Origin: Meghimatium bilineatum | Lineage: Eukaryota; Mollusca; Gastropoda; Stylommatophora; Philomycidae | Length of the DNA stretch: 64,000 bases | Reading direction: 5' to 3' | Assembly (NCBI GenBank): GCA_034231615.1 | Contig: CM067298.1 | Coordinates: 3,601,834 to 3,665,833 of the forward strand | Shown: positions 1 to 64,000 of the stretch, piece after piece | Layout: each line of letters opens with the position of its first letter | Numbering within the stretch: position 1 is the stretch's first letter | The notes under the pieces: generated by a model | Seen by the model: the letters and a program-made list of their open reading frames with translations, nothing else | Database searches by the model: none | Told to the model about the DNA's origin: nothing | Program-made: the position numbers and the translations under genes

Positions 1-132
1 GATGTGAGAAATGACGCAGAAATGAGAGCTTAATTGAAAATAATACCGCAAGCTTATGTCAGTTTAGTCTGCGGAAATTATAGGCTTTGTGTTTGTGTCA
101 ACTGGGGCTTTGTTAACTGGAGCTGTGTTACT

Positions 133-146
133 GGGGGGGGGGGGGG
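133..146. repeat. Poly-G run (14 bp)
   Basis: Uninterrupted run of 14 G. It is one of more than ten G or C runs of at least 10 bp in the window. Confidence 0.9.
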
Positions 147-244
147 TGTCGACTGAAGACATTAGTTTGTATATGGCATTGTTTCTGAAAGGAGGGGGTG
201 GCTAGAGTAAGGATTTTTAAGGGATTTGGAAATGGGAGCTCATT

Positions 245-350
245 CATCAATTCATACTAATACACAAGTATGCCCTATATATCAGGTGACATAATTTCAT
301 CAATTCATACTAATACACAAGTATGCCCTATATATCAGGTGACATAATTT
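245..350. repeat. 53-bp direct duplication
   Basis: Two consecutive, essentially identical copies of a 53-bp segment starting CATCAATTCATACTAATACA. No coding potential is seen around them. Confidence 0.9.
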
Positions 351-519
351 TTCCAGAACGTTGTCTTCTCTATGGAACTTGTACACTTCTCACGATTCTC
401 TGGGAGAGTTGACCTGCCACAACCAGGGACATGTATAAACAATCTCAGATATCTCTTATCCAGTATTGTCTTACCCCTGCTACCAACCGCCATACCTATT
501 ATTATCATGTGTCCATGAT

Positions 520-895
520 GTTATGTTATGAACATAAAATGGATCAATTTCGTCACAAATAATGATTTAAGAAATAAAACACACCAAGAATATGTTTCAG
601 ACATCATAAGAAAACGCAGATGGAAATACCTGGGTCACGTTTTAAGATTAGATGAAAACAGAATAAACCAACAAGCCGTTATATGGACACCTGAAGGTAA
701 AAGAAAACGAGGAAGACCTAAAGCAACCCTTAAAAAAGCACCATATTTAAGGGGGAAATAACAGGCTGCAAGACAATAACTAAAACTGCAGGAAGCGGAT
801 CGCAACACATGGAGAATCAAAATCTCTGCCTTATATATCGCCTGCGGCACGAAAGGAACAAACAAACTAACTGTTATGTCTCTTTATATAACCAA
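520..895 (+). mobile_element. LINE-D 3' end (RT C-terminal remnant)
   Basis: One reading frame gives RRWKYLGHVLRLDENR, then EGKRKRGRPK, then two in-frame stops (759 and 777), and finally ACGTKGTN. This order is the usual C-terminal tail of RTE-like LINE reverse transcriptases. RT motifs are absent, so this is a 5'-truncated dead copy. Two relatives lie at 47995-48365 and 53165-53560 on the minus strand. All three end at the same place and run into an AACT-rich tail (here AAACAAACTAACTG), which marks the real 3' terminus of the family. Confidence 0.8.
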
Positions 896-1094
896 AACAC
901 ATCTCAGCTTTCTGATTATATTGTTGTTTAAGAGCCAACCATTCTTCAACTTTTAATGTTTTTATAACCACTTCCTGATTTGTCTTTTTCTCTGTCCATG
1001 ATATTCTCAAAATTCTTCTGTAGCATCTCATTTAGAAGGTCACTATTCGCTTGACCACTGTTTTATTAAATGTTCACATTCACAAGCATACACC

Positions 1095-1255
1095 CCCATC
1101 GAGGCCAGAATCTTGAAGTGGTGATGGGGCTTAGTTCAGCCATCAGAGGCTGGAAACTAAGACTGGTCGGGCACTCCCACTCGAGCAGGACCATAGTCCG
1201 GCCCAAGTAAGCAGAGTGCTGAAGACGGAGGCAACCAGCCAAAAGGCGCACAGAT
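1095..1255 (+). repeat. Rep-F dispersed repeat, copy 1
   Basis: A segment containing GGCTGGAAACTAAGACTGGT and CTGAAGACGGAGGCAACCAG. The same sequence occurs in inverse orientation at 20575-20715. Function unknown; it may be an untranslated part of a LINE, since LINE-C sequence follows at 1400. Confidence 0.75.
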
Positions 1256-1399
1256 AATCAGGTTGCCACGCATAAAACACAATGGAAACATGTCTGCATC
1301 TAATAAACGTTATGGTGCCTGCCCTGTGGCGGACGTTCAGGCAGGGACGGTGCCGGGCCCTATACCTCGAAAGGGCCCAACCTCAGTTACTGGAAGTCC

Positions 1400-1565
1400 T
1401 TCTCAATTGCCCCGAGGAGCCAGGAGGCAAGGGAATAGACAACACTGGAATCAAAGCTCTATGGGACACTGTATGAACTACAAAAGACAGTGAGTTTTAT
1501 TAAGGAGACAGAATTGCAGATATAGACATGTTTCAAGTGAACGAAAGAAGAAGAAGAAGAAAACA
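1400..1565 (+). mobile_element. LINE-C 3' terminus
   Basis: Closely resembles the end of the LINE-C copy at 22050-22325: the stretch corresponding to KLYGPLYELQ, FIQEAELQI and the terminal CAAGTGAACGAAAGAAGAAG is shared. It ends in a GAA-rich tail, (GAA)n then AAC. Only the last ~150 bp of the element is present. The segment at 1494-1530 is the closest intact match to the unit of the array that begins 470 bp downstream. Confidence 0.75.
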
Positions 1566-2004
1566 AGCATACATTGCTACTGGAAGTATATTTGCTCTAA
1601 TCCGATATAATTTGGCTTTACAGCTGGTGCTTAACCAAAGATTTTTCATTTGTGCAAGTATTCAAGTGCCCATGTCCATTGCAATTCTCGATTTTTGCAG
1701 AACAAATCTAAACAAACAATTGCAGACTTTAATTATAATCTGTGTGGCGCAAACAGTAAACAACATTCTAATTCTGAGGAGGTACAACGCCTTGCAAACT
1801 ACGTGCTCATCTCTCATTAATCTCTAACAACCAAGAGTGCCAGAGAATATCCAACAAAAATACGAGATGCTACAGTAACACAAATAGAAAGTCGTATTAA
1901 CATGCATAAATAATTTAATATTTCTATGAATAAAAATATGTCACAAACAAGTACAGGTCGGAGGCAACGGCGGGATAACCTTTTGCAATTTATCGTTCCT
2001 TACG
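1566..2004. other. No feature recognised
   Basis: AT-rich unique-looking sequence between two tail-to-tail LINE-C ends. No splice-bounded frame or repeat is recognised. Confidence 0.5.
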
Positions 2005-3622
2005 CTTTTTTCTTCTTTTGTTCACTAATAATGTCTAAATCTGCAGTGTTGATTCTTGTATAAATTGTTGACTAATAATGTCTATATCTGCAGTGTTGTT
2101 TCTTGTATAAATTGTTGCATAGAAATGTCTATATCTGCAGTTTGTTTCTGGTATAAATTGTTGACTAATAATGTCTATATCTGCAGTGTTGTTTCTTGTA
2201 TAAATTGTTGCATAGAAATGTCTATATCTGCAGTGTTGTTTCTTGTATAAATTGTTGCATAGAAATGTCTATATCTGAAGTGCTGTTTCTTGTATAAATT
2301 GTTGACTAATAATGTCTATATCTGCAGTGTTGTTTCTTGTATAAATTGTTGCATAGAAATGTCTATATCTGCAGTTTGTTTCTGGTATAAATTGTTGACT
2401 AATAATGTCTATATCTGCAGTGTTGTTTCTTGTATAAATTGTTGCATAGAAATGTCTATATCTGCAGTGTTGTTTTTTTTGTATAAATTGTTGCATAGAA
2501 ATGTCTATATCTGCAGTGTTGTTTCTTGTATAAATTGTTGCATAGAAATGTCTATATCTGCAGTGTTGTTTCTGGTATAAATTGTTGACTAATAATGTCT
2601 ATATCTGCAGTGTTGTTTCTTGTATAAATTGTTGCATAGAAATGTCTATATCTGCAGTGTTGTTTCTGGTATAAATTGTTGACTAATAATGTCTATATCT
2701 GCAGTGTTGTTTCTTGTATAAATTGTTGCATAGAAATGTCTATATCTGCAGTGTTGTTTCTTGTATAAATTGTTGCATAGAAATGTCTATATCTGCAGTG
2801 CTGTTTCTTGTATAAATTGTTGACTAATAATGTCTATATCTGCAGTGTTGTTTCTTGTATAAATTGTTGCATAGAAATGTCTATATCTGAAGTGCTGTTT
2901 CTTGTATAAATTGTTGACTAATAATGTCTATATCTGAAGTGCTGTTTCTTGTATAAATTGTTGCATAGAAATGTCTATATCTGCAGTGTTGTTTCTTGTA
3001 TAAATTGTTGACTAATAATGTCTATATCTGCAGTGTTGTTTCTTGTATAAATTGTTGCATAGAAATGTCTATATCTGCAGTGTTGTTTCTTGTATAACTT
3101 GTTGCATAGAAATGTCTATATCTGCAGTGTTGTTTCTTGTATAAATTGTTGCATAGAAATGTCTATATCTGCAGTGTTGTTTCTTGTATAAATTGTTGCA
3201 TAGAAATGTCTATATCTGCAGTGTTGTTTCTTGTATAAATTGTTGACTAATAATGTCTATATCTGCAGTGTTGTTTCTTGTAATAAATTGTTGCATAGAA
3301 ATGTCTATATCTGCAGTGTTGTTTCTTGTATAAATTGTTGACTAATAATGTCTATATCTGCAGTGTTGTTTCTTGTATAAATTGTTGACTAATAATGTCT
3401 ATATCTGCAGTGTTGTTTCTTGTATAAATTGTTGCATAGAAATGTCTATATCTGCAGTGTTGTTTCTTGTATAAATTGTTGACTAATAATGTCTATATCT
3501 GCAGTGTTGTTTCTTGTAATAAATTGTTGACTAATAATGTCTATGTCTGCAGTGTTGTTTCTTGTATAAATTGTTGCATAGAAATGTCTATATCTGCAGT
3601 GTTGTTTCATGTATAAATTGTT
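2005..3622 (-). repeat. 46-47 bp minisatellite seeded on a LINE-C 3' end
   Basis: About 34 units in two alternating forms that differ at their start (TTGACTAATAATG or TTGCATAGAAATG), both continuing TCTATATCTGCAGTG. Read on the minus strand, the left edge (2005-2031) is a LINE-C terminus: AGTGAACAAAAGAAGAA matches AGTGAACGAAAGAAGAA at 16 of 17 positions. The next 34 bases of the unit match the LINE-C copy at 1494-1530 at 27 of 34 positions (hand alignment). The minus-strand unit still reads FIQETALQI, against FIQEAELQI in LINE-C. The array is therefore the amplified last ~45 bp of a LINE. Open frames within it are not genes. Confidence 0.85.
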
Positions 3623-3695
3623 GAATGAAAATGCGTTGTGTCACCGCTTTATGTGCGGCAATGGCCGGACATATCCGTCTTTGGCAGAACAAATT
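3617..3695 (+). repeat. Rep-A fragment
   Basis: Matches the Rep-A core (ATGCGTTGTGTCACCG, then ATGGCCGGACATATCCGTCT). It starts exactly where the 47-bp array ends. Confidence 0.7.
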
Positions 3696-3699
3696 ATCT

Positions 3700-4389
3700 T
3701 ATTATTGTCTGACCAAAGGTCACAGGCTGATGATTGTAATCACCATCATGATCCTGACCGTTGTTTTTACGGCGCAATCAATCTGAACCGTGTCACCTTT
3801 CTGTGCAACTCTCACGCATTCCCTACGCCACATTTCACAACATTCAAATAACCATTACAATGTGATCGTGTTCCTCCCGTACTTGCAGGAAATATTTATC
3901 TGAAATCTCAAGGCAACAATAAGTTTGTTTTATTTGTTTTGTTTTATCGTCGGCAGTTCAAGGACGTCTTCGTACACAAAAACAGTCATCAGGAGTTGGC
4001 ACGGTCTTATCGGTGTATGATGTCTTCATCGTGACCCTTGACATTTAAAAATCTACTGGATCAAGCCTTTTCATGACTCTTTCGACTATATCCGTGATTT
4101 TAATTGGTCATTATAGTTATACTATGTGCGACAGCCAATGAAAATTTAGGTAATAGTCAAATGAGACATTTTAAAAGGCTGTGTTTCCAATTAGCCAGTT
4201 GGTCTTGTATTGTTGACGGTGTTGACTGAATATGAGTACGTTGACACACTATTGGATTAGAGGTAGACATGAATCATTTCTCTGCCGCTTATAAGAGGTG
4301 ACATGCTATCTTTAAGTGCTATCCTTGATAAGGCATGCCTGTACATAGTGCTCCTAAATCTATAAATCTTGCTGAAAGCATTGAAAATA
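3700..4389. other. No feature recognised
   Basis: No gene, splice-bounded exon or repeat recognised; ordinary AT-rich sequence. Confidence 0.5.
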
Positions 4390-5600
4390 TTGATCTATCA
4401 ATCAAGAGTCATGCCGAGTGGGGTAGGCGAGCATGCTTCTCCACAACTCTCAGTCTCGTGTGTTGTTAATAAGTTCATTTCGTGACTTCTTTTTGTGACA
4501 ACCCATCGAGATATTTCTGTCTCTTCTCCCCTTCATCTTTCCGATGGTTACTAAATGTTCAAGTTTTACTTTTCTCATTACATGCCCTAAAAATCTTGAT
4601 TGCTTCTAATTTTTGCTATAATTAATTTGTCGTTTTACTCCTGCATCTTTGAGAACTTCTATATTAGTTTTATTAGCTGTCCATGGAATTTTCATCATTT
4701 TTCTTAAAAAACCACATATCAGTTGTATCCCGCTTATCTTGGGCACTTTTACTTACTGTCCATATTTCGCTTCCATAAAGACGGATTAGCTAAATATAAC
4801 ATCTTAACACTCAAACTCGCGTATGCATTGATATAACTGCATTGATATAACTTCATTGATATAACTGCATTGCATAGAATGTTTCTCATTTTTTTTAATG
4901 TAGATGTGGCATGTGCTATCCTGTTCTTGATCTCATTGGAGAAATTACCATGTGATGTTAAAATGGTGCCAAGATACTTAACTTTATCCGCTTGATTTAG
5001 TTTTGTATCATTGATAGTAATACTGCATTTTGGTGGTGTGTATTGTTTTTGAAACAACCATTATGTCTGTTTTATTCTACTACCACTTCACGTTCTTGTA
5101 CTACTATGTCTACCAGGGCTTGAAGTTCTTGTTCGCTCCCTTCAATAATAACTGTATCGCCAGCATATCTCAGATTATTCAGATTGTAACCTCCAACTGC
5201 TATTACTGGCATGCTTTCTATGTTTTGCACAATATCCTATGTGTACAGGAAAAAAATATCTGGTGATATTACACATCCATGTCTGACGCCCATCTCTATC
5301 TTTTGGAACTCTCTTACATTACTATCAACCAACATCGGAGTTGTCTGTTTCCAATACATATTTCTTACTATCTTTAGATCTTTCCCATCAACATTGCGCT
5401 TTTTCTAACATTTGTTGTATCATTCCTGAATTCTTCATCTTGTCAAATGCTTTACTATAATCTATGCAGCACAACTACAGCTAGTTGTGTACTTCTATTG
5501 CCCACTCCATCAATGTTTCTACTATATATATATAGGGCATTTATTGTTCCTTTTCCTTCCACAAATATTGATAACGGTAACTGACTGCTACGAGGAATGT
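4390..5600 (-). mobile_element. Decayed RTE-like LINE reverse transcriptase
   Basis: Read on the minus strand with frameshifts and stops: a motif A region (IDYSKAFDKMKNSGM), a motif C region reading LRYAGDTVIIEGSEQEL, thumb sequence (KVKYLGTILTSHGNFSNEIK), then LYGSEIWTVSKSAQDKRD and a tail ending in LWRSMLAYPTRH. The catalytic YADD box reads YAGD, so one catalytic aspartate is lost. A 14-bp segment (GCATTGATATAACT) is tandemly repeated about three times inside the coding region near 4825-4870. It is a fossil; the endonuclease is missing. Confidence 0.8.
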
Positions 5601-5639
5601 AGTTTCATTGGATCACTATAAATTACGAGCGACAGAGCT

Positions 5640-5885
5640 TTTGTATAATGGTATTAGGTATGTTGATTGTCCTCTTCATACACCGGACATGTTCATATGT
5701 GTTCAGATTTCCGCTTCAGTAAATCTCTCATGGTATATCGGCTATTGGTTCCAGATCTATGTTGGTTCAGTGCTCTTTTTGAAATCTGTGTCAGGTGTTC
5801 TCTATAGGCCAAAACTACCCTCATTCCTAAATCGCGCATTTTCGATATTGACTCATGCTCGTTTATCTCAAAATCATATGTGATA
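5640..5885 (-). mobile_element. C-terminal end of an RNase H LINE
   Basis: The minus-strand frame contains ESISKMRDLGMRVVLAYRE and ALNQHRSGTNSRYTMRDLLK followed by RKSEH. This is the typical region after the RNase H domain in one LINE family, also seen at 54.8-55.8 kb and 62.4 kb. Upstream domains are absent here. Confidence 0.7.
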
Positions 5886-5919
5886 TCGTGCGGACTCGTA
5901 CAGAATACTGAGTATAATT

Positions 5920-5984
5920 TTATGTAATGGGGGAATGAGATCTCTACACAGCTTGATTTCATACCCAGAATACTGCAACTCTCA
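5920..5984 (+). repeat. Rep-G copy 1, left part
   Basis: AATGAGATCTCTACACAGCT and surrounding bases match 8863-8920. The array that follows interrupts this Rep-G copy; its right part (TTTGACAAGTCTC) resumes at 8110. Confidence 0.7.
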
Positions 5985-8106
5985 GCGGTGTGCACCAACT
6001 CTTCTCAGCAGTGTGCAATAGAAGCTTCAACTCTCAGCGGTGTACACCAACTCTCAGCGCTGTACACCAACTCTTCTCAGCAGTGTGCAATAGAAGCTTC
6101 AACTCTCAGCGGTGTGCACCAACTCTCAGCGGTGTACACCAACTCTTCTCAGCAGTGTGCAATAGAAGCTTCAACTCTCAGCGGTGTGCACCAACTTTTC
6201 TCAGCGGTGTGCAATAGAAGCTTCAACTCTCAGCGGTGTGCACCAACTCTCAGCGGTGTACACCAACTTTTCTCAGCAGTGTACAATAGAAGCTTCAACT
6301 CTCAGCGGTGTACACCAACTTTTCTCAGCAGTGTGCAATAGAAGCTTCAACTCTCAGCGGTGTACACCAACTTTTCTCAGCAGTGTGCAATAGAAGCTTC
6401 AACTCTCAGCGGTGTACACCAACTCTCAGCGGTGTTCACCAACTCTCAGCGGTGTACACCAACTTTTCTCAGCGGTGTGCAATAGAAGCTTCAACTCTCA
6501 GCGGTGTGCACCAACTCTCAGCGGTGTACACCAACTTTTCTCAGCAGTGTGCAATAGAAGCTTCAACTCTCAGCGGTGTACACCAACTCTCAGCAGTGTG
6601 CAATAGAAGCTTCAACTCTCAGCAGTGTGCAATAGAAGCTTCAACTCTCAGCGGTGTGCAATAGAAGCTTCAACTCTCAGCGGTGTGCACCAACTCTCAG
6701 CGGTGTTCATCAACTCTCAGCGGTGTTCACCAACTCTCAGCGGTGTGCACCAACTCTTCTCAGCGGTGTGCAATAGAAGCTTCATCTCTCAGCGGTGTGC
6801 ACCAACTCTCAGCGGTGTTCACCAACTCTAAGCGGTGTGCACCAACTCTCAGCGGTGTGCACCAACTCTCAGCGGTGTTCACCAACTCTCAGCGGTGTGC
6901 ACCAACTCTCAGCGGTGTGCACCAACTCTCAGCGGTGTGCACCAACTCTCAGCGGTGTTCACCAACTCTCAGCGGTGTTCACCAACTCTCAGCGGTGTTC
7001 ACCAACTCTAAGCGGTGTGCACCAACTCTCAGCGGTGTGCACCAACTCTCAGCGGTGTGCACCAACTCTTCTCAGCGGTGTGCACCAACTCTCAGCGGTG
7101 TGCACCAACTCTTCTCAGCGGTGTGCACCAACTCTCAGCGGTGTGCACCAACTCTAAGCGGTGTGCACCAACTCTCAGCGGTGTGCACCAACTCTCAGCG
7201 GTGTGCACCAACTCTCAGCGGTGTGCACCAACTCGCAGCGGTGTGCACCAACTCTAAGCGGTGTGCACCAACTCTCAGCGGTGTGCACCAACTCTAAGCG
7301 GTGTGCACCAACTCTAAGCGGTGTGCACCAACTCTAAGCGGTGTGCACCAACTCTTCTCAGCGGTGTTCACCAACTCTAAGCGGTGTGCACCAACTCTCA
7401 GCGGTGTGCACCAACTCTAAGCGGTGTGCACCAACTCTCAGCGGTGTGCACCAACTCTCAGCGGTGTGCACCAACTCTTCTCAGCGGTGTGCACCAACTC
7501 TCAGCGGTGTGCACCAACTCTTCTCAGCGGTGTGCACCAACTCTCAGCGGTGTGCACCAACTCTTCTCAGCGGTGTGCACCAACTCTCAGCGGTGTGCAC
7601 CAACTCTTCTCAGCGGTGTGCAATAGAAGCTTCAACTCTCAGCGGTGTGCACCAACTCTCAGCGGTGTTCACCAACTCTAAGCGGTGTGCACCAACTCTC
7701 AGCGGTGTGCACCAACTCTCAGCGGTGTGCACCAACTCTTCTCAGCGGTGTGCACCAACTCTTCTCAGCGGTGTGCAATAGAAACTTCAACTCTCAGCGG
7801 TGTGCACCAACTCTCAGCGGTGTTCACCAACTCTCAGCGGTGTGCACCAACTCTCAGCGGTGTGCACCAACTCTCAGCGGTGTGCACCAACTCTCAGCGG
7901 TGTGCAACAGAATACTTCAACTCTCAGCGGTGTACACCAACTCTCAGCGGTGTGCAACAGAATACTTCAACTCTCAGCGGTGTGCACCAACTCTCAGCGG
8001 TGTGCAACAGAATACTTCAACTCTCAGCGGTGTGCACCAACTCTCAGCGGTGTGCACCAACTCTCAGGGGTGTGCAACAGAATCTTCAACTCTCAGCGGT
8101 GTGCAC
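5985..8106. repeat. 20-bp minisatellite inside Rep-G
   Basis: About 2.1 kb built on CAACTCTCAGCGGTGTGCAC. Longer variants insert TTCTCAGCAGTGTGCAATAG plus AAGCTT. The left half is rich in the AATAGAAGCTT form, the middle is nearly pure 20-bp units, and the right end uses a CAACAGAATACTT variant. Open frames (up to about 200 codons) arise because stops are absent from the unit; they are not genes. Confidence 0.95.
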
Positions 8107-8134
8107 TGCTTTGACAAGTCTCCTACTTTATATT

Positions 8135-8245
8135 ATTTCACAGCCATCCGTCTTCAGCGTGGGACGTCTCAGTTCAGAAAGCAAAGAATAGGGTTACTGT
8201 TTTCTTTCCATGCATGTCGAAGGAGACGACTAAGGAATGTTGGGA
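8135..8245 (+). repeat. Rep-B fragment
   Basis: Contains AAGCAAAGAATAGGGTTACT and CCATGCATGTCGAAGGAGAC, matching the 5' part of Rep-B copies at 10195 and 48425. Confidence 0.6.
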
Positions 8246-8735
8246 GATAGGCTGACACCATGTCACGTGTGAAAACATCATCATTGTGATATCACTTGTC
8301 TTCATTTCTTACTAGTCTCCTCTACCAAATAATCGCCATGGGAGATCTTAATAGTCTCCTCTACCAAATAATCGCCTTGGGAGATCTTACTAGTCTCCTC
8401 TACCAAATAATCGCCATGGGAGATCTTACTAGTCTCCTCTACCAAATAATCGCCACGGATGACGAAGAGACACAGACCAGCGGACATTGCACCTTTGTCC
8501 TTTTGTAGCAGACTTCTAGATGATGGGAAATGTCAGATCACTGCGGATGTGTCAGCAAATGTGACAGAAACGTGATAGAATAGTTGGCACCGAGGTATGT
8601 GTACTGTGCTCTGTGTATGACGTGGTAATCCTGATATACTAGCACATTAAAATGCTTCCCTTCGGTGACTAAACTGCATCCATACACCTCCCTTGCACAA
8701 CATTATTTTTGAGACAACCTTACAAGAGTCAGGGC
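8246..8735 (+). repeat. Rep-H copy 1
   Basis: Homologous along its length to 52536-52945: shared GGATGACGAAGAGA, CATTGCACCTTTGTC, a TAATCCTGA(T/C)ATACT block, and GACTAAACTGCATCCATA against GACTAAACATGCATCCATA. This copy has its CTCTACCAAATAATCGCC segment amplified fourfold, while its TTTGAGACAACCT segment is single. Copy 2 shows the opposite. No coding capacity is recognised, so the element class is unknown. Confidence 0.8.
8309..8457. repeat. 39-bp tandem repeat within Rep-H copy 1
   Basis: About 3.7 units containing CTCCTCTACCAAATAATCGC and CATGGGAGATCTTA. The corresponding segment is single in the other Rep-H copy (52580-52630). Confidence 0.9.
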
Positions 8736-8862
8736 TTTACCTCAGATAAATAACTGAAAAGAACATGTGCTTATGTTTAATAAATAAATGACAGGCTGTC
8801 AAGTGCTACCTGTTCACAGTTAGATGGGTTATTTCATCATTGTCATCATTATCCTCTTGTGA

Positions 8863-8955
8863 AATGGGGGAACGAGATCTCTGCACAGCTTTATTGCATA
8901 GTCAGAAACTCTCAGTGTGCGATGTGTGTGATGTTTTGACATGTCTCTTTAAAGT
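8863..8955 (+). repeat. Rep-G copy 2, unexpanded
   Basis: GGGGGAACGAGATCTCTGCA, then AACTCTCAGTGTGCG, then TTTTGACATGTCTC: the same left and right flanks as the 6.0-8.1 kb array, but with only one or two copies of the CTCTCAG...GTGTG segment. It represents the pre-expansion arrangement. Confidence 0.75.
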
Positions 8956-9090
8956 GGTTAGTCTGGTGGGTCGCTGGTTAGACCGTCAGAACTTCCGTAG
9001 CAGGATGTAACAATAATAAAAAAATATGGGAAATAATGCATCGATACAAGTCTACTTGACTAGATGTTATCTCTACTTGACTAGATTTAA

Positions 9091-9787
9091 AACATTGAAG
9101 GTACAAGTTAAAACATTCCGTGGAAGAGATAAAAACATTGAAGGTACAAGTTAAAACATTCCGTGGAAGAGATAAAAACATTGAAGGTACAAGTTAAAAT
9201 ATTCCATGGAAGAGATAAAAACATTGAAGGTACAAGTTAAAATATTCCATGGAAGAGATAAAAACATTGAAGGTACAAGTTGAAACATTCCGTGGAAGAG
9301 ATAAAAACATTGAAGGTACAAGTTAAAACATTCCATGTAAGAGATAAAAACATTGAAGGTACAAGTTGAAACATTCCGCGGAAGAGATAAAAACATTGAA
9401 GGTACAAGTTAAAACATTCCATGGAAGAGATAAAAACATTGAAGGTACAAGTTGAAACATTCCGTGGAAGAGATAAAAACATTGAAGGTACAAGTTAAAA
9501 CATTCCATGTAAGAGATAAAAACATTGAAGGTACAAGTTGAAACATTCCGCGGAAGAGATAAAAACATTGAAGGTACAAGTTAAAACATTCCATGGAAGA
9601 GATAAAAACATTGAAGGTACAATTAAGACATTCCGTGGAAGAGATAAAAACATTGAAGGTACAAGTTCAAACATTCCGTGGAAGAGATAAAAACATTGAA
9701 GGTACAAGTTAAAACATTCCGTGGAAGAAATAAAAACATTGAAGGTACAAGTTAAAACATTCCGTGGAAGAGATAAAAACATTGAAC
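9091..9787. repeat. 43-bp minisatellite
   Basis: About 16 units beginning AACATTGAAGGTACAAGTTA and continuing AAACATTCCGTGGAAGAG. Substitutions cluster at CCRTG(G/T)AAG. It abuts a Rep-A fragment on the right. No seed element identified. Confidence 0.95.
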
Positions 9788-9811
9788 GCAAAAGCTCAAA
9801 TGACAAAGTAA

Positions 9812-9900
9812 TTGACCAGTGGCACAAATAAAACAGCGACACAACACATTCCCGTTTACTGTACTATATCGTGCTGGAAATCTAGTATGCCCATTATCCT
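9812..9900 (-). repeat. Rep-A fragment
   Basis: GGCACAAATAAAACAGCGAC and ACAACACATTCCCGTTTAC match Rep-A read in inverse orientation. Confidence 0.55.
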
Positions 9901-9942
9901 GATACATGAGAGATTTAATGGCAATGTGAGAACGAAGGTAGC

Positions 9943-10153
9943 AACAAAAAATATTTCAATGCTGACCAAGTCTAGGAAGTCGGTATATTAAACTACTATA
10001 TGAAATTAACAACAAAATATTTCAATGCTGACCAAGTCTAGGAAGTCGGTATATTAAACTACTATATGAAATTAACAACAAAATATTTCAATGCTGACCA
10101 AGTCTAGGAAGTCGGTATATTAAACTACTATATGAAATTAACAACAAAATATT
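9943..10153. repeat. 66-bp tandem repeat (about 3 units)
   Basis: Three nearly identical units containing GCTGACCAAGTCTAGGAAGT and ACTACTATATGAAATTAACA. Confidence 0.9.
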
Positions 10154-10194
10154 AACATAATTGGGAGGGAGGGGGGTGGTTCCATGGCTCACAT

Positions 10195-10460
10195 CGAACG
10201 CGCCCATGTCTTACCGGGGATCCGAAGGGAAAGCAAGGAATAGCACTGTTTACCCTCCATGCATGTCGCAAGAGGCGACAAAGAAGGTTGTGACTGTCCC
10301 TTCACAGCGACCCAGAATCCGTGCTGGAGTCATATGTGTCAGGCCGAAATGCGCAGATATCGCAGCCAATCTTTAAATCATAACACAGATCATTCTGTTC
10401 TCTGGACTACATCCTATTACTCCGCAGGAGTTTGAGAATGAACGTAGAAGAAGAACTCAA
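10195..10460 (+). repeat. Rep-B, near full length
   Basis: Order: GGGGATCCGAAGGGAAAGCA, CCATGCATGTCGCAAGAGGC, TGTGTCAGGCCGAAATGCGC, ACTACATCCTATTACTCCGC, and the terminus GAGTTTGAGAATGAACGTAG followed by AAGAAGAA. About 265 bp, with the GAA-rich 3' end shared by Rep-A. SINE-like in size and tail, but no clear pol III boxes were found. Confidence 0.75.
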
Positions 10461-10539
10461 ACTAATATCAGAATGAATTCAAGCTATTGACATTGTGACA
10501 TGAAAACAGACTAAAGAAATAACGAAAACTGATCCAAGT

Positions 10540-10775
10540 AAGAAGAATGTTCTTTATTCAAGAATATACACACGCGTTAAAATGGGTACCAGATGGCAAA
10601 AGAAAAAGGCAAAGAGAGGCTCTTCACAGAACAACCATCAAAAAGTGTATGACTATGTGTCTCAACAACATGCAAGAATTACACATAGTAGCATCACATT
10701 GATTGAACTGGAGAGCTCTGGTTGAGAGGCCCTATGTACCGTATCCAGCTCTGAAGGAACACGGATGCTGATTAA
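10540..10775 (+). mobile_element. LINE RT C-terminal fragment
   Basis: The plus-strand frame reads ALKWVPDGKRKRQREALHRT, then IDWRALVERPYVPYPALKE, which is the GKRKRGRP...DR.WR..V tail of RTE-like LINEs. Degenerate and without RT motifs. Confidence 0.65.
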
Positions 10776-10907
10776 ATTATATCAAATAGATACACACGGC
10801 CATCTTGTCTTTGGATTGTGTACAACAGCTTAGCAATGTATGTGTTCTCTGATCAATGTTTTACATTTACAGTAAGTCGTGCGTAACTCAAACACAAACA
10901 CATGAGA

Positions 10908-11168
10908 TTTTCTTCTTCTTCTTCTTCATGCTTAAACTCCTGCAGGTTAGGAGGAAGTAGTCCGGAGAACGGAATGTGTTGTGAGATAGTTAAAGGATAG
11001 CTGCGATATCTGTCTTTTGGTCTGATATCTCAGACTTCAGCATGGATACTGGGTTACTTTGACCCTCTATGGGATGGGACAGCAGAAATATCCTTAGTAA
11101 CTTATTACGACCTGCATGGCAGGTAACCATATCACTATTCTTTGCTCCTCTTTCAGGCCCTGACAACA
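10908..11168 (-). repeat. Rep-B, inverse orientation
   Basis: Starts with (TTC)n, then CTTAAACTCCTGCAGGTTAG, GTAGTCCGGAGAACGGAATG and CTATGGGATGGGACAGCAG, ending near CCTCTTTCAGGCCCTGACAA. Full-length relative of the copies at 48425, 57945 and 60105. Confidence 0.8.
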
Positions 11169-11224
11169 AGCTGGCAGATTAGATTGATATATCTTTCACA
11201 TTACAAGAAGTAGAACAGCCAAAG

Positions 11225-11310
11225 TTGGATGTATTGGGACATTTGTGAAATTAAACAGCGACACAACACATAGGATATCTGTTTTCTATGTTTACATACT
11301 GAAAGTCTAG
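11225..11310 (-). repeat. Degenerate Rep-A fragment
   Basis: AAATTAAACAGCGACACAAC and the following bases resemble Rep-A in inverse orientation, poorly conserved. Confidence 0.4.
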
Positions 11311-11534
11311 TTTCACTTTAGTCCTAGCCATACGAAAAGTGAGTCCACCCATTGAAGGGTAGTACTACAGTGAACACCATCCAACTGTAGAATACCAGGA
11401 CATGGATGGGCAAATATGCTGGGAAAAGATGGGGAAAAAAACAGGACTAAAGGACCAAGACATCACTTACCAAGAAAAGAGGACATCATCAAAGCTATTA
11501 GGAATGTCTAACACCCAAAAGATAACTATTACTA

Positions 11535-11870
11535 ACTAACAGAGCTGAGAAGGTTAACATCTTCCACATCAGAACAGGACACAACAGGCTAAACAATCAC
11601 TTAAATAGACTAAAACTGGTTCCATCACATTTGTGTCCATATGGACAGGTAGCACAGACAGCGGAACATGTCCTACAAGACTGCCTTACGCTAACCCAGT
11701 TAAGGGAAGAGCACTGACCTACAGAGGTACATATCCACAGCAAACTGTATGAGAGCACTGAGGAGCTTTCAAATACAGTTCGTATCAGTGGGAATTTGTG
11801 AATGAAGACAGAAAACAAAACAAACCTAAGAAATACAGATATGAAAAAATATAACATGTCAAACATAATT
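11535..11870 (+). mobile_element. C-terminal region of an RNase H-type LINE
   Basis: The plus-strand frame reads HIRTGHNRLNNHLNRLKL, then AQTAEHVLQDCLTLTQLREE, a stop, and HSKLYESTEEL. The RTGHNRL ... AEHVLQDC pattern lies between RNase H and the stop in LINE-C-like elements. No RT or RNase H remains in this copy. Confidence 0.75.
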
Positions 11871-13220
11871 TAAGATAACTGACATAATTGAACTTAAAAT
11901 AACTTGAGATAGTGTGTAGACATGTTAAACTATGAACCAGAAGAAGAGCATAGTCCTGCTACAACAGAGTACTGGTGGGAGTTTGAGAACAAGCATGAAA
12001 TATATAAACAAAAAACAAAACATGTCAAAAAAAAAGACTTTGCCTATATTTTTAAAATACTGGTATAATTGTTTCCTTTATGTAAATAATTTCTAGCTAA
12101 ATTATTTCTTAATTTTAAAAACCTGCTGATAATTATGTTTGATTTTAAATCTTTGCAGAATTTCCTTAATTTTAATAATCCCAGCTGTATGGCTTGCTGA
12201 CATTATGGAATCAGCAACTGCAGCACTCTGGTTCTCCCTCCACAATAAGATAATTTGTCACGCTGTGGTGCACCGCCCAACTCTTAAGATTCACTCTGAC
12301 CTACCACCATTATTCTAACTAACCTCAGTGAAATTAGACTCATAAATGCAGTCATGAGTTATCTGTTGTTTTTATTGTCTCCCTTGGTGTACTAGTTGTT
12401 TCCCTCTGTGTACCCAAAGAGTCATTGATGTCAAGAGGATAAGAATTATGTTCTCCAGACTCTAGAATTTACAGGAAATAATTTGGGTTCAAGTGTCAAA
12501 TATAAGTTGGATAAAACTTCTAGACTTCTAGACTGTGTACAATTATAAAACTGTCATGACTTGTGCATGTGTACCAATATTTTGTTTTGCCTTCTTCAGT
12601 TCAACTTTCATTCAGTATACCTCTGCTGCATCTGTTCACTTTCCACTCTCAGAATTTATTTTGGTAACAGACACGTCCGTTTATGAGGGGGGGGGGGTTA
12701 ATCCCCTTCCCCATTTAGGAAATACGAGCATGAGTTTTAGTACTAAGTGATAGATATTATATAAAGTACAAAGGTTACTATGAAAATCTAACTATCAATG
12801 CAAAAAAATTAAATAAATAGCAATAAACAAAATAGTTCCTTTTAGTCCTAGGAATCTTAACCAAAAAGCTGGTTAATGGATTATGAATTAATGGATTATG
12901 GCTTAATGGATTTCCCCCCCAAAAAAGGTCATTTCAAAACACCCACACTAAAGGCCATTTTAAAAATACCCACAAAAAAGGCTGCTTAAAAAACTCACAA
13001 AAAAGGTCATTTAATAACAATCACACTAAAGACCATTTAAAAGCACCACACAATATGATTAGCTTCTTTTATTTAAGGTAACACCCCTCCACTTTCTAAA
13101 GACACATCTACAACCTGGAATCAGTGAATTTCAGCTGTTAAAACTCTACTCTGCCTATCACAGATGATACTGACCAACATTCTTCCAATGAATTTTAATC
13201 ACATAGTACACATCACAGAC
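11871..13220. other. No gene recognised; short degenerate repeats
   Basis: AT-rich. Contains G11 at 12687-12697 and a degenerate ~34-bp repeat at 12925-13045 (AAAAAAGGTCATTT and CCCACACTAAAGGCCAT forms). Nothing coding is supported. Confidence 0.5.
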
Positions 13221-13224
13221 AAAG

Positions 13225-13345
13225 ACATTCAGTATCCAAAATCCCACGCTGAAGTAAAATGTTTGGGACAAAAGATGCCTATAGCAGCCAAGCAGCAAAC
13301 CACACTGCAACACTTTATGTTTAGTGGATTACATCCAGTGAATCA
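13225..13345 (+). repeat. Degenerate Rep-B core
   Basis: CCCACGCTGAAGTAAAATG and the following bases line up with the Rep-B core (CCATGCTGAAGTCGAATGTG) with many changes. Weak call. Confidence 0.35.
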
Positions 13346-13384
13346 TCAGAGACCTGGAGACAAACAATGCCTCAGAACAAAACT

Positions 13385-13635
13385 ACAACCCACTCCATTG
13401 TCACATAACATTCAAGGTTGGTAACACAGCCATGTGGACAGGCAACATAGACTGCAGAATATATACTTCAAGAATGTTGTGAGTATAAGATGAGAATAAA
13501 ATTACTGGCAAATAGTAATAGTGGAATCAGAAGATATATCGACCTATGTATGAGCTGCAAAAGATGGTCGCATTTATTGCGGAGACAAAATTACAGATAC
13601 AGTCATATTTTAAGCAAATGAAAGAAAATGAAGAG
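13385..13635 (+). mobile_element. Decayed LINE-C 3' end
   Basis: Follows the 22050-22325 LINE-C copy block by block: ACATTCAAGGTTGGTAACAC, GACTGCAGAATATATACTTC, a CTGCAAAAGATGG block, then ACAAAATTACAGATACAGTC and GCAAATGAAAGAAAATGAAG. Several stops; dead copy. Confidence 0.65.
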
Positions 13636-13800
13636 CTCAGCTGCCTAGCCAGTAGTTGACCAGAAGTAACCTGACCAGTGTCGCCTACCCCATAGCAATG
13701 GTGCCATTCCTCTGCCATCACAAAATATGAGTCCTGGTATTCCTTGTGGCTGGCTGAACCACTGGAGTAATTTTTTTTCACACCACAAATAATGAGTGGA
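13630..13800 (-). repeat. Rep-K copy 1, unexpanded
   Basis: In inverse orientation it reads GTGGTTCAGCCAGCCAC, then CACTGGTCAGGTTACTTCTG, then GGTCAACTACTGGCTAGGCA. The same order flanks and seeds the 28-bp array at 25428-25735, but here the CACTGGTCAGG segment occurs once. Confidence 0.65.
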
Positions 13801-13881
13801 TACATAACACAGGTGTGCTATCAGCAGGTGAATTACTTAATATTATATTACAGCGGCTCCCAAACTTACACTTTTATATCC

Positions 13882-15180
13882 TATTCTCCATTAGTATGTT
13901 CTTCTTAAATTTACATGTCACATTCTCCATTAGTATGTTCTTCTTAAATTTACATGTCACATTCTCCATTAGTATGTTCTTCTTAAATTTACATGTCACA
14001 TTCTCCATTAGTATGTTCTTCTTAAATTTACATGTCACATTCTCCATTAGTATGTTCTTCTTAAATTTACATGTCACATTCTCCATTAGTATGTTCTTCT
14101 TAAATTTACATGTCACATTCTCCATTAGTATGTTCTTCTTAAATTTACATGTCACATTCTCCATTAGTGTGTTCTTCTTAAATTTACATGTCACATTCTC
14201 CATTAGTATGTTCTTAAATTTACATGTCACATTCTCCATTAGTGTGTTCTACTTAAATTTACATGTCACATTCTCCATTAGTATGTTATTAAATTTACAT
14301 GTCACATTCTCCATTAGTATGTTCTTAAATTTACATGTCACATTCTCCATTAGTATGTTCTTAAATTTACATGTCACATTCTCCATTAGTGTGTTCTTCT
14401 TAAATTTACATGTCACATTCTCCATTAGTATGTTCTTCTTAAATTGACATGTCACATTCTCCATTAGTATGTTCTTAAATTTACATGTCACATTCTCCAA
14501 TAGTATGTTCTTAAATTTACATGTCACATTCTCCATTAGTATGTTCTTAAATTTACATGTCACATTCTCCATTAGTGTATTCTTAAATTTACATGTCACA
14601 TTCTCCATTAGTACGTTCTTAAATTTACATGTCACATTCTCCATTAGTATGTTCTTAAATTTACATGTCACATTCTCCATTAGTGTGTTCTTAAATTTAC
14701 ATGTCACATTCTCCATTAGTATGTTCTTAAATTTACATGTCACATTCTCCATTAGTGTGTTCTTAAATTTACATGTCACATTCTCCATTAGTATGTTCTT
14801 AAATTTACATGTCACATTCTCCATTAGTGTGTTCTTAAATTTACATGTCACATTCTCCATTAGTATGTTCTTCTTAAATTTACATGTCACATTGTCCATT
14901 AGTATGTTCTTCTTAAATTTACATGTCACATTCTCCATTAGTATGTTCTTCTTAAATTTACATGTCACATTCTCCATTAGTGTGTTCTTCTTAAATTTAC
15001 ATGTCACATTTTCCATTAGTATGTTCTTAAATTTACATGTCACATTCTTCATTAGTATGACTTTCTTAAATTTACATGTCACACTCTCCATTAGTATGTT
15101 CTTAAATTTACATGTCACATTCTTCATTAGTATGACTTTCTTAAATTTACATGTCACACTCTCCATTAGTATGTTTTTCT
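13882..15180. repeat. 39/36-bp minisatellite
   Basis: About 35 units containing ACATTCTCCATTAGTATGTT and TTAAATTTACATGTC, with or without one extra CTT (39 or 36 bp). Because both lengths are multiples of three and the unit lacks stops on either strand in one frame, long frames of 210-305 codons run on both strands. These are artefacts. Confidence 0.95.
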
Positions 15181-15264
15181 TACATCGACCTGTTAAGACT
15201 TTTATTGTAGACAGGTGTGGTCAACCACATATCAGAATATATCTTGTTATAATTTTATCATGAC

Positions 15265-15355
15265 ATTTTTTTTTTATAAAATGGTTTAAAAAGTGTAGAG
15301 GATTAACTTCATTGTACTCAGGTTTATCCATAATGTAAGCTACTCCACCCTATCA
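15265..15355 (+). repeat. Rep-I copy 1
   Basis: GGTTTAAAAAGTGTAGAGGA and CATTGTACTCAGG match 54200-54295 (GGTTGAAAATGTATAGAGGA, TTTGTACTCAGG). Confidence 0.55.
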
Positions 15356-15367
15356 AATAAGCAGCAT

Positions 15368-15520
15368 ACCACCAGCGACGGATGTAGACTTGATAAGGCC
15401 CTAAGCTAATTGAGATATGGGACCCTTTATAAGTCCAGATATTATATGTCAGTGCCAAATATGATATTTTTAAAGCTATAGCTTGTTTAGCTTATAGGTA
15501 AACCCTGCACTGCATACCAC
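15368..15520 (+). repeat. Rep-J copy 1
   Basis: GTAGACTTGATAAGGCCCTA, TATAAGTCCAGATATTATAT and GCTATAGCTTGTTTAGCTTA are shared with 24505-24675, which has an extra ~30-bp G-rich insert. Class unknown. Confidence 0.75.
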
Positions 15521-15844
15521 CTACATAGAATATCACATTACCCCCCCCCCTCCCCCCTACTTCAGGTGATAATACCAAGGATCTTTGAAAAAATGCACTT
15601 GTAAACAAGATACCACAAACACAAGATCGAACATTTTGAGCACAAGGCAAATAGCATAAACCACTATGACAGGGAGATCTCCTGATCCATCCTTGCTATT
15701 GATGATAAACAATGGGCTCTGAGAAACATTTCTCACCATATACGACAAACAGTCTCACTACTCATAAATTGAAATGGCAAACATATCGAGTTTCATCTTT
15801 TATGAATGTAATTTGTCAAGGACACGTAACATAATTATCTATGT

Positions 15845-16215
15845 GATGTGTCCTTTACAGAGCATTCCCACTGCCATTCTGTAAGCCTCTCGGTTCTGTG
15901 TGAGCTGCCCAGCCTTTTCCAGTGTCATTTTCAGAAGTTATTTAATATCCTGTGTCCATTGTATTCTTGGTCTGCATCTTGTTCTCTTACCCAGAACATT
16001 TCCCTCAATGATTAATCTTTCTCAACCATTGTCTCTTTATATGTCTGAAATATGCTAGCTTATGTCTCTGATAGTTTTGAGGAGCTGGCCTTCTTCTATG
16101 TTCTAGACTTTGTCTTTCTTGTTCTGTTTGCATATTGCTATTGATTTTAACCTGTGATGTTTTTGTAGGTCCATCGCTAATCTCTTTCTGATCTCTGCAG
16201 GACAATCTCCTGTAA
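15845..16215 (-). mobile_element. LINE RT C-terminal fragment
   Basis: The minus-strand frame reads SCRDQKEISDGPTKTSQ, INSNMQTEQERQSLEHRRRP, HKLAYFRHIKRQW, then after stops QTKNTMDTG...NDTGKGWAAHTEPRGLQNGS-like text. This is recognisable as the W.DI...EEAGQLTQNRE tail of an RTE-like LINE. Truncated and frameshifted. Confidence 0.6.
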
Positions 16216-16702
16216 TGATGATTTCTGACGGCGAGATATTCAAATGTAAAAACAGTTTAATTCAATGCATAGAAATCAACACGAAGTTTAAACGAAAATA
16301 AACCAGGAATAAGTATGGCAGCACATACATGATACATCGTCAACTTAAAAAACTGCACTTAAAACAAAACAAGATGTACAGAGAATGAAGTTAAAATATG
16401 AATCCCTTATGTCGCCTGACATCAACCAAAATGACGTGTCACTCAAGGGAAGCAAAAGGGCGCTACTTCAAAAATCTAGCCATGTAATTTAGATTCTTTG
16501 AAAGTCTTATTTACATAAAATTTTCAGAGTTGCGTAATCACTTCTACGTAATTATATTTATTTATTGCTAGAATTAACCACACAAAAAAGCGAAATTGTT
16601 ACAGTAATTATGATGCTGTGTAAAACAGAAACCAGCAGACGTCGCTCGCGAGTTTTTTTTTTTTAAAAGAGGGTAACAATCATAAGAAAATAAGTTACTT
16701 AC

Positions 16703-16745
16703 CATTAAGATCCTCTGATTTTTCTGATCTCTGAGCTGACGCCAT
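16703..16745 (-). CDS. Candidate first coding exon of an unidentified gene
   Basis: Minus-strand ATG at 16745 gives MASAQRSEKSEDLN plus one base, then a strong donor, AATG|GTAAGTAACT. The upstream 150 bp has no ATG-rich repeat sequence and includes a perfect CRE-like octamer at 16886-16893. This combination (clean upstream region, short first exon, consensus donor) suggests a real 5' exon. No acceptor-bounded continuation could be recognised at lower coordinates, where most sequence is LINE and array, so the product is unknown. It could also be a chance ATG before a chance donor. Confidence 0.4.
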
Positions 16746-16885
16746 GAGTGTAGTATAATTGAACAACTTGGATTGAATGACTGATATGTCTAGAGTTGGA
16801 ATGATGTGTGTAAGTTCAGCAGCACAAAGAAGTCTGACCCACACTTCTGCTGGTTTGTTGATATTTTTACAGTTTTATTTATCAA

Positions 16886-16893
16886 TGACGTCA
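16886..16893 (-). promoter_or_regulatory. CRE-like palindrome TGACGTCA
   Basis: Perfect TGACGTCA about 140 bp upstream of the candidate ATG at 16745. CREB/ATF-family proteins bind this octamer in animals; its use here is inference. Confidence 0.35.
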
Positions 16894-17015
16894 CAGAATT
16901 AGGTCAAGGCGAGCGCAGCGCCACCTAGTAGTAATAATTGGATACAGTGAGTTGTGTCCCGTAGTTGGAGAAAGATTTCAGATTTATTTAAGAGGGATTT
17001 CAGCTGTTATAACAG

Positions 17016-17130
17016 TGGGGATCCAACCACGAACAGTTGATTCCTTATAGAGGATCCAACCACGAACTGTTGGTTTCATGATCAGCTTCCAATCACGAAC
17101 AGTGGGTTTCTTGGCCAGGTTCCAACCACG
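17016..17130. repeat. Degenerate ~33-bp repeat (4 units)
   Basis: Four spaced copies of CCAACCACGAAC(A/T)GT or a near variant. Confidence 0.6.
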
Positions 17131-17201
17131 ACCAATTAATACATTCGCAGATATCCAATCAATCAATATATAGGCTGACCATAAATTATAACAATAAATA
17201 T

Positions 17202-17218
17202 GGGGGGGGGGGGGGGGG
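17202..17218. repeat. Poly-G run (17 bp) followed by GA repeat
   Basis: Seventeen G followed by AAGAGAGAGAGAGAGAG. Longest G run in the window. Confidence 0.9.
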
Positions 17219-17429
17219 AAGAGAGAGAGAGAGAGAACAAAAAGTGGAACAGCTGGTGATTAAAAGGGGGGATGTTAAAAAAGTTGCTGCAAATAATACT
17301 GTTTTTTTTTTCTACATCAATATTTATTTATTTTTAAACATTTGTGCAAAAAATCTGGAGACAATAATAATTTAGGTTTTATTTTCCTACTTTTCAAGTG
17401 AACCCTCTATTACACCATTTAAGGTTCAT

Positions 17430-18050
17430 TCATTGGTACCATGCCTTCCGACGTAGGAGATCATGTCTCTCCACAGTCATCTGTTTGTTATACATTTAAA
17501 TATAGTTTCTGATGATTCTGCATCATGCCAGACTTTCAAGCCATCCAACATTTTCTCAGGTTGTCTTCCTCTGTCTCTCTTACCCTCGATCTTTTCAGTT
17601 GTTACGATGTTCTCCAGCCCACCTCTTCTCACGACATGACCCAGGAACAGATTGTCGTCTTCTAATACAGTTAATAAGTTCTCTTTTTGAGTTGACCAGT
17701 TGTAGAATTATAGCATTACTCTTTTTATCTGCCCATGATATTTTCAACCTTTTTCTATAAAACTACATCCCTGTGGCCTCCAGATATTTTCTTGCAATGT
17801 TGTCGATTGTCCATGCTTCACTACCATATAACAGTATAGGCTCTATGTAACATTTTAGTATGTTCTTTCTTACTTCTATTGATAATTAATTATTATACAA
17901 GATGTTCCTCATCTTCTGGAATGCTGCTTTTGCCTGTGCTGTTCGACTTTTTATCTCAGTGACACATCTACCATCTGAAGTAATAATTGTTCCCAAATAT
18001 TTCAATTGAAGGTTATCTATGGATTATAATATGTTTACCTAATATTTCAT
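17430..18050 (-). mobile_element. RTE-like LINE RT thumb and C-terminus
   Basis: Minus strand: KYLGTIITSDGRCVTEIKSR, FQKMRNILYNN, CYIEPILLYGSEAWTIDN, ARKYLEATGM, a region with frameshifts, and an end resembling LWRDMI.YVGRHGT. RT motifs A-C are absent (5' truncation). Same clade as the fragment at 18430-18915. Confidence 0.75.
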
Positions 18051-18109
18051 ATGATTTTGGTTCGGGCATGCATAATGTGTAAAAACAATTTAGAAAAGCT
18101 GTAATGTCT

Positions 18110-18260
18110 CTATGAGTGTGGTATCCTTTTCTCTATAATTGTTTTCCCATGGAATTTCCCTGTCTCGTCTTTTCTCTCAGCACCTTCTGGTTAGTCTTTC
18201 TAACTGTCCATGACTTACGTGCTAACAGAGGAAATGAGTATTTTTTCCCCTCTAAAATTG
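18110..18260 (-). mobile_element. Possible small LINE fragment
   Basis: The minus-strand frame gives LARKSWTVRKTNQKVLREK, similar to the SW..RKTN.EVLR segment of RTE-like RT tails. Short and weak. Confidence 0.3.
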
Positions 18261-18366
18261 AATGTATAAATAAACTAAAGTGATATCAATACTGAATATT
18301 TCATTTTAGAAAATTAACTAAAGTAAACCTAACTACGAGATATATGTATCGTATTTATTGCACATA

Positions 18367-18395
18367 TTTTTTTTTTTTTTTTTTTGGGGGGGGGG
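18367..18395. repeat. T19 followed by G10
   Basis: Homopolymer pair: 19 T, then 10 G. Confidence 0.9.
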
Positions 18396-18429
18396 CTTTT
18401 TACAAATTTAAATACATGCATGAAAAATG

Positions 18430-18915
18430 AAAGATATCATATGCAATAAGTCCATATCGATGGATACTAGAAAACGTGTCCTCAAATGCTACATTGAACC
18501 AGTGCTACTCTATGGAAGTGAAGCATGGACAACAAATACAACATCACAAAAATAATTTAAGGCAGCGGAAATGTGGTATATTCGAAGAATTTTACGCATT
18601 CCTTGGACAGCAAAGATTACTAATGAAGAATGTCTTAGAAGGATGGATGTGAAAAGATGCATTATTGATAATATAAGAAAAAGACAGTCACTATTTATTG
18701 TGCACATAATGAGAAGAGGAGGCATTGAGAATATAGTGACAACAGGAAAGATATACGGGAAAAGATCAAGGGGAAGACCTAGAGAAAAGATATTAGACAA
18801 TTTCAATAAATGGCTGTGACTGACGACACCAACAAGATGATGACACATATGAGAGATCGATGTGCATGGAGAGATGTGAACGCCATTCGGCACGGCACTT
18901 GATGATGATATACAA
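18430..18915 (+). mobile_element. RTE-like LINE RT C-terminal fragment
   Basis: Plus strand: RKRVLKCYIEPVLLYGSEAW, stop, AAEMWYIRRILRIPWTAK, TNEECLRRMD, SLFIVHIMRRGGIENIVTTG, GKRSRGRPREKILDNFNKWL, stop, then RCAWRDV and the terminal RHGT-like sequence followed by GATGATGATAT. One stop interrupts after TSQK; otherwise the tail is well preserved. 5'-truncated, dead. Confidence 0.8.
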
Positions 18916-19900
18916 AAGTATCTTAAAATGTTCAAGAATCCATAATAAAAATTTCTCTTTAATTAAAGGGAAATAACTGTTAAAAATTGTGAACAAAAAT
19001 CAATAAGTTGTAAAAGAAAAAATACCCCTTGTAACATAGGACTAAAAATATTCATGAGGGGGGGGTGGTGAATTTTTACATAATCTTATCGCCAGGGGGT
19101 GGTGCAACGGAATTCTTGACACTTACTGCTGACGTAGGAGGTTTAAACTTAGTGTGCTAAAATCGCATCTTTTTTTTTTTTTTGGCAATAGGGATTGATC
19201 GTAGGAAAATTGTTGACACAAGAATCAAGCAGGTGTCAGCTGAACGGACCTGGCTCACATCTCGTCTGCTACATTCTGATATATTTTTTTTTACATTATT
19301 TACCGTAAAAATTGATGGAGATTGTGGTTCTGGTAATCATATAACCATGTCTCCGAAATTAAGTATTAATATAATATTAAATATAGCACAAAAACGAAGA
19401 AGCTGAAGGAACCCCCCCCCCCCCATTATCGAAAGCATATCTACGGATTCTATAAAATCTTCTATAGATTCATGTATGGACGCTGGTAGCTACGTGTTCA
19501 GATGTAAATCGGCATGGTGAACAACGCGTCAATAGCATTGAAACATTCCATAACTTTTCTGTGAAGATTTGAATGTTTAAGTTCACAATAGTAACGGAGC
19601 ACCTGATATGTCATTCTAGAATGTGTTTTAATGAATTGACAAATTTGTGTCACAACATTATCTTCTTTTTTTTTAATTGATGGCTCCAATCACAAAATAT
19701 ATTTGTCACACAGAAACTTGGCAGGGAATGTGGGCTAAAAATCCGAGTACACCGTGACGTCTGCGACCTCTAGTTGTACCATAAACGTCCTTGCCTAAGT
19801 AAAATAGAAGACCACCTTCGTAATATGTTGTACAAACCAACAGATTTATACTTTAGATTCATTTCTTAAGGGTTGTGCATATATTACGTCAGTATAATTT
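18916..19900. other. No gene recognised
   Basis: Contains several homopolymers (G8 at 19058, T-run at 19171, C13 at 19412) and a possible tRNA-like remnant at 19190-19265. A 63-codon minus-strand frame at 19498-19689 has no recognised homology and no splice support. Confidence 0.45.
19190..19265 (+). repeat. tRNA-like SINE head remnant
   Basis: AGGTGTCAGCTGAACGGACC and TGGCTCACATCTCG resemble the tRNA-like segments at 40845-40925 and 52410-52500. B box is decayed. Confidence 0.3.
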
Positions 19901-19904
19901 GTGA

Positions 19905-20150
19905 AGAAAAACGATGGCATGGAAAGAATGTTGTTGGACGAGGGCGATAGAAGGCAAAACAGGCAGAGACCGACCAAGACGTCGCTGGACAAGAGATATC
20001 AGGGAATGTATGCACAAGTCGCTTGAGGAAGCGGGTTAACTTGTCAGATACCGAGGGGATTTCAAGAGATTCATAATAAAGCCTAAGTTCTGGAAAGAAT
20101 AGGCCTATGTCACATGACATACATAATTTGTTGCAACCGAAAGTCAATCA
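19905..20150 (+). mobile_element. LINE RT C-terminal tail (CHMT type)
   Basis: Across two frames the plus strand reads GMERMLLDEGDRR, then RPRRRWTRDIRECMHKSLEE, RYRGDFKRFI and LCHMT. The same ending (GRPRRWWTDDIKDNMN ... GFREFI) occurs at 46980-47162. Truncated copy. Confidence 0.65.
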
Positions 20151-20309
20151 CTTTTTGGTACATCATACCCGGTCCACTATCCGTAACGAAATTATTTACG
20201 CCATAGGTTTGACCATGTCAAACTCATTCAAATAGTCTTTCACAGAACAATATATACGCCCAGCACTGATTAACTACTTGGGAGCAAAGCAACAACAATG
20301 AGTAAATTA

Positions 20310-20575
20310 TTATTAGCCTATTCATCATTATCACCAGGTGCCATGACTGCTGGCGTAGGCTATCATGGCTCTCCACAGTTCTCTATCTCTAGCATTATAT
20401 ATCAAGATAGTTGTTCTGTCCCTGCCGTGCCAGGTTGTCAAACTCTTCAATCTTGCATGTTCTCCAAACCTCCCTGTTTCATAACGTGGCCAAAAAATGA
20501 AGATTGTCTTTTTCTTATATTATTGACTAAACTCCATTGTGTTTTGTGCGTGACATCCTGATTATCTGTTGCCTT
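20310..20575 (-). mobile_element. LINE RT C-terminal tail
   Basis: Minus strand with frameshifts: KDNLHFLATL, GLENMQDWRVRQSGTAGTEQ-like sequence, then RELWRAMIAYASSHGTW and stop. Matches the ending of the 4.4 and 17.4 kb copies (LWR.MI.Y...HGT). Confidence 0.6.
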
Positions 20576-20715
20576 TTTGGCTGGTTGCCTCCGTCTTCAG
20601 CGCTCTGCTTACTTGGGCAGGATTATGGTCCTGCTCGAGCGGGACTGCCCGACCAGTCTTAGTTTCCAGCCCCTGATGGCTGAGCTAAGCCTCGTCAGTG
20701 CTGCCGAAGACCAAC
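20575..20715 (-). repeat. Rep-F dispersed repeat, copy 2
   Basis: Inverse-orientation match to 1095-1255; CTGGTTGCCTCCGTCTTCAG and ACCAGTCTTAGTTTCCAGCC are shared. Confidence 0.75.
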
Positions 20716-20794
20716 CAGATATACCAATCACCTACCATCAGAAAAAATAGATGATCAAGTCAATAAGAAAGCCACAAACAGCAACACAAGATGA

Positions 20795-21995
20795 TTCAAT
20801 CAATCAATCAATAAGCCCATAACCCTTCAGGGTCGTAGGGGTACCACATTGGATGCTTCAGCACACAGAGTCCTCCAGCGAATTCTATCGTCAGCGATGC
20901 GGATGAGTGTGGAAATATCTAGCCCTGTCCATTCCTTGATGTTGTCTGTCCATGTCTTTATTTGTCCTCCTCTGCTTCTTCCACCCTCGACAGTTCCCTG
21001 CAGTATTGTTTTTGACAAGGAATCGTGCCTGCATACATGTCCGAACCATGCTAGTTTTCGTCGTTTCACTATTGAAAGCAATGGCTCCTGGACACCTGCA
21101 CACATCTCTACTTTATTTCTTACGTACACATTGGTCTTATGTTCCCTATAGGAAATTCGTAGAATTCTTCTGTAGCATTTATACTCGAAAGCCTGTAATC
21201 TTCTCTCCATGTCCGCAGTGAGTGTCCAACTCTCACAACCATACAACACAACAGAAAGCACCAGCGATCTATACAGTTTGATTTTCACTCCAACACTGAT
21301 GTTGCTTTTCCAAATCACAGTTAGCCTTGACAATGACGCTAAAGCCATCTCCAGCCTTATTTTTAGTTCTGCTTTGCATTTACCATCGCTGCATATACTG
21401 GATCCGAGGTATTTGAAGGTATTCACCTCCTCAAGCTTATGTCCATTCATCATGATATTAGTCTGGTTTTCTGTGTCTCTGCTGTTTACCAAAATTTTGC
21501 TCTTATCTGAATTGATTTCCATTCCGTACTTGCTGGTAACTTTTTCTAACTTTGATGTTAATTCTTGCAATGATTGTTCTGACCCAGCTATAAGATCAAT
21601 ATCATCAGCGAAACGCAAGTTGCAAATAGGGCGACCTCCGATCGATATAGACGTGTTGTAGTCATGCAATGTTTCTTGTATGATGTGCTCTAAGTATATG
21701 TTAAAAAGTACTGGGGACATTACGCATCCCTGTCGAACTCCCACAGTTGTTTTGAAGAACTCTCCAATTGTATTGTGTGACAAGACAGCACTATTTGCAT
21801 TTTTGTACAGAGCTTCAATAATGTCTATAATTGTGGTGTCAAAATTAAATTTCCTTAGTATGTGCCACAGACCATCATGCCAAACAAGATCAAAGGCCTT
21901 TGTAAAGTCAATGAAGTTGTGGTATAAATCACGTTGGTGTTGAATATGTTTTTCGATTAGTGTTCGGATGTTAAATATTTGTTCAACAAGATGAT
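20795..21995 (-). mobile_element. RTE-like LINE RT, 3' two-thirds nearly intact
   Basis: An uninterrupted minus-strand frame runs from about 21993 to 20827 (about 389 codons; 318 from the first ATG at 21783). Order: motif A FIDFTKAFDLVWHDGLW upstream of the ATG, motif B GVRQGCVMSPVLFNIYLEHI (from residue 15 of the ATG frame), motif C FADD (58-61), thumb KYLGSSICSDGKCKAELKIR, LYGCESWTL, and the C-terminal WTDNIKEWTG (about 278). Catalytic aspartates of A and C are present. The 3' end runs into TTATTGATTGATTGATTGAA, a simple-repeat tail typical of RTE elements. Endonuclease and the RT N-terminus are missing, so it is a 5'-truncated, recently inserted-looking copy. Confidence 0.85.
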
Positions 21996-22049
21996 TATCA
22001 CATTATGAACAGATCAGAGTTGTAATTCTATAACAAGTTATAATTCTAC

Positions 22050-22325
22050 GCCCCAGAGCAGGACACAACAGACTCCGCAGTCACATGTATACAAAGTTCA
22101 AGATTGGCAACACTGTCATGTGTACAGGCAGCACATAGTGTCAAACATATACTTCAAGAGAGTTCTGAGCATGAAAGCATGAGGCAGACATATTGGCCAG
22201 AGGAAACAACACTGGAATCAAAGCTCTATGGGCCACTGTATGAACTACAAAAGACAGTGAGTTTTATTCAGGAGGCAGAATTACAGATAGAGACATGTTT
22301 CAAGTGAACGAAAGAAGAAGACTAA
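22050..22325 (+). mobile_element. LINE-C 3' end (reference copy)
   Basis: Plus-strand frame: RLRSHMYTKFKIGNTVMCTG-like start, HSVKHILQESSEHESMRQTY, WPEETTLESKLYGPLYELQK, FIQEAELQIETCFK, stop, then GAACGAAAGAAGAAG. This is the segment between RNase H and the 3' end of a LINE with an RTGHNRL-type zinc-like region. It is the best-preserved LINE-C terminus in the window and the reference for the array at 2005-3622. Confidence 0.8.
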
Positions 22326-22555
22326 AATCCGTTTCGCATTTCACTCTTTCAACACCTCCACATTACTTTTTCTGGCAATCCATGGTATTCTCCTGTAGAA
22401 CCAGATCTCTACTGCTTCTAATTTCCCAATTTCTTGTTTGATTATTGTCCCAAGCATCGCATCCATATATTAGTATAGGACTTCAGAACTCTCTTCCTCG
22501 CCTCTAATGAGAAAGTCATATTACACATTATATTTTTTATTTTCAATAGCTATTA
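22325..22555 (-). mobile_element. LINE RT C-terminal fragment
   Basis: Minus strand, frameshifted: SYIYGCDAWDNNQ, EIRSSRDLVLQENTMDCQK, comparable to LYGCEAW ... LEAVEMWFYRR...PW.A in related copies. Head-to-tail contact with the LINE-C end at 22325. Confidence 0.5.
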
Positions 22556-22814
22556 CAAGACATTATTGAAACTACCTTCAGAAATAGAATACACATTTTT
22601 GAAGATGTCAAAGTATGAGACTTGAGGCTCTGAGTATGAGACTTGTCAAAACGTATTGTATGGGGGCCTACATCACTGAGAATTATTCATCTTGGTTTGA
22701 AATACAGCTCTATAGAAACCAGGACCGTGAATACATTTTAAGTAAGTAAGGGGGGGGGGGTTTACCTAATTAAAAAAGATTAGGAAAAGGGGGCGAGGGG
22801 CCTATTCACCATTT
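22556..22814. other. No feature recognised
   Basis: Contains a G11 run at 22750-22760 and a short duplicated AGTATGAGACTTG; otherwise nothing identified. Confidence 0.5.
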
Positions 22815-23630
22815 ATTTTCCTTTTGCGCTGAAGTTAGCGCATAGGTCAGATCTCTCCAATTATGTCTGTTCAAAGCTATTCTGTGCAGTTTTTGAATAG
22901 TATGAATATTGGTTGTTTTACTTTCTCTAAGTATTGTTCTTCTGAGTGTTTCTTTTGGTCTACCCCTGGCTCTTTTGCCGGTTGGTACCCATTCAAGAGA
23001 TTAGTGGTGTATTCTGTTGGTGTCTGCGCGTAGGATATGCCTGATGTAGAACCAACGGAGTTTTCTGATAACATCTGTGATGAAATTTTGATATGTCTCT
23101 TCTCTGATGTTATCATTCGATTTGAATTCACTCCAATGGGTGTTAGTTATCCTACGAAGACATTTGTTCTCGAAACTCAGTAATTTCCTTTCTGAAGATA
23201 AAGAGCTTTTCCAGCTCTCACATCCATATGATAGCACCGGAATAACGCAAGAATTAAATAAGCGCATTTTCGTGCATGTGCTGATTGACTTTGACTTCCA
23301 GATATTAGACAGTCTGTTAAATGCACTTGATGCTAGGGCAATGCGAGTTGTAATTTCTGGCATGACATCACCGTCGAGTGTTAATTTTCTTACTAGATAG
23401 GAGATTTTGTGTACTTTTTCAAGTTGTTGTCCATTTAAAGTAATTTCGTTAGGTTAATTGGTGAAGTGCATAATTTGTGTTTTTGATGAATTGATTTAGA
23501 GACCTATTTGTCCTGCAATGAGTTTTAATCTATCAGTTTTTGTTTGTTCATCTTGATGGTTTTCACTCAATAGTGCAAGATCATCGGCAAAATCCAGGTC
23601 TTCTAATGTTGTTTTATTTATCAATTTCTT
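22815..23630 (-). mobile_element. RTE-like LINE RT (palm to C-terminus), pseudogene
   Basis: Minus strand: LDFADDLALLSENHQDEQTK (motif C FADD), IAGQIGL, stop, INSSKTQIMHF, stop, EITLNGQQLEKVHKISYL, TTRIALASSAFNRLSNIWKS, SYGCESWKSSLSSERKLLSF, CLRRITNTHWSEFKSND, DVIRKLRWFYIRHILRADTN, then in a shifted frame a GKRARGRPKETLRRTI-type tail. Two stops and at least one frameshift. The 5' truncation point coincides with the GAA end of a Rep-A copy at 23635. Confidence 0.8.
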
Positions 23631-23634
23631 CTTC

Positions 23635-23795
23635 TTCGTTCATTCTCAAACTCCCGCTGGATCTCCCTTACAGCAGGACCATGGTCCTAATAGATTTCCA
23701 GCAGGATGTAGTCCAGAGAATGGAAATGCGTTGTGTCGCCGTTTTTATTTGCGCCAGTGGCCCGACACATCCGTCTTCGGCGGAATTTATCCATT
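23635..23795 (-). repeat. Rep-A, full-length type
   Basis: TTCGTTCATTCTCAAACTCC, GATTTCCAGCAGGATGTAGT, TGCGTTGTGTCGCCG and CCCGACACATCCGTCTTCGG. In inverse orientation the element ends GAGTTTGAGAATGAACGAAG plus AAGAAG. About 160 bp. Confidence 0.75.
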
Positions 23796-24284
23796 TGATT
23801 CCTAAATTTGTGTTGGATGTGTTTTTTCTCATAACCCAGTCAATTGCGATATTGAATAATTATTCACCATTATTCACGTGTAAATAGATCCCTCATTGTG
23901 GCGGGAAATGTGATTATCTTGTCGTGAAAAATCGTTACGTGGGAATTTTAGCCCATCGTTTGGCTAAATTCCTAGTACTAAAAAATTCATGTTGTGATTC
24001 GCAAAGGGTGATCCATCTCCCCCCCCCCCTTATCCACGGGGTCGGTAGAAACTACCCCACTACACATAGGAAATAAGAGCTAATCGCTGACAATTCCTGG
24101 AGATGGATACAAGTTGGTGGCAAAGAATGATGACGACCAGAGCTACCGCAGCTGATGTAACATGCTAACCACCTCCGATAATAAACGAGACTGCTATAAA
24201 ACTGTATTTTATAAACTCCTGTAGAAAGTCTATAATGGATACGAAATGGATACAACTGTACTGTCATTTGTATTTTTTATCCTC
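23796..24284. other. No feature recognised
   Basis: Contains a C11 run at 24019-24029; no gene or repeat recognised. Confidence 0.5.
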
Positions 24285-24455
24285 CCCATTCTTCTTCTAA
24301 TTCAGCGTTCATTCTCAAACTCCAGCTGGATCCCCCTTGTAGCAGGACCATTATCCTACTAGATTTCCAGCAGGATGTAGCCCAGAGATGGAAATGCGTT
24401 GCGTATGTTTTATTTGCGGCAATGGCCCGACACATCCGTCTTCTGCGGATCCTAC
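24285..24455 (-). repeat. Rep-A, full-length type
   Basis: Same layout as 23635-23795 (GCGTTCATTCTCAAACTCCA ... GGCCCGACACATCCGTCTTC). Confidence 0.75.
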
Positions 24456-24504
24456 CCATAACTTATAGTCTACGTTCATTGCAGAGCTGATCGCCCTTGT
24501 GTTC

Positions 24505-24675
24505 AGCACCGTATTTAGACTTGATAAGGCCCTAAGCTATTTAAGATATGGGATCCTTTATAAGTCCAGATATTATATCTCAGCGCCAAAAACGATTTTT
24601 TTAGGGGCCCCTAGCAAGTGGGGGCCCTAAGCTATAGCTTGTTTAGCTTATACGTAAATCCTGCACTGCTTGTGT
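24505..24675 (+). repeat. Rep-J copy 2
   Basis: Matches 15368-15520, with an additional GGGGCCCCTAGCAAGTGGGG segment between the two conserved blocks. Confidence 0.75.
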
Positions 24676-24774
24676 TTCACGTAAGTACTAAGCCCCTACT
24701 AGATCACCATCGTAATTATGACATGTACTTCAACTATAAATAATACTTGACACGGTGAGCTTGAAACAGATTCT

Positions 24775-25010
24775 TCTTCTTCTGCGATCAGTTTCCTAGG
24801 CTCATAAGTCTATACTGGAATGTAGGCCGCCTCAATGAATTCAGTCGTCAGCAGGATGTGCTCACGGTTGCCCCACAGCTTTACCTTCAGGTCTGTCTCT
24901 TGGGGCTATATTTTAGTTCTCACGTCATCGAAGAATGGGTATATCTGAAGAATGTGTTATGGAGTCTGGGGACCCTTTTGACAGTTCATTTTGTAGAGTT
25001 CAACTAGTTC
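24775..25010 (-). mobile_element. LINE C-terminus with GAA tail (LINE-C relative)
   Basis: One minus-strand frame: CQKGPQTP, stop, HILQIYPFFDDVRTKI, stop, PQETDLKVKLWGNREHILLT, TEFIEAAYIPV, stop, then about 20 bp to GATCGCAGAAGAAGAAG. This matches the AEHIL..C ... WP.ET.L..KLYG ... EFI design of LINE-C. Its terminal CGCAGAAGAAGAAG is the same as the terminus of Rep-A and Rep-B. Confidence 0.7.
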
Positions 25011-25364
25011 AGGTTTGCTAGTACACCAAGAAAATCTCATCAACTCACTAGTTCAGGTTTGCTTTCTTGTTCGGTATCCAAATATTATCATTATTTTACT
25101 TTCAAATCTACTGTATCTTTGCAGAATTGTGATCATCCGTGTTCTCTAGCATGACAGTACTAGGATATGTGTGATATATGTGGTGATAGATGACTCTAGG
25201 TCTACAGTAAGGCAGTTCTGGTGACATGACACATTTAATCTGCTATGCACTTTTTCATAGAAAATAAAATAATTAGAGCCATGATGGTGTAGCCTCTAAG
25301 TCACGCGCACACTGAACAGTGACGACATGTGTTTTGCTTCTTTAGCAACTTGTAATTTGCAACA
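25011..25364. other. No feature recognised
   Basis: A short duplicated ACTAGTTCAGGTTTGCT near 25010-25060; otherwise nothing identified. Confidence 0.5.
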
Positions 25365-25790
25365 CACACAAAAAAAACTCACGTGGTGCAGCCAGCCATC
25401 ACGAAATGGATACACGACCAAGGAAACTTACTCTCAGGCACTAGCCAGGCAAAGTGTTGCAAGTGGCACTAGTCAGGCAAAGTGTTGCAAGTGGCACTAC
25501 TCAGGCAAAGTGTTGGAAGTGGTACTAGTCAGGCAAAGTGTTGGAAGTGGCACTAGTCAGGCAAAGTGTTGGAAGTGGCACTAGTCAGGCAAAGTGTTGG
25601 AAGTGGCACTAGTCAGGCAAAGTGTTGGAAGTAGCACTAGTCAGGCAAAGTGTTGGAAGTGGCACTAGGCAGGCAAAGTGTTGGAAGTAGCACTAGTCAG
25701 GCAAAGTGTTGGAAGTAGCACTAGTCAGGCAATGTGTGGTCAACTACTGGCTAGACACCTGCTGCTCAACTACTGGTTAGACAGATGAAA
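25365..25790 (+). repeat. Rep-K copy 2, expanded
   Basis: GTGGTGCAGCCAGCCATC on the left and GGTCAACTACTGGCTAGACA on the right match the unexpanded copy at 13630-13800. Between them lies the 28-bp array. Confidence 0.65.
25428..25735. repeat. 28-bp tandem repeat in Rep-K
   Basis: About 11 units of ACTAGTCAGGCAAAGTGTTG plus (C/G)AAGTGGC. The seed equivalent at 13.6 kb is single. Confidence 0.95.
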
Positions 25791-26209
25791 AATTATGCAA
25801 GAACTGTGTGCTATGACGTTGATGTACAACTCAGTTACCTTTACCCCAGAGACAACAAATGACTGGGACACTGAGCTTATATGCTCTTAGATGGTATACA
25901 GATTGGCAGTTCATATCTGTACAGATTTACATATCTGTCTGAGGGTAAATTAAAAACTCATCCTGTACATGACGTGACGACAGCAAGAGCATGCGGACTT
26001 GATCACACAGCTACAATATCCCTCCCTGCAACTCCTTAACAGGAAACATTCAGTATTTGACAGAATGATATATCCCATATAGATAACTACTACATGCTTT
26101 GATTATCAGTTTTTGTCTCAAAGTCTTTTTATCAGATCAAATTGTTCCTGTAATTTTGTGAGGATTTCTGTCTGGTTATTTCATAGAATGATGAATTTCT
26201 AACAATTTA

Positions 26210-26640
26210 AAACAATAGTGAAAACAGCTTGTGAAATGAGATGTTTGAGGAAAACTATAAATGTTACTAGATGAGACAGAGGGAGAAATGAAGATATCAG
26301 GAAAGAAATAAATACCATCTCAAATCAAGACTACATCGAGAGACAGCAAACCAGGAGGTTTGGCCATGAGAATAAAACCAACAGAAGCCTTTCTTGCACA
26401 CAACATTAGAAGATTGGACTACAAGGCACGAGAAAGACCAATAACTAGATGGTTAGAGACAAGAAAGACCAATAACTAGATGGTTAGAGACAAGAAAGAC
26501 CAATAACTAGATGGTTAGAGACAATCAAAGAGAGACACTAGCTGACTATGGATATTGCAACCTAAATGGTCAAAGACAGACGACTCCAACTTCCCACCAC
26601 GATGCTTCACTGCACAAGTGGAAATGACAATAGTTACTAA
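26210..26640 (+). mobile_element. LINE RT C-terminal fragment with internal triplication
   Basis: Plus strand: EMRCLRKTINVTR, RGRNEDIRKEINTISNQDYI, ERQQTRRFGHENKTN, then RERPITRWLETRK repeated, then TIKERH. Aligns with the better copy at 63020-63390 (CLRKATGVTKFDRLRNEDIR). The AAAGACCAATAACTAGATGG segment (31-bp unit) is present three times in tandem at 26434-26525, which breaks the frame. Confidence 0.7.
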
Positions 26641-26835
26641 ATACGTAACTATATGTAATAATACGGATATGTGGGACCCATAATGCAAAATTGTACTTGA
26701 AAAAGTTGACAGGAAGCATGTTTCATGTTGAAGATCCTCCTGTTAGCAAATATGACATTAGAGCTAACCCTTGAAGTCAGGAAACTGCTTCTACCACAAT
26801 ATGACAATAAAAATGACTAAATATTTTATTGCCTC
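26641..26835. other. Left flank of the large array
   Basis: Unique-looking sequence; no recognisable seed element for the adjacent array. Confidence 0.5.
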
Positions 26836-29800
26836 TAAAATGACAAGTATCTAGTGTACATAAAACCCAACAATGACAAGTATCTAGTGTACATACAACC
26901 CAACAATGACAAGTATCTAGTGTACATCAAACAATGACAAGTATCTAGTGTACATACAACCCAACAATGACAAGTATCTAGTGTACATACAACCCAACAA
27001 TGACAAGTATCTAGTGTACATCAAACAATGACAAGTATCTAGTGTACATACAACCCAACAATGACAAGTATCTAGTGTACATCAAACAATGACAAGTATC
27101 TAGTGTACATACAACCCAACAATGACAAGTATCTAGTGTACATACAACCAAACAATGACAAGTATCTAGTGTACATACAACCCAACAATGACAAGTATCT
27201 AGTGTACATACAACCAAACAATGACAAGTATCTAGTGTACATCAAACAATGACAAGTATCTAGTGTACATAAAACCGAACAATGACAAGTATCTAGTGTA
27301 CATACAACCGAACAATGACAAGTATCTAGTGGACATCAAACAATGACAAGTATCTAGTGTACATACAACCCAACAATGACAAGTATCTAGTGTACATCAA
27401 ACAATGACAAGTATCTAGTGTACATACAACCCAACAATGACAAGTATCTAGTGTACATACAACCCAACAATGACAAGTATCTAGTGTACATACAACCCAA
27501 CAATGACAAGTATCTAGTGTACATCAAACAATGACAAGTATCTAGTGTACATAAAACCGAACAATGACAAGTATTTAGTGTACATACAACCGAACAATGA
27601 CAAGTATCTAGTGTACATCAAACAATGACAAGTATCTAGTGTACATACAACCCAACAATGACAAGTATCTAGTGTACATCAAACAATGACAAGTATCTAG
27701 TGTACATACAACCCAACAATGACAAGTATCTAGTGTACATACAACCCAACAATGACAAGTATCTAGTGTACATAAAACCCAACAATGACAAGTATCTAGT
27801 GTACATACAACCCAACAAAGACAAGTATCTAGTGTACATACAACCCAACAAAGACAAGTATCTAGTGTACATAAAACCGAACAATGACAAGTATCTAGTG
27901 TACATAAAACCGAACAATGACAAGTATCTAGTGTACATAAAACCGAACAATGACAAGTATCTAGTGTACATAAAACCGAACAATGACAAGTATCTAGTGT
28001 ACATACAACCCAACAAAGACAAGTATCTAGTGTACATAAAACCCAACAATGACAAGTATCTAGTGTACATCAAACAATGACAAGTATCTAGTGTACATAC
28101 AACCCAACAAAGACAAGTATCTAGTGTACATACAACCCAACAATGACAAGTATCTAGTGTACATCAAACAATGACAAGTATCTAGTGTACATCAAACAAT
28201 GACAAGTATCTAGTGTACATACAACCCAACAATGACAAGTATCTAGTGTACATACAACCCAACAATGACAAGTATCTAGTGTACATACAACCCAACAATG
28301 ACAAGTATCTAGTGTACATACAACCCAACAATGACAAGTATCTAGTGTACATACAACCCAACAATGACAAGTATCTAGTGTACATCAAACAATGACAAGT
28401 ATCTAGTGTACATACAACCCAACAATGACAAGTATCTAGTGTACATACAACCCAACAATGACAAGTATCTAGTGTACATACAACCAAACAATGACAAGTA
28501 TCTAGTGTACATACAACCAAACAATGACAAGTATCTCATGTACATACAACCCAACAATGACAAGTATCTAGTGTACATACAACCCAACAATGACAAGTAT
28601 CTAGTGTACATACAACCCAACAATGACAAGTATCTAGTGTACATAAAACCGAACAATGACAAGTATCTAGTGTACATACAACCAAACAATGACAAGTATC
28701 TAGTGTACATACAACCCAACAATGACAAGTATCTAGTGTACATCAAACAATGACAAGTATCTAGTGTACATACAACCGAACAATGACAAGTATCTAGTGT
28801 ACATACAACCCAACAAAGACAAGTATCTAGTGTACATCAAACAATGACAAGTATCTAGTGTACATACAACCGAACAATGACAAGTATCTAGTGTACATAC
28901 AACCCAACAAAGACAAGTATCTAGTGTACATACAACCCAACAATGACAAGTATCTAGTGTACATCAAACAATGACAAGTATCTAGTGTACATACAACCCA
29001 ACAATGACAAGTATCTAGTGTACATCAAACAATGACAAGTATCTAGTGTACATACAACCGAACAATGACAAGTATCTAGTGTACATACAACCCAACAATG
29101 ACAAGTATCTAGTGTACATAAACAATGACAAGTATCTAGTGTACATACAACCCAACAATGACAAGTATCTAGTGTACATACAACCCAACAATGACAAGTA
29201 TCTAGTGTACATCAAACAATGACAAGTATCTAGTGTACATAAAACCCAACAATGACAAGTATCTAGTGTACATACAACCCAACAATGACAAGTATCTAGT
29301 GTACATCAAACAATGACAAGTATCTAGTGTACATCAAACAATGACAAGTATCTAGTGTACATCAAACAATGACAAGTATCTAGTGTACATACAACCCAAC
29401 AATGACAAGTATCTAGTGTACATAAAACCCAACAATGACAAGTATCTAGTGTACATACAACCCAACAATGACAAGTATCTAGTGTACATCAAACAATGAC
29501 AAGTATCTAGTGTACATACAACCCAACAAAGACAAGTATCTAGTGTACATACAACCCAACAAAGACAAGTATCTAGTGTACATACAACCAAACAATGACA
29601 AGTATCTCATGTACATAAAACCGAACAATGACAAGTATCTAGTGTACATCAAACAATGACAAGTATCTAGTGTACATAAAACCGAACAATGACAAGTATC
29701 TAGTGTACATAAAACCGAACAATGACAAGTATCTAGTGTACATACAACCAAACAATGACAAGTATCTAGTGTACATAAAACCCAACAATGACAAGTATCT

Positions 29801-32800
29801 AGTGTACATATAACCGAACAATGACAAGTATCTAGTGTACATAAAACCCAACAATGACAAGTATCTAGTGTACATACAACCAAACAATGACAAGTATCTA
29901 GTGTACATAAAACCCAACAATGACAAGTATCTAGTGTACATAAAACCCAACAATGACAAGTATCTAGTGTACATACAACCAAACAATGACAAGTATCTAG
30001 TGTACATAAAACCGAACAATGACAAGTATCTCATGTATATAAAACCCAACAATGACAAGTATCTAGTGTACATACAACCAAACAATGACAAGTATCTAGT
30101 GTACATACAACCCAACAATGACAAGTATCTAGTGTACATACAACCAAACAATGACAAGTATCTAGTGTACATACATCCAAACAATGACAAGTATCTAGTG
30201 TACATACAACCAAACAATGACAAGTATCTAGTGTACATCAAACAATGACAAGTATCTAGTGTACATACAACCCAACAATGACAAGTATCTAGTGTACATA
30301 CAACCAAACAATGACAAGTATCTAGTGTACATACAACCAAACAATGACAAGTATCTAGTGTACATACAACCAATGACAAGTATCTAGTGTACATACAACC
30401 GAACAATGACAAGTATCTCATGTACATAAAACCGAACAATGACAAGTATCTCATGTACATAAAACCGAACAATGACAAGTATCTAGTGTACATAAAACCG
30501 AACAATGACAAGTATCTAGTGTACATAAAACCGAACAATGACAAGTATCTAGTGTACATAAAACCGAACAATGACAAGTATCTAGTGTACATACAACCAA
30601 ACAATGACAAGTATCTAGTGTACATAAAACCGAACAATGACAAGTATCTAGTGTACATCAAACAATGACAAGTATCTAGTGTACATAAAACCGAACAATG
30701 ACAAGTATCTAGTGTACATCAAACAATGACAAGTATCTAGTGTACATAAAACCGAACAATGACAAGTACCTAGTATACATAAAACCGAACAATGACAAGT
30801 ATCTAGTGTACATAAAACCGAACAATGACAAGTATCTAGTGTACATAAAACCGAACAATGACAAGTATCTAGTGTACATCAAACAATGACAAGTATCTAG
30901 TGTACATAAAACCGAACAATGACAAGTATCTAGTGTACATCAAACAATGACAAGTATCTAGTGTACATACAACCAAACAATGACAAGTATCTAGTGTACA
31001 TAAAACCGAACAATGACAAGTATCTAGTGTACATAAAACTGAACAATGACAAGTATCTAGTGTACATCAAACAATGACAAGTATCTAGTGTACATAAAAC
31101 CGAACAATGACAAGTATCTAGTGTACATCAAACAATGACAAGTATCTAGTGTACATACAACCAAACAATGACAAGTATCTAGTGTACATAAAACCGAACA
31201 ATGACAAGTATCTAGTGTACATCAAACAATGACAAGTATCTAGTGTACATAAAACCGAACAATGACAAGTATCTAGTGTACATCAAACAATGACAAGTAT
31301 CTAGTGTACATACAACCCAACAATGACAAGTATCTAGTGTACATACAACCCAACAATGACAAGTATCTAGTGTACATACAACCCAACAATGACAAGTATC
31401 TAGTGTACATCAAACAATGACAAGTATCTAGTGTACATAAAACCCAACAATGACAAGTATCTCATGTATATAAAACCGAACAATGACAAGTATCTCATGT
31501 ATATAAAACCGAACAATGACAAGTATCTCATGTACATAAAACCGAACAATGACAAGTATCTCATGTATATAAAACCGAACAATGACAAGTATCTAGTGTA
31601 CATACAACCAAACAATGACAAGTATCTAGTGTACATACAACCAAACAATGACAAGTATCTCATGTACATAAAACCGAACAATGACAAGTATCTAGTGTAC
31701 ATAAAACCGAACAATGACAAGTATCTCATGTATATAAAACCGAACAATGACAAGTATCTCATGTATATAAAACCGAACAATGACAAGTATCTCATGTACA
31801 TAAAACCGAACAATGACAAGTATCTCATGTATATAAAACCGAACAATGACAAGTATCTCATGTACATAAAACCGAACAATGACAAGTATCTCATGTATAT
31901 AAAACCGAACAATGACAAGTATCTCATGTACATACAACCAAACAATGACAAGTATCTAGTGTACATACAACCAAACAATGACAAGTATCTCATGTACATA
32001 AAACCGAACAATGACAAGTATCTAGTGTACATACAACCAAACAATGACAAGTATCTAGTGTACATACAACCAAACAATGACAAGTATCTCATGTACATAA
32101 AACCAAACAATGACAAGTATCTAGTGTACATAAAACCGAACAATGACAAGTATCTCATGTATATAAAACCGAACAATGACAAGTATCTCATGTATATAAA
32201 ACCGAACAATGACAAGTATCTCATGTACATAAAACCGAACAATGACAAGTATCTCATGTACATAAAACCGAACAATGACAAGTATCTCATGTATATAAAA
32301 CCGAACAATGACAAGTATCTCATGTACATAAAACCGAACAATGACAAGTATCTCATGTACATAAAACCGAACAATGACAAGTATCTAGTGTACATAAAAC
32401 CGAACAATGACAAGTATCTAGTGTACATAAAACTGAACAATGACAAGTATCTAGTGTACATCAAACAATGACAAGTATCTAGTGTACATAAAACCGAACA
32501 ATGACAAGTATCTAGTGTACATCAAACAATGACAAGTATCTAGTGTACATACAACCAAACAATGACAAGTATCTAGTGTACATAAAACCGAACAATGACA
32601 AGTATCTAGTGTACATCAAACAATGACAAGTATCTAGTGTACATAAAACCGAACAATGACAAGTATCTAGTGTACATCAAACAATGACAAGTATCTAGTG
32701 TACATACAACCCAACAATGACAAGTATCTAGTGTACATACAACCCAACAATGACAAGTATCTAGTGTACATACAACCAAACAATGACAAGTATCTAGTGT

Positions 32801-35800
32801 ACATCAAACAATGACAAGTATCTAGTGTACATCAAACAATGACAAGTATCTAGTGTACAACCCAACAATGACAAGTATCTAGTGTACATACAACCCAACA
32901 ATGACAAGTATCTAGTGTACATACAACCCAACAATGACAAGTATCTAGTGTACATAAAACCGAACAATGACAAGTATCTAGTGTACATAAAACCGAACAA
33001 TGACAAGTATCTAGTGTACATAAAACAATGACAAGTATCTAGTGTACATACAACCAAACAATGACAAGTATCTAGTGTACATCAAACAATGACAAGTATC
33101 TAGTGTACAACCCAACAATGACAAGTATCTAGTGTACATACAACCCAACAATGACAAGTATCTAGTGTACATACAACCCAACAATGACAAGTATCTAGTG
33201 TACATAAAACCGAACAATGACAAGTATCTAGTGTACATAAAACCGAACAATGACAAGTATCTAGTGTACATCAAACAATGACAAGTATCTAGTGTACATA
33301 AAACCCAACAATGACAAGTATCTCATGTATATAAAACCGAACAATGACAAGTATCTCATGTATATAAAACCGAACAATGACAAGTATCTAGTGTACATAC
33401 AACCAAACAATGACAAGTATCTAGTGTACATAAAACCGAACAATGACAAGTATCTAGTGTACATCAAACAATGACAAGTATCTAGTGTACATAAAACCCA
33501 ACAATGACAAGTATCTCATGTATATAAAACCAAACAATGACAAGTATCTAGTGTACATACAACCCAACAATGACAAGTATCTAGTGTACATAAAACCGAA
33601 CAATGACAAGTATCTAGTGTACATCAAACAATGACAAGTATCTAGTGTACATAAAACCCAACAATGACAAGTATCTCATGTATATAAAACCAAACAATGA
33701 CAAGTATCTAGTGTACATACAACCAAACAATGACAAGTATCTCATGTACATAAAACCGAACAATGACAAGTATCTCATGTACATAAAACCGAACAATGAC
33801 AAGTATCTAGTGTACATAAAACCGAACAATGACAAGTATCTAGTGTACATACAACCAAACAATGACAAGTATCTAGTGTACATAAAACCGAACAATGACA
33901 AGTATCTAGTGTACATAAAACCGAACAATGACAAGTATCTAGTGTACATAAAACCGAACAATGACAAGTATCTAGTGTACATAAAACCGAACAATGACAA
34001 GTATCTAGTGTACATACAACCAAACAATGACAAGTATCTAGTGTACATAAAACCGAACAATGACAAGTATCTAGTGTACATCAAACAATGACAAGTATCT
34101 AGTGTACATAAAACCGAACAATGACAAGTATCTAGTGTACATCAAACAATGACAAGTATCTAGTGTACATAAAACCGAACAATGACAAGTATCTAGTGTA
34201 CATCAAACAATGACAAGTATCTAGTGTACATACAACCCAACAATGACAAGTATCTAGTGTACATAAAACCGAACAATGACAAGTATCTAGTGTACATCAA
34301 ACAATGACAAGTATCTAGTGTACATACAACCCAACAATGACAAGTATCTAGTGTACATAAAACCCAACAATGACAAGTATCTAGTGTACATCAAACAATG
34401 ACAAGTATCTAGTGTACATACAACCAAACAATGACAAGTATCTAGTGTACATAAAACCGAACAATGACAAGTATCTAGTGTACATACAACCAAACAATGA
34501 CAAGTATCTAGTGTACATACAACCAAACAATGACAAGTATCTAGTGTACATCAAACAATGACAAGTATCTAGTGTACATCAAACAATGACAAGTATCTAG
34601 TGTACATCAAACAATGACAAGTATCTAGTGTACATCAAACAATGACAAGTATCTAGTGTACATCAAACAATGACAAGTATCTAGTGTACATACAACCAAA
34701 CAATGACAAGTATCTAGTGTACATAAAACCGAACAATGACAAGTATCTACTGTACATAAAACCGAACAATGACAAGTATCTAGTGTACATCAAACAATGA
34801 CAAGTATCTAGTGTACATAAAACCGAACAATGACAAGTATCTAGTGTACATCAAACAATGACAAGTATCTAGTGTACATACAACCAAACAATGACAAGTA
34901 TCTAGTGTACATAAAACCGAACAATGACAAGTATCTAGTGTACATCAAACAATGACAAGTATCTAGTGTACATAAAACCGAACAATGACAAGTATCTAGT
35001 GTACATACAACCAAACAATGACAAGTATCTAGTGTACATACAACCAAACAATGACAAGTATCTAGTGTACATACAACCGAACAATGACAAGTATCTCATG
35101 TATATAAAACTGAACAATGACAAGTATCTCATGTACATAAAACCAAACAATGACAAGTATCTAGTGTACATACAACCAAACAATGACAAGTATCTAGTGT
35201 ACATAAAACAATGACAAGTATCTAGTGTACATAAAACAATGACAAGTATCTAGTGTACATAAAACAATGACAAGTATCTAGTGTACATAAAACAATGACA
35301 AGTATCTAGTGTACATAAAACAATGACAAGTATCTAGTGTACATAAAACAATGACAAGTATCTAGTGTACATAAAACAATGACAAGTATCTAGTGTACAT
35401 AAAACAATGACAAGTATCTAGTGTACATACAACCAAACAATGACAAGTATCTAGTGTACATACAACCAAACAATGACAAGTATCTAGTGTACATAAAACC
35501 GAACAATGACAAGTATCTAGTGTACATCAAACAATGACAAGTATTTAGTGTACATAAAACCGAACAATGACAAGTATCTAGTGTACATCAAACAATGACA
35601 AGTATCTAGTGTACATACAACCAAACAATGACAAGTATCTAGTGTACATAAAACCCAACAATGACAAGTATCTAGTGTACATACTACCCAACAATGACAA
35701 GTATCTAGTGTACATAAAACCGAACAATGACAAGTATCTAGTGTACATACAACCCAACAATGACAAGTATCTAGTGTACATAAAACCCAACAATGACAAG

Positions 35801-37440
35801 TATCTAGTGTACATCAAACAATGACAAGTATCTAGTGTACATAAAACCGAACAATGACAAGTATCTAGTGTACATACAACCCAACAATGACAAGTATCTA
35901 GTGTACATAAAACCCAACAATGACAAGTATCTAGTGTACATCAAACAATGACAAGTATCTAGTGTACATACAACCAAACAATGACAAGTATCTAGTGTAC
36001 ATACAACCCAACAATGACAAGTATCTAGTGTACATAAAACCCAACAATGACAAGTATCTAGTGTACATAAAACCCAACAATGACAAGTATCTAGTGTACA
36101 TCAAACAATGACAAGTATCTAGTGTACATACAACCAAACAATGACAAGTATCTAGTGTACATACAACCAAACAATGACAAGTATCTAGTGTACATACAAC
36201 CAAACAATGACAAGTATCTAGTGTACATACAACCAAACAATGACAAGTATCTAGTGTACATAAAACCCAACAAAGACAAGTATCTAGTGTACATACAACC
36301 AAACAATGACAAGTATCTAGTGTACATACAACCAAACAATGACAAGTATCTAGTGTACATAAAACCCAACAATGACAAGTATCTAGTGTACATACTACCC
36401 AACAATGACAAGTATCTAGTGTACATAAAACCGAACAATGACAAGTATCTAGTGTACATACAACCCAACAATGACAAGTATCTAGTGTACATAAAACCCA
36501 ACAATGACAAGTATCTAGTGTACATCAAACAATGACAAGTATCTAGTGTACATACAACCAAACAATGACAAGTATCTAGTGTACATAAAACCCAACAATG
36601 ACAAGTATCTAGTGTACATACAACCGAACAATGACAAGTATCTAGTGTACATAAAACCCAACAATGACAAGTATCTAGTGTACATAAAACCGAACAATGA
36701 CAAGTATCTAGTGTACATAAAACCGAACAATGACAAGTATCTAGTGTACATAAAACCCAACAATGACAAGTATCTAGTGTACATACAACCCAACAATGAC
36801 AAGTATCTAGTGTACATAAAACCCAACAATGACAAGTATCTAGTGTACATAAAACCCAACAATGACAAGTATCTAGTGTACATACAACCCAACAATGACA
36901 AGTATCTAGTGTACATACAACCAAACAATGACAAGTATCTAGTGTACATACAACCAAACAATGACAAGTATCTAGTGTACATAAAACCCAACAATGACAA
37001 GTATCTAGTGTACATACAACCGAACAATGACAAGTATCTAGTGTACATAAAACCCAACAATGACAAGTATCTAGTGTACATAAAACCGAACAATGACAAG
37101 TATCTAGTGTACATAAAACCGAACAATGACAAGTATCTAGTGTACATCAAACAATGACAAGTATTTAGTGTACATAAAACCGAACAATGACAAGTATCTA
37201 GTGTACATCAAACAATGACAAGTATCTAGTGTACATACAACCAAACAATGACAAGTATCTAGTGTACATACAACCCAACAATGACAAGTATCTAGTGTAC
37301 ATAAAACCGAACAATGACAAGTATCTAGTGTACATAAAACCCAACAATGACAAGTATCTAGTGTACATCAAACAATGACAAGTATCTAGTGTACATAAAA
37401 CCGAACAATGACAAGTATCTAGTGTACATAAAATCCAACA
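26836..37440. repeat. 10.6-kb satellite-like array, 33/28-bp units
   Basis: Roughly 330 units. A nearly invariant 25-bp core (ACAATGACAAGTATCTAGTG plus TACAT) is separated by an 8-bp linker (ACAACCCA, ACAACCAA, AAAACCGA, AAAACCCA) or a 3-bp linker (CAA or AAA), giving 33- or 28-bp units. A variant core with TCTCATGTAYAT clusters at 31455-32360, 33310-33790 and around 30.4 and 35.1 kb. A GACAAAGACAAG-type variant clusters at 27.8-28.1 kb. Eight consecutive AAA-linker units sit at about 35205-35425. Long frames (up to about 350 codons, YIKPNNDKYLM on plus, YMRYLSLFGF on minus) are runs of 33-bp units broken by each 28-bp unit; they are not genes. Confidence 0.97.
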
Positions 37441-37524
37441 AACTAGCTTCAATTCTAGAATAATCATAATTTATAAACACCAACCAACTGGTTGTACAAC
37501 AACATTACAAATAATTTTGACATT

Positions 37525-37910
37525 TTAGTCTATAAATGAATTCTCAGTCTTTTCTCTGCTGTCACTGTAAGTCAAGACATTTTAGTCTATCAATGAATTA
37601 TCAGTCTTTTCTCTGCTGTCGCTGTAAGGTGTCACATTTTCTCTGCTGTCGCTGTAAGGTGTCACATTTTCTCTGCTGTCGCTGTAAGTCAAGACATTTT
37701 AGTCTATCAATGAATTATCACTCAGTCTTTTCTCTGCTGTTGCTGTAAGGTGTCACATTTTCTCTGCTGTCGCTGTAAGTCAAGACATTTTAGTCTATCA
37801 ATGAATTATCACTCAGTCTTTTCTCTGCTGTCGCTGTAAGGTGTCACATTTTCTCTGTTGTCGCTGTAAAGCATGACATTATCTGTGCTGTCGCTGTAAG
37901 CCGTCACATT
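37525..37910. repeat. Compound repeat, about 30- and 60-bp units
   Basis: Alternation of TCTCTGCTGTCGCTGTAAGG plus TGTCACATTT with a longer unit containing CAAGACATTTTAGTCTATCA. Begins about 85 bp after the large array but is unrelated in sequence. Confidence 0.9.
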
Positions 37911-37929
37911 TGCTTACTACTGTTAATTA

Positions 37930-38375
37930 TAACTGATTTATTATCATGACTAATTTAAACTGCTTTCTGCATAAAAAGTCACCTATTTTCAAATGATCTC
38001 CTTGCCTTATGTGCGCAGTAAATATTTGTGTAAAATGTCTACAAACATCAAACCACTCTATATGTAACCAATCTGCCAGCACCTGTGATTCAATTGCTAC
38101 TGATGTATACTGTGTATACATTGAAAATCACAGGAGATAAAAGGTGATCCTTGTGGCAGACCTGGACTAATAACCGTTGGTGCCGATTCCCAGTTACCAC
38201 ACTTACACTTAAGAAATACTATCCTGTGCAGCAGTGCCGTACCAACCCACTGTAGGACAAAAGGATTTACTGCATGCAAGATTTAACAGTTGGTCCATCA
38301 AGACATCCAAGGACACCCTATTGTAAGTATCCTCAAGATCTATTGTGACTTGCCTGGTTTGTTTACGTATGTTTC
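37930..38375 (-). mobile_element. LINE RT palm fragment (DLEDAYNRV/GLPQGSP type)
   Basis: Minus strand across frames: VTIDLEDTYNRVSLDVLMDQ (motif A), CGNWESAPTVISPGLPQGSP (motif B), then MYTQYTSVAIES. The GLPQGSP motif B separates this from the GVRQGC RTE-like copies and fits the RNase H-bearing LINE groups. Frameshifted and truncated. Confidence 0.7.
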
Positions 38376-38404
38376 ATTCCTGTGACTACAACTTGCCTGC
38401 GTAT

Positions 38405-38590
38405 TGGTGAGACCCAAAAGGGGAGCAAAGAATAGTGACACTGTTTATCTGCCATGCATGTCATGAAGTGAGTAAGAGATGATAAAGGAGGTTTACGGGT
38501 TGGCTTTCCAATTCCATAGAGGCTCAAAGTGAAGCCATGCTGTCAGATGTGTCAGGCAGAAAGGCACAGATATTGCAACTAAGCTATAAA
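38405..38590 (+). repeat. Rep-B, 5' part
   Basis: GACCCAAAAGGGGAGCAAAG, TGTTTATCTGCCATGCATGT, GAAGCCATGCTGTCAGATG. Truncated before the GAA end. Confidence 0.7.
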
Positions 38591-38604
38591 CCACGACAGA
38601 ACAT

Positions 38605-38775
38605 AATATTAGAGAATATACTGTTATAGTTAGGATTAGAGAATAAGATATTTGAGTTAGGGTTAAAGAATGAGCTATTAGGATTAGAGAATAATCTGTT
38701 ATGATTAGAGAATAAACTGTTATGATTAGGATTAGAGAATAAACTGTTATGGTTAGGATTAGATAAACAAATATC
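38605..38775. repeat. Irregular 20-30 bp repeat
   Basis: Seven or so copies of GGATTAGAGAATAAACTGTT-like units (TTAGAGAATAA core). Confidence 0.8.
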
Positions 38776-38779
38776 ATTA

Positions 38780-39885
38780 AGGTGAGGATTACAGTGTATT
38801 ATTTGTAGAATGAGTTATTCACATGGAAATTAGTTGCATATTTCTTTCACAATGAGGTTTCTTTTCAAGCTCACAAAACTTGTGTATTGAGAGTCATATT
38901 GTTGGCATGTAGAAACATTTCATATGTCAAAGTGTGTGTACGATCAGTAATGCTATATGTCAAAGTAGAGATGGTACAGGATATACATTCCCTCCTTTTA
39001 AATATATATATATATGTTCACCTGTTCATATATATATACACACTATATATAATAATTATGCAAATGTATATTTTCCATGAAGCAAAAAACAAATAATTCT
39101 GAATGTAATGCAAGACATATATAGATATATGTGTGTGTGTTCGTCCATCACAAGTGATGATGACCATTTTTTACATCCACTTTTGAAAACTCAATTAGAA
39201 TTATGACCATGTCTAATAGTTCGTAGATGGCTAATGAGCCATATTCGAACTGTAAATGTCCTTAGACAGTTCAGACATGGAATGACCACTGTAGTAAGAT
39301 TTTGGTCTATCCGAGACTTTCTAGTTACTCTCCACTGTTAGAGTCATTGAAGAGGAGTGTGCGTAAATTCCATGCTCCTAGAGTCAGTGGGAAAACCTTT
39401 TCCCTTTTGGGTTAATTTTTGTGGATGTGAAAATGGCCTGCACTGGTAATTTTGATTAAAGTGAGGAGTTGTGCAAAGCATCGACTTCACTCTCTTGTCA
39501 GATCTCATTTGAAACCAGTGGCAAGACGAATCGAGACGACTAGAAGTGTAGTACTATGCAGTGGATGACCGCAGATTTCTACGTGTCTCATCATGCCCGA
39601 TGCTGTCCACACAGCGTTGCTGGTGTTAGCCTACATTACCCGGTAGGCCGATAAACTATCGTACCCCATGCGCATAAATTCACAGAATTTACATATACAC
39701 ACACACATACATATATAAAACAAAAGAGACATTTACAAAACAGGTCCCTTGATCTTTGATTACGGTCAGCTGACCTTCAAATAACCAACCTGCAAATGAG
39801 AGAAGAAATGATTAAAGTGACTAAATTGTTTATTTACACAACATTTTATCACTCATCTCTTATGGAGTAGTTTAAATCACAGCTA
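38780..39885. other. No gene recognised
   Basis: AT-rich, with TA-repeat patches at 39000-39055 and 39115-39130 and CA-rich sequence near 39696. TTCGTCCATCACAAGTGATG at 39150 resembles the 3' end of the LINE at 51125, but no coding remnant follows. Confidence 0.45.
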
Positions 39886-39887
39886 AA

Positions 39888-39992
39888 CGATCACTCATGA
39901 TTTATGTACCGTACATTCTCATTCTAAATCACAGCTAAATGATCAGTCATGATTTATGTACCATACATTCTCATTCTAAAGCCCACTCTCTC
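39888..39992. repeat. ~53-bp direct duplication
   Basis: Two copies of CATGATTTATGTACCRTACA plus TTCTCATTCTAAA. The ATCACTCATGATTTATG part recurs in the 40.5-kb array. Confidence 0.75.
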
Positions 39993-40219
39993 ATAAGAAC
40001 AATCTACTTTCCTGGACATGCTAATGTTAGTAACAGTATCGCAACAGGGGTTCCTGTATTACTGAAGTACAGCGGTTTAAATTTCCGTCGAATGTGGTCA
40101 CAGAGGCTCTATTACGAAAATTCTGCAATCATCGAAAATTATCAGTAAAGTGATACATGTAAGTTAGCATTCCCTATGTGACATCAGAATAACACAGTAG
40201 CTCTTGAATGCTGTCACAG

Positions 40220-40370
40220 CCAAAAACGAATGTGTCAGGCTATTGGCGCAAATAAAATGGTGACCCAACGCATTTCCATTCTCAGGACTACATCCTGCTG
40301 GAAATCTGGTGCTGCAAGAGAAATCCATTGACAGTTTGAGAATTAACGCCAAAGAAGAAGAATGCAGTCA
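40220..40370 (+). repeat. Rep-A
   Basis: GTCAGGCTATTGGCGCAAAT, GACTACATCCTGCTGGAAAT, and the terminus GTTTGAGAATTAACGCCAAA plus GAAGAAG. Opposite orientation to the 23.6 and 24.3 kb copies. Confidence 0.7.
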
Positions 40371-40479
40371 AAATTAGCAGTATACAATTTGTTGGCTATC
40401 GGATAATAAGCTCACCTGTTCATAATAACCCTCCCGCTTTTCCCCATGAAATTTTTCCCAAAAAGGTTGGCTTTAGAAC

Positions 40480-40640
40480 GAGTATATACAGTACTTGACA
40501 TCAAAATTCTATCATCACTCATGATTTATGAAGTAGTTGACATCAAAATTCTATCATCACTCATGATTTATGAAGTAGTTGACATCAAAATTCTATCATC
40601 ACTCATGATTTATGAAGTAGTTGACATCAAAATTCTTTTT
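40480..40640. repeat. 42-bp tandem repeat
   Basis: About 3.5 units: GACATCAAAATTCTATCATC plus ACTCATGATTTATGAAGTAG. Confidence 0.9.
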
Positions 40641-40844
40641 TTCTTTGTTTTTTTACAATGTAAGATGGGAGGATAACTCATATTCTGCAAGGGCATACTT
40701 TTCATCAACAGTTCATGCCTGTGCAGTGTGTTGTTGTTGTCTGTGTGTTAATCAACAGGTGTCACATATTTCATAGTAATTTGAGAATATACAAGATGGA
40801 AATCTTAACTAAATTCAAATTTTTTAAAGAGATGTAATGCGGTC

Positions 40845-40925
40845 ATTTGCAAAACGTGTAGACTCAAGTTGTGAGGCAAATAGGTGCCTGCTGAAAGGAC
40901 CTGATTTAAATCACATCTAGGGGTG
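40845..40925 (+). repeat. tRNA-like SINE head remnant
   Basis: ACTCAAGTTGTGAGGCAAAT and GGTGCCTGCTGAAAGGACCT align with the segment at 52430-52480, which still has a recognisable B box. Confidence 0.35.
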
Positions 40926-40929
40926 CAAA

Positions 40930-42260
40930 GGGAATGCATTTCTCTAGGCGGACCCAGGGTTAGCAGATAACCAAAATCCCAAATGTACCTCCTCGTGGTG
41001 CATCCTGGAAACAGAAATACAGCAGCTCGAGCTGATTCTGGTCAAATCATTTGGGGATCGTGTCCGAGAATGTGGAGGTAGCAGATGGAAAGAGATTTGA
41101 CTGCACAAGAGACAGACAATATCTCCGATACCACCAGCATCATCACATATAGCGACACTGTCGACATACAGTGAAGCTAGTCAGTCCAGTCCGAACATTG
41201 GAGGGGCGGCCAATGAAAAATGCACGTAAAAGTATATTCGCCATGGCGAGAGACAAATAGATTTCATACTGAGTACAACGAAACAATGAAAGGGCAGAAC
41301 AGCGCTAGAGGGCAGTGCGAACTGCAAATAGAAAGTGAAAAGTTCCTAGGAAAGGGGAACTACAAGCTCCGTCAGCTCGAGACGAGCTTCTAGTTACCTG
41401 TGCTCCTTACAGACAGAGACCCAGACCCAATCATTGGCGTTCGGAAAAGCAAGAAGACCTAACCCAATTCTAATGTCGAGCCTTCCTAAACCGGAAATAT
41501 GCTCGCAAAGATAAAGGGTTCCATACCCGATGGGCTTAGGCAAGAAAGGGACAACAATGGCAGTCCTGGCCCAACTCTACTGTCAAGTTTTCCTATACCA
41601 AAAATACACTTGCAGAAAGAAAAGGTTCCGTACCCGATGGGCTCAGGCACAAAGGAGACAACGATTTTAGCCCTGACCCAACTCTACTGTCACGTTTTCC
41701 TATACCGGAAATACACTTGCAGAGAAAGGGTTCAGTACCTGATGGGTCCAGGTGCTATTGGGACAAGGTCGCTCAGCTCGAGAACGCCTTGCTCTCAAAT
41801 GCGTGGTGTGAGACTCGAACATGGACAAGGCGTACACGATGTCTGTGAATGACACCTCGGCTAAGAGGGCAAAAGAGCCAGGGTCCAACTCTTCTGTTGA
41901 GTTCTTCCCCTTAAGGAACCAGGCTCACGGATGAGAAACGGTTCAGTACCCAATGGGCACAGGCACAGTACATCCAATTACACGAGGCAAGTTCATAGAC
42001 AGTGGAACACCTCGTGCGAGACAGACGAGAGCAAAAATCGTCTAGGCGAAGAGTCACCACATACACGCGTGCCTGGAGGCAGATATGGAGGCTGTCACAG
42101 GCTAGGGTAGCCCACCCGAATTGTCAAGGCATGCTGAAATCGGATGTGCTAGGCCTACAAGGCGCATAACGGTGGCACAACGTAATCACACTCCCGGCGG
42201 AAATCGCACGGATATCCGTGCTGGTTACAATGGAGCGAACGCAAAACAAACAAACATAAT
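40930..42260. repeat. GC-richer unknown element with 107-bp internal repeats
   Basis: Clearly less AT-rich than its surroundings. Units starting CCCAA(T/C)TCTA(A/C)TGTC at 41463, 41570 and 41677 are 107 bp apart; a diverged fourth starts at 41884. Each contains a TACCCGATGGG-like motif. Frames are open for up to about 117 codons only because the repeat lacks stops. No protein or known terminal structure is recognised. It may be the body of an uncharacterised non-autonomous element. Confidence 0.55.
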
Positions 42261-42500
42261 CACCTCTACTACCTTCTAATTTCAATACTTAATACTTACA
42301 TGAAAGCCGTTAAGACTTCGCTGCGATCTCGTCAACTCCTTAGTACTTGACACCAGAAGGTTGATCAGTTGCTTACATAAGGAGTGTGGAAGGGAGATGC
42401 TATGAACAGTGTTGTCTTTCTGCCAGGCAGTGAACACAGCAGGTGCTTGAGTTTTTCTGAAATTCACATTGTAGATACAAACCAGAATGCACAGACATTT

Positions 42501-42503
<3 letters not shown>

Positions 42504-42558
<55 letters not shown>
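42504..42558. repeat. (GA)n microsatellite, about 55 bp
   Basis: Pure GA dinucleotide tract, 15 bp beyond the 3' end of the LINE-C copy at 42565-43080. Confidence 0.95.
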
Positions 42559-42560
<2 letters not shown>

Positions 42561-42564
42561 TATA

Positions 42565-43080
42565 GAAGGCTTCTTCTTTCATTCACTTGGAACATGTCTG
42601 GAAATCTGAAGTTTTGTATCTTAGATAAACTTGGCTGTTTTGTAACTTGCACAGAGGCCCATAGAGTTTTTCTTCCACTGTTATTCTCTAGGTCAGTGTA
42701 TTTGTTTCAGTGTGTCATATTCTGGGAATTTCTCAAGAATATGCTTCACTGTCTGCGATCCCTGCTTATGTGTACTACATATGACTGTGTTTCCAATCTT
42801 GAACTTTGTATACATGTGGCTGTAGAGTTGGTTGTGTCCTGTTCTGAGGTGGAGAATGACAACTTGTTCTAGTCTGTTCACAATTTGGTCGTTATCTTGG
42901 GTTGTGTTGGCTTTCTAATTGCTTTGATCATCTGTTTCTTTTGATGGTCAGTTATTGGCAGATCTGGTTGATTATCAGTAGCTCCTTCCATAACTAGACG
43001 ATCTGCTTCCTAGTATCCAGGTATTCCATAATGCAATGGTATCCACTACATACCAGGTAGCTACTCTGTGCTGATTGCTT
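42565..43080 (-). mobile_element. LINE-C: RNase H end to 3' terminus
   Basis: Minus strand: WIPLHYGIPGY, stop, EADRLVMEGAT (end of RNase H, HxGIxGNExAD type), then in the next frame VILHLRTGHNQLYSHMYTKF, KIGNT, VKHILEKFPEYDTLKQ, and the terminus TCCAAGTGAATGAAAGAAGA. This copy links the RNase H domain to the LINE-C tail. Decayed. Confidence 0.75.
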
Positions 43081-43910
43081 AGTTCATATAGAAGACAAAA
43101 TTCAAATATTCTAACCGTTACATATATCCATATCTCATTTGTCTATCCTCAGTTACACAACTTAAAGATGTGAACTGTTATCCATGATTTAAGCTGTTGC
43201 TATCCATGCCTGTAATATACAATAAATAAACAAAACATTTCCTGAAAAGACATTGCTTTTCATCTATGGCTGAACATTTGGGCCCCTCGTAGATTCAGTG
43301 CAAATGAAGGTATGAACCTCTGGGACTGGGGATTGTTTCACTAACCACTTGGTCACACAAGTCAGGAATACAATAAAATCAATAATAAGATGTTTTTGTT
43401 GTTAAATGACTTCAGTCTATTCTATCTCTGATTTTATTATTATATTTATCATTTATTTTCTGTTTGTATTTTTCTTGAGAAAAATTCTGGCTGAAACAAT
43501 GATTTAGTCTGTATTGTATTCTATCATCTATATTTTTCCTATCTGTGAGTCTGTGAAACTCACACCCTTGAGCTCTGCATAAGACATACAATGAGAGAAG
43601 AGACATCTTGTGGACTGGAAACAGGAAGAAAATTAACATTGAATAACTGTGACTTGTGAAGGCAATCCTTTCGTATGGATCAAAGATGTGCAGATGACCG
43701 CTTAGAATAACCATTCTGATAATTTAGATTTTTATAGATAGGTGCAAAGAATTCTTGGTCTGCAAGGTTGCAAACATTTATTTGCACAAAAGAACAGCAC
43801 TTAGGATCAAGTAAACATCCCAAGAAGTGGTGATGAATGAACCACACATAACAAATGCTTCTATGTCTGGGAGTAATAAGGTTAGACAGCCCAGGAAAAA
43901 CATGGAGTTG
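43081..43910. other. No feature recognised
   Basis: No gene or repeat recognised; two ~100-codon minus-strand frames have no recognised homology or splice support. Confidence 0.45.
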
Positions 43911-43916
43911 ACATAT

Positions 43917-44235
43917 AGATGCATATATGGGAAGAATATACAACATACAGATGCATATATGGGAAGAATATACAACATACAGATGCATATATGGGAAGAA
44001 TATACAACATACTAATGCATATATGGGAAGAATATACAACATACTAATGCATATATGGAAAGAATATACAACATACTAATGCATATATGGGAAGAATATA
44101 CAACATACTAATGCATATATGGGAAGAATATACAACATACTAATGCATATATGGGAAGAATATACAACATACTAATGCATATATGGGAAGAATATACAAC
44201 ATACTAATGCATATATGGGAAGAATATACAACATG
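43917..44235. repeat. 32-bp minisatellite
   Basis: About 10 units of AATGCATATATGGGAAGAAT plus ATACAACATACT. The first units carry AGATGCAT instead of TAATGCAT. Confidence 0.95.
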
Positions 44236-44429
44236 CTTGAACACATAAGAGAGTACCGGTACTATGTATATCTCAATGATAATGGAAGAAGTGTATACAA
44301 CCCCCCCCAATGGAGTGGTAAAATTCTCCACAATATCAATAGGACAACTTCATTTGTAGTATTGTCATAAAGAAATGGGAAGTGGGAAAACAACAATAGA
44401 AGAAAGCGTTTTCAAATTATGTGTGCTTC

Positions 44430-46248
44430 ACTCATGCTATAATGTATGACTCATGCTAGAATGTATGACTCTCATGCTATAATGTATGACTCTCATGCTA
44501 TAATGTATGACTCTCATGCTAGAATGTATGACTCTCATGCTATAATGTATGACTCATGCTAGAATGTATAGCTCTCTCATGCTAGAATGTATGACTCATG
44601 CTAGAATGTATGACTCTCATGCTATAATGTATGACTCATGCTATAATGTATGACTCATGCTATAATGTATGACTCATGCTATAATGTATGACTCATGCTA
44701 GAATGTATGACTCTCTCATGCTAGAATGTATGGCTCTCATGCTATAATGTATGACTCATGCTAGAATGTATGACTCTCATGCTATAATGTATGGCTCTCA
44801 TGCTAGAATGTATAGCTCTCTCATGCTATAATGTATGACTCATGCTAGAATGTATGACTCTCATGCTATAATGTATGACTCTCATGCTATAATGTATGAC
44901 TCTCATGCTAGAATGTATGACTCTCATGCTATAATGTATGACTCATGCTATAATGTATGACTCATGCTAGAATGTATGACTCTCATGCTATAATGTATGA
45001 CTCATGCTAGAATGTATAGCTCTCTCATGCTAGAATGTATGACTCATGCTAGAATGTATGACTCTCATGCTATAATGTATGACTCATGCTATAATGTATG
45101 ACTCATGCTATAATGTATGACTCATGCTATAATGTATGACTCTCATGCTAGAATGTATGACTCTCATGCTATAATGTATGACTCATGCTAGTATGTATGA
45201 CTCTCAAGCTATAGTGTATGACTCGTGCTAGAATGTATAGCTCTCTCATGCTATAATGTATGACTCATGCTATAATGTATGACTCATGCTATAATGTATG
45301 ACTCATGCTATAATGTATGACTCATGCTAGAATGTATGACTCTCTCATGCTAGAATGTATGGCTCTCATGCTAGAATTTATAGCTCTCTCATGCTAGAAT
45401 TTATAGCTCTCATGCTATAATGTATGACTCTCTCATGCTATAATGTATGACTCTCTCATGCTATAATGTATGACTCTCTCATGCTATAATTTATAGCTCT
45501 CTCATGCTAGAATTTATAGCTCTCTCATGCTAGAATTTATGGCTCTCTCATGCTAGAATTTATGACTCTCTCTTGCTAGAATTTATGACTCTCTCATGCT
45601 AGAATTTATAGCTCTCTCATGCTAGAATGTATGACTCTTTCTTGCTAGAATGTATGACTATCTCATGCTAGAATTTATGGCTATCTCATGCTAGAATTTA
45701 TGACTATCTCATGCTAGAATGTATGACTCTCTCATGCTAGAATTTATGACTATCTCATGCTAGAATGTATGACTCTCTCATGCTAGAATGTATGACTCTC
45801 ATGCTAGAATGTATGACTCTCTCATGCTAGAATGTATGACTCTCTCATGCTAGAATGTATGACTCTCTCATGCTAGAATGTATAGCTCTCTCATGCTAGA
45901 ATGTATGACTCTCTCATGCTAGAATTTATGACTATCTCATGCTAGAATGTATAGCTCTCTCATGCTAGAATGTATGACTCTCTCATGCTAGAATGTATGA
46001 CTCTCTCATGCTAGAATGTATGACTCTCTCATGCTAGAATGTATGACTCTCTCATGCTAGAATGTATGACTCTCTCATGCTAAAATTTATGGCTCTCTCA
46101 AGCTAGAATTTATGGCTCTCATGATAGAATTTATGGCTCTCTCATGCAAGAATTTATGTCTCTCTAATGCTAGAATTTATGACTCTCTCTTGCTAGAATG
46201 TACGACTCTCTCATGCTAGAATGTATGGCTCTCTCATGCTATTCTAGA
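44430..46248. repeat. 19/21/23-bp array with variable (TC)n spacer
   Basis: About 85 units of CATGCTATAATGTATGAC or CATGCTAGAATGTATGAC, spaced by TC, TCTC or TCTCTC, giving 19, 21 or 23 bp. The left half is rich in TATAATG with short spacers; the right half is almost all TAGAATG/TAGAATTTATG with long spacers. Confidence 0.95.
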
Positions 46249-46461
46249 ATTTCAAGATGACTTTCTTGGATAATAGTCTACAATCTACAGATAACATCAT
46301 CAAGAAATGGAACTAAACACTTGCAGTAAATCAATTCTCCCAGAACAAGCAGATAATCTAGCAACACAAACACTAAATATATTTACAATGCTGACAAAGG
46401 ATACACAAATTAGAATCAAAGTTTAAAGAAATGCATTATAGGATGAGCAGAAATTTACACA

Positions 46462-46503
46462 GAACTTACACAGATCCAGTTAGAGGCAAGAATGTTGCTT
46501 TGT
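46462..46503 (-). repeat. Duplicate of the exon 3' end and splice donor
   Basis: 42 bp identical (two mismatches) to 46535-46576, which holds the last 34 bases of the UBE3D exon at 46543-46724 plus its donor. The GTAAGT donor is intact in both copies, 73 bp apart. Confidence 0.85.
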
Positions 46504-46542
46504 GATAAGTAAACATTCAGATACTGGCATACATGAACTTAC

Positions 46543-46724
46543 ACGGATCCAGTTAGAGGCAAGAATATTGCTTTGTATAGCAGCTTCATATACTTAAATG
46601 CGGTTAAGTTGGAAGAAGTCACCTGACAATCTTCTGGTACAGGTAACTCTTGTGTCTGTGACATGACGGAAGACAGTGCAAGTGATGATAAGAATACAGC
46701 CAGCTCTTGATCCAGAAGCCACAA
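46543..46724 (-). CDS. UBE3D: UBE3D-like exon (late, C-terminal half)
   Basis: Acceptor TTTTTTACTTTAG|TTGTGG and donor CCGT|GTAAGTTC. Entering at phase 0 it encodes LWLLDQELAVFLSSLALSSV, then PVPEDCQV and FKYMKLLYKAIFLPLTGS. The LLWLL...D..L.......A.K.LY.....L pattern is what I recall of the C-terminal half of UBE3D family members, just after the TFRF segment. 182 bp, exit phase 2. A partial duplicate of its end lies just downstream (46462-46503). Confidence 0.7.
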
Positions 46725-46979
46725 CTAAAGTAAAAAATAAACCAAATAAAACATAAATAAATAAGAATTCTACATAACAAGTATTTATATAGTCACACAT
46801 TACCTAAATGGATAGAGATTGAATGAACCGTGTCAGAAATAACAACACAGATCATTCACTTCAATATTTGTTGTTGTTGTTTCTTGATGAAGGTCCTTTT
46901 TTTATCATAACAAGACAATTATCCTTCTTTATACCATTTATATTTATTACAATTTATAGAAATTTATACAATTTGTTTA

Positions 46980-47162
46980 ATAAGACAAATAATGGAGAGC
47001 AGAGCACATGGGGTTGGAGAAAGGGCAGACCAAGAAGATGATGGACTGACGACATTAAAGATAACATGAATACATCGTCGGAAAATGCAAGCCACATGGC
47101 CCAAGACAGAGAAGGATTCAGGGAGTTCATTGGGAAGATGTTCTGGAGAGAATATGTCACAT
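46980..47162 (+). mobile_element. LINE RT C-terminal tail (CHMT type)
   Basis: Plus strand: TWGWRKGRPRRWWTDDIKDN, HMAQDREGFREFIGKMFW, stop within ACATGACACA. Same family as 19905-20150. Confidence 0.7.
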
Positions 47163-47164
47163 GA

Positions 47165-47714
47165 CACACACATTTGGAAGACAATATTCTGGAGATAAAT
47201 GTTGGTTGGTTGCTGATCCAGCAGTCCATGGGCTCATGCCCTTTGACCAACTGCCATTGTGTGATATATGCATGTGTTTGTGAGTTGTTCTTTTTTCCAT
47301 ATAATGTGTTCCATTTATCTGGCCCTGGAGAGAGAAGCGTTTTCCTGACGCCATCCAGCGCTGTCATTCAAAAAGGTGGTGATCAACAGTTTCATAAGGA
47401 TGAGTGCACAGCCGGCACCCGGGGGTGTGTTGTCGTTGTATTATGTTCAGGTGATTGTTAAGTTGTACATGTGTGCGCAGTCTGAAGATGATACTCTGGT
47501 CTTTCCTTCCCAGGAGGTTGATGTCTTTAGGATTTGGGCTGGTCATATATTTATAGATTTCCCTCCCAGTGTCTCCAATGGCCCATCTGTTCATCCAATT
47601 TTCTTTGTTCACAGATTTCAACATCATTTTAACTGTGTCATAGTTTTTTGTGTATAAAGCTGTTCTTGTTGTGCTCCCAGACAACACACAACCAGAGTAC
47701 TTAACCAGAATCAA
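47165..47714 (-). mobile_element. RNase H-type LINE C-terminal region
   Basis: Minus-strand frame (116 codons from 47714): KSVNKENWMNRWAIGDTGRE, IYKYMTSPNPKDINLLGRKD, IIFRLRTHVQLNNHLNIIQR, CRLCTHPYETVDHHLFE, then in another frame TALDGVRKTLLSPGPDKWNT and LYGKKN. The RLRT...LN.HL ... C..C...ETV.HHL.EC pattern is the post-RNase H segment of a third LINE type. It meets a plus-strand LINE tail at 47162, so two elements abut head to head. The 5' end dissolves into a tandem array at 47695. Confidence 0.75.
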
Positions 47715-47850
47715 GACAGCACTTTTGACTTTCAGAGCACTTACCAGATCAAGACAGCACTTTGACTTTTAGAGTACTTACCAGAATCAAGACAGCACTT
47801 TGACTTTCAGAGTACTTACCAGAATCAAGACAGCACTTTGACCTTCACGC
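47695..47850. repeat. ~38-bp tandem repeat at LINE truncation point
   Basis: About four units containing CTTACCAGAATCAAGACAGC and ACTTTGACTTTCAGAGTA. The first unit is continuous with the LINE reading frame (ILVKYSG). Confidence 0.85.
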
Positions 47851-47994
47851 TGATTTGATGAGTCCAGTATGAAACGGAAACTCGTGTAAAGATGGCTCTG
47901 GTCTTTTAGAAGGCTACATATGAATGCTTCTACAGACTGTTCATGGTTGCTGAAATGTTAACAATGAAAGGGGATTAGTCAGTCAGTTAGTTTG

Positions 47995-48365
47995 TACCTT
48001 TCATGCCACAGGTGACACATAGGGCAGAGGTTTTGATTCTCCATGCGTTGCGGTCCACTGCCTGTACTTATATTTCTTGTATGGACATGCAACCTATTAT
48101 TTCTCCTACTTTAAGTATGTTACTTTTTAGGGTAATTTTGTGTCTTCCTCTTTTTCTTTTCCCCTCAGGAGTCCACATAAGGGTTTGTTGGTTCAGTCTG
48201 TTTTCATCTAGTTTAAGAACGTGTTCCAGGTATTTACGTCTGCGTTCTCTTATAACATTTGAAACATATTCTTGGTGTGTTTTATTTCTTAGGTCGCTAT
48301 TTGTGACGGAATCACTCCATGTTGTTCAACATTTTTCTGAGATATTTGTTTACAAACCTGTTTAA
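47995..48365 (-). mobile_element. LINE-D 3' end
   Basis: Minus-strand relative of 520-895: FVNKYLRKMLNNME, a region with frameshifts, then PQRMENQNLCPMCHLWHERY and tail ACAAACTAACTGACTGACTA. More decayed than the first copy. Confidence 0.7.
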
Positions 48366-48424
48366 CTTTTGGTCTGTTACCTGAAAGGGGGACCAAATTC
48401 TGCAAGTTCAAATGTTAATCGCCC

Positions 48425-48695
48425 AGGTGTTGCCGGGACCCGAAAGGGGAGCAAACAATAGCAACACTGTTTACCTTCCAGGCATGTCGTAAAAGGTGAC
48501 TAAGGAGGTTATGGGATGGAGTTGGCTGTCCCATCCCATATAGGGTCAGTGACCCAAAGCCATGCTGAAGTCGAATGTGTCAGGCTGAAAGGCACAGATA
48601 TCGCTGCAATGCTGTAAACCATGACACAATGCATTCCGTTCTCCGGGCTACATCTTGCTAATCTGCAGGAGTTTGAGAACGAACGCAGAAGAAAA
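48425..48695 (+). repeat. Rep-B, full length
   Basis: GCCGGGACCCGAAAGGGGAG, ACCTTCCAGGCATGTCGTAA, AAGCCATGCTGAAGTCGAAT, ACACAATGCATTCCGTTCTC, and end GAGTTTGAGAACGAACGCAG plus AAGAAAAG. Best full-length copy in plus orientation. Confidence 0.85.
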
Positions 48696-48753
48696 GTTAA
48701 TAATGTCACCTGAATCAGAACCTATATAATAGCTTTATTCATCCTAATTCATT

Positions 48754-48768
48754 GGGGGGGGGGGGGGG
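48754..48768. repeat. Poly-G run (15 bp)
   Basis: Fifteen G. A second run of 16 lies at 49443-49458. Confidence 0.9.
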
Positions 48769-48784
48769 TGTCCCAAAACTAAGA

Positions 48785-48860
48785 ATACGATCGCCATTCA
48801 CTTTGTGCTCAAGAGGTCACGGGTTTGAATCCAGTGTGTGGCATCTTGCTTAAAAAGTGA
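48785..48860 (+). repeat. tRNA-like segment with B box
   Basis: CTCAAGAGGTCACGGGTTTG and the following AATCC give GGTTTGAATCC, one base off the tRNA B-box consensus GGTTCGANTCC. No full cloverleaf; likely a SINE or tRNA relic. Confidence 0.35.
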
Positions 48861-49124
48861 ATTTTGTTAACAGAATCTTGGGAATTATTGCTTGAAGCTA
48901 TGTGCTGTGAGTGATACTGTTGACAAGTGGCACACCATACCATACAGCATCGATTCGTTAAGAGGGACAGAGTACATATGGGGAAACCAGAGAACATTGA
49001 AGTCAATCCTCTACACAATTGGAAAGTTTTTCTTGGACTTTAGCCATTTACTACTATTGTGTTTTTTTGTCCACTTTATTTTGATTTCCATTTTTGTTCA
49101 TTATAGGTTTATCATTATATTTCA

Positions 49125-49290
49125 TTCTTCTTCAGCGTTCATTCTCAAACTTCCGTCGGATCTCTCTGTTGTAGCAGGACCACGGTCTATTACATTTCCA
49201 GCAGGATGTATTCCAGAGAATGGACATGCATTGTGTATCTGTTTTATTTGCGCCAATGGCCCGGCACATCTGTCTTCGGTGGAATATTTC
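49125..49290 (-). repeat. Rep-A, full-length type
   Basis: TTCTTCTTCAGCGTTCATTC, CATTTCCAGCAGGATGTATT, GGCCCGGCACATCTGTCTTC. GAA tail on the inverse strand. Confidence 0.75.
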
Positions 49291-49743
49291 ATACAGTGAT
49301 GATGAAATAATCCCTTTAGCTGTGAGCGGGTAGACCTTGATAGTTCATGGCCTTTCAGACAAATGAACAGGTTCTCAGTTGAGTAACTGAAGTGACACCC
49401 GGACTTGTATAAGGCTTGTCGTTTCAAAGGTATGGTTGTGTTGGGGGGGGGGGGGGGGTGTTATTAATGCATGTTTGATCAACTCATCTTAAAATAGCTG
49501 ATGTATGGTGAACTCCCCATGGCAAAACGACTGGCTGGTGGACAGAAGAAATGTTTCAAGGACTCATAAAGTGTCTCTAAAGAACTTCAACATTAATACC
49601 ACATCCTGAGAGTCTGTCACTCAGAATCACCCAGTATGTCACAGCAACATCAGCACAAGTGCTTGGACTGCCAAGAAGCATAAAATCTCAGAGTCACTGA
49701 GAAAACGCGCTGCCTGAAGACAAAACAACAAATACACACATAC

Positions 49744-49846
49744 CTAATTCTGATCATACATGTCCCAAATGTGTCGGGGGATTCTATGCCAAGTTTGGAC
49801 GTTTCAGTCATCTCTGTACATACCAGAGAAATGTAACAACACAAGT
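49744..49846 (-). CDS. Possible additional UBE3D exon (unproven)
   Basis: Bounded by ...CAACAGTTTCAG|ACTTG and ATTAG|GTATGTGTG. The only open frame gives CTEMTETSKLGIESPDTFGT, then CMIRIR. That frame needs entry phase 2 here, counted as two leading bases, while the preceding exon at 50905-51070 leaves two bases, so the phases do not join directly. A further excellent acceptor (TTGTTTTGTCTTCAG|GCAGCG) lies at about 49713, whose phase-0 frame reads ARFLSDSEILCFLAVQALVL. One of these may be the missing central exon. Confidence 0.25.
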
Positions 49847-50052
49847 CTGAAACTGTTGTCATCATCACCTGCGATGTGCGGCTTAATTTAAATGCATTTG
49901 TAAATGTCTGGTGCACTTCTGTGCTGAAAAAACCCATGATCATCATGTCCAGCTGGAGCAGAGCATATACTTCTGGGCCCAACTTACACATTTTTTAACC
50001 CATCTGCCTGCACATCTAGCATGCCTCATCACCTACGAGTCTGCTATAAAAA

Positions 50053-50147
50053 GACACAGGTGTAATGTCTGCTCACCTGCATATCTTCATGCATGGGGAC
50101 ACAGGTATAATGTCTGCTCACCTGCATATCTTCATTATGCATGGGGA
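50053..50147. repeat. ~46-bp direct duplication
   Basis: Two copies of ATAATGTCTGCTCACCTGCA plus TATCTTCAT. Confidence 0.85.
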
Positions 50148-50149
50148 TT

Positions 50150-50904
50150 ATTTGGTAGAAGACAAATAATAAGAAATTGAAACAAGATGTCACAATGACT
50201 TTTTTCACAGGTGACAGTCCAACACCCCCCCCCCTTACTTTCCATAATCATCTTCTACGACATGCCTGGAAAGAAGATAGTCACCCAATACTTTGCACTC
50301 TGAGCTAACAGTTCAGGGTTATTTGTTAACTGTCGCCTTCCCGAAACATTCTTGCCCAAAAATTCCACCATCTGCAATCTTTGATGGATGCTTGTTGGTT
50401 GATATTCTTCTTCTGTAAGAAACTGAAATCACTGCTCGTTGGCCAAATTTGGACAGATTCATTATCACACCAGCCATATTGACAACTGCCTGCATAGGTC
50501 ACTAAGCATACGAAGAGAATGACAATTTGCAATAATTTGTATATCGATGTGTACTTATTACATCAGTGATGACGTCTTCATACTCCTCACATGCTGGTAC
50601 AGGTGACGAAACACGGTGCGGGTTTCATTTCAACACTCCTCGTATGCTTTAACTTGTCCTTATTCTTCTTCCTCGTTCCCCAGTTGAAGTCAGATGCTGA
50701 TTTAGATTTCATCAATGAACTGGACTGTGGTCACCAGCCCCAAGATAGGGCCCTAGAGCTGTTTCAGATGGCCAAAGTTTTCTTCTTGTGGTGTAGTACA
50801 GTTCTATAAAATATGTCCTTGTTCATTTTGTAGACTTGGTCTTAAACTTGGTATTGTATGAGAAAGAGAGGTAACCTCTACAGGCCTAGATAATAACAAC
50901 ATAC
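50150..50904. other. Intronic sequence, no exon established
   Basis: C11 run at 50225. A minus-strand segment at 50330-50500 is open in two frames after CCTATGCAG, but neither frame joins its neighbours in phase and no homology is recognised. Confidence 0.4.
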
Positions 50905-51070
50905 CTATGGTTTATTTCCCTTGAGTCTAATTCATGAGAAATCTTCATTCTATGCAGTGGCACTTCATCTGAATTGCCTCCAAAACTGATAGCATGAAAA
51001 TAAAGCTTGTAAACACCATTTAATGGATCATGGAAGTAAGAGTGTAGATTGTGGTCACCACTATCAGCTT
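50905..51070 (-). CDS. UBE3D: UBE3D-like exon (central)
   Basis: Acceptor TTATTATATTTTCAG|AAGCTG and donor CCATAG|GTATGTTG, both near consensus. Two bases complete a Glu codon begun in the exon at 53840-54153; it then reads ADSGDHNLHSYF, NGVYKLYFHAISFGG, PLHRMKISHELDSREINH. In UBE3D a similar K(F/L)Y segment follows the CKRC...LG motif, which is exactly the position here. 166 bp, exit phase 2. Confidence 0.75.
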
Positions 51071-51124
51071 CTGAAAATATAATAATAATTATGAAAACAT
51101 TACCGGTACTCTGCATCATGGCAA

Positions 51125-51660
51125 CACTGATGACATGTTATGATGTTCTTGTTCGTCCACCAGTCGACGATGACCATTTAGATGAATTGGTATGATGATG
51201 ATGTCTGTGGTGTGCCCGACTGTGACTAATGAGTCCTATGCGTGCTTGGAATTGTCTACCACACTCTGAGCTAGTGTGGGACATTGAGCAGCTCTTGCCT
51301 TTCTCCTAGCGCATTTTTGTTGTGCACCTTGATGTCTGAGGTTCCCTGCTGGTGCTGCACCACTCTTTGTTCTGCGATGCCAGTCGGATCTGTCTTGAAG
51401 TGGGTCAGTGATGTCTTAAGAGTGTCTTTAAAACTGTCCTCCGGCCTTGCGGAAGCCAATCTGGAGTTCTCCATATAACAACCTTTTTGGTAGACGATCT
51501 TTTATGCAGACCATGTGTCCTGCCCAGCGTGTCTGCGTCAATATTGTATCTATGCTTACAGACTTAGATTTCATCAGTACTTCACTGTCTGGTATTTTCT
51601 CCCTCCAATGGATGTTGAGCATCTATCGAAGGCAGCTTAGGTGTCACTAGCATGTTATGT
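51125..51660 (-). mobile_element. LINE C-terminal fragment (LPKRLLYGEL type)
   Basis: Minus strand: MLNIHWREKIPDSEVLMKSK, TQTRWAGHMVCIKDRLPKRL, YGELQIGFRKAGGQF, FKDTLKTSLTHFKTDPTG in a second frame, then RARIGLISHSR and a poly-His run. This is the familiar IHW..KI.D.EVL...RWAGH..R...RLPK...YGEL tail of a LINE that ends in a zinc-finger-like segment. One frameshift, no RT core. Confidence 0.8.
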
Positions 51661-51790
51661 TAGTGACGCATACACACAAATATTTTGAGGCAAAACTGTG
51701 TCTAAATTCAACTTGTACTAAATATAAATCTATGAGATAACATCAACATGTTTCTGGAATAAGTCAACTTGTCTCTGAACAAAAGATCAT

Positions 51791-51930
51791 GTTATGGAGA
51801 TGATGTTATGGAGATGATGTTATGGAGATGATGTTATGGAGATGATGTTATGGAGATGATGTTATGGAGATGATGTTATGGAGATGATGTTATGGAGATG
51901 ATGTTATGGAGATGATGTTATGGAGATTAT
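51791..51930. repeat. 14-bp tandem repeat (10 units)
   Basis: Perfect repetition of GTTATGGAGATGAT. Confidence 0.95.
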
Positions 51931-52409
51931 ATGCTTAGAAGTTGGTAATGACCGTGGCGAAACGACATGGCAGACGTGACATTCACATATATTCTGGAAG
52001 ATAAGATACAGATGTGTGTGCAGTTACATTGTCACAGTTGAAAATGTCCTGGATTCAACAACTTAAAAAAAGTCAAATTCTGTGTTTTGCTGAAGAAGTT
52101 ATCCCCAGAGACACTAACTTTGCTTAAAAGAAAACATGGTGATACAGCAATGAAGAAATAGCAAATATTTGTGTGGCACAAGCGTTTCTATGACAGTACA
52201 TTGTATTGTCTCTATGTTATTTATGTTTACAAGAAGGCCTTTAGCTCTTTGTAGTATGTTCTATGTTTGTGTTACTAAGGATACTTCAATCATTGTTCAG
52301 GGTGTTCGTTGTTGTTGTAATAGTCCTTGTCTCGATTGGTCCGTTCTCGGTGACTTGAGAACATAGGTTGAATGTCTTGACCTGATCACATCTTTTTTGG
52401 AGGATGTGT

Positions 52410-52500
52410 CAAGTATGGAAAACCTATTTACTTGAGTTACAAGGCAATTTGGTGCCGCCAGAATGGACCTGGTTCAATTCCCGTCAGCTGTAAGAATTAT
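52410..52500 (+). repeat. tRNA-like SINE head with B box
   Basis: GGTGCCGCCAGAATGGACCT then GGTTCAATTCC, which satisfies GGTTCRANNCC. Relatives at 19190 and 40845. Immediately precedes Rep-H copy 2. Confidence 0.4.
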
Positions 52501-52535
52501 TTCATTGATCCTCATGTTTCCTACTTTAATTTATG

Positions 52536-52945
52536 AGGATAGGTTGACGTGTCATCTGTGACAATAATCGTCACATCTTGTCTCAATTTCTTACTTCTGT
52601 CTTCTACCAAATGATCCCAATGGATGACGAAGAGATGATAAGCGCACATTGCACCTTTGTCTTTGCTAAAAATATTAGGAGATGGGTCTCCAAATTAGGA
52701 AATGTGGCAGACTCCTAGGTGATGGGGAATGCTAGATGTGGCATCACTGCAGATGGGTCAATAAATCTGACCGAAGAATTATGAGATTGTTGACCCAGAA
52801 GTGTGTGTTGTGCTTCTGATAGGATGTGATAATCCTGACATACTGAAGTGCCTCCATTTGGGGACTAAACATGCATCCATAAACCCCCTTACACAACCAT
52901 GTCTCTGAGACAACCTCATATAAGTTCGGGTGTCGATTCATGTAC
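52536..52945 (+). repeat. Rep-H copy 2
   Basis: Homologous to 8246-8735. The CTTCTACCAAATGATCCCAA segment is single here; the segment around GAGACAACCTCATATAAGTT is amplified (52893-53104). Confidence 0.8.
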
Positions 52946-53104
52946 ACAACCATGTCTCTGAGACAACCTCATATAAGTTCGGGTGTCGATTCATGTACAC
53001 AACCATGTCACTGAGACAACCTCATATAAGTTCGGGTGTCGATTCATGTACACAACCATGTCACTGAGACAACCTCATATAAGTTCGGGTGTCGATTCAT
53101 GTAC
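52893..53104. repeat. 53-bp tandem repeat within Rep-H copy 2 (4 units)
   Basis: Units start ACAACCATGTCTCTGAGACA; units begin at 52893, 52946, 52999 and 53052. Single in Rep-H copy 1 near 8698. Confidence 0.95.
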
Positions 53105-53164
53105 ACAACTGAGAAGAACCTCTGATTTTGTCAGAAAGGCTATGGGCTATCAAGGGATACCTTA

Positions 53165-53560
53165 GTTAGTTAGTTTGTTCCTTTCGTCCCGCAGGCGGCA
53201 CATAGAGCAGAGGTTTAGATTCTCTGTGGTGCAATCCGCTGCCTGCAGCTTTAGTTCTTGTACATTCTTGCAACATATTATGTCCCTTTCTTTAAGTATG
53301 GTATTTTTTAGGTTTGCTTTAGGCCTTCTGAATTTTCTTTAACCCTCCAGTGTTCTAGTAAGCTGATTTATTCTGTTTTCATCTAGTCTTAAAATGTGAT
53401 CTCGTTATTTCCATCTGCATTTTCTTATGACGTTTGAAACATATTCGAGGTGTGTTTTGTTTCTTAAATCATTATTTGTGATGAAATCGCTCCATTTTAT
53501 GTTCATCAGTTTCCGGAGACATTTGTTTTCGAAGTTGTTTAAATTTTGATCAGTTGCTTG
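53165..53560 (-). mobile_element. LINE-D 3' end
   Basis: Minus strand: NNFENKCLRKLMNIKWSDFI, TNNDLRNKTHLEYVSNVIRK, RDHILRLDENRI, then ALCAACGTKGTN and the tail AACAAACTAACTAACTA. Very close to 520-895. Confidence 0.8.
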
Positions 53561-53839
53561 AGTTTATTTTTGAAGAGCTACCTGCTCACAAATAAATGGA
53601 AAATTTCACCTTCATATAAATATATACAACCCTCGCACAATTCCAATATATTTATTGTTATTTGCAGACAAAATTTTTGTTAAACTTTTACTACTTCATA
53701 GGCCTATTGTACTGTCAAATAGTGCAGGTAGGATTTTAACTATGATAAGACTGCTTTGCCAGAGCAGTCGTCATGACATGTACATGTTGAAGGTTAGACT
53801 GCAAAATAAAACAGGCAATTCACTTATTATCAAACTCAC

Positions 53840-54153
53840 CTCCAAGCTTGACAAATCCTAGAAAGTTTCCACAGCGTTTGCATATTATCCTGTCTGTTGT
53901 ACACAGTACAGCACACGGCTTGACATGTCTGGCACTTACCAACATGTACAAACTACTGACAAGACAGTCATCCGGCCTCGGAGACAGACCAGAGTCTCGC
54001 ACCTTCTTCAGCTGACCTGGCAGAGTACTATCTGAGTGACAGTCATGTGAATGGTTACTATTACTATCATCTGATTGGTGGTTGTGACAAAACCAAATGT
54101 CAGCGAAGTCTGTCCAATTCTCATTAGGCAAAGGAAGCACTCTCTGGAAGTTG
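53840..54153 (-). CDS. UBE3D: UBE3D-like exon (CKRC exon)
   Basis: Acceptor TTCTGCCAACAG|CAACTT, donor CTTGGAG|GTGAGTTTG. 314 bp; one leading base completes a Cys codon from the previous exon, one base is left at the end. Encodes NFQRVLPLPNENWTDFADIW, FCHNHQSDDSNSN with a His/Asp/Ser-rich insert, RPDDCLVSSLYMLVSA, and LCTTDRIICKRCGNFLGFV. RVLPLPsENW, the DC...S...L segment and ICKRC..(L/M)LG are the strongest UBE3D signatures that I recall. The CxxC here may pair with CTGC of the preceding exon to bind zinc (inference). Confidence 0.85.
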
Positions 54154-54199
54154 CTGTTGGCAGAATTGAAATTACATAACATTATCATATGAAATACAT

Positions 54200-54295
54200 A
54201 TGGTTGAAAATGTATAGAGGACTGACTACTTTGTACTCAGGTTATCAAGTGTACTCCGTCCCTCTCAACAAAGCAGAACACTGCCTGTTGAGAGT
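54200..54295 (+). repeat. Rep-I copy 2
   Basis: Matches 15265-15355 around ATAGAGGACTGACTACTTTG and TACTCAGG. Confidence 0.5.
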
Positions 54296-54514
54296 ACCAC
54301 TCATAGCACGTAGCTTCAAATGATAATTGCCACATAAAAGATACACAAATATACTAGGGAAAATATATGTCATTAATTGCAGCTCATAATTACAAAGGCT
54401 GCAGGATTAAGTTTAAGTTTTTGTTGATTATCATCTTCACACACCAGACATGTCCATAGATGCTCGGAACAACACTACAGTAAATATCTCAGGGTGTAGC
54501 AGCTGATGGTTCCC

Positions 54515-54715
54515 GTTCACTTTTACATTCGCTCTCAAACTTCTGCAGGTTAGCAGGTTATAGTTTGGAGAATGGAATGCGTTATGGTATGGTTTACAGA
54601 TTTCCTGCAATATCTTAGCCTTCCCCACCTGATGCCAGCATGTGATGGAACAGCCAACCTCACCACATAACCTCCTTGGTCACTTTATACATCTTGTATT
54701 CTCTTCCCCCACCCC
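54515..54715 (-). repeat. Rep-B, diverged
   Basis: TTCGCTCTCAAACTTCTGCA, GGAGAATGGAATGCGTTATG, GATGGAACAGCCAACCTCAC. Lacks the long GAA tail. Confidence 0.65.
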
Positions 54716-54960
54716 CACACAAAATATGAAGTTTCTGTTATGCATTGGGTGAATTTTCATCTTGAAATTTTCTTGAGATGTTATTTCCAGGCTATGCCGA
54801 TCTGTACCCCCAATTCACACATTCTCCATACTGACTTATGATCATTGACCCTCAAAACTCTCTGATCATGCAGACTATCACAGAGAATTAAGCATGTCTG
54901 CTCTGTTGATAGGTTGTTGATGCAGAACCAGCCAGCTTCTCTGCTCATTCGTTTCCCTTC

Positions 54961-54971
54961 ACACCCGCATG
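54961..54971. repeat. Target-site duplication of the SINE, left copy
   Basis: ACACCCGCATG, matched by ACACCCTCATG at 55250-55260 (10 of 11). Confidence 0.7.
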
Positions 54972-55249
54972 GGAGACGCGTAGCGCACTGGCTTCGCATA
55001 TGAGTGGTCCTGCGTTTATTCTCCAGTTGAGGCGGAAATGTTTCTCAGATTGCAACGGCTCCTGGGTTGACCCAGCCTTAAATGGGTACCAGATTAATCT
55101 GGGAAGTAAAGACTGCGAGGGAGAGGAGATGACTACCACCCTCATTTGCAGAGCCTCTGAATTGTGAGATCACTAACATCTCATGTGAGATCGCTAACAT
55201 CTCACACCACTACGGCATTAATAAATGCTATGGGTTACTTTACTTTTTT
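54972..55249 (+). mobile_element. tRNA-type SINE inserted in the LINE
   Basis: 278 bp between 11-bp target duplications. The head reads GAGACGCGTAGCGCACTGGC; TAGCGCACTGG fits an A box, with a decayed B box around CCTGCGTTTATTCTCC. The body contains CCTGGGTTGACCCAGCC and GGGAGAGGAGATGACTACC. The tail ends TTACTTTACTTTTTT. Removing it restores the LINE frame from PGHEGV to KGNE, proving the insertion order. Confidence 0.75.
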
Positions 55250-55260
55250 ACACCCTCATG
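55250..55260. repeat. Target-site duplication of the SINE, right copy
   Basis: ACACCCTCATG. It lies inside the LINE RNase H sequence encoding HEGV. Confidence 0.7.
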
Positions 55261-55689
55261 TCCGGGAAAAAAGATGAAAGTGATTGTGCAGAATGAGACT
55301 GAATTCTTAGACCTCTCCAATGACTCCGCCAATTGTCTACACACTTCATATATTCCAACTTTCTGAAACATACTCATTAGGTCACTCAATATGCATACAC
55401 GAGGATAGGCTTGCAATTCCATTTTAAAGCATTCATCATGGCAAACACTTCCATTGCTAGACTACTTATTGTTGCTGCGAAGGTCCCACTGGCTTCATGA
55501 ACTACTCTTCTACGTAATCTGGTGGTAAAGGCCCATGTGCACTGTTGGTGGTAGATTACCAAACCATCTATGTAAATCACAACATGTGTCATCAACAAAC
55601 ACTTCATATTTGTGATGTTGTTAATAACTGGTGTGTGTGAGCGCGCGCGCGGAGGCATCGGTAGAGCTTAAGCCTGGCACCTGATTCTG

Positions 55690-55835
55690 TGTTGGAAAGA
55701 AGAGTTATCAACCAACACAGAATCTGAATAGTCAGTTACTGAAGGACATACTGAATATGATATCGGAGGATGAATGGACTTGTCCGGGGTGCCATGACGA
55801 TGATCTGATGACTAACTGACTAATTATCTATAGCT
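55690..55835 (+). mobile_element. C-terminal end of an RNase H LINE
   Basis: Plus strand across two frames: RRVINQHRI then LLKDILNMISEDEWTCPGCH and DDDLM, stop. Same C-terminal module as 5640-5885 (NQHRSGT) with the terminal CPxC intact. Faces the minus-strand LINE at 55660 head to head. Confidence 0.65.
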
Positions 55836-55866
55836 AAAGCAAAACAATCTCTATAAAACAGTTTAC

Positions 55867-56018
55867 CAACTAGACTTTAAAATTGATGCCCCACATCCAG
55901 TGCAGTAGCATCGAGACTGACAAGCTTTTATCTTCGACACTAATATGTCTTGGTTCGAAAAACAATAGCTTTCTGCTTTCATGTTGTCGACATCAACTCC
56001 TGGGAGTTCACATGCATT
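55867..56018 (-). CDS. UBE3D: UBE3D-like exon (CTGC exon)
   Basis: Acceptor TTGTTTACTTCCCAG|AATGCA and donor AGTTG|GTAAACTG. 152 bp, entry phase 0, exit phase 2. Encodes NACELPGVDVDNMKAESYCF, SNQDILVSKIKACQSRCYCT, GCGASILKSS. The C.FYCQSCG-like segment directly before RVLPLP is diagnostic of UBE3D, and the phase fits both neighbours. The acceptor is only about 15 bp from a TA microsatellite and 70 bp from the 3' end of a LINE insertion. Confidence 0.8.
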
Positions 56019-56032
56019 CTGGGAAGTAAACA

Positions 56033-56035
56033 AAT

Positions 56036-56066
<31 letters not shown>

Positions 56067-56074
56067 CACACACA
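56033..56074. repeat. TA microsatellite with CA end
   Basis: (AT)n interrupted by AAA, ending ACACACACA. Confidence 0.9.
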
Positions 56075-56075
56075 A

Positions 56076-56088
56076 TGATTGTATCAAA
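56076..56088. repeat. LINE target-site duplication, 3' side
   Basis: TGATTGTATCAAA, identical to 57906-57918. Confidence 0.85.
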
Positions 56089-57905
56089 TAATATATCATC
56101 ATCAAGTGCCGTCTCCGCAACAAAGGTTGGCTGCAACGTATCTCCAACATCTCCTGTCTTGGTGGTGCACTCTGCTAGACTGTAACATGTCCATCGTGTA
56201 ATGTTACTCTCCCACTTTTATCTCTGCCTACCTCTTGCTCGCTTCCCTTTGACTTTACCCTCAAGTAAGGTCTTCAATAGGGTGTCATGTCTTTTAATGT
56301 GTCCAAAGTATTTTATTTGCCTGATCTTTATTTCTCTTAGTAGTTCTTTCTTCATATTAAGTGTCTTTAGCACCTCTTTATTTGTTTTCTTCTCTTTCCA
56401 TGATGTTCTCCCTATTCTTCTATATACCCACATCTCAAAGGCATCAATTTTGTCTTCTAATTGTTTATTTAGTGTCCATGTTTCTGAGCCATACATTAAT
56501 ATGGAATAGATGTAGCATTTTATAATTCTCATTTTTAACTTGTTTCTAATTTGTTTAGGTATTAATAATTTCCTCATGCCATTGAAGGTACTTTTAGCCA
56601 TTCCTATTCTCCTTTTAAATTCTGTTTCACATCTGCCATCATTTGTGACTATGTGTCCAAGATATTGATACTGTTTTACTTGTAGTTTCTCTCCCTGTAT
56701 GTTTATGTTTATCTCCTGTTCTTCTGTGTCTTTGCTGATTATCATGGTTTTTGTTTTTTGAATGTTTATATCCAGTTCATATTCATTACTTGATTTATTG
56801 ACTTGATCTATTAGTCTTTGTAGTTCATGTTCACTTTCTGCTAAAAGAACAGTGTCATCTGCATATCTAATGTTGTTTATTATTTTCCCATTGATCTTGA
56901 GTCCTGGCATTGCTTCTATATTTTTAAAGATATTCTCTGTGTAGATATTAAATAGGCTTGGTGATAAAATGCATCCTTGTCTTACCCCTCTTCTTATTTC
57001 TATGTATGGAGAGTAGCTGTTTTCACACATTATTGATGCAGTTTGTTCCCAATATATATTTCTAATCAGCCTGATGTCTTTTCCATCTATGCCTATTTCT
57101 TGAAGACATTTGATTAATTTTTCATGTTGGACTCTGTCAAAGGCCTTGCTGTAGTCTATGAAGCAAATATAGATACTTTTTTGGACTTCTATATATTTAT
57201 CTATCACTAGCCGGATACTCAGTATAGCTTCTCTAGTTCCTTTGTTTTTCCTAAAACAAAATTGTTCTTCACCGACCTCCATGTCTATCTTGTTCTTAAT
57301 TCTTTCATGTATTATCTTGAGAAGTATTTTAGTTAGATGGCTCATTAGACTTATTGTTCTATATTCTGTACAGTCCACAGCCCTGGGCTTCTTAGGCAGT
57401 GGTATGAATATTGGTGATGTTAGGTCTTTAGGTATATGGCCTGTTTCGTATATGTCATTGCAAATTTCTGTGAAAGTATCTACACCAAATTCATTTAGAG
57501 TTTTTATTATGTCTGCTGTTATGTTGTCAGAGCCTGCAGCTTTTCCACATTTTATTGAATTTATTGCATGTTCTACTTCTGATTTCAGCATTGCTGGTCC
57601 ATCATTGTTGTGTATTGTTGGTTTTTTGTTCCGTTGGTCGTCAAACAGTTCTGTTACATAATCTGCCCATCTTGTGAGTGCTTCTGTTTTATCAAATATT
57701 ATTTTACCATTTTTATCTTTAATGCAGCCACCCCCATTTATAGGATTTTTCTTATTTGTGATCAGCCTTATCTCCTTATGCATTCATTTTGTCTTCTGTT
57801 GTATGGACATCTCCTCTATTTCACTGCATTTTGTTTCTAGCCATTGTTTTTTCGCTGTTCTGCACATGTTACGTATCTCCTTGTCTATACTTGAGTATTT
57901 TGGTG
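56089..57905 (-). mobile_element. 5'-truncated RTE-like LINE with 13-bp target duplication
   Basis: 1817 bp between perfect copies of TGATTGTATCAAA. The 5' end (at 57905) begins in the linker between endonuclease and RT: SIDKEIRNMCRTAKKQWLET, then a TGA stop, then the RT frame below. The 3' end shows RRCWRYVAANLCCGDGT in a shifted frame, then TGATGATGATATATTAT, a simple tail. It lies in the intron between UBE3D exons 59425-59599 and 55867-56018, in the same transcriptional sense. The perfect duplication and the long open frame suggest a fairly young insertion. Confidence 0.9.
56218..57783 (-). CDS. LINE reverse transcriptase (521-codon frame)
   Basis: RNA-directed DNA polymerase of an RTE-like LINE; it would copy the element's RNA at a nicked chromosomal site. 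Order: linker, IFIPLPKK (about 125-132), FCFRKNKGTREA (175-186; first G of the usual GFR replaced by C), motif A FIDYSKAFD (208-216), motif B GVRQGCILSPSLF (266-278), motif C YADD (307-310), thumb YLGHIVTNDGRCETEFKRR, YGSETWTL (431-438), KYFGHIKRHD, and GKRARGRQR at the end. All three catalytic aspartates are present. The frame stops early at 56218; the remaining tail lies out of frame, and no endonuclease is encoded, so it cannot act as an autonomous element. A shorter RT frame is at 20827-21993. Confidence 0.9.
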   Translation of the reverse strand: MHKEIRLITNKKNPINGGGCIKDKNGKIIFDKTEALTRWADYVTELFDDQRNKKPTIHNNDGPAMLKSEVEHAINSIKCGKAAGSDNITADIIKTLNEFGVDTFTEICNDIYETGHIPKDLTSPIFIPLPKKPRAVDCTEYRTISLMSHLTKILLKIIHERIKNKIDMEVGEEQFCFRKNKGTREAILSIRLVIDKYIEVQKSIYICFIDYSKAFDRVQHEKLIKCLQEIGIDGKDIRLIRNIYWEQTASIMCENSYSPYIEIRRGVRQGCILSPSLFNIYTENIFKNIEAMPGLKINGKIINNIRYADDTVLLAESEHELQRLIDQVNKSSNEYELDINIQKTKTMIISKDTEEQEININIQGEKLQVKQYQYLGHIVTNDGRCETEFKRRIGMAKSTFNGMRKLLIPKQIRNKLKMRIIKCYIYSILMYGSETWTLNKQLEDKIDAFEMWVYRRIGRTSWKEKKTNKEVLKTLNMKKELLREIKIRQIKYFGHIKRHDTLLKTLLEGKVKGKRARGRQR

Positions 57906-57918
57906 TGATTGTATCAAA
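57906..57918. repeat. LINE target-site duplication, 5' side
   Basis: TGATTGTATCAAA, identical to 56076-56088. Confidence 0.85.
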
Positions 57919-57944
57919 CATTTTCATGACCAATCATACATTTA

Positions 57945-58215
57945 CTCTTCTTTTTCTGCATTCGTTCTCAAACTCCTGCAGTTTAGCAGGATGCAGTCCT
58001 GAGAACAGATCTTGAGATCTTTTACACAGACAAGAGATTGTCATGTTTACATCTCAGCTGCGATATCTGTGCCTTTAAGCCGGACACATCCAACTTCAGC
58101 ATGGACTATGGGATGGGACAGACAACTCCATCTCCCAGACCTCCTTAACTGACTCTTCCAGCATGCCTCTGGAATGTAACAATGTCACTATCCTTTGCTC
58201 CCTATTTGGGTCCGA
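57945..58215 (-). repeat. Rep-B, inverse orientation
   Basis: CTGCATTCGTTCTCAAACTC, CACATCCAACTTCAGCATGG, CTATGGGATGGGACAGACAA. Preceded by CTCTTCTTTTT in place of the usual TTC run. Confidence 0.8.
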
Positions 58216-59050
58216 CAAAACCCAGGCAAATACATGTAATAACATTTTAGAAAAACCTCCAAAAAACATATTGTCACTTATACTCAGCAATAATCCCCGG
58301 GAAACTGCTACAAAAAAATGTGTTAAGATATTACAGCACACTGTCAAACTTGCAACCTCATGACCACTAGACAAATGGCGTGACTACTTTGCTACAGCAA
58401 AATGTTCTGTATTTCATGCAAATAAAAATAGAGAAATAAGAAGTATTGAAAGGTTGTTTTTATTTGAGAGAAGAGAATTTCTGCCTTCTATGTCACATGT
58501 CCATACCAGAATTTTGTTCATTCACTCTATTCTGTAATTCAGTGCAAGCTGCTACCCAGCTTCCTTTAATGCCATATGAAAAAGGTTCTTAATGTCCAGT
58601 ATCTATCTGCATTATGGTCAAGTGACTTTCCTTTCTTGTCTGACTCTTCTTCTTCTTCTGCATTCACTCTTTGACTACCAACATGAGAGTGTGTGATTTC
58701 CACTGGGATGTGTGTAGCACATGGCTCTGCTAATTTCACAGCAAAGCTGCATTATTTTGCGCCTTCCGGCCAAGCACATCAATTTTTGGCATGTTATCTG
58801 ATGCTCCAACACAGAAGTACACATCTCAAATGGCTGTGGTACCAGGCATAATTCCCACAGCAGACAGGCATCCTGATAGTTCAGAAAGTAATGGCAACAT
58901 AATTAATTTGAATACTGCCTACAGAATCACTAGTCAAAATATGTTTGACTAATCATAAACTCCTGAATAGGATATGCTACCAAATTTTACTGTTGCTCTT
59001 TCCTGGAAGTGTTTCTTCCAAGATGAGTCTTTTCCTTCATAATGTTACTA
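58216..59050. other. Intronic sequence, mostly unrecognised
   Basis: A diverged Rep-A-like stretch at 58655-58800 (TTCTTCTTCTGCATTCACTC, ATTTTGCGCCTTCCGGCC). No exon recognised. Confidence 0.45.
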
Positions 59051-59051
59051 T

Positions 59052-59245
59052 CCATCTTACAACCAAATTGTCACCTAGCTTGCCTGGAAGATGTCACTGT
59101 CCATCTTACAACCATATTGTCACCTAGCTTGCCTGGAAGATGTCACTGTCCATCTTACAACCAAATTGTCACCTAGCTTGCCTGGAAGATGTCACTGTCC
59201 ATCTTACAACTAAATTGTCACCAAGCTTGCCTGGAAGTGACTTAA
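59052..59245. repeat. 49-bp tandem repeat (4 units)
   Basis: CCATCTTACAACCAAATTGT, then CACCTAGCTTGCCTGGAAGA; units start at 59052, 59101, 59150 and 59199. Confidence 0.95.
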
Positions 59246-59299
59246 CTACAACTCTACCAGGGTTTTCCATCTTCATCTTTCCACAAGAGAGTAACTGGG

Positions 59300-59400
59300 C
59301 GTACATAGCTAAATTGATTATTGGTATACAATTTCATAGCTAAATTGATTATTGGTACACAATTACATAGCTAAATTGATTATTGGTTCAACATTTCACA
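59300..59400. repeat. ~29-bp repeat (3 units)
   Basis: CATAGCTAAATTGATTATTG repeated three times, 75 bp from the acceptor-distal (3') end of the next exon's donor. Confidence 0.85.
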
Positions 59401-59424
59401 TGCAAATTACATGAAGAAACATAC

Positions 59425-59599
59425 CCATTCTGCTTGAAGGGTAAGGTGAAGCTCTAACTCTCTACTCCATCGAAGTCCACGACAAGTATGTGGCCTTAAC
59501 ATCAAATTTTCTAAGCAGTAAACTATATTTGATTCTTTCAAATGCACAGAAACAGTAGTTGTTTCAATGGAAACTCTTGGCGATGCCAATATCACGGAC
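59425..59599 (-). CDS. UBE3D: UBE3D-like exon (N-terminal part)
   Basis: Acceptor TAACAATGTTTGCAG|GTCCGT and donor AGAATGG|GTATGTTT. 175 bp; one leading base, then 58 codons, exit phase 0. Encodes SVILASPRVSIETTTVSVHL, IVYCLENLMLRPHTCRGLRW, SRELELHLTLQAEW. The L.P..CRGL.W......LHL.LQ pattern matches the N-terminal domain of UBE3D as I recall it. A further upstream exon is required (entry with one base) and was not recognised. Confidence 0.8.
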
Positions 59600-59725
59600 C
59601 TGCAAACATTGTTATAATGACATATAGAAATAGTAAATGATGTCATCAATTCAGTGTTTCATTCTTTGTCTTCCACTTCCATTTGTTTTTTTATTCTTTG
59701 TATTCCTAGCACTAAAGTTCATGGC

Positions 59726-59980
59726 ATCAACATTTCGTGAGACAAGTTAATATCAACATTTCACGAGGCAAGCTAATATCAACATTTCATGAAACAAGTT
59801 AATATCAACATTTCACGAGACAAGTTAATATCAACATTTCACGAGGCAAGCTAATATCAACATTTCATGAAACAAGTTAATATCAACATGTCATAAGACA
59901 AGTTAATATCAACATTTCACGAGGCAAGCTAATATCAACATTTCATGAGACAAGTTAATATTTCTTGAGACAAGTTAGTA
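59726..59980. repeat. 26-bp tandem repeat
   Basis: About nine units ATCAACATTTCACGAGGCAA plus GCTAAT, alternating CACGAGGCAAGC, CATGAAACAAGT and CACGAGACAAGT forms. Confidence 0.95.
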
Positions 59981-60104
59981 TATGGCGATTAAGGTATATA
60001 AGGAATCCATGCAGTCGTATGAATGGTGTGGTCAAATGCAGGCCATCATCACTATAATCATGGACCATGTCTTGATGTCAGTCCGTTCACTGCATTATCT
60101 TCTT

Positions 60105-60375
60105 CTTCTGTCTTCTGCGTTCATTCTCAAACTCCTGCAGATTAGCAGGATGTAGTCCGGAGAACGGAATGCGTTGTGTAATGGTTTACAGCATTTCTGC
60201 GATATCTGCGCCTTTCGGCCTGAACATCTGACTTCAGCATGGCTTTGGGTCACTGATCCTATATGGGATGGGACAGCCAACTCCATACCATAACCTCCTG
60301 AGTCACCTTTAACGACATGCGTGGAAGGTAAAGAGTGTTGCTATTCTTTACTCCCCTTTCAGGCACCGACAACAC
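60105..60375 (-). repeat. Rep-B, full length, inverse orientation
   Basis: TTCTTCTTCTGTCTTCTGCG, GTAGTCCGGAGAACGGAATG, CTGACTTCAGCATGGCTTTG, CTATATGGGATGGGACAGCC, CCCTTTCAGGCACCGACAAC. Confidence 0.85.
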
Positions 60376-60572
60376 ACGGGTGGACTGCATTCTCTACACA
60401 GTTGCATCATTACATTACCCAGAGAATTTATCTTTACCCACGTCGACCTATTCATTGATTGAATGGTGATTGATTGAAAAGAAGGTGGATTGAAGGAGTT
60501 ACCAACATTCTGACACAGTACAGTATTACTGCATATCAAGTAGAGTTTAGCGTGCCCCTGAATTGTCATAGC

Positions 60573-60905
60573 TTTGGTACTATACAAGAATCAGTGGACA
60601 GGTTTCTACGGAACAAAAAGCTAACATAATTAAACAGAAAAAAATTCCAATGAAGACACATATTACGACAGATAACACTCTACACATTTAGTAATGAGAG
60701 CCCCCCCCATCAGTCGATACGAGCGCTACACACTGAGTGGGGGGGGGGGTGGTTGTCCAGTCTGTTGCACATAAATCGTTAGATCAGTATCTTTAGTCAT
60801 ATTTTTAAATCTCCGAGAGACGGAAGCTCATTGCAATAACATATGAATTTTAAAAGTCGGACTGCTGTCATGTGATTTGTCCACTGATTCTTGTATAGTA
60901 CCATA
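60573..60905. repeat. Inverted repeat, 31-bp arms
   Basis: AGCTTTGGTACTATACAAGA plus ATCAGTGGACA near 60571-60601 is the reverse complement, with one mismatch, of 60876-60906. Loop about 275 bp, with a C8 and a G11 run (60739-60749) inside. Confidence 0.8.
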
Positions 60906-61237
60906 GCTTCTTCCGAGTAATAATAACTCTCAACTGATAGTGCAAAGAGTGGTGCCCTATTGTGGTGGAGTCTGAGGTGCAGGCAATGATCACTGATAAT
61001 TCCAGGGAAGGAAACATGACTATATCACACATGGTTAGACATTATACATGTGTGCAGTGCTTGGGCCTTCATATCTCAGTATGTAGGCAAGACCATCAAA
61101 GTGGAGAGTGGTGCATTTGCTGTGACTACAAGCAGGATGATTGAAGATTATGGCAGTGATCCAAGGCATTGAACTTGAGGAGTACACATAGGGCAACCCA
61201 TGCCTGAATCCTCAGTGACTTGATGAGTATGAACAGA

Positions 61238-62112
61238 GAAATACAAATGGGATTGTGTTGGTGAATAGTGGCTTGAGGGGATTGTGTTGGTGAATAGTGG
61301 CTTGAGGGGATTGTGTTGGTGAACAGTGACTTGAGGGGATTGTGTTGGTGAATAGTGATTGAGGGGATTGTGTTGGTGAATAGTGGCTTGAGGGGATTGT
61401 GTTGGTGAATAGTGATTGAGGGGATTGTGTTGGTAAATAGTGGCTTGAGGGGATTGTGTTGGTGAATAGTGGCTTGAGGGGATTGTGTTGGTGAACAGTG
61501 ACTTGAGGGGATTGTGTTGGTGAATAGTGATTGAGGGGATTGTGTTGGTGAATAGTGGCTTGAAGGGATTGTGTTGGTGAATAGTGGCTTGAGGGGATTG
61601 TGTTGGTGAATAGTGATTGAGGGGATTGTGTTGGTGAATAGTGATTGAGGGGATTGTGTTGGTAAATAGTGGCTTGAGGGGATTGTGTTGGTAAATAGTG
61701 GCTTGAGGGGATTGTGTTGGTGAATAGTGGCTTGAGGGGATTGTGTTGGTGAATAGTGATTGAGGGGATTGTGTTGGTGAATAGTGATTGAGGGGATTGT
61801 GTTGGTAAATAGTGGCTTGAGGGGATTGTGTTGGTGAATAGTGGCTTGAGGGGATTGTGTTGGTGAACAGTGACTTGAGGGGATTGTGTTGGTGAATAGT
61901 GATTGAGGGGATTGTGTTGGTGAATAGTGATTGAGGGGATTGTGTTGGTGAATAGTGGCTTGAGGGGATTGTGTTCGTGAATAGTGGCTTGAGGGGATTG
62001 TGTTGGTGAATAGTGGCTTGAGGGGATTGTGTTGGTGAACAGTGACTTGAGGGGATTGTGTTGGTGAATAGTCGCTTGAGGGGATTGTGTTGGTGAATAG
62101 TGGCTTGAGATA
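61238..62112. repeat. 29/26-bp minisatellite within RNase H sequence
   Basis: About 31 units of GGGATTGTGTTGGTGAATAG plus TGGCTTGAG (29 bp), or GTGATTGAG-type 26-bp units. First and last units join the LINE frame (IQMG on the left, WLE on the right). Frames of over 300 codons on the minus strand are artefacts. Confidence 0.95.
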
Positions 62113-62334
62113 GTGCAGATGTCAAAGTTGTAAAATGTTGCATTCAATTTTATGCCTGGTCATGTGGGTGTTCATGGCAAAGTGAGAGCAGATTGGCTAG
62201 CTTTAGCTGCTAATGGATTGGGCTGACATTTTGAAACCCTTACAGGCAAAGGACAGACAAATGAAATTAATAATAATGATGATTCCTTTTCCATATCCAG
62301 AATAAGGAAACTTGTCTTCAAATGCAGTGTTGCA

Positions 62335-62372
62335 AGAAATGCAGTGTTGCAAGAAATGCAGTTTTGCAAGAA
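62335..62372. repeat. 17-bp triplication
   Basis: GCAAGAAATGCAGTGTT about 2.5 times, inside the same LINE fossil. Confidence 0.85.
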
Positions 62373-62435
62373 ATGAGTGATACTGTAGGCTTAGAAATGT
62401 TTGTCAACCAACAGAGATTGTCTGTCATTGTGTAA

Positions 62436-62582
62436 TGGTGGATACACTCAAGTGGAGTTAAGAACTTGTGTAATAGTGGATACACTCAAGTGGAGTTAAG
62501 AACTTGTGTAATAGTGGATACACTCAAGTGGAGTTAAGAACTTGTGTAATAGTGGATACACTCAAGTGGAGTTAAGAACACT
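62436..62582. repeat. 38-bp tandem repeat within LINE C-terminus
   Basis: About 3.8 units of AATAGTGGATACACTCAAGT plus GGAGTTAAGAACTTGTGT. The unit encodes VDTLKWS, part of the LINE C-terminal segment. Confidence 0.9.
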
Positions 62583-62640
62583 TTTAGACATGTCTGAAAT
62601 GCAATGAAAATGATCAGACAAATAACATGACGCACCTTAA

Positions 62641-63019
62641 TTTTAATGCTTTGTAGACCTAGAGGAAACCTCTAGGTTGCTACAGATATATCTCTAGAGC
62701 ACCATCCTCATCCTTCTTGACTCTACAAGCAATGACTATGACTTTCAATACTATGAGTTATAAGTGTCATTTAATAGAATCATACTAAATAGTCTATCTT
62801 AATCTTGTCAATGACAGATAGGCCTACACTTAATTTATTTAGGGTCCCAAGTGTCTATGAATCTTTAAAAAATACCCATTAATCATTAATAACAATTTCA
62901 ATATCGAGATGGAAATTAAAAGACAAATGATTTACAGTATTTTACAGTATATTCCTAACAATACTGTGTTACCAGCGCCAAACCTGGTCTCTCATCTTCA
63001 CACTACAGAAAGATAGTGA
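62641..63019. other. No feature recognised
   Basis: No gene or repeat recognised. Confidence 0.5.
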
Positions 63020-63390
63020 CATGAGATGAAGTGCTTGAGAAAGGCTACAGGCGTCACCAAATTTGACAGATTACGAAATGAAGACATCAGGGAAAGAATA
63101 GGCATAAAACCATGCACAGAATGAATAGAAAAGCAGCAGATTAAGTGGTTTGGCCACATTATGAGAATGAATCACAACATGTTACTGTTAGTTAAGTTAC
63201 TCATGAAGGCATAGAGGGCCTATCCAAATGAGATCAGGGTACAAAGCCAGGGAAGACCACAATGGATAGAAAACATCAGGGACATCTTGAACAAACACGG
63301 TCATACTAGTCATAGTACAGCCGAGGCGACACATCTGGCCTTGGAACACAAGCTCAAATCACCCTCATGCTGAGTTAAGTAAGGCACAGC
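63020..63390 (+). mobile_element. LINE RT C-terminal fragment
   Basis: Plus strand: CLRKATGVTKFDRLRNEDIR, ERIGIKPCTE, stop, EKQQIKWFGHIMRMNHN, then QSQGRPQWIENIRDILNKHG, TAEATHLALEHKLKS and stop. Two internal stops (TGA, TAG). Same family as 26210-26640, without the triplication. Confidence 0.8.
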
Positions 63391-64000
63391 AGATTAGATT
63401 AGACCTGGTAGCAAATGATGTGTGCTTTTGAGTGTTACTTTACTATATAGTGCGCCTTATAAAATTTAATTGGAGAACTACACTTTTCTTAGGCATTAGC
63501 ACTAATCGAAATATTTCCGCAAAAAGATATTTAGAGTAATGTCCCTTGATAAAAATGCCATGTGCCGACATTTTCATTTTTTCATGGACCACGTGTGTAC
63601 TATCCAATGGAATTGTCATTTAGTGACGCCACGCAGCTTTAGATCATATAAAAGTGAACTGTATACTATTTATCATCCATTTCTGCAGTGTATTAAGATT
63701 AGGTATGTTGGAGATACCTTATCTACAATTAACACCAAGCAATTAAACAAGACGAGGTAGGTGTTTTTTGTCTTTGCACACGTATATGTTTTAGTTTTGA
63801 TTAAAATTATATGTGAAACCATGTCTAACATATTCAGCAACCATTTCTCTCTTTATGTACCAAATTTTAACATTTCTAGAAGTACCTTGTAATTATTATT
63901 AAATTTTAAAAATGCTATGGTGATCGACCGACCACGCTACTAACTTTAGAGTTCGTTTTCGGCTGTTCAATGTTGCCACGCCGTTAATTATCGATATTCG
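63391..64000. other. No gene recognised
   Basis: A TATA-like CATATAAAAG lies at about 63646 and sequence near the right edge is richer in CG dinucleotides. Neither is enough to call a promoter. Confidence 0.35.

Follow-up and report, generated by a model that had tools for sequence, protein, structure and literature searches.

The window, by which we mean the whole 64-kb stretch of DNA analysed here, carries 31 tandem arrays that together occupy 22,949 bp, or 36% of its length, at a density of roughly one array per 2 kb. This set was obtained by merging overlapping rows among the 58 given by TRF; it includes one AG microsatellite, and the rows at 94-136, 12873-12912, 46723-46764 and 56034-56066 were excluded. 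All nine arrays named in the original prediction were present in the TRF output where they had been placed. The largest array of the set (Table 1) had no element match anywhere in the window in the collapsed-array search described below. In the array at 9089, units 5-8 are the same four-unit series as units 9-12, amounting to one exact four-unit block duplication.

Pfam analysis revealed RVT_1 in two ORFs of the window. The dispersed repeats Rep-G, Rep-H and Rep-K are defined only as repeats within the window, and the labels SINE-like and LINE-like reflect our own reading. Searches with two LINE proteins returned no relative in viral contigs, nor did a search of genome contigs with one of them, and viral contigs likewise yielded nothing for two element tails; an isolated 20-base match of one element tail in a Streptomyces contig was set aside. 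The LINE-like sequences give the impression of an animal, perhaps a mollusc. Neither an Rfam family at gathering score nor a tRNA was detected in the window.

Arrays and their unexpanded counterparts

Each array was collapsed to one unit and compared with the rest of the window, using eight Markov shuffles per array as score background. Repeat detection was thereby limited to repeats present twice within the window. An array was regarded as a firm two-sided case if another copy in the window carried the segment once, together with 15 bp or more of each flank. Firm two-sided counterparts were found for 4/31 arrays (4824-4872, 5976-8106, 8307-8455 and 52890-53109), and the other 27 had none in the window. 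The original prediction had placed at least seven arrays on mobile or dispersed elements. Of its nine named arrays, those at 4.83, 6.0-8.1, 8.3 and 52.9 kb have a two-sided unexpanded counterpart and that at 25.4 kb has two collinear flanks, whereas matches are partial at 2.0-3.6 and 26.43 kb, weak at 62.4 kb and no better than shuffled sequence at 61.2 kb.

Table 1. Tandem arrays and unexpanded copies in the window
Feature	Position	Strand	Details
53-bp unit x 2.0, identical units	243..350		one-sided dispersed-repeat match
47-bp unit x 34	2030..3630		two borders in different repeats
Array in dispersed, probably LINE, remnant	4824..4872		14-bp unit x 3.5; score 146 vs shuffle maximum 38
Unexpanded counterpart of 4674-4984	17726..18007	+	sequence match
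Second unexpanded counterpart of 4.8-kb array	18423..18611	-	sequence match
Array in Rep-G copy	5976..8106		20-bp based, about 92 units; score 90 vs shuffle maximum 32
Unexpanded Rep-G copy	8850..8947	+	74.5% over 98 bp; left flank 63 bp, right flank only 16 bp
Array in Rep-H copy 1	8307..8455		39-bp unit x 3.8; score 192 vs shuffle maximum 38
Rep-H copy 2, 39-bp segment unexpanded (single unit)	49987..50306	-	counterpart of 8307..8455
Rep-H copy 3, 39-bp segment unexpanded (single unit)	52577..52664	+	counterpart of 8307..8455
Array in Rep-H copy 3	52890..53109		53-bp unit x 4.2; score 184 vs shuffle maximum 36
Rep-H copy 1, 53-bp segment unexpanded, both flanks	8537..8838	+	counterpart of 52890..53109
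Further copy, 53-bp segment single	49329..49448	-	80% identical; mainly unit and right flank
66-bp unit x 3.2	9943..10153		start overlaps tail of SINE-like family A copy 9816-9952
Array in Rep-K	25437..25737		28-bp unit x 10.8; flank matches collinear
Unexpanded Rep-K copy	13638..13775	-	flanks match 13638-13680 (54) and 13740-13775 (40); highest of 8 shuffles 36
31-bp unit x 3.0, identical units	26431..26524		upstream flank matches another repeat copy
Largest array	26839..37441		33-bp unit and 28-bp variants, 333 units, 10.6 kb
Array	38608..38763		begins about 6 bp past end of SINE-like family B homology at 38602
28/29-bp unit x 30	61249..62109		without confirmed element
38-bp unit x 4.0	62428..62579		weak unexpanded counterpart 55705-55820; 46 vs 30 (retest), 46 vs 34 (search)

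The two Rep-H arrays had been predicted to lie in different parts of the same element, and this was borne out by reciprocal single-unit counterparts: two Rep-H copies have each expanded a different segment, and each segment is single in the other copy. The pair thus constitutes a clean natural experiment, in which each copy provides the unexpanded state against which the other can be read. At the 52.9-kb array, an 8-bp box, TACACAAC, was found at each end. The 4.8-kb array likewise carries a 7-bp box, TGCATTG, at each end, and the nearby stretch 4677-4806 aligns with 56394-56522, which belongs to an ORF with RVT_1 (score 52 vs 36); Pfam returned nothing in the ORF 4749-5060 at the array itself. 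A 20-mer of the Rep-G array occurs in 36 exact copies within the array and in none in the rest of the window.

Matches of the remaining arrays were less complete. The 2.0-3.6-kb array, predicted to derive from a LINE 3' end, has such a sequence at its left border only (an antisense LINE-like 3' tail, 50 vs 32), whereas its right border lies within a different repeat, a SINE-like family A fragment. The upstream (left) flank of the array at 26431 matches 62990-63360 with a score of 80 against a shuffle maximum of 38, and a marginal match to 47027-47110 (40 vs 36) begins within the unit. For the 61.2-kb array, which had been assigned to an RNase H LINE, the best match in the window scored 34, below the shuffle maximum of 36; a 30-aa right-flank segment at 61.2/62.4 kb, which to the eye resembles an RNase H motif, gave nothing in Pfam at E<=1. 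The array at 243-350 was considered as a two-sided element case and rejected, its left flank being without a match (score 24): the collapsed sequence 278-472 matches 19976-20121 on the minus strand (70% over 140 bp, score 80 vs 32) through the unit's final 18 bp and the right flank only. The AG microsatellite comes after a LINE-like 3' end.

Array borders and a proposed route to array formation

For the 20 of 31 arrays judged to have a fixed period, we determined the border residual, defined as array length minus whole units. It was 8 bp or less in 11/20 arrays, compared with 6.0 expected under random phase (P 0.011, for a cut-off set after seeing the data), and seven of those 11 (16/20 overall) had a residual of at least 4 bp, which was reached by 2.9% of 5,000 simulated blunt duplications. 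Five arrays (4824, 9943, 52890, 62320 and 9089) had residuals of 5-10 bp and another three had 4 bp, while three arrays had 0-1 bp, one had 2 bp and eight had at least 11 bp. At the first-unit borders, where the original prediction had suggested looking for microhomology, overlaps of 4-8 bp are more frequent than by chance. For the 9/20 arrays with residuals above 8 bp, the simple model needs indels or later end changes. The boxes at the array ends are only partly conserved in the unexpanded sister copies, so the overlap is visible in the expanded copy and not proved in the ancestor.

These are, with good probability, ordinary minisatellites formed in place by duplication between short direct repeats and then lengthened. 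Chance mutation would place a short direct repeat of about 4-8 bp on both sides of some 14-66 bp of sequence; the first duplication of that segment would come about by slipped-strand replication or microhomology-mediated break repair; and later slippage or unequal exchange, including multi-unit block duplication, could extend it to a longer array. Some such segments lie inside decayed LINE-like, SINE-like or other dispersed copies because these account for much of the DNA around them. We infer the polymerase or repair step, an overlap predating the duplication, and an array age below that of the insertions. Among the mechanisms originally put forward, the 4-8-bp border overlaps favour slippage, or the repair of breaks, at short direct repeats, whereas rolling-circle re-insertion has little in its favour. 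Pairs like that of Rep-H, collected genome-wide, would expose the first step through border homology, unit length and age after insertion.

A broader reading, tentative and somewhat unlikely in our estimate, is that in this organism or region new tandem duplications arise unusually often at 4-8-bp microhomology, turning any sequence, transposon or not, into a minisatellite. If true, the density of roughly one array in every 2 kb would reflect a peculiarity of replication or repair and not a transposon signature.

Random-point control, unit ages and unit relatedness

A preference of arrays for transposon copies, implied in the original prediction, was absent from the window control. Four of 31 arrays lay within a dispersed repeat detectable in both of their flanks, compared with 70/310 random points kept off array units. 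Under a looser rule the figures were 5/31 arrays and 27.8% of 400 random points, which were taken across the entire collapsed window with the kept array units left in; the probability of 5 or fewer arrays was 0.10. Any match within 180 bp (score 60 or more) was found for 12/31 arrays and 48.7% of points. Old copies reveal the ancestral state and show no sign of attracting arrays, and since arrays in old repeats do not exceed the expectation from repeat coverage, the data indicate ordinary minisatellite birth in a repeat-rich region.

It is accordingly improbable that transposon copies themselves drive the birth of arrays, for example by errors of retrotransposition during insertion or as recombination hotspots, which would lead to enrichment. 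Several arrays do touch element ends, namely those at 9943 (SINE-like tail), 38608 (family B end) and 2030 (LINE-like 3' tail) and the AG microsatellite (LINE-like 3' end), and arrays were reported to be more numerous in the younger elements of the human genome (Ahmed and Liang, PMC3389668). However, none of the three comparisons shows enrichment over elements taken whole, and the units of the seven arrays compared for age resemble one another much more closely than the element copies do. Mean pairwise unit identity was 1.00 for the arrays at 243 and 26431, 0.99 for 52890 and 62428, 0.97 for 8307, and 0.95 for 4824 and 25437, whereas matching element copies are 61-81% identical to each other; of these seven, only 4824, 8307 and 52890 have firm two-sided element support. 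Those duplications thus probably took place after insertion. In the 5976 array, internal divergence (79% matches in TRF) is about that of its element copies (74.5% identity). Homogenisation could give old arrays a young look. The control is a caution against taking transposons for the makers of the arrays found inside them.

The seeds had been described as sharing no sequence, which holds for most of the 30 units compared, but not for the arrays at 39873 and 40490, which share a core (pair score 34, against 26 for the second-best pair and shuffled maxima of 23-24). When the 30 units were searched singly against the collapsed window, with six simple shuffles per unit, the 40490 unit also matched 39833-39906 (68 vs 34), and the 41458 unit matched a diverged copy at 41876-41967, 130 bp beyond its array (68 vs 32); weaker matches elsewhere were found for the units at 243 (40 vs 32) and 61249 (32 vs 26). 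Clear matches outside homologous element copies were thus local, within 1 kb (39873/40490 and beside 41458). For none of the 30 units was the same unit found as arrays at unrelated sites in the window, and only the neighbours 39873 and 40490 are clearly related.

Very improbable, therefore, is the re-insertion of ready-made arrays, either by rolling-circle amplification of excised circles or by a Helitron-like carrier. Homogeneous arrays as long as 10.6 kb, the core common to neighbouring arrays and the stray unit matches would suit it, but four arrays occupy the same site in the element as the single segment of an unexpanded copy, with which they align in register on either side, and the clear unit matches are only local. 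The original preference for arbitrary short segments over one mobile satellite is upheld: separate births in place from unrelated segments are firm for four arrays. That flank matches reflect chance or shared low complexity, with arrays born in unique sequence, could be entertained for 61.2 kb, without a match above the shuffled maximum, and for the marginal 62.4 and 26.43 kb, but is scarcely credible overall and already refuted for the four two-sided arrays, which score 90-192 in the collapsed-array search against shuffled maxima of 36-38, with 0/500 simple shuffles reaching the observed score in the pairs retested (including 4824, 5976, 52890 and the right side of 25437; regions picked after the search and uncorrected for that choice).

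Relation to known minisatellites

The region is unusually repeat-rich and its only notable feature is the density of arrays; minisatellite birth there looks ordinary and already described. In human, 7,276 of 31,472 minisatellites (23%) are TE-derived by the authors' filters and make up about 0.32% of the genome; flanking direct repeats of 5-20 bp were reported for 300 of the 7,276, and a link to young elements was suggested (Ahmed and Liang 2012, PMC3389668). The human arrays are made from internal segments of single TE copies, mostly at one locus and by local expansion, and the arrays here with two-sided counterparts likewise expanded in place from segments of single dispersed copies. In contrast to the human set, arrays form 36% of the window, with an element origin established for only a few; border overlaps are frequent, and enrichment in dispersed repeats is lacking. 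Taking a segment that is single in other element copies as the mark of a TE-derived minisatellite, 4/31 arrays qualify by sequence comparison, with 25437 added by its collinear flanks.

Haber and Louis (1998), as cited in these sources, attributed the first duplication to slippage or unequal exchange between flanking direct repeats of 5-10 bp (PMC3389668, PMC6947457). Their model fits the 7-bp box at 4824 and the 8-bp box at 52890, whereas most of the 9/20 arrays with residuals above 8 bp would need indels or other steps. Arrays have also been described in mouse B1, mouse LTRs and human Alu (Bois 1998, Kelly 1994, Jurka and Gentles 2006, as summarised in PMC6947457). These resemble the present arrays in being seeded within SINE or LTR copies, but concern named single families, whereas several unrelated seeds occur here in one 64-kb stretch. 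In Patella, PcH-sat is a mainly pericentromeric satellite family with a 118-bp Nin-SINE segment (PMC11121367); it is likewise an invertebrate tandem repeat partly derived from a SINE, but is a satellite family, unlike the small separate arrays of the window. Border overlaps of 4-8 bp above chance, together with units more alike than the element copies, fit the described process of in-situ duplication between short direct repeats, followed by duplication of units and blocks.

Tandem arrays and dispersed repeats

Merging and trimming of 58 TRF rows yielded 31 tandem arrays, named here by their start coordinates, which together sum to 22,949 bp (35.9% of the window) and have units of 14-107 bp, except for one AG dinucleotide array. 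The largest array (26839-37441; 10.6 kb) was parsed into 333 units, among which lengths of 33 bp (255 units) and 28 bp (74 units) predominate, and an element match sought for it in the window was not found. Nearly all of our tests were confined to these 64 kb. An AG microsatellite (42504-42558) directly follows a LINE-like copy at its 3' end and looks like an outgrowth of that tail.

Self-comparison of the window revealed several dispersed families, and a Pfam reverse transcriptase domain was present in two ORFs (see table). Another ORF matched DUF6451 (E 1.1e-8). The 47-bp array is flanked on the minus strand by part of SINE-like family A (3623-3689) and a LINE-type 3' tail (2007-2045), an arrangement that could represent a chimeric retroelement copy. 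A 31-bp inverted repeat (97% identical, ~280 bp apart) resembles the termini of a small DNA transposon. The window also contains twelve tracts of G or of C, each 10-17 bases long, where base composition predicts ~0.03 runs of at least 9.

Coordinates of dispersed repeats and other features in the window
Feature	Coordinates	Basis or detail
LINE-like 3' coding end	528-873, 47980-48384, 53164-53561	self-comparison; labelled by eye
Second LINE-like 3' end	1439-1554, 13369-13626, 22028-22323, 42567-42872	self-comparison; labelled by eye
SINE-like family A	3623-3689, 9816-9952, 23614-23786, 24295-24449, 40219-40364, 49115-49285	self-comparison; labelled by eye
SINE-like family B	10201-10455, 10910-11181, 38411-38602, 48420-48693, 54520-54622, 57946-58229, 60103-60375	self-comparison; labelled by eye
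Rep-H	8171-8838; 49329-49448 with 49987-50306; 52550-53161	self-comparison
Reverse transcriptase ORFs	20827-22002, 56218-57783	both minus strand
DUF6451 ORF	23001-23453	minus strand
Inverted repeat	60570-60600 / 60878-60908	
G/C runs, first six	133-146, 12687-12697, 15541-15550, 17202-17218, 18386-18395, 19412-19424	
G/C runs, last six	22750-22760, 24019-24029, 48754-48768, 49443-49458, 50225-50234, 60739-60749	

Unexpanded counterparts and element context

Each array was collapsed to one unit (or to its first and last units) and the collapsed window was searched against itself, a two-sided counterpart being defined by a score well above shuffles and by 15 bp or more of flank at both ends. Such counterparts were found for four of the 31 arrays (4824-4872, 5976-8106, 8307-8455, and 52890-53109), the right flank of 5976-8106 being covered by 16 bp only. 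The dispersed repeat Rep-H provides the clearest ancestral-state case: its copy at 8.2-8.8 kb carries an expanded 39-bp segment, present as one unit at both 50.1 kb and 52.6 kb, and its copy at 52.6-53.2 kb carries a different expanded segment, of 53 bp, for which 8.7 kb and 49.4 kb each have one unit. In a fifth array, 25437-25737, both flanks were collinear with 13638-13775. The match of array 243-350 to 19976-20121 (minus strand) comprised only the last 18 bp of the unit and the right flank. Element matches of arrays 26431 and 62428 appear marginal (scores of 40 and 46 vs a shuffle maximum of 34), and array 61249 showed no match above shuffles in this search. The original prediction of minisatellites born inside element copies is partly confirmed.

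A transposon-specific reading of array birth was not supported by two random-point controls. In the first, the same search was applied to 400 points picked at random in the collapsed window: 27.8% fell within a matching repeat that extended at least 15 bp in both directions (score at least 60), compared to 5/31 collapse points (16.1%); any match within 180 bp at this score was found for 48.7% of the points and 12/31 arrays. Other thresholds (44 to 100) gave the same order, with arrays below random points, and the binomial chance was 0.10 for at most five arrays and 0.96 for at least five. In a stricter control, with points kept clear of arrays and at least 15 bp past the unit demanded on both sides, 70/310 points lay in a dispersed repeat compared to 4/31 arrays. 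Neither control revealed enrichment of arrays in dispersed repeats within the window, and both see only repeats present twice in 64 kb, which holds equally for arrays and points. The likely reading is that minisatellites arose here in the ordinary way, in a region rich in both repeats and arrays.

Borders, unit relatives and growth of the arrays

Border residuals (array length minus whole units) were measured in 20 fixed-period arrays. Residuals of at most 8 bp occurred in 11/20, compared to 6.0 expected at random phase (P 0.011, with a cut-off picked post hoc). Residuals of at least 4 bp were observed in 16/20 arrays overall, and in 7 of the 11 at or below 8 bp, vs 2.9% of 5,000 simulated blunt duplications. 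Short overlaps include an 8-bp box, TACACAAC, at each end of the 53-bp array and a 7-bp box, TGCATTG, at each end of the 14-bp array. The remaining nine residuals (10-44 bp) may have other causes; the apparent 32-bp residual of 8307-8455 can be read by eye as four whole units, three of them minus 8 bp.

Units were compared with each other and, for 30 units, with the collapsed window, where a match was reported if its score passed the shuffle maximum by more than 4. The clearest array-to-array relation in the window links the neighbours 39873-39980 (period 52 bp) and 40490-40636 (42 bp), which have a common 17-bp core and whose units scored 34 (next pair, 26; shuffled maxima, 23-24). The 40490 unit also matched 39833-39906 (68 vs 34 shuffled), the 107-bp array 41458-41746 has a diverged unit copy 130 bp downstream at 41876-41967 (68 vs 32), and the 243 and 61249 units matched 19600-19653 (40 vs 32) and 25024-25055 (32 vs 26), both on the minus strand. 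By these matches, the units have a few local or weak relatives in the window. Matches of the 8307 and 52890 units were their own Rep-H homologues, and neither search of the window revealed a unit recurring as a distant array.

In seven arrays with any grade of element support, firm and two-sided only for 4824, 8307, and 52890, mean pairwise unit identity was 0.95-1.00, while the element copies were 61-81% identical to their counterparts, suggesting that the duplications postdate insertion, unless homogenisation masks their age. Array 5976 is the exception, with unit divergence about equal to that of the element. In array 9089, units 5-8 and 9-12 are an identical four-variant series, which is a block duplication. 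Unit identity in array 25437 fell from 0.93 between neighbours to 0.75 nine units apart, partly due to a truncated, diverged last unit. The block series and this gradient point to local duplication.

Comparison with known minisatellites

Both array birth inside elements and its mechanism are already known from published work. The available text of Ahmed and Liang (PMC3389668) reports 7,276/31,472 (23%) TE-derived human minisatellites, describes their local expansion, and lists 300 with flanking direct repeats of 5-20 bp, mostly 7 bp. Likewise, the available portion of a review (PMC6947457) names examples from Alu, B1, and LTR elements, and sets out the Haber and Louis model of minisatellite origin. 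To these, the window adds a dense set of arrays and the reciprocal Rep-H pair.
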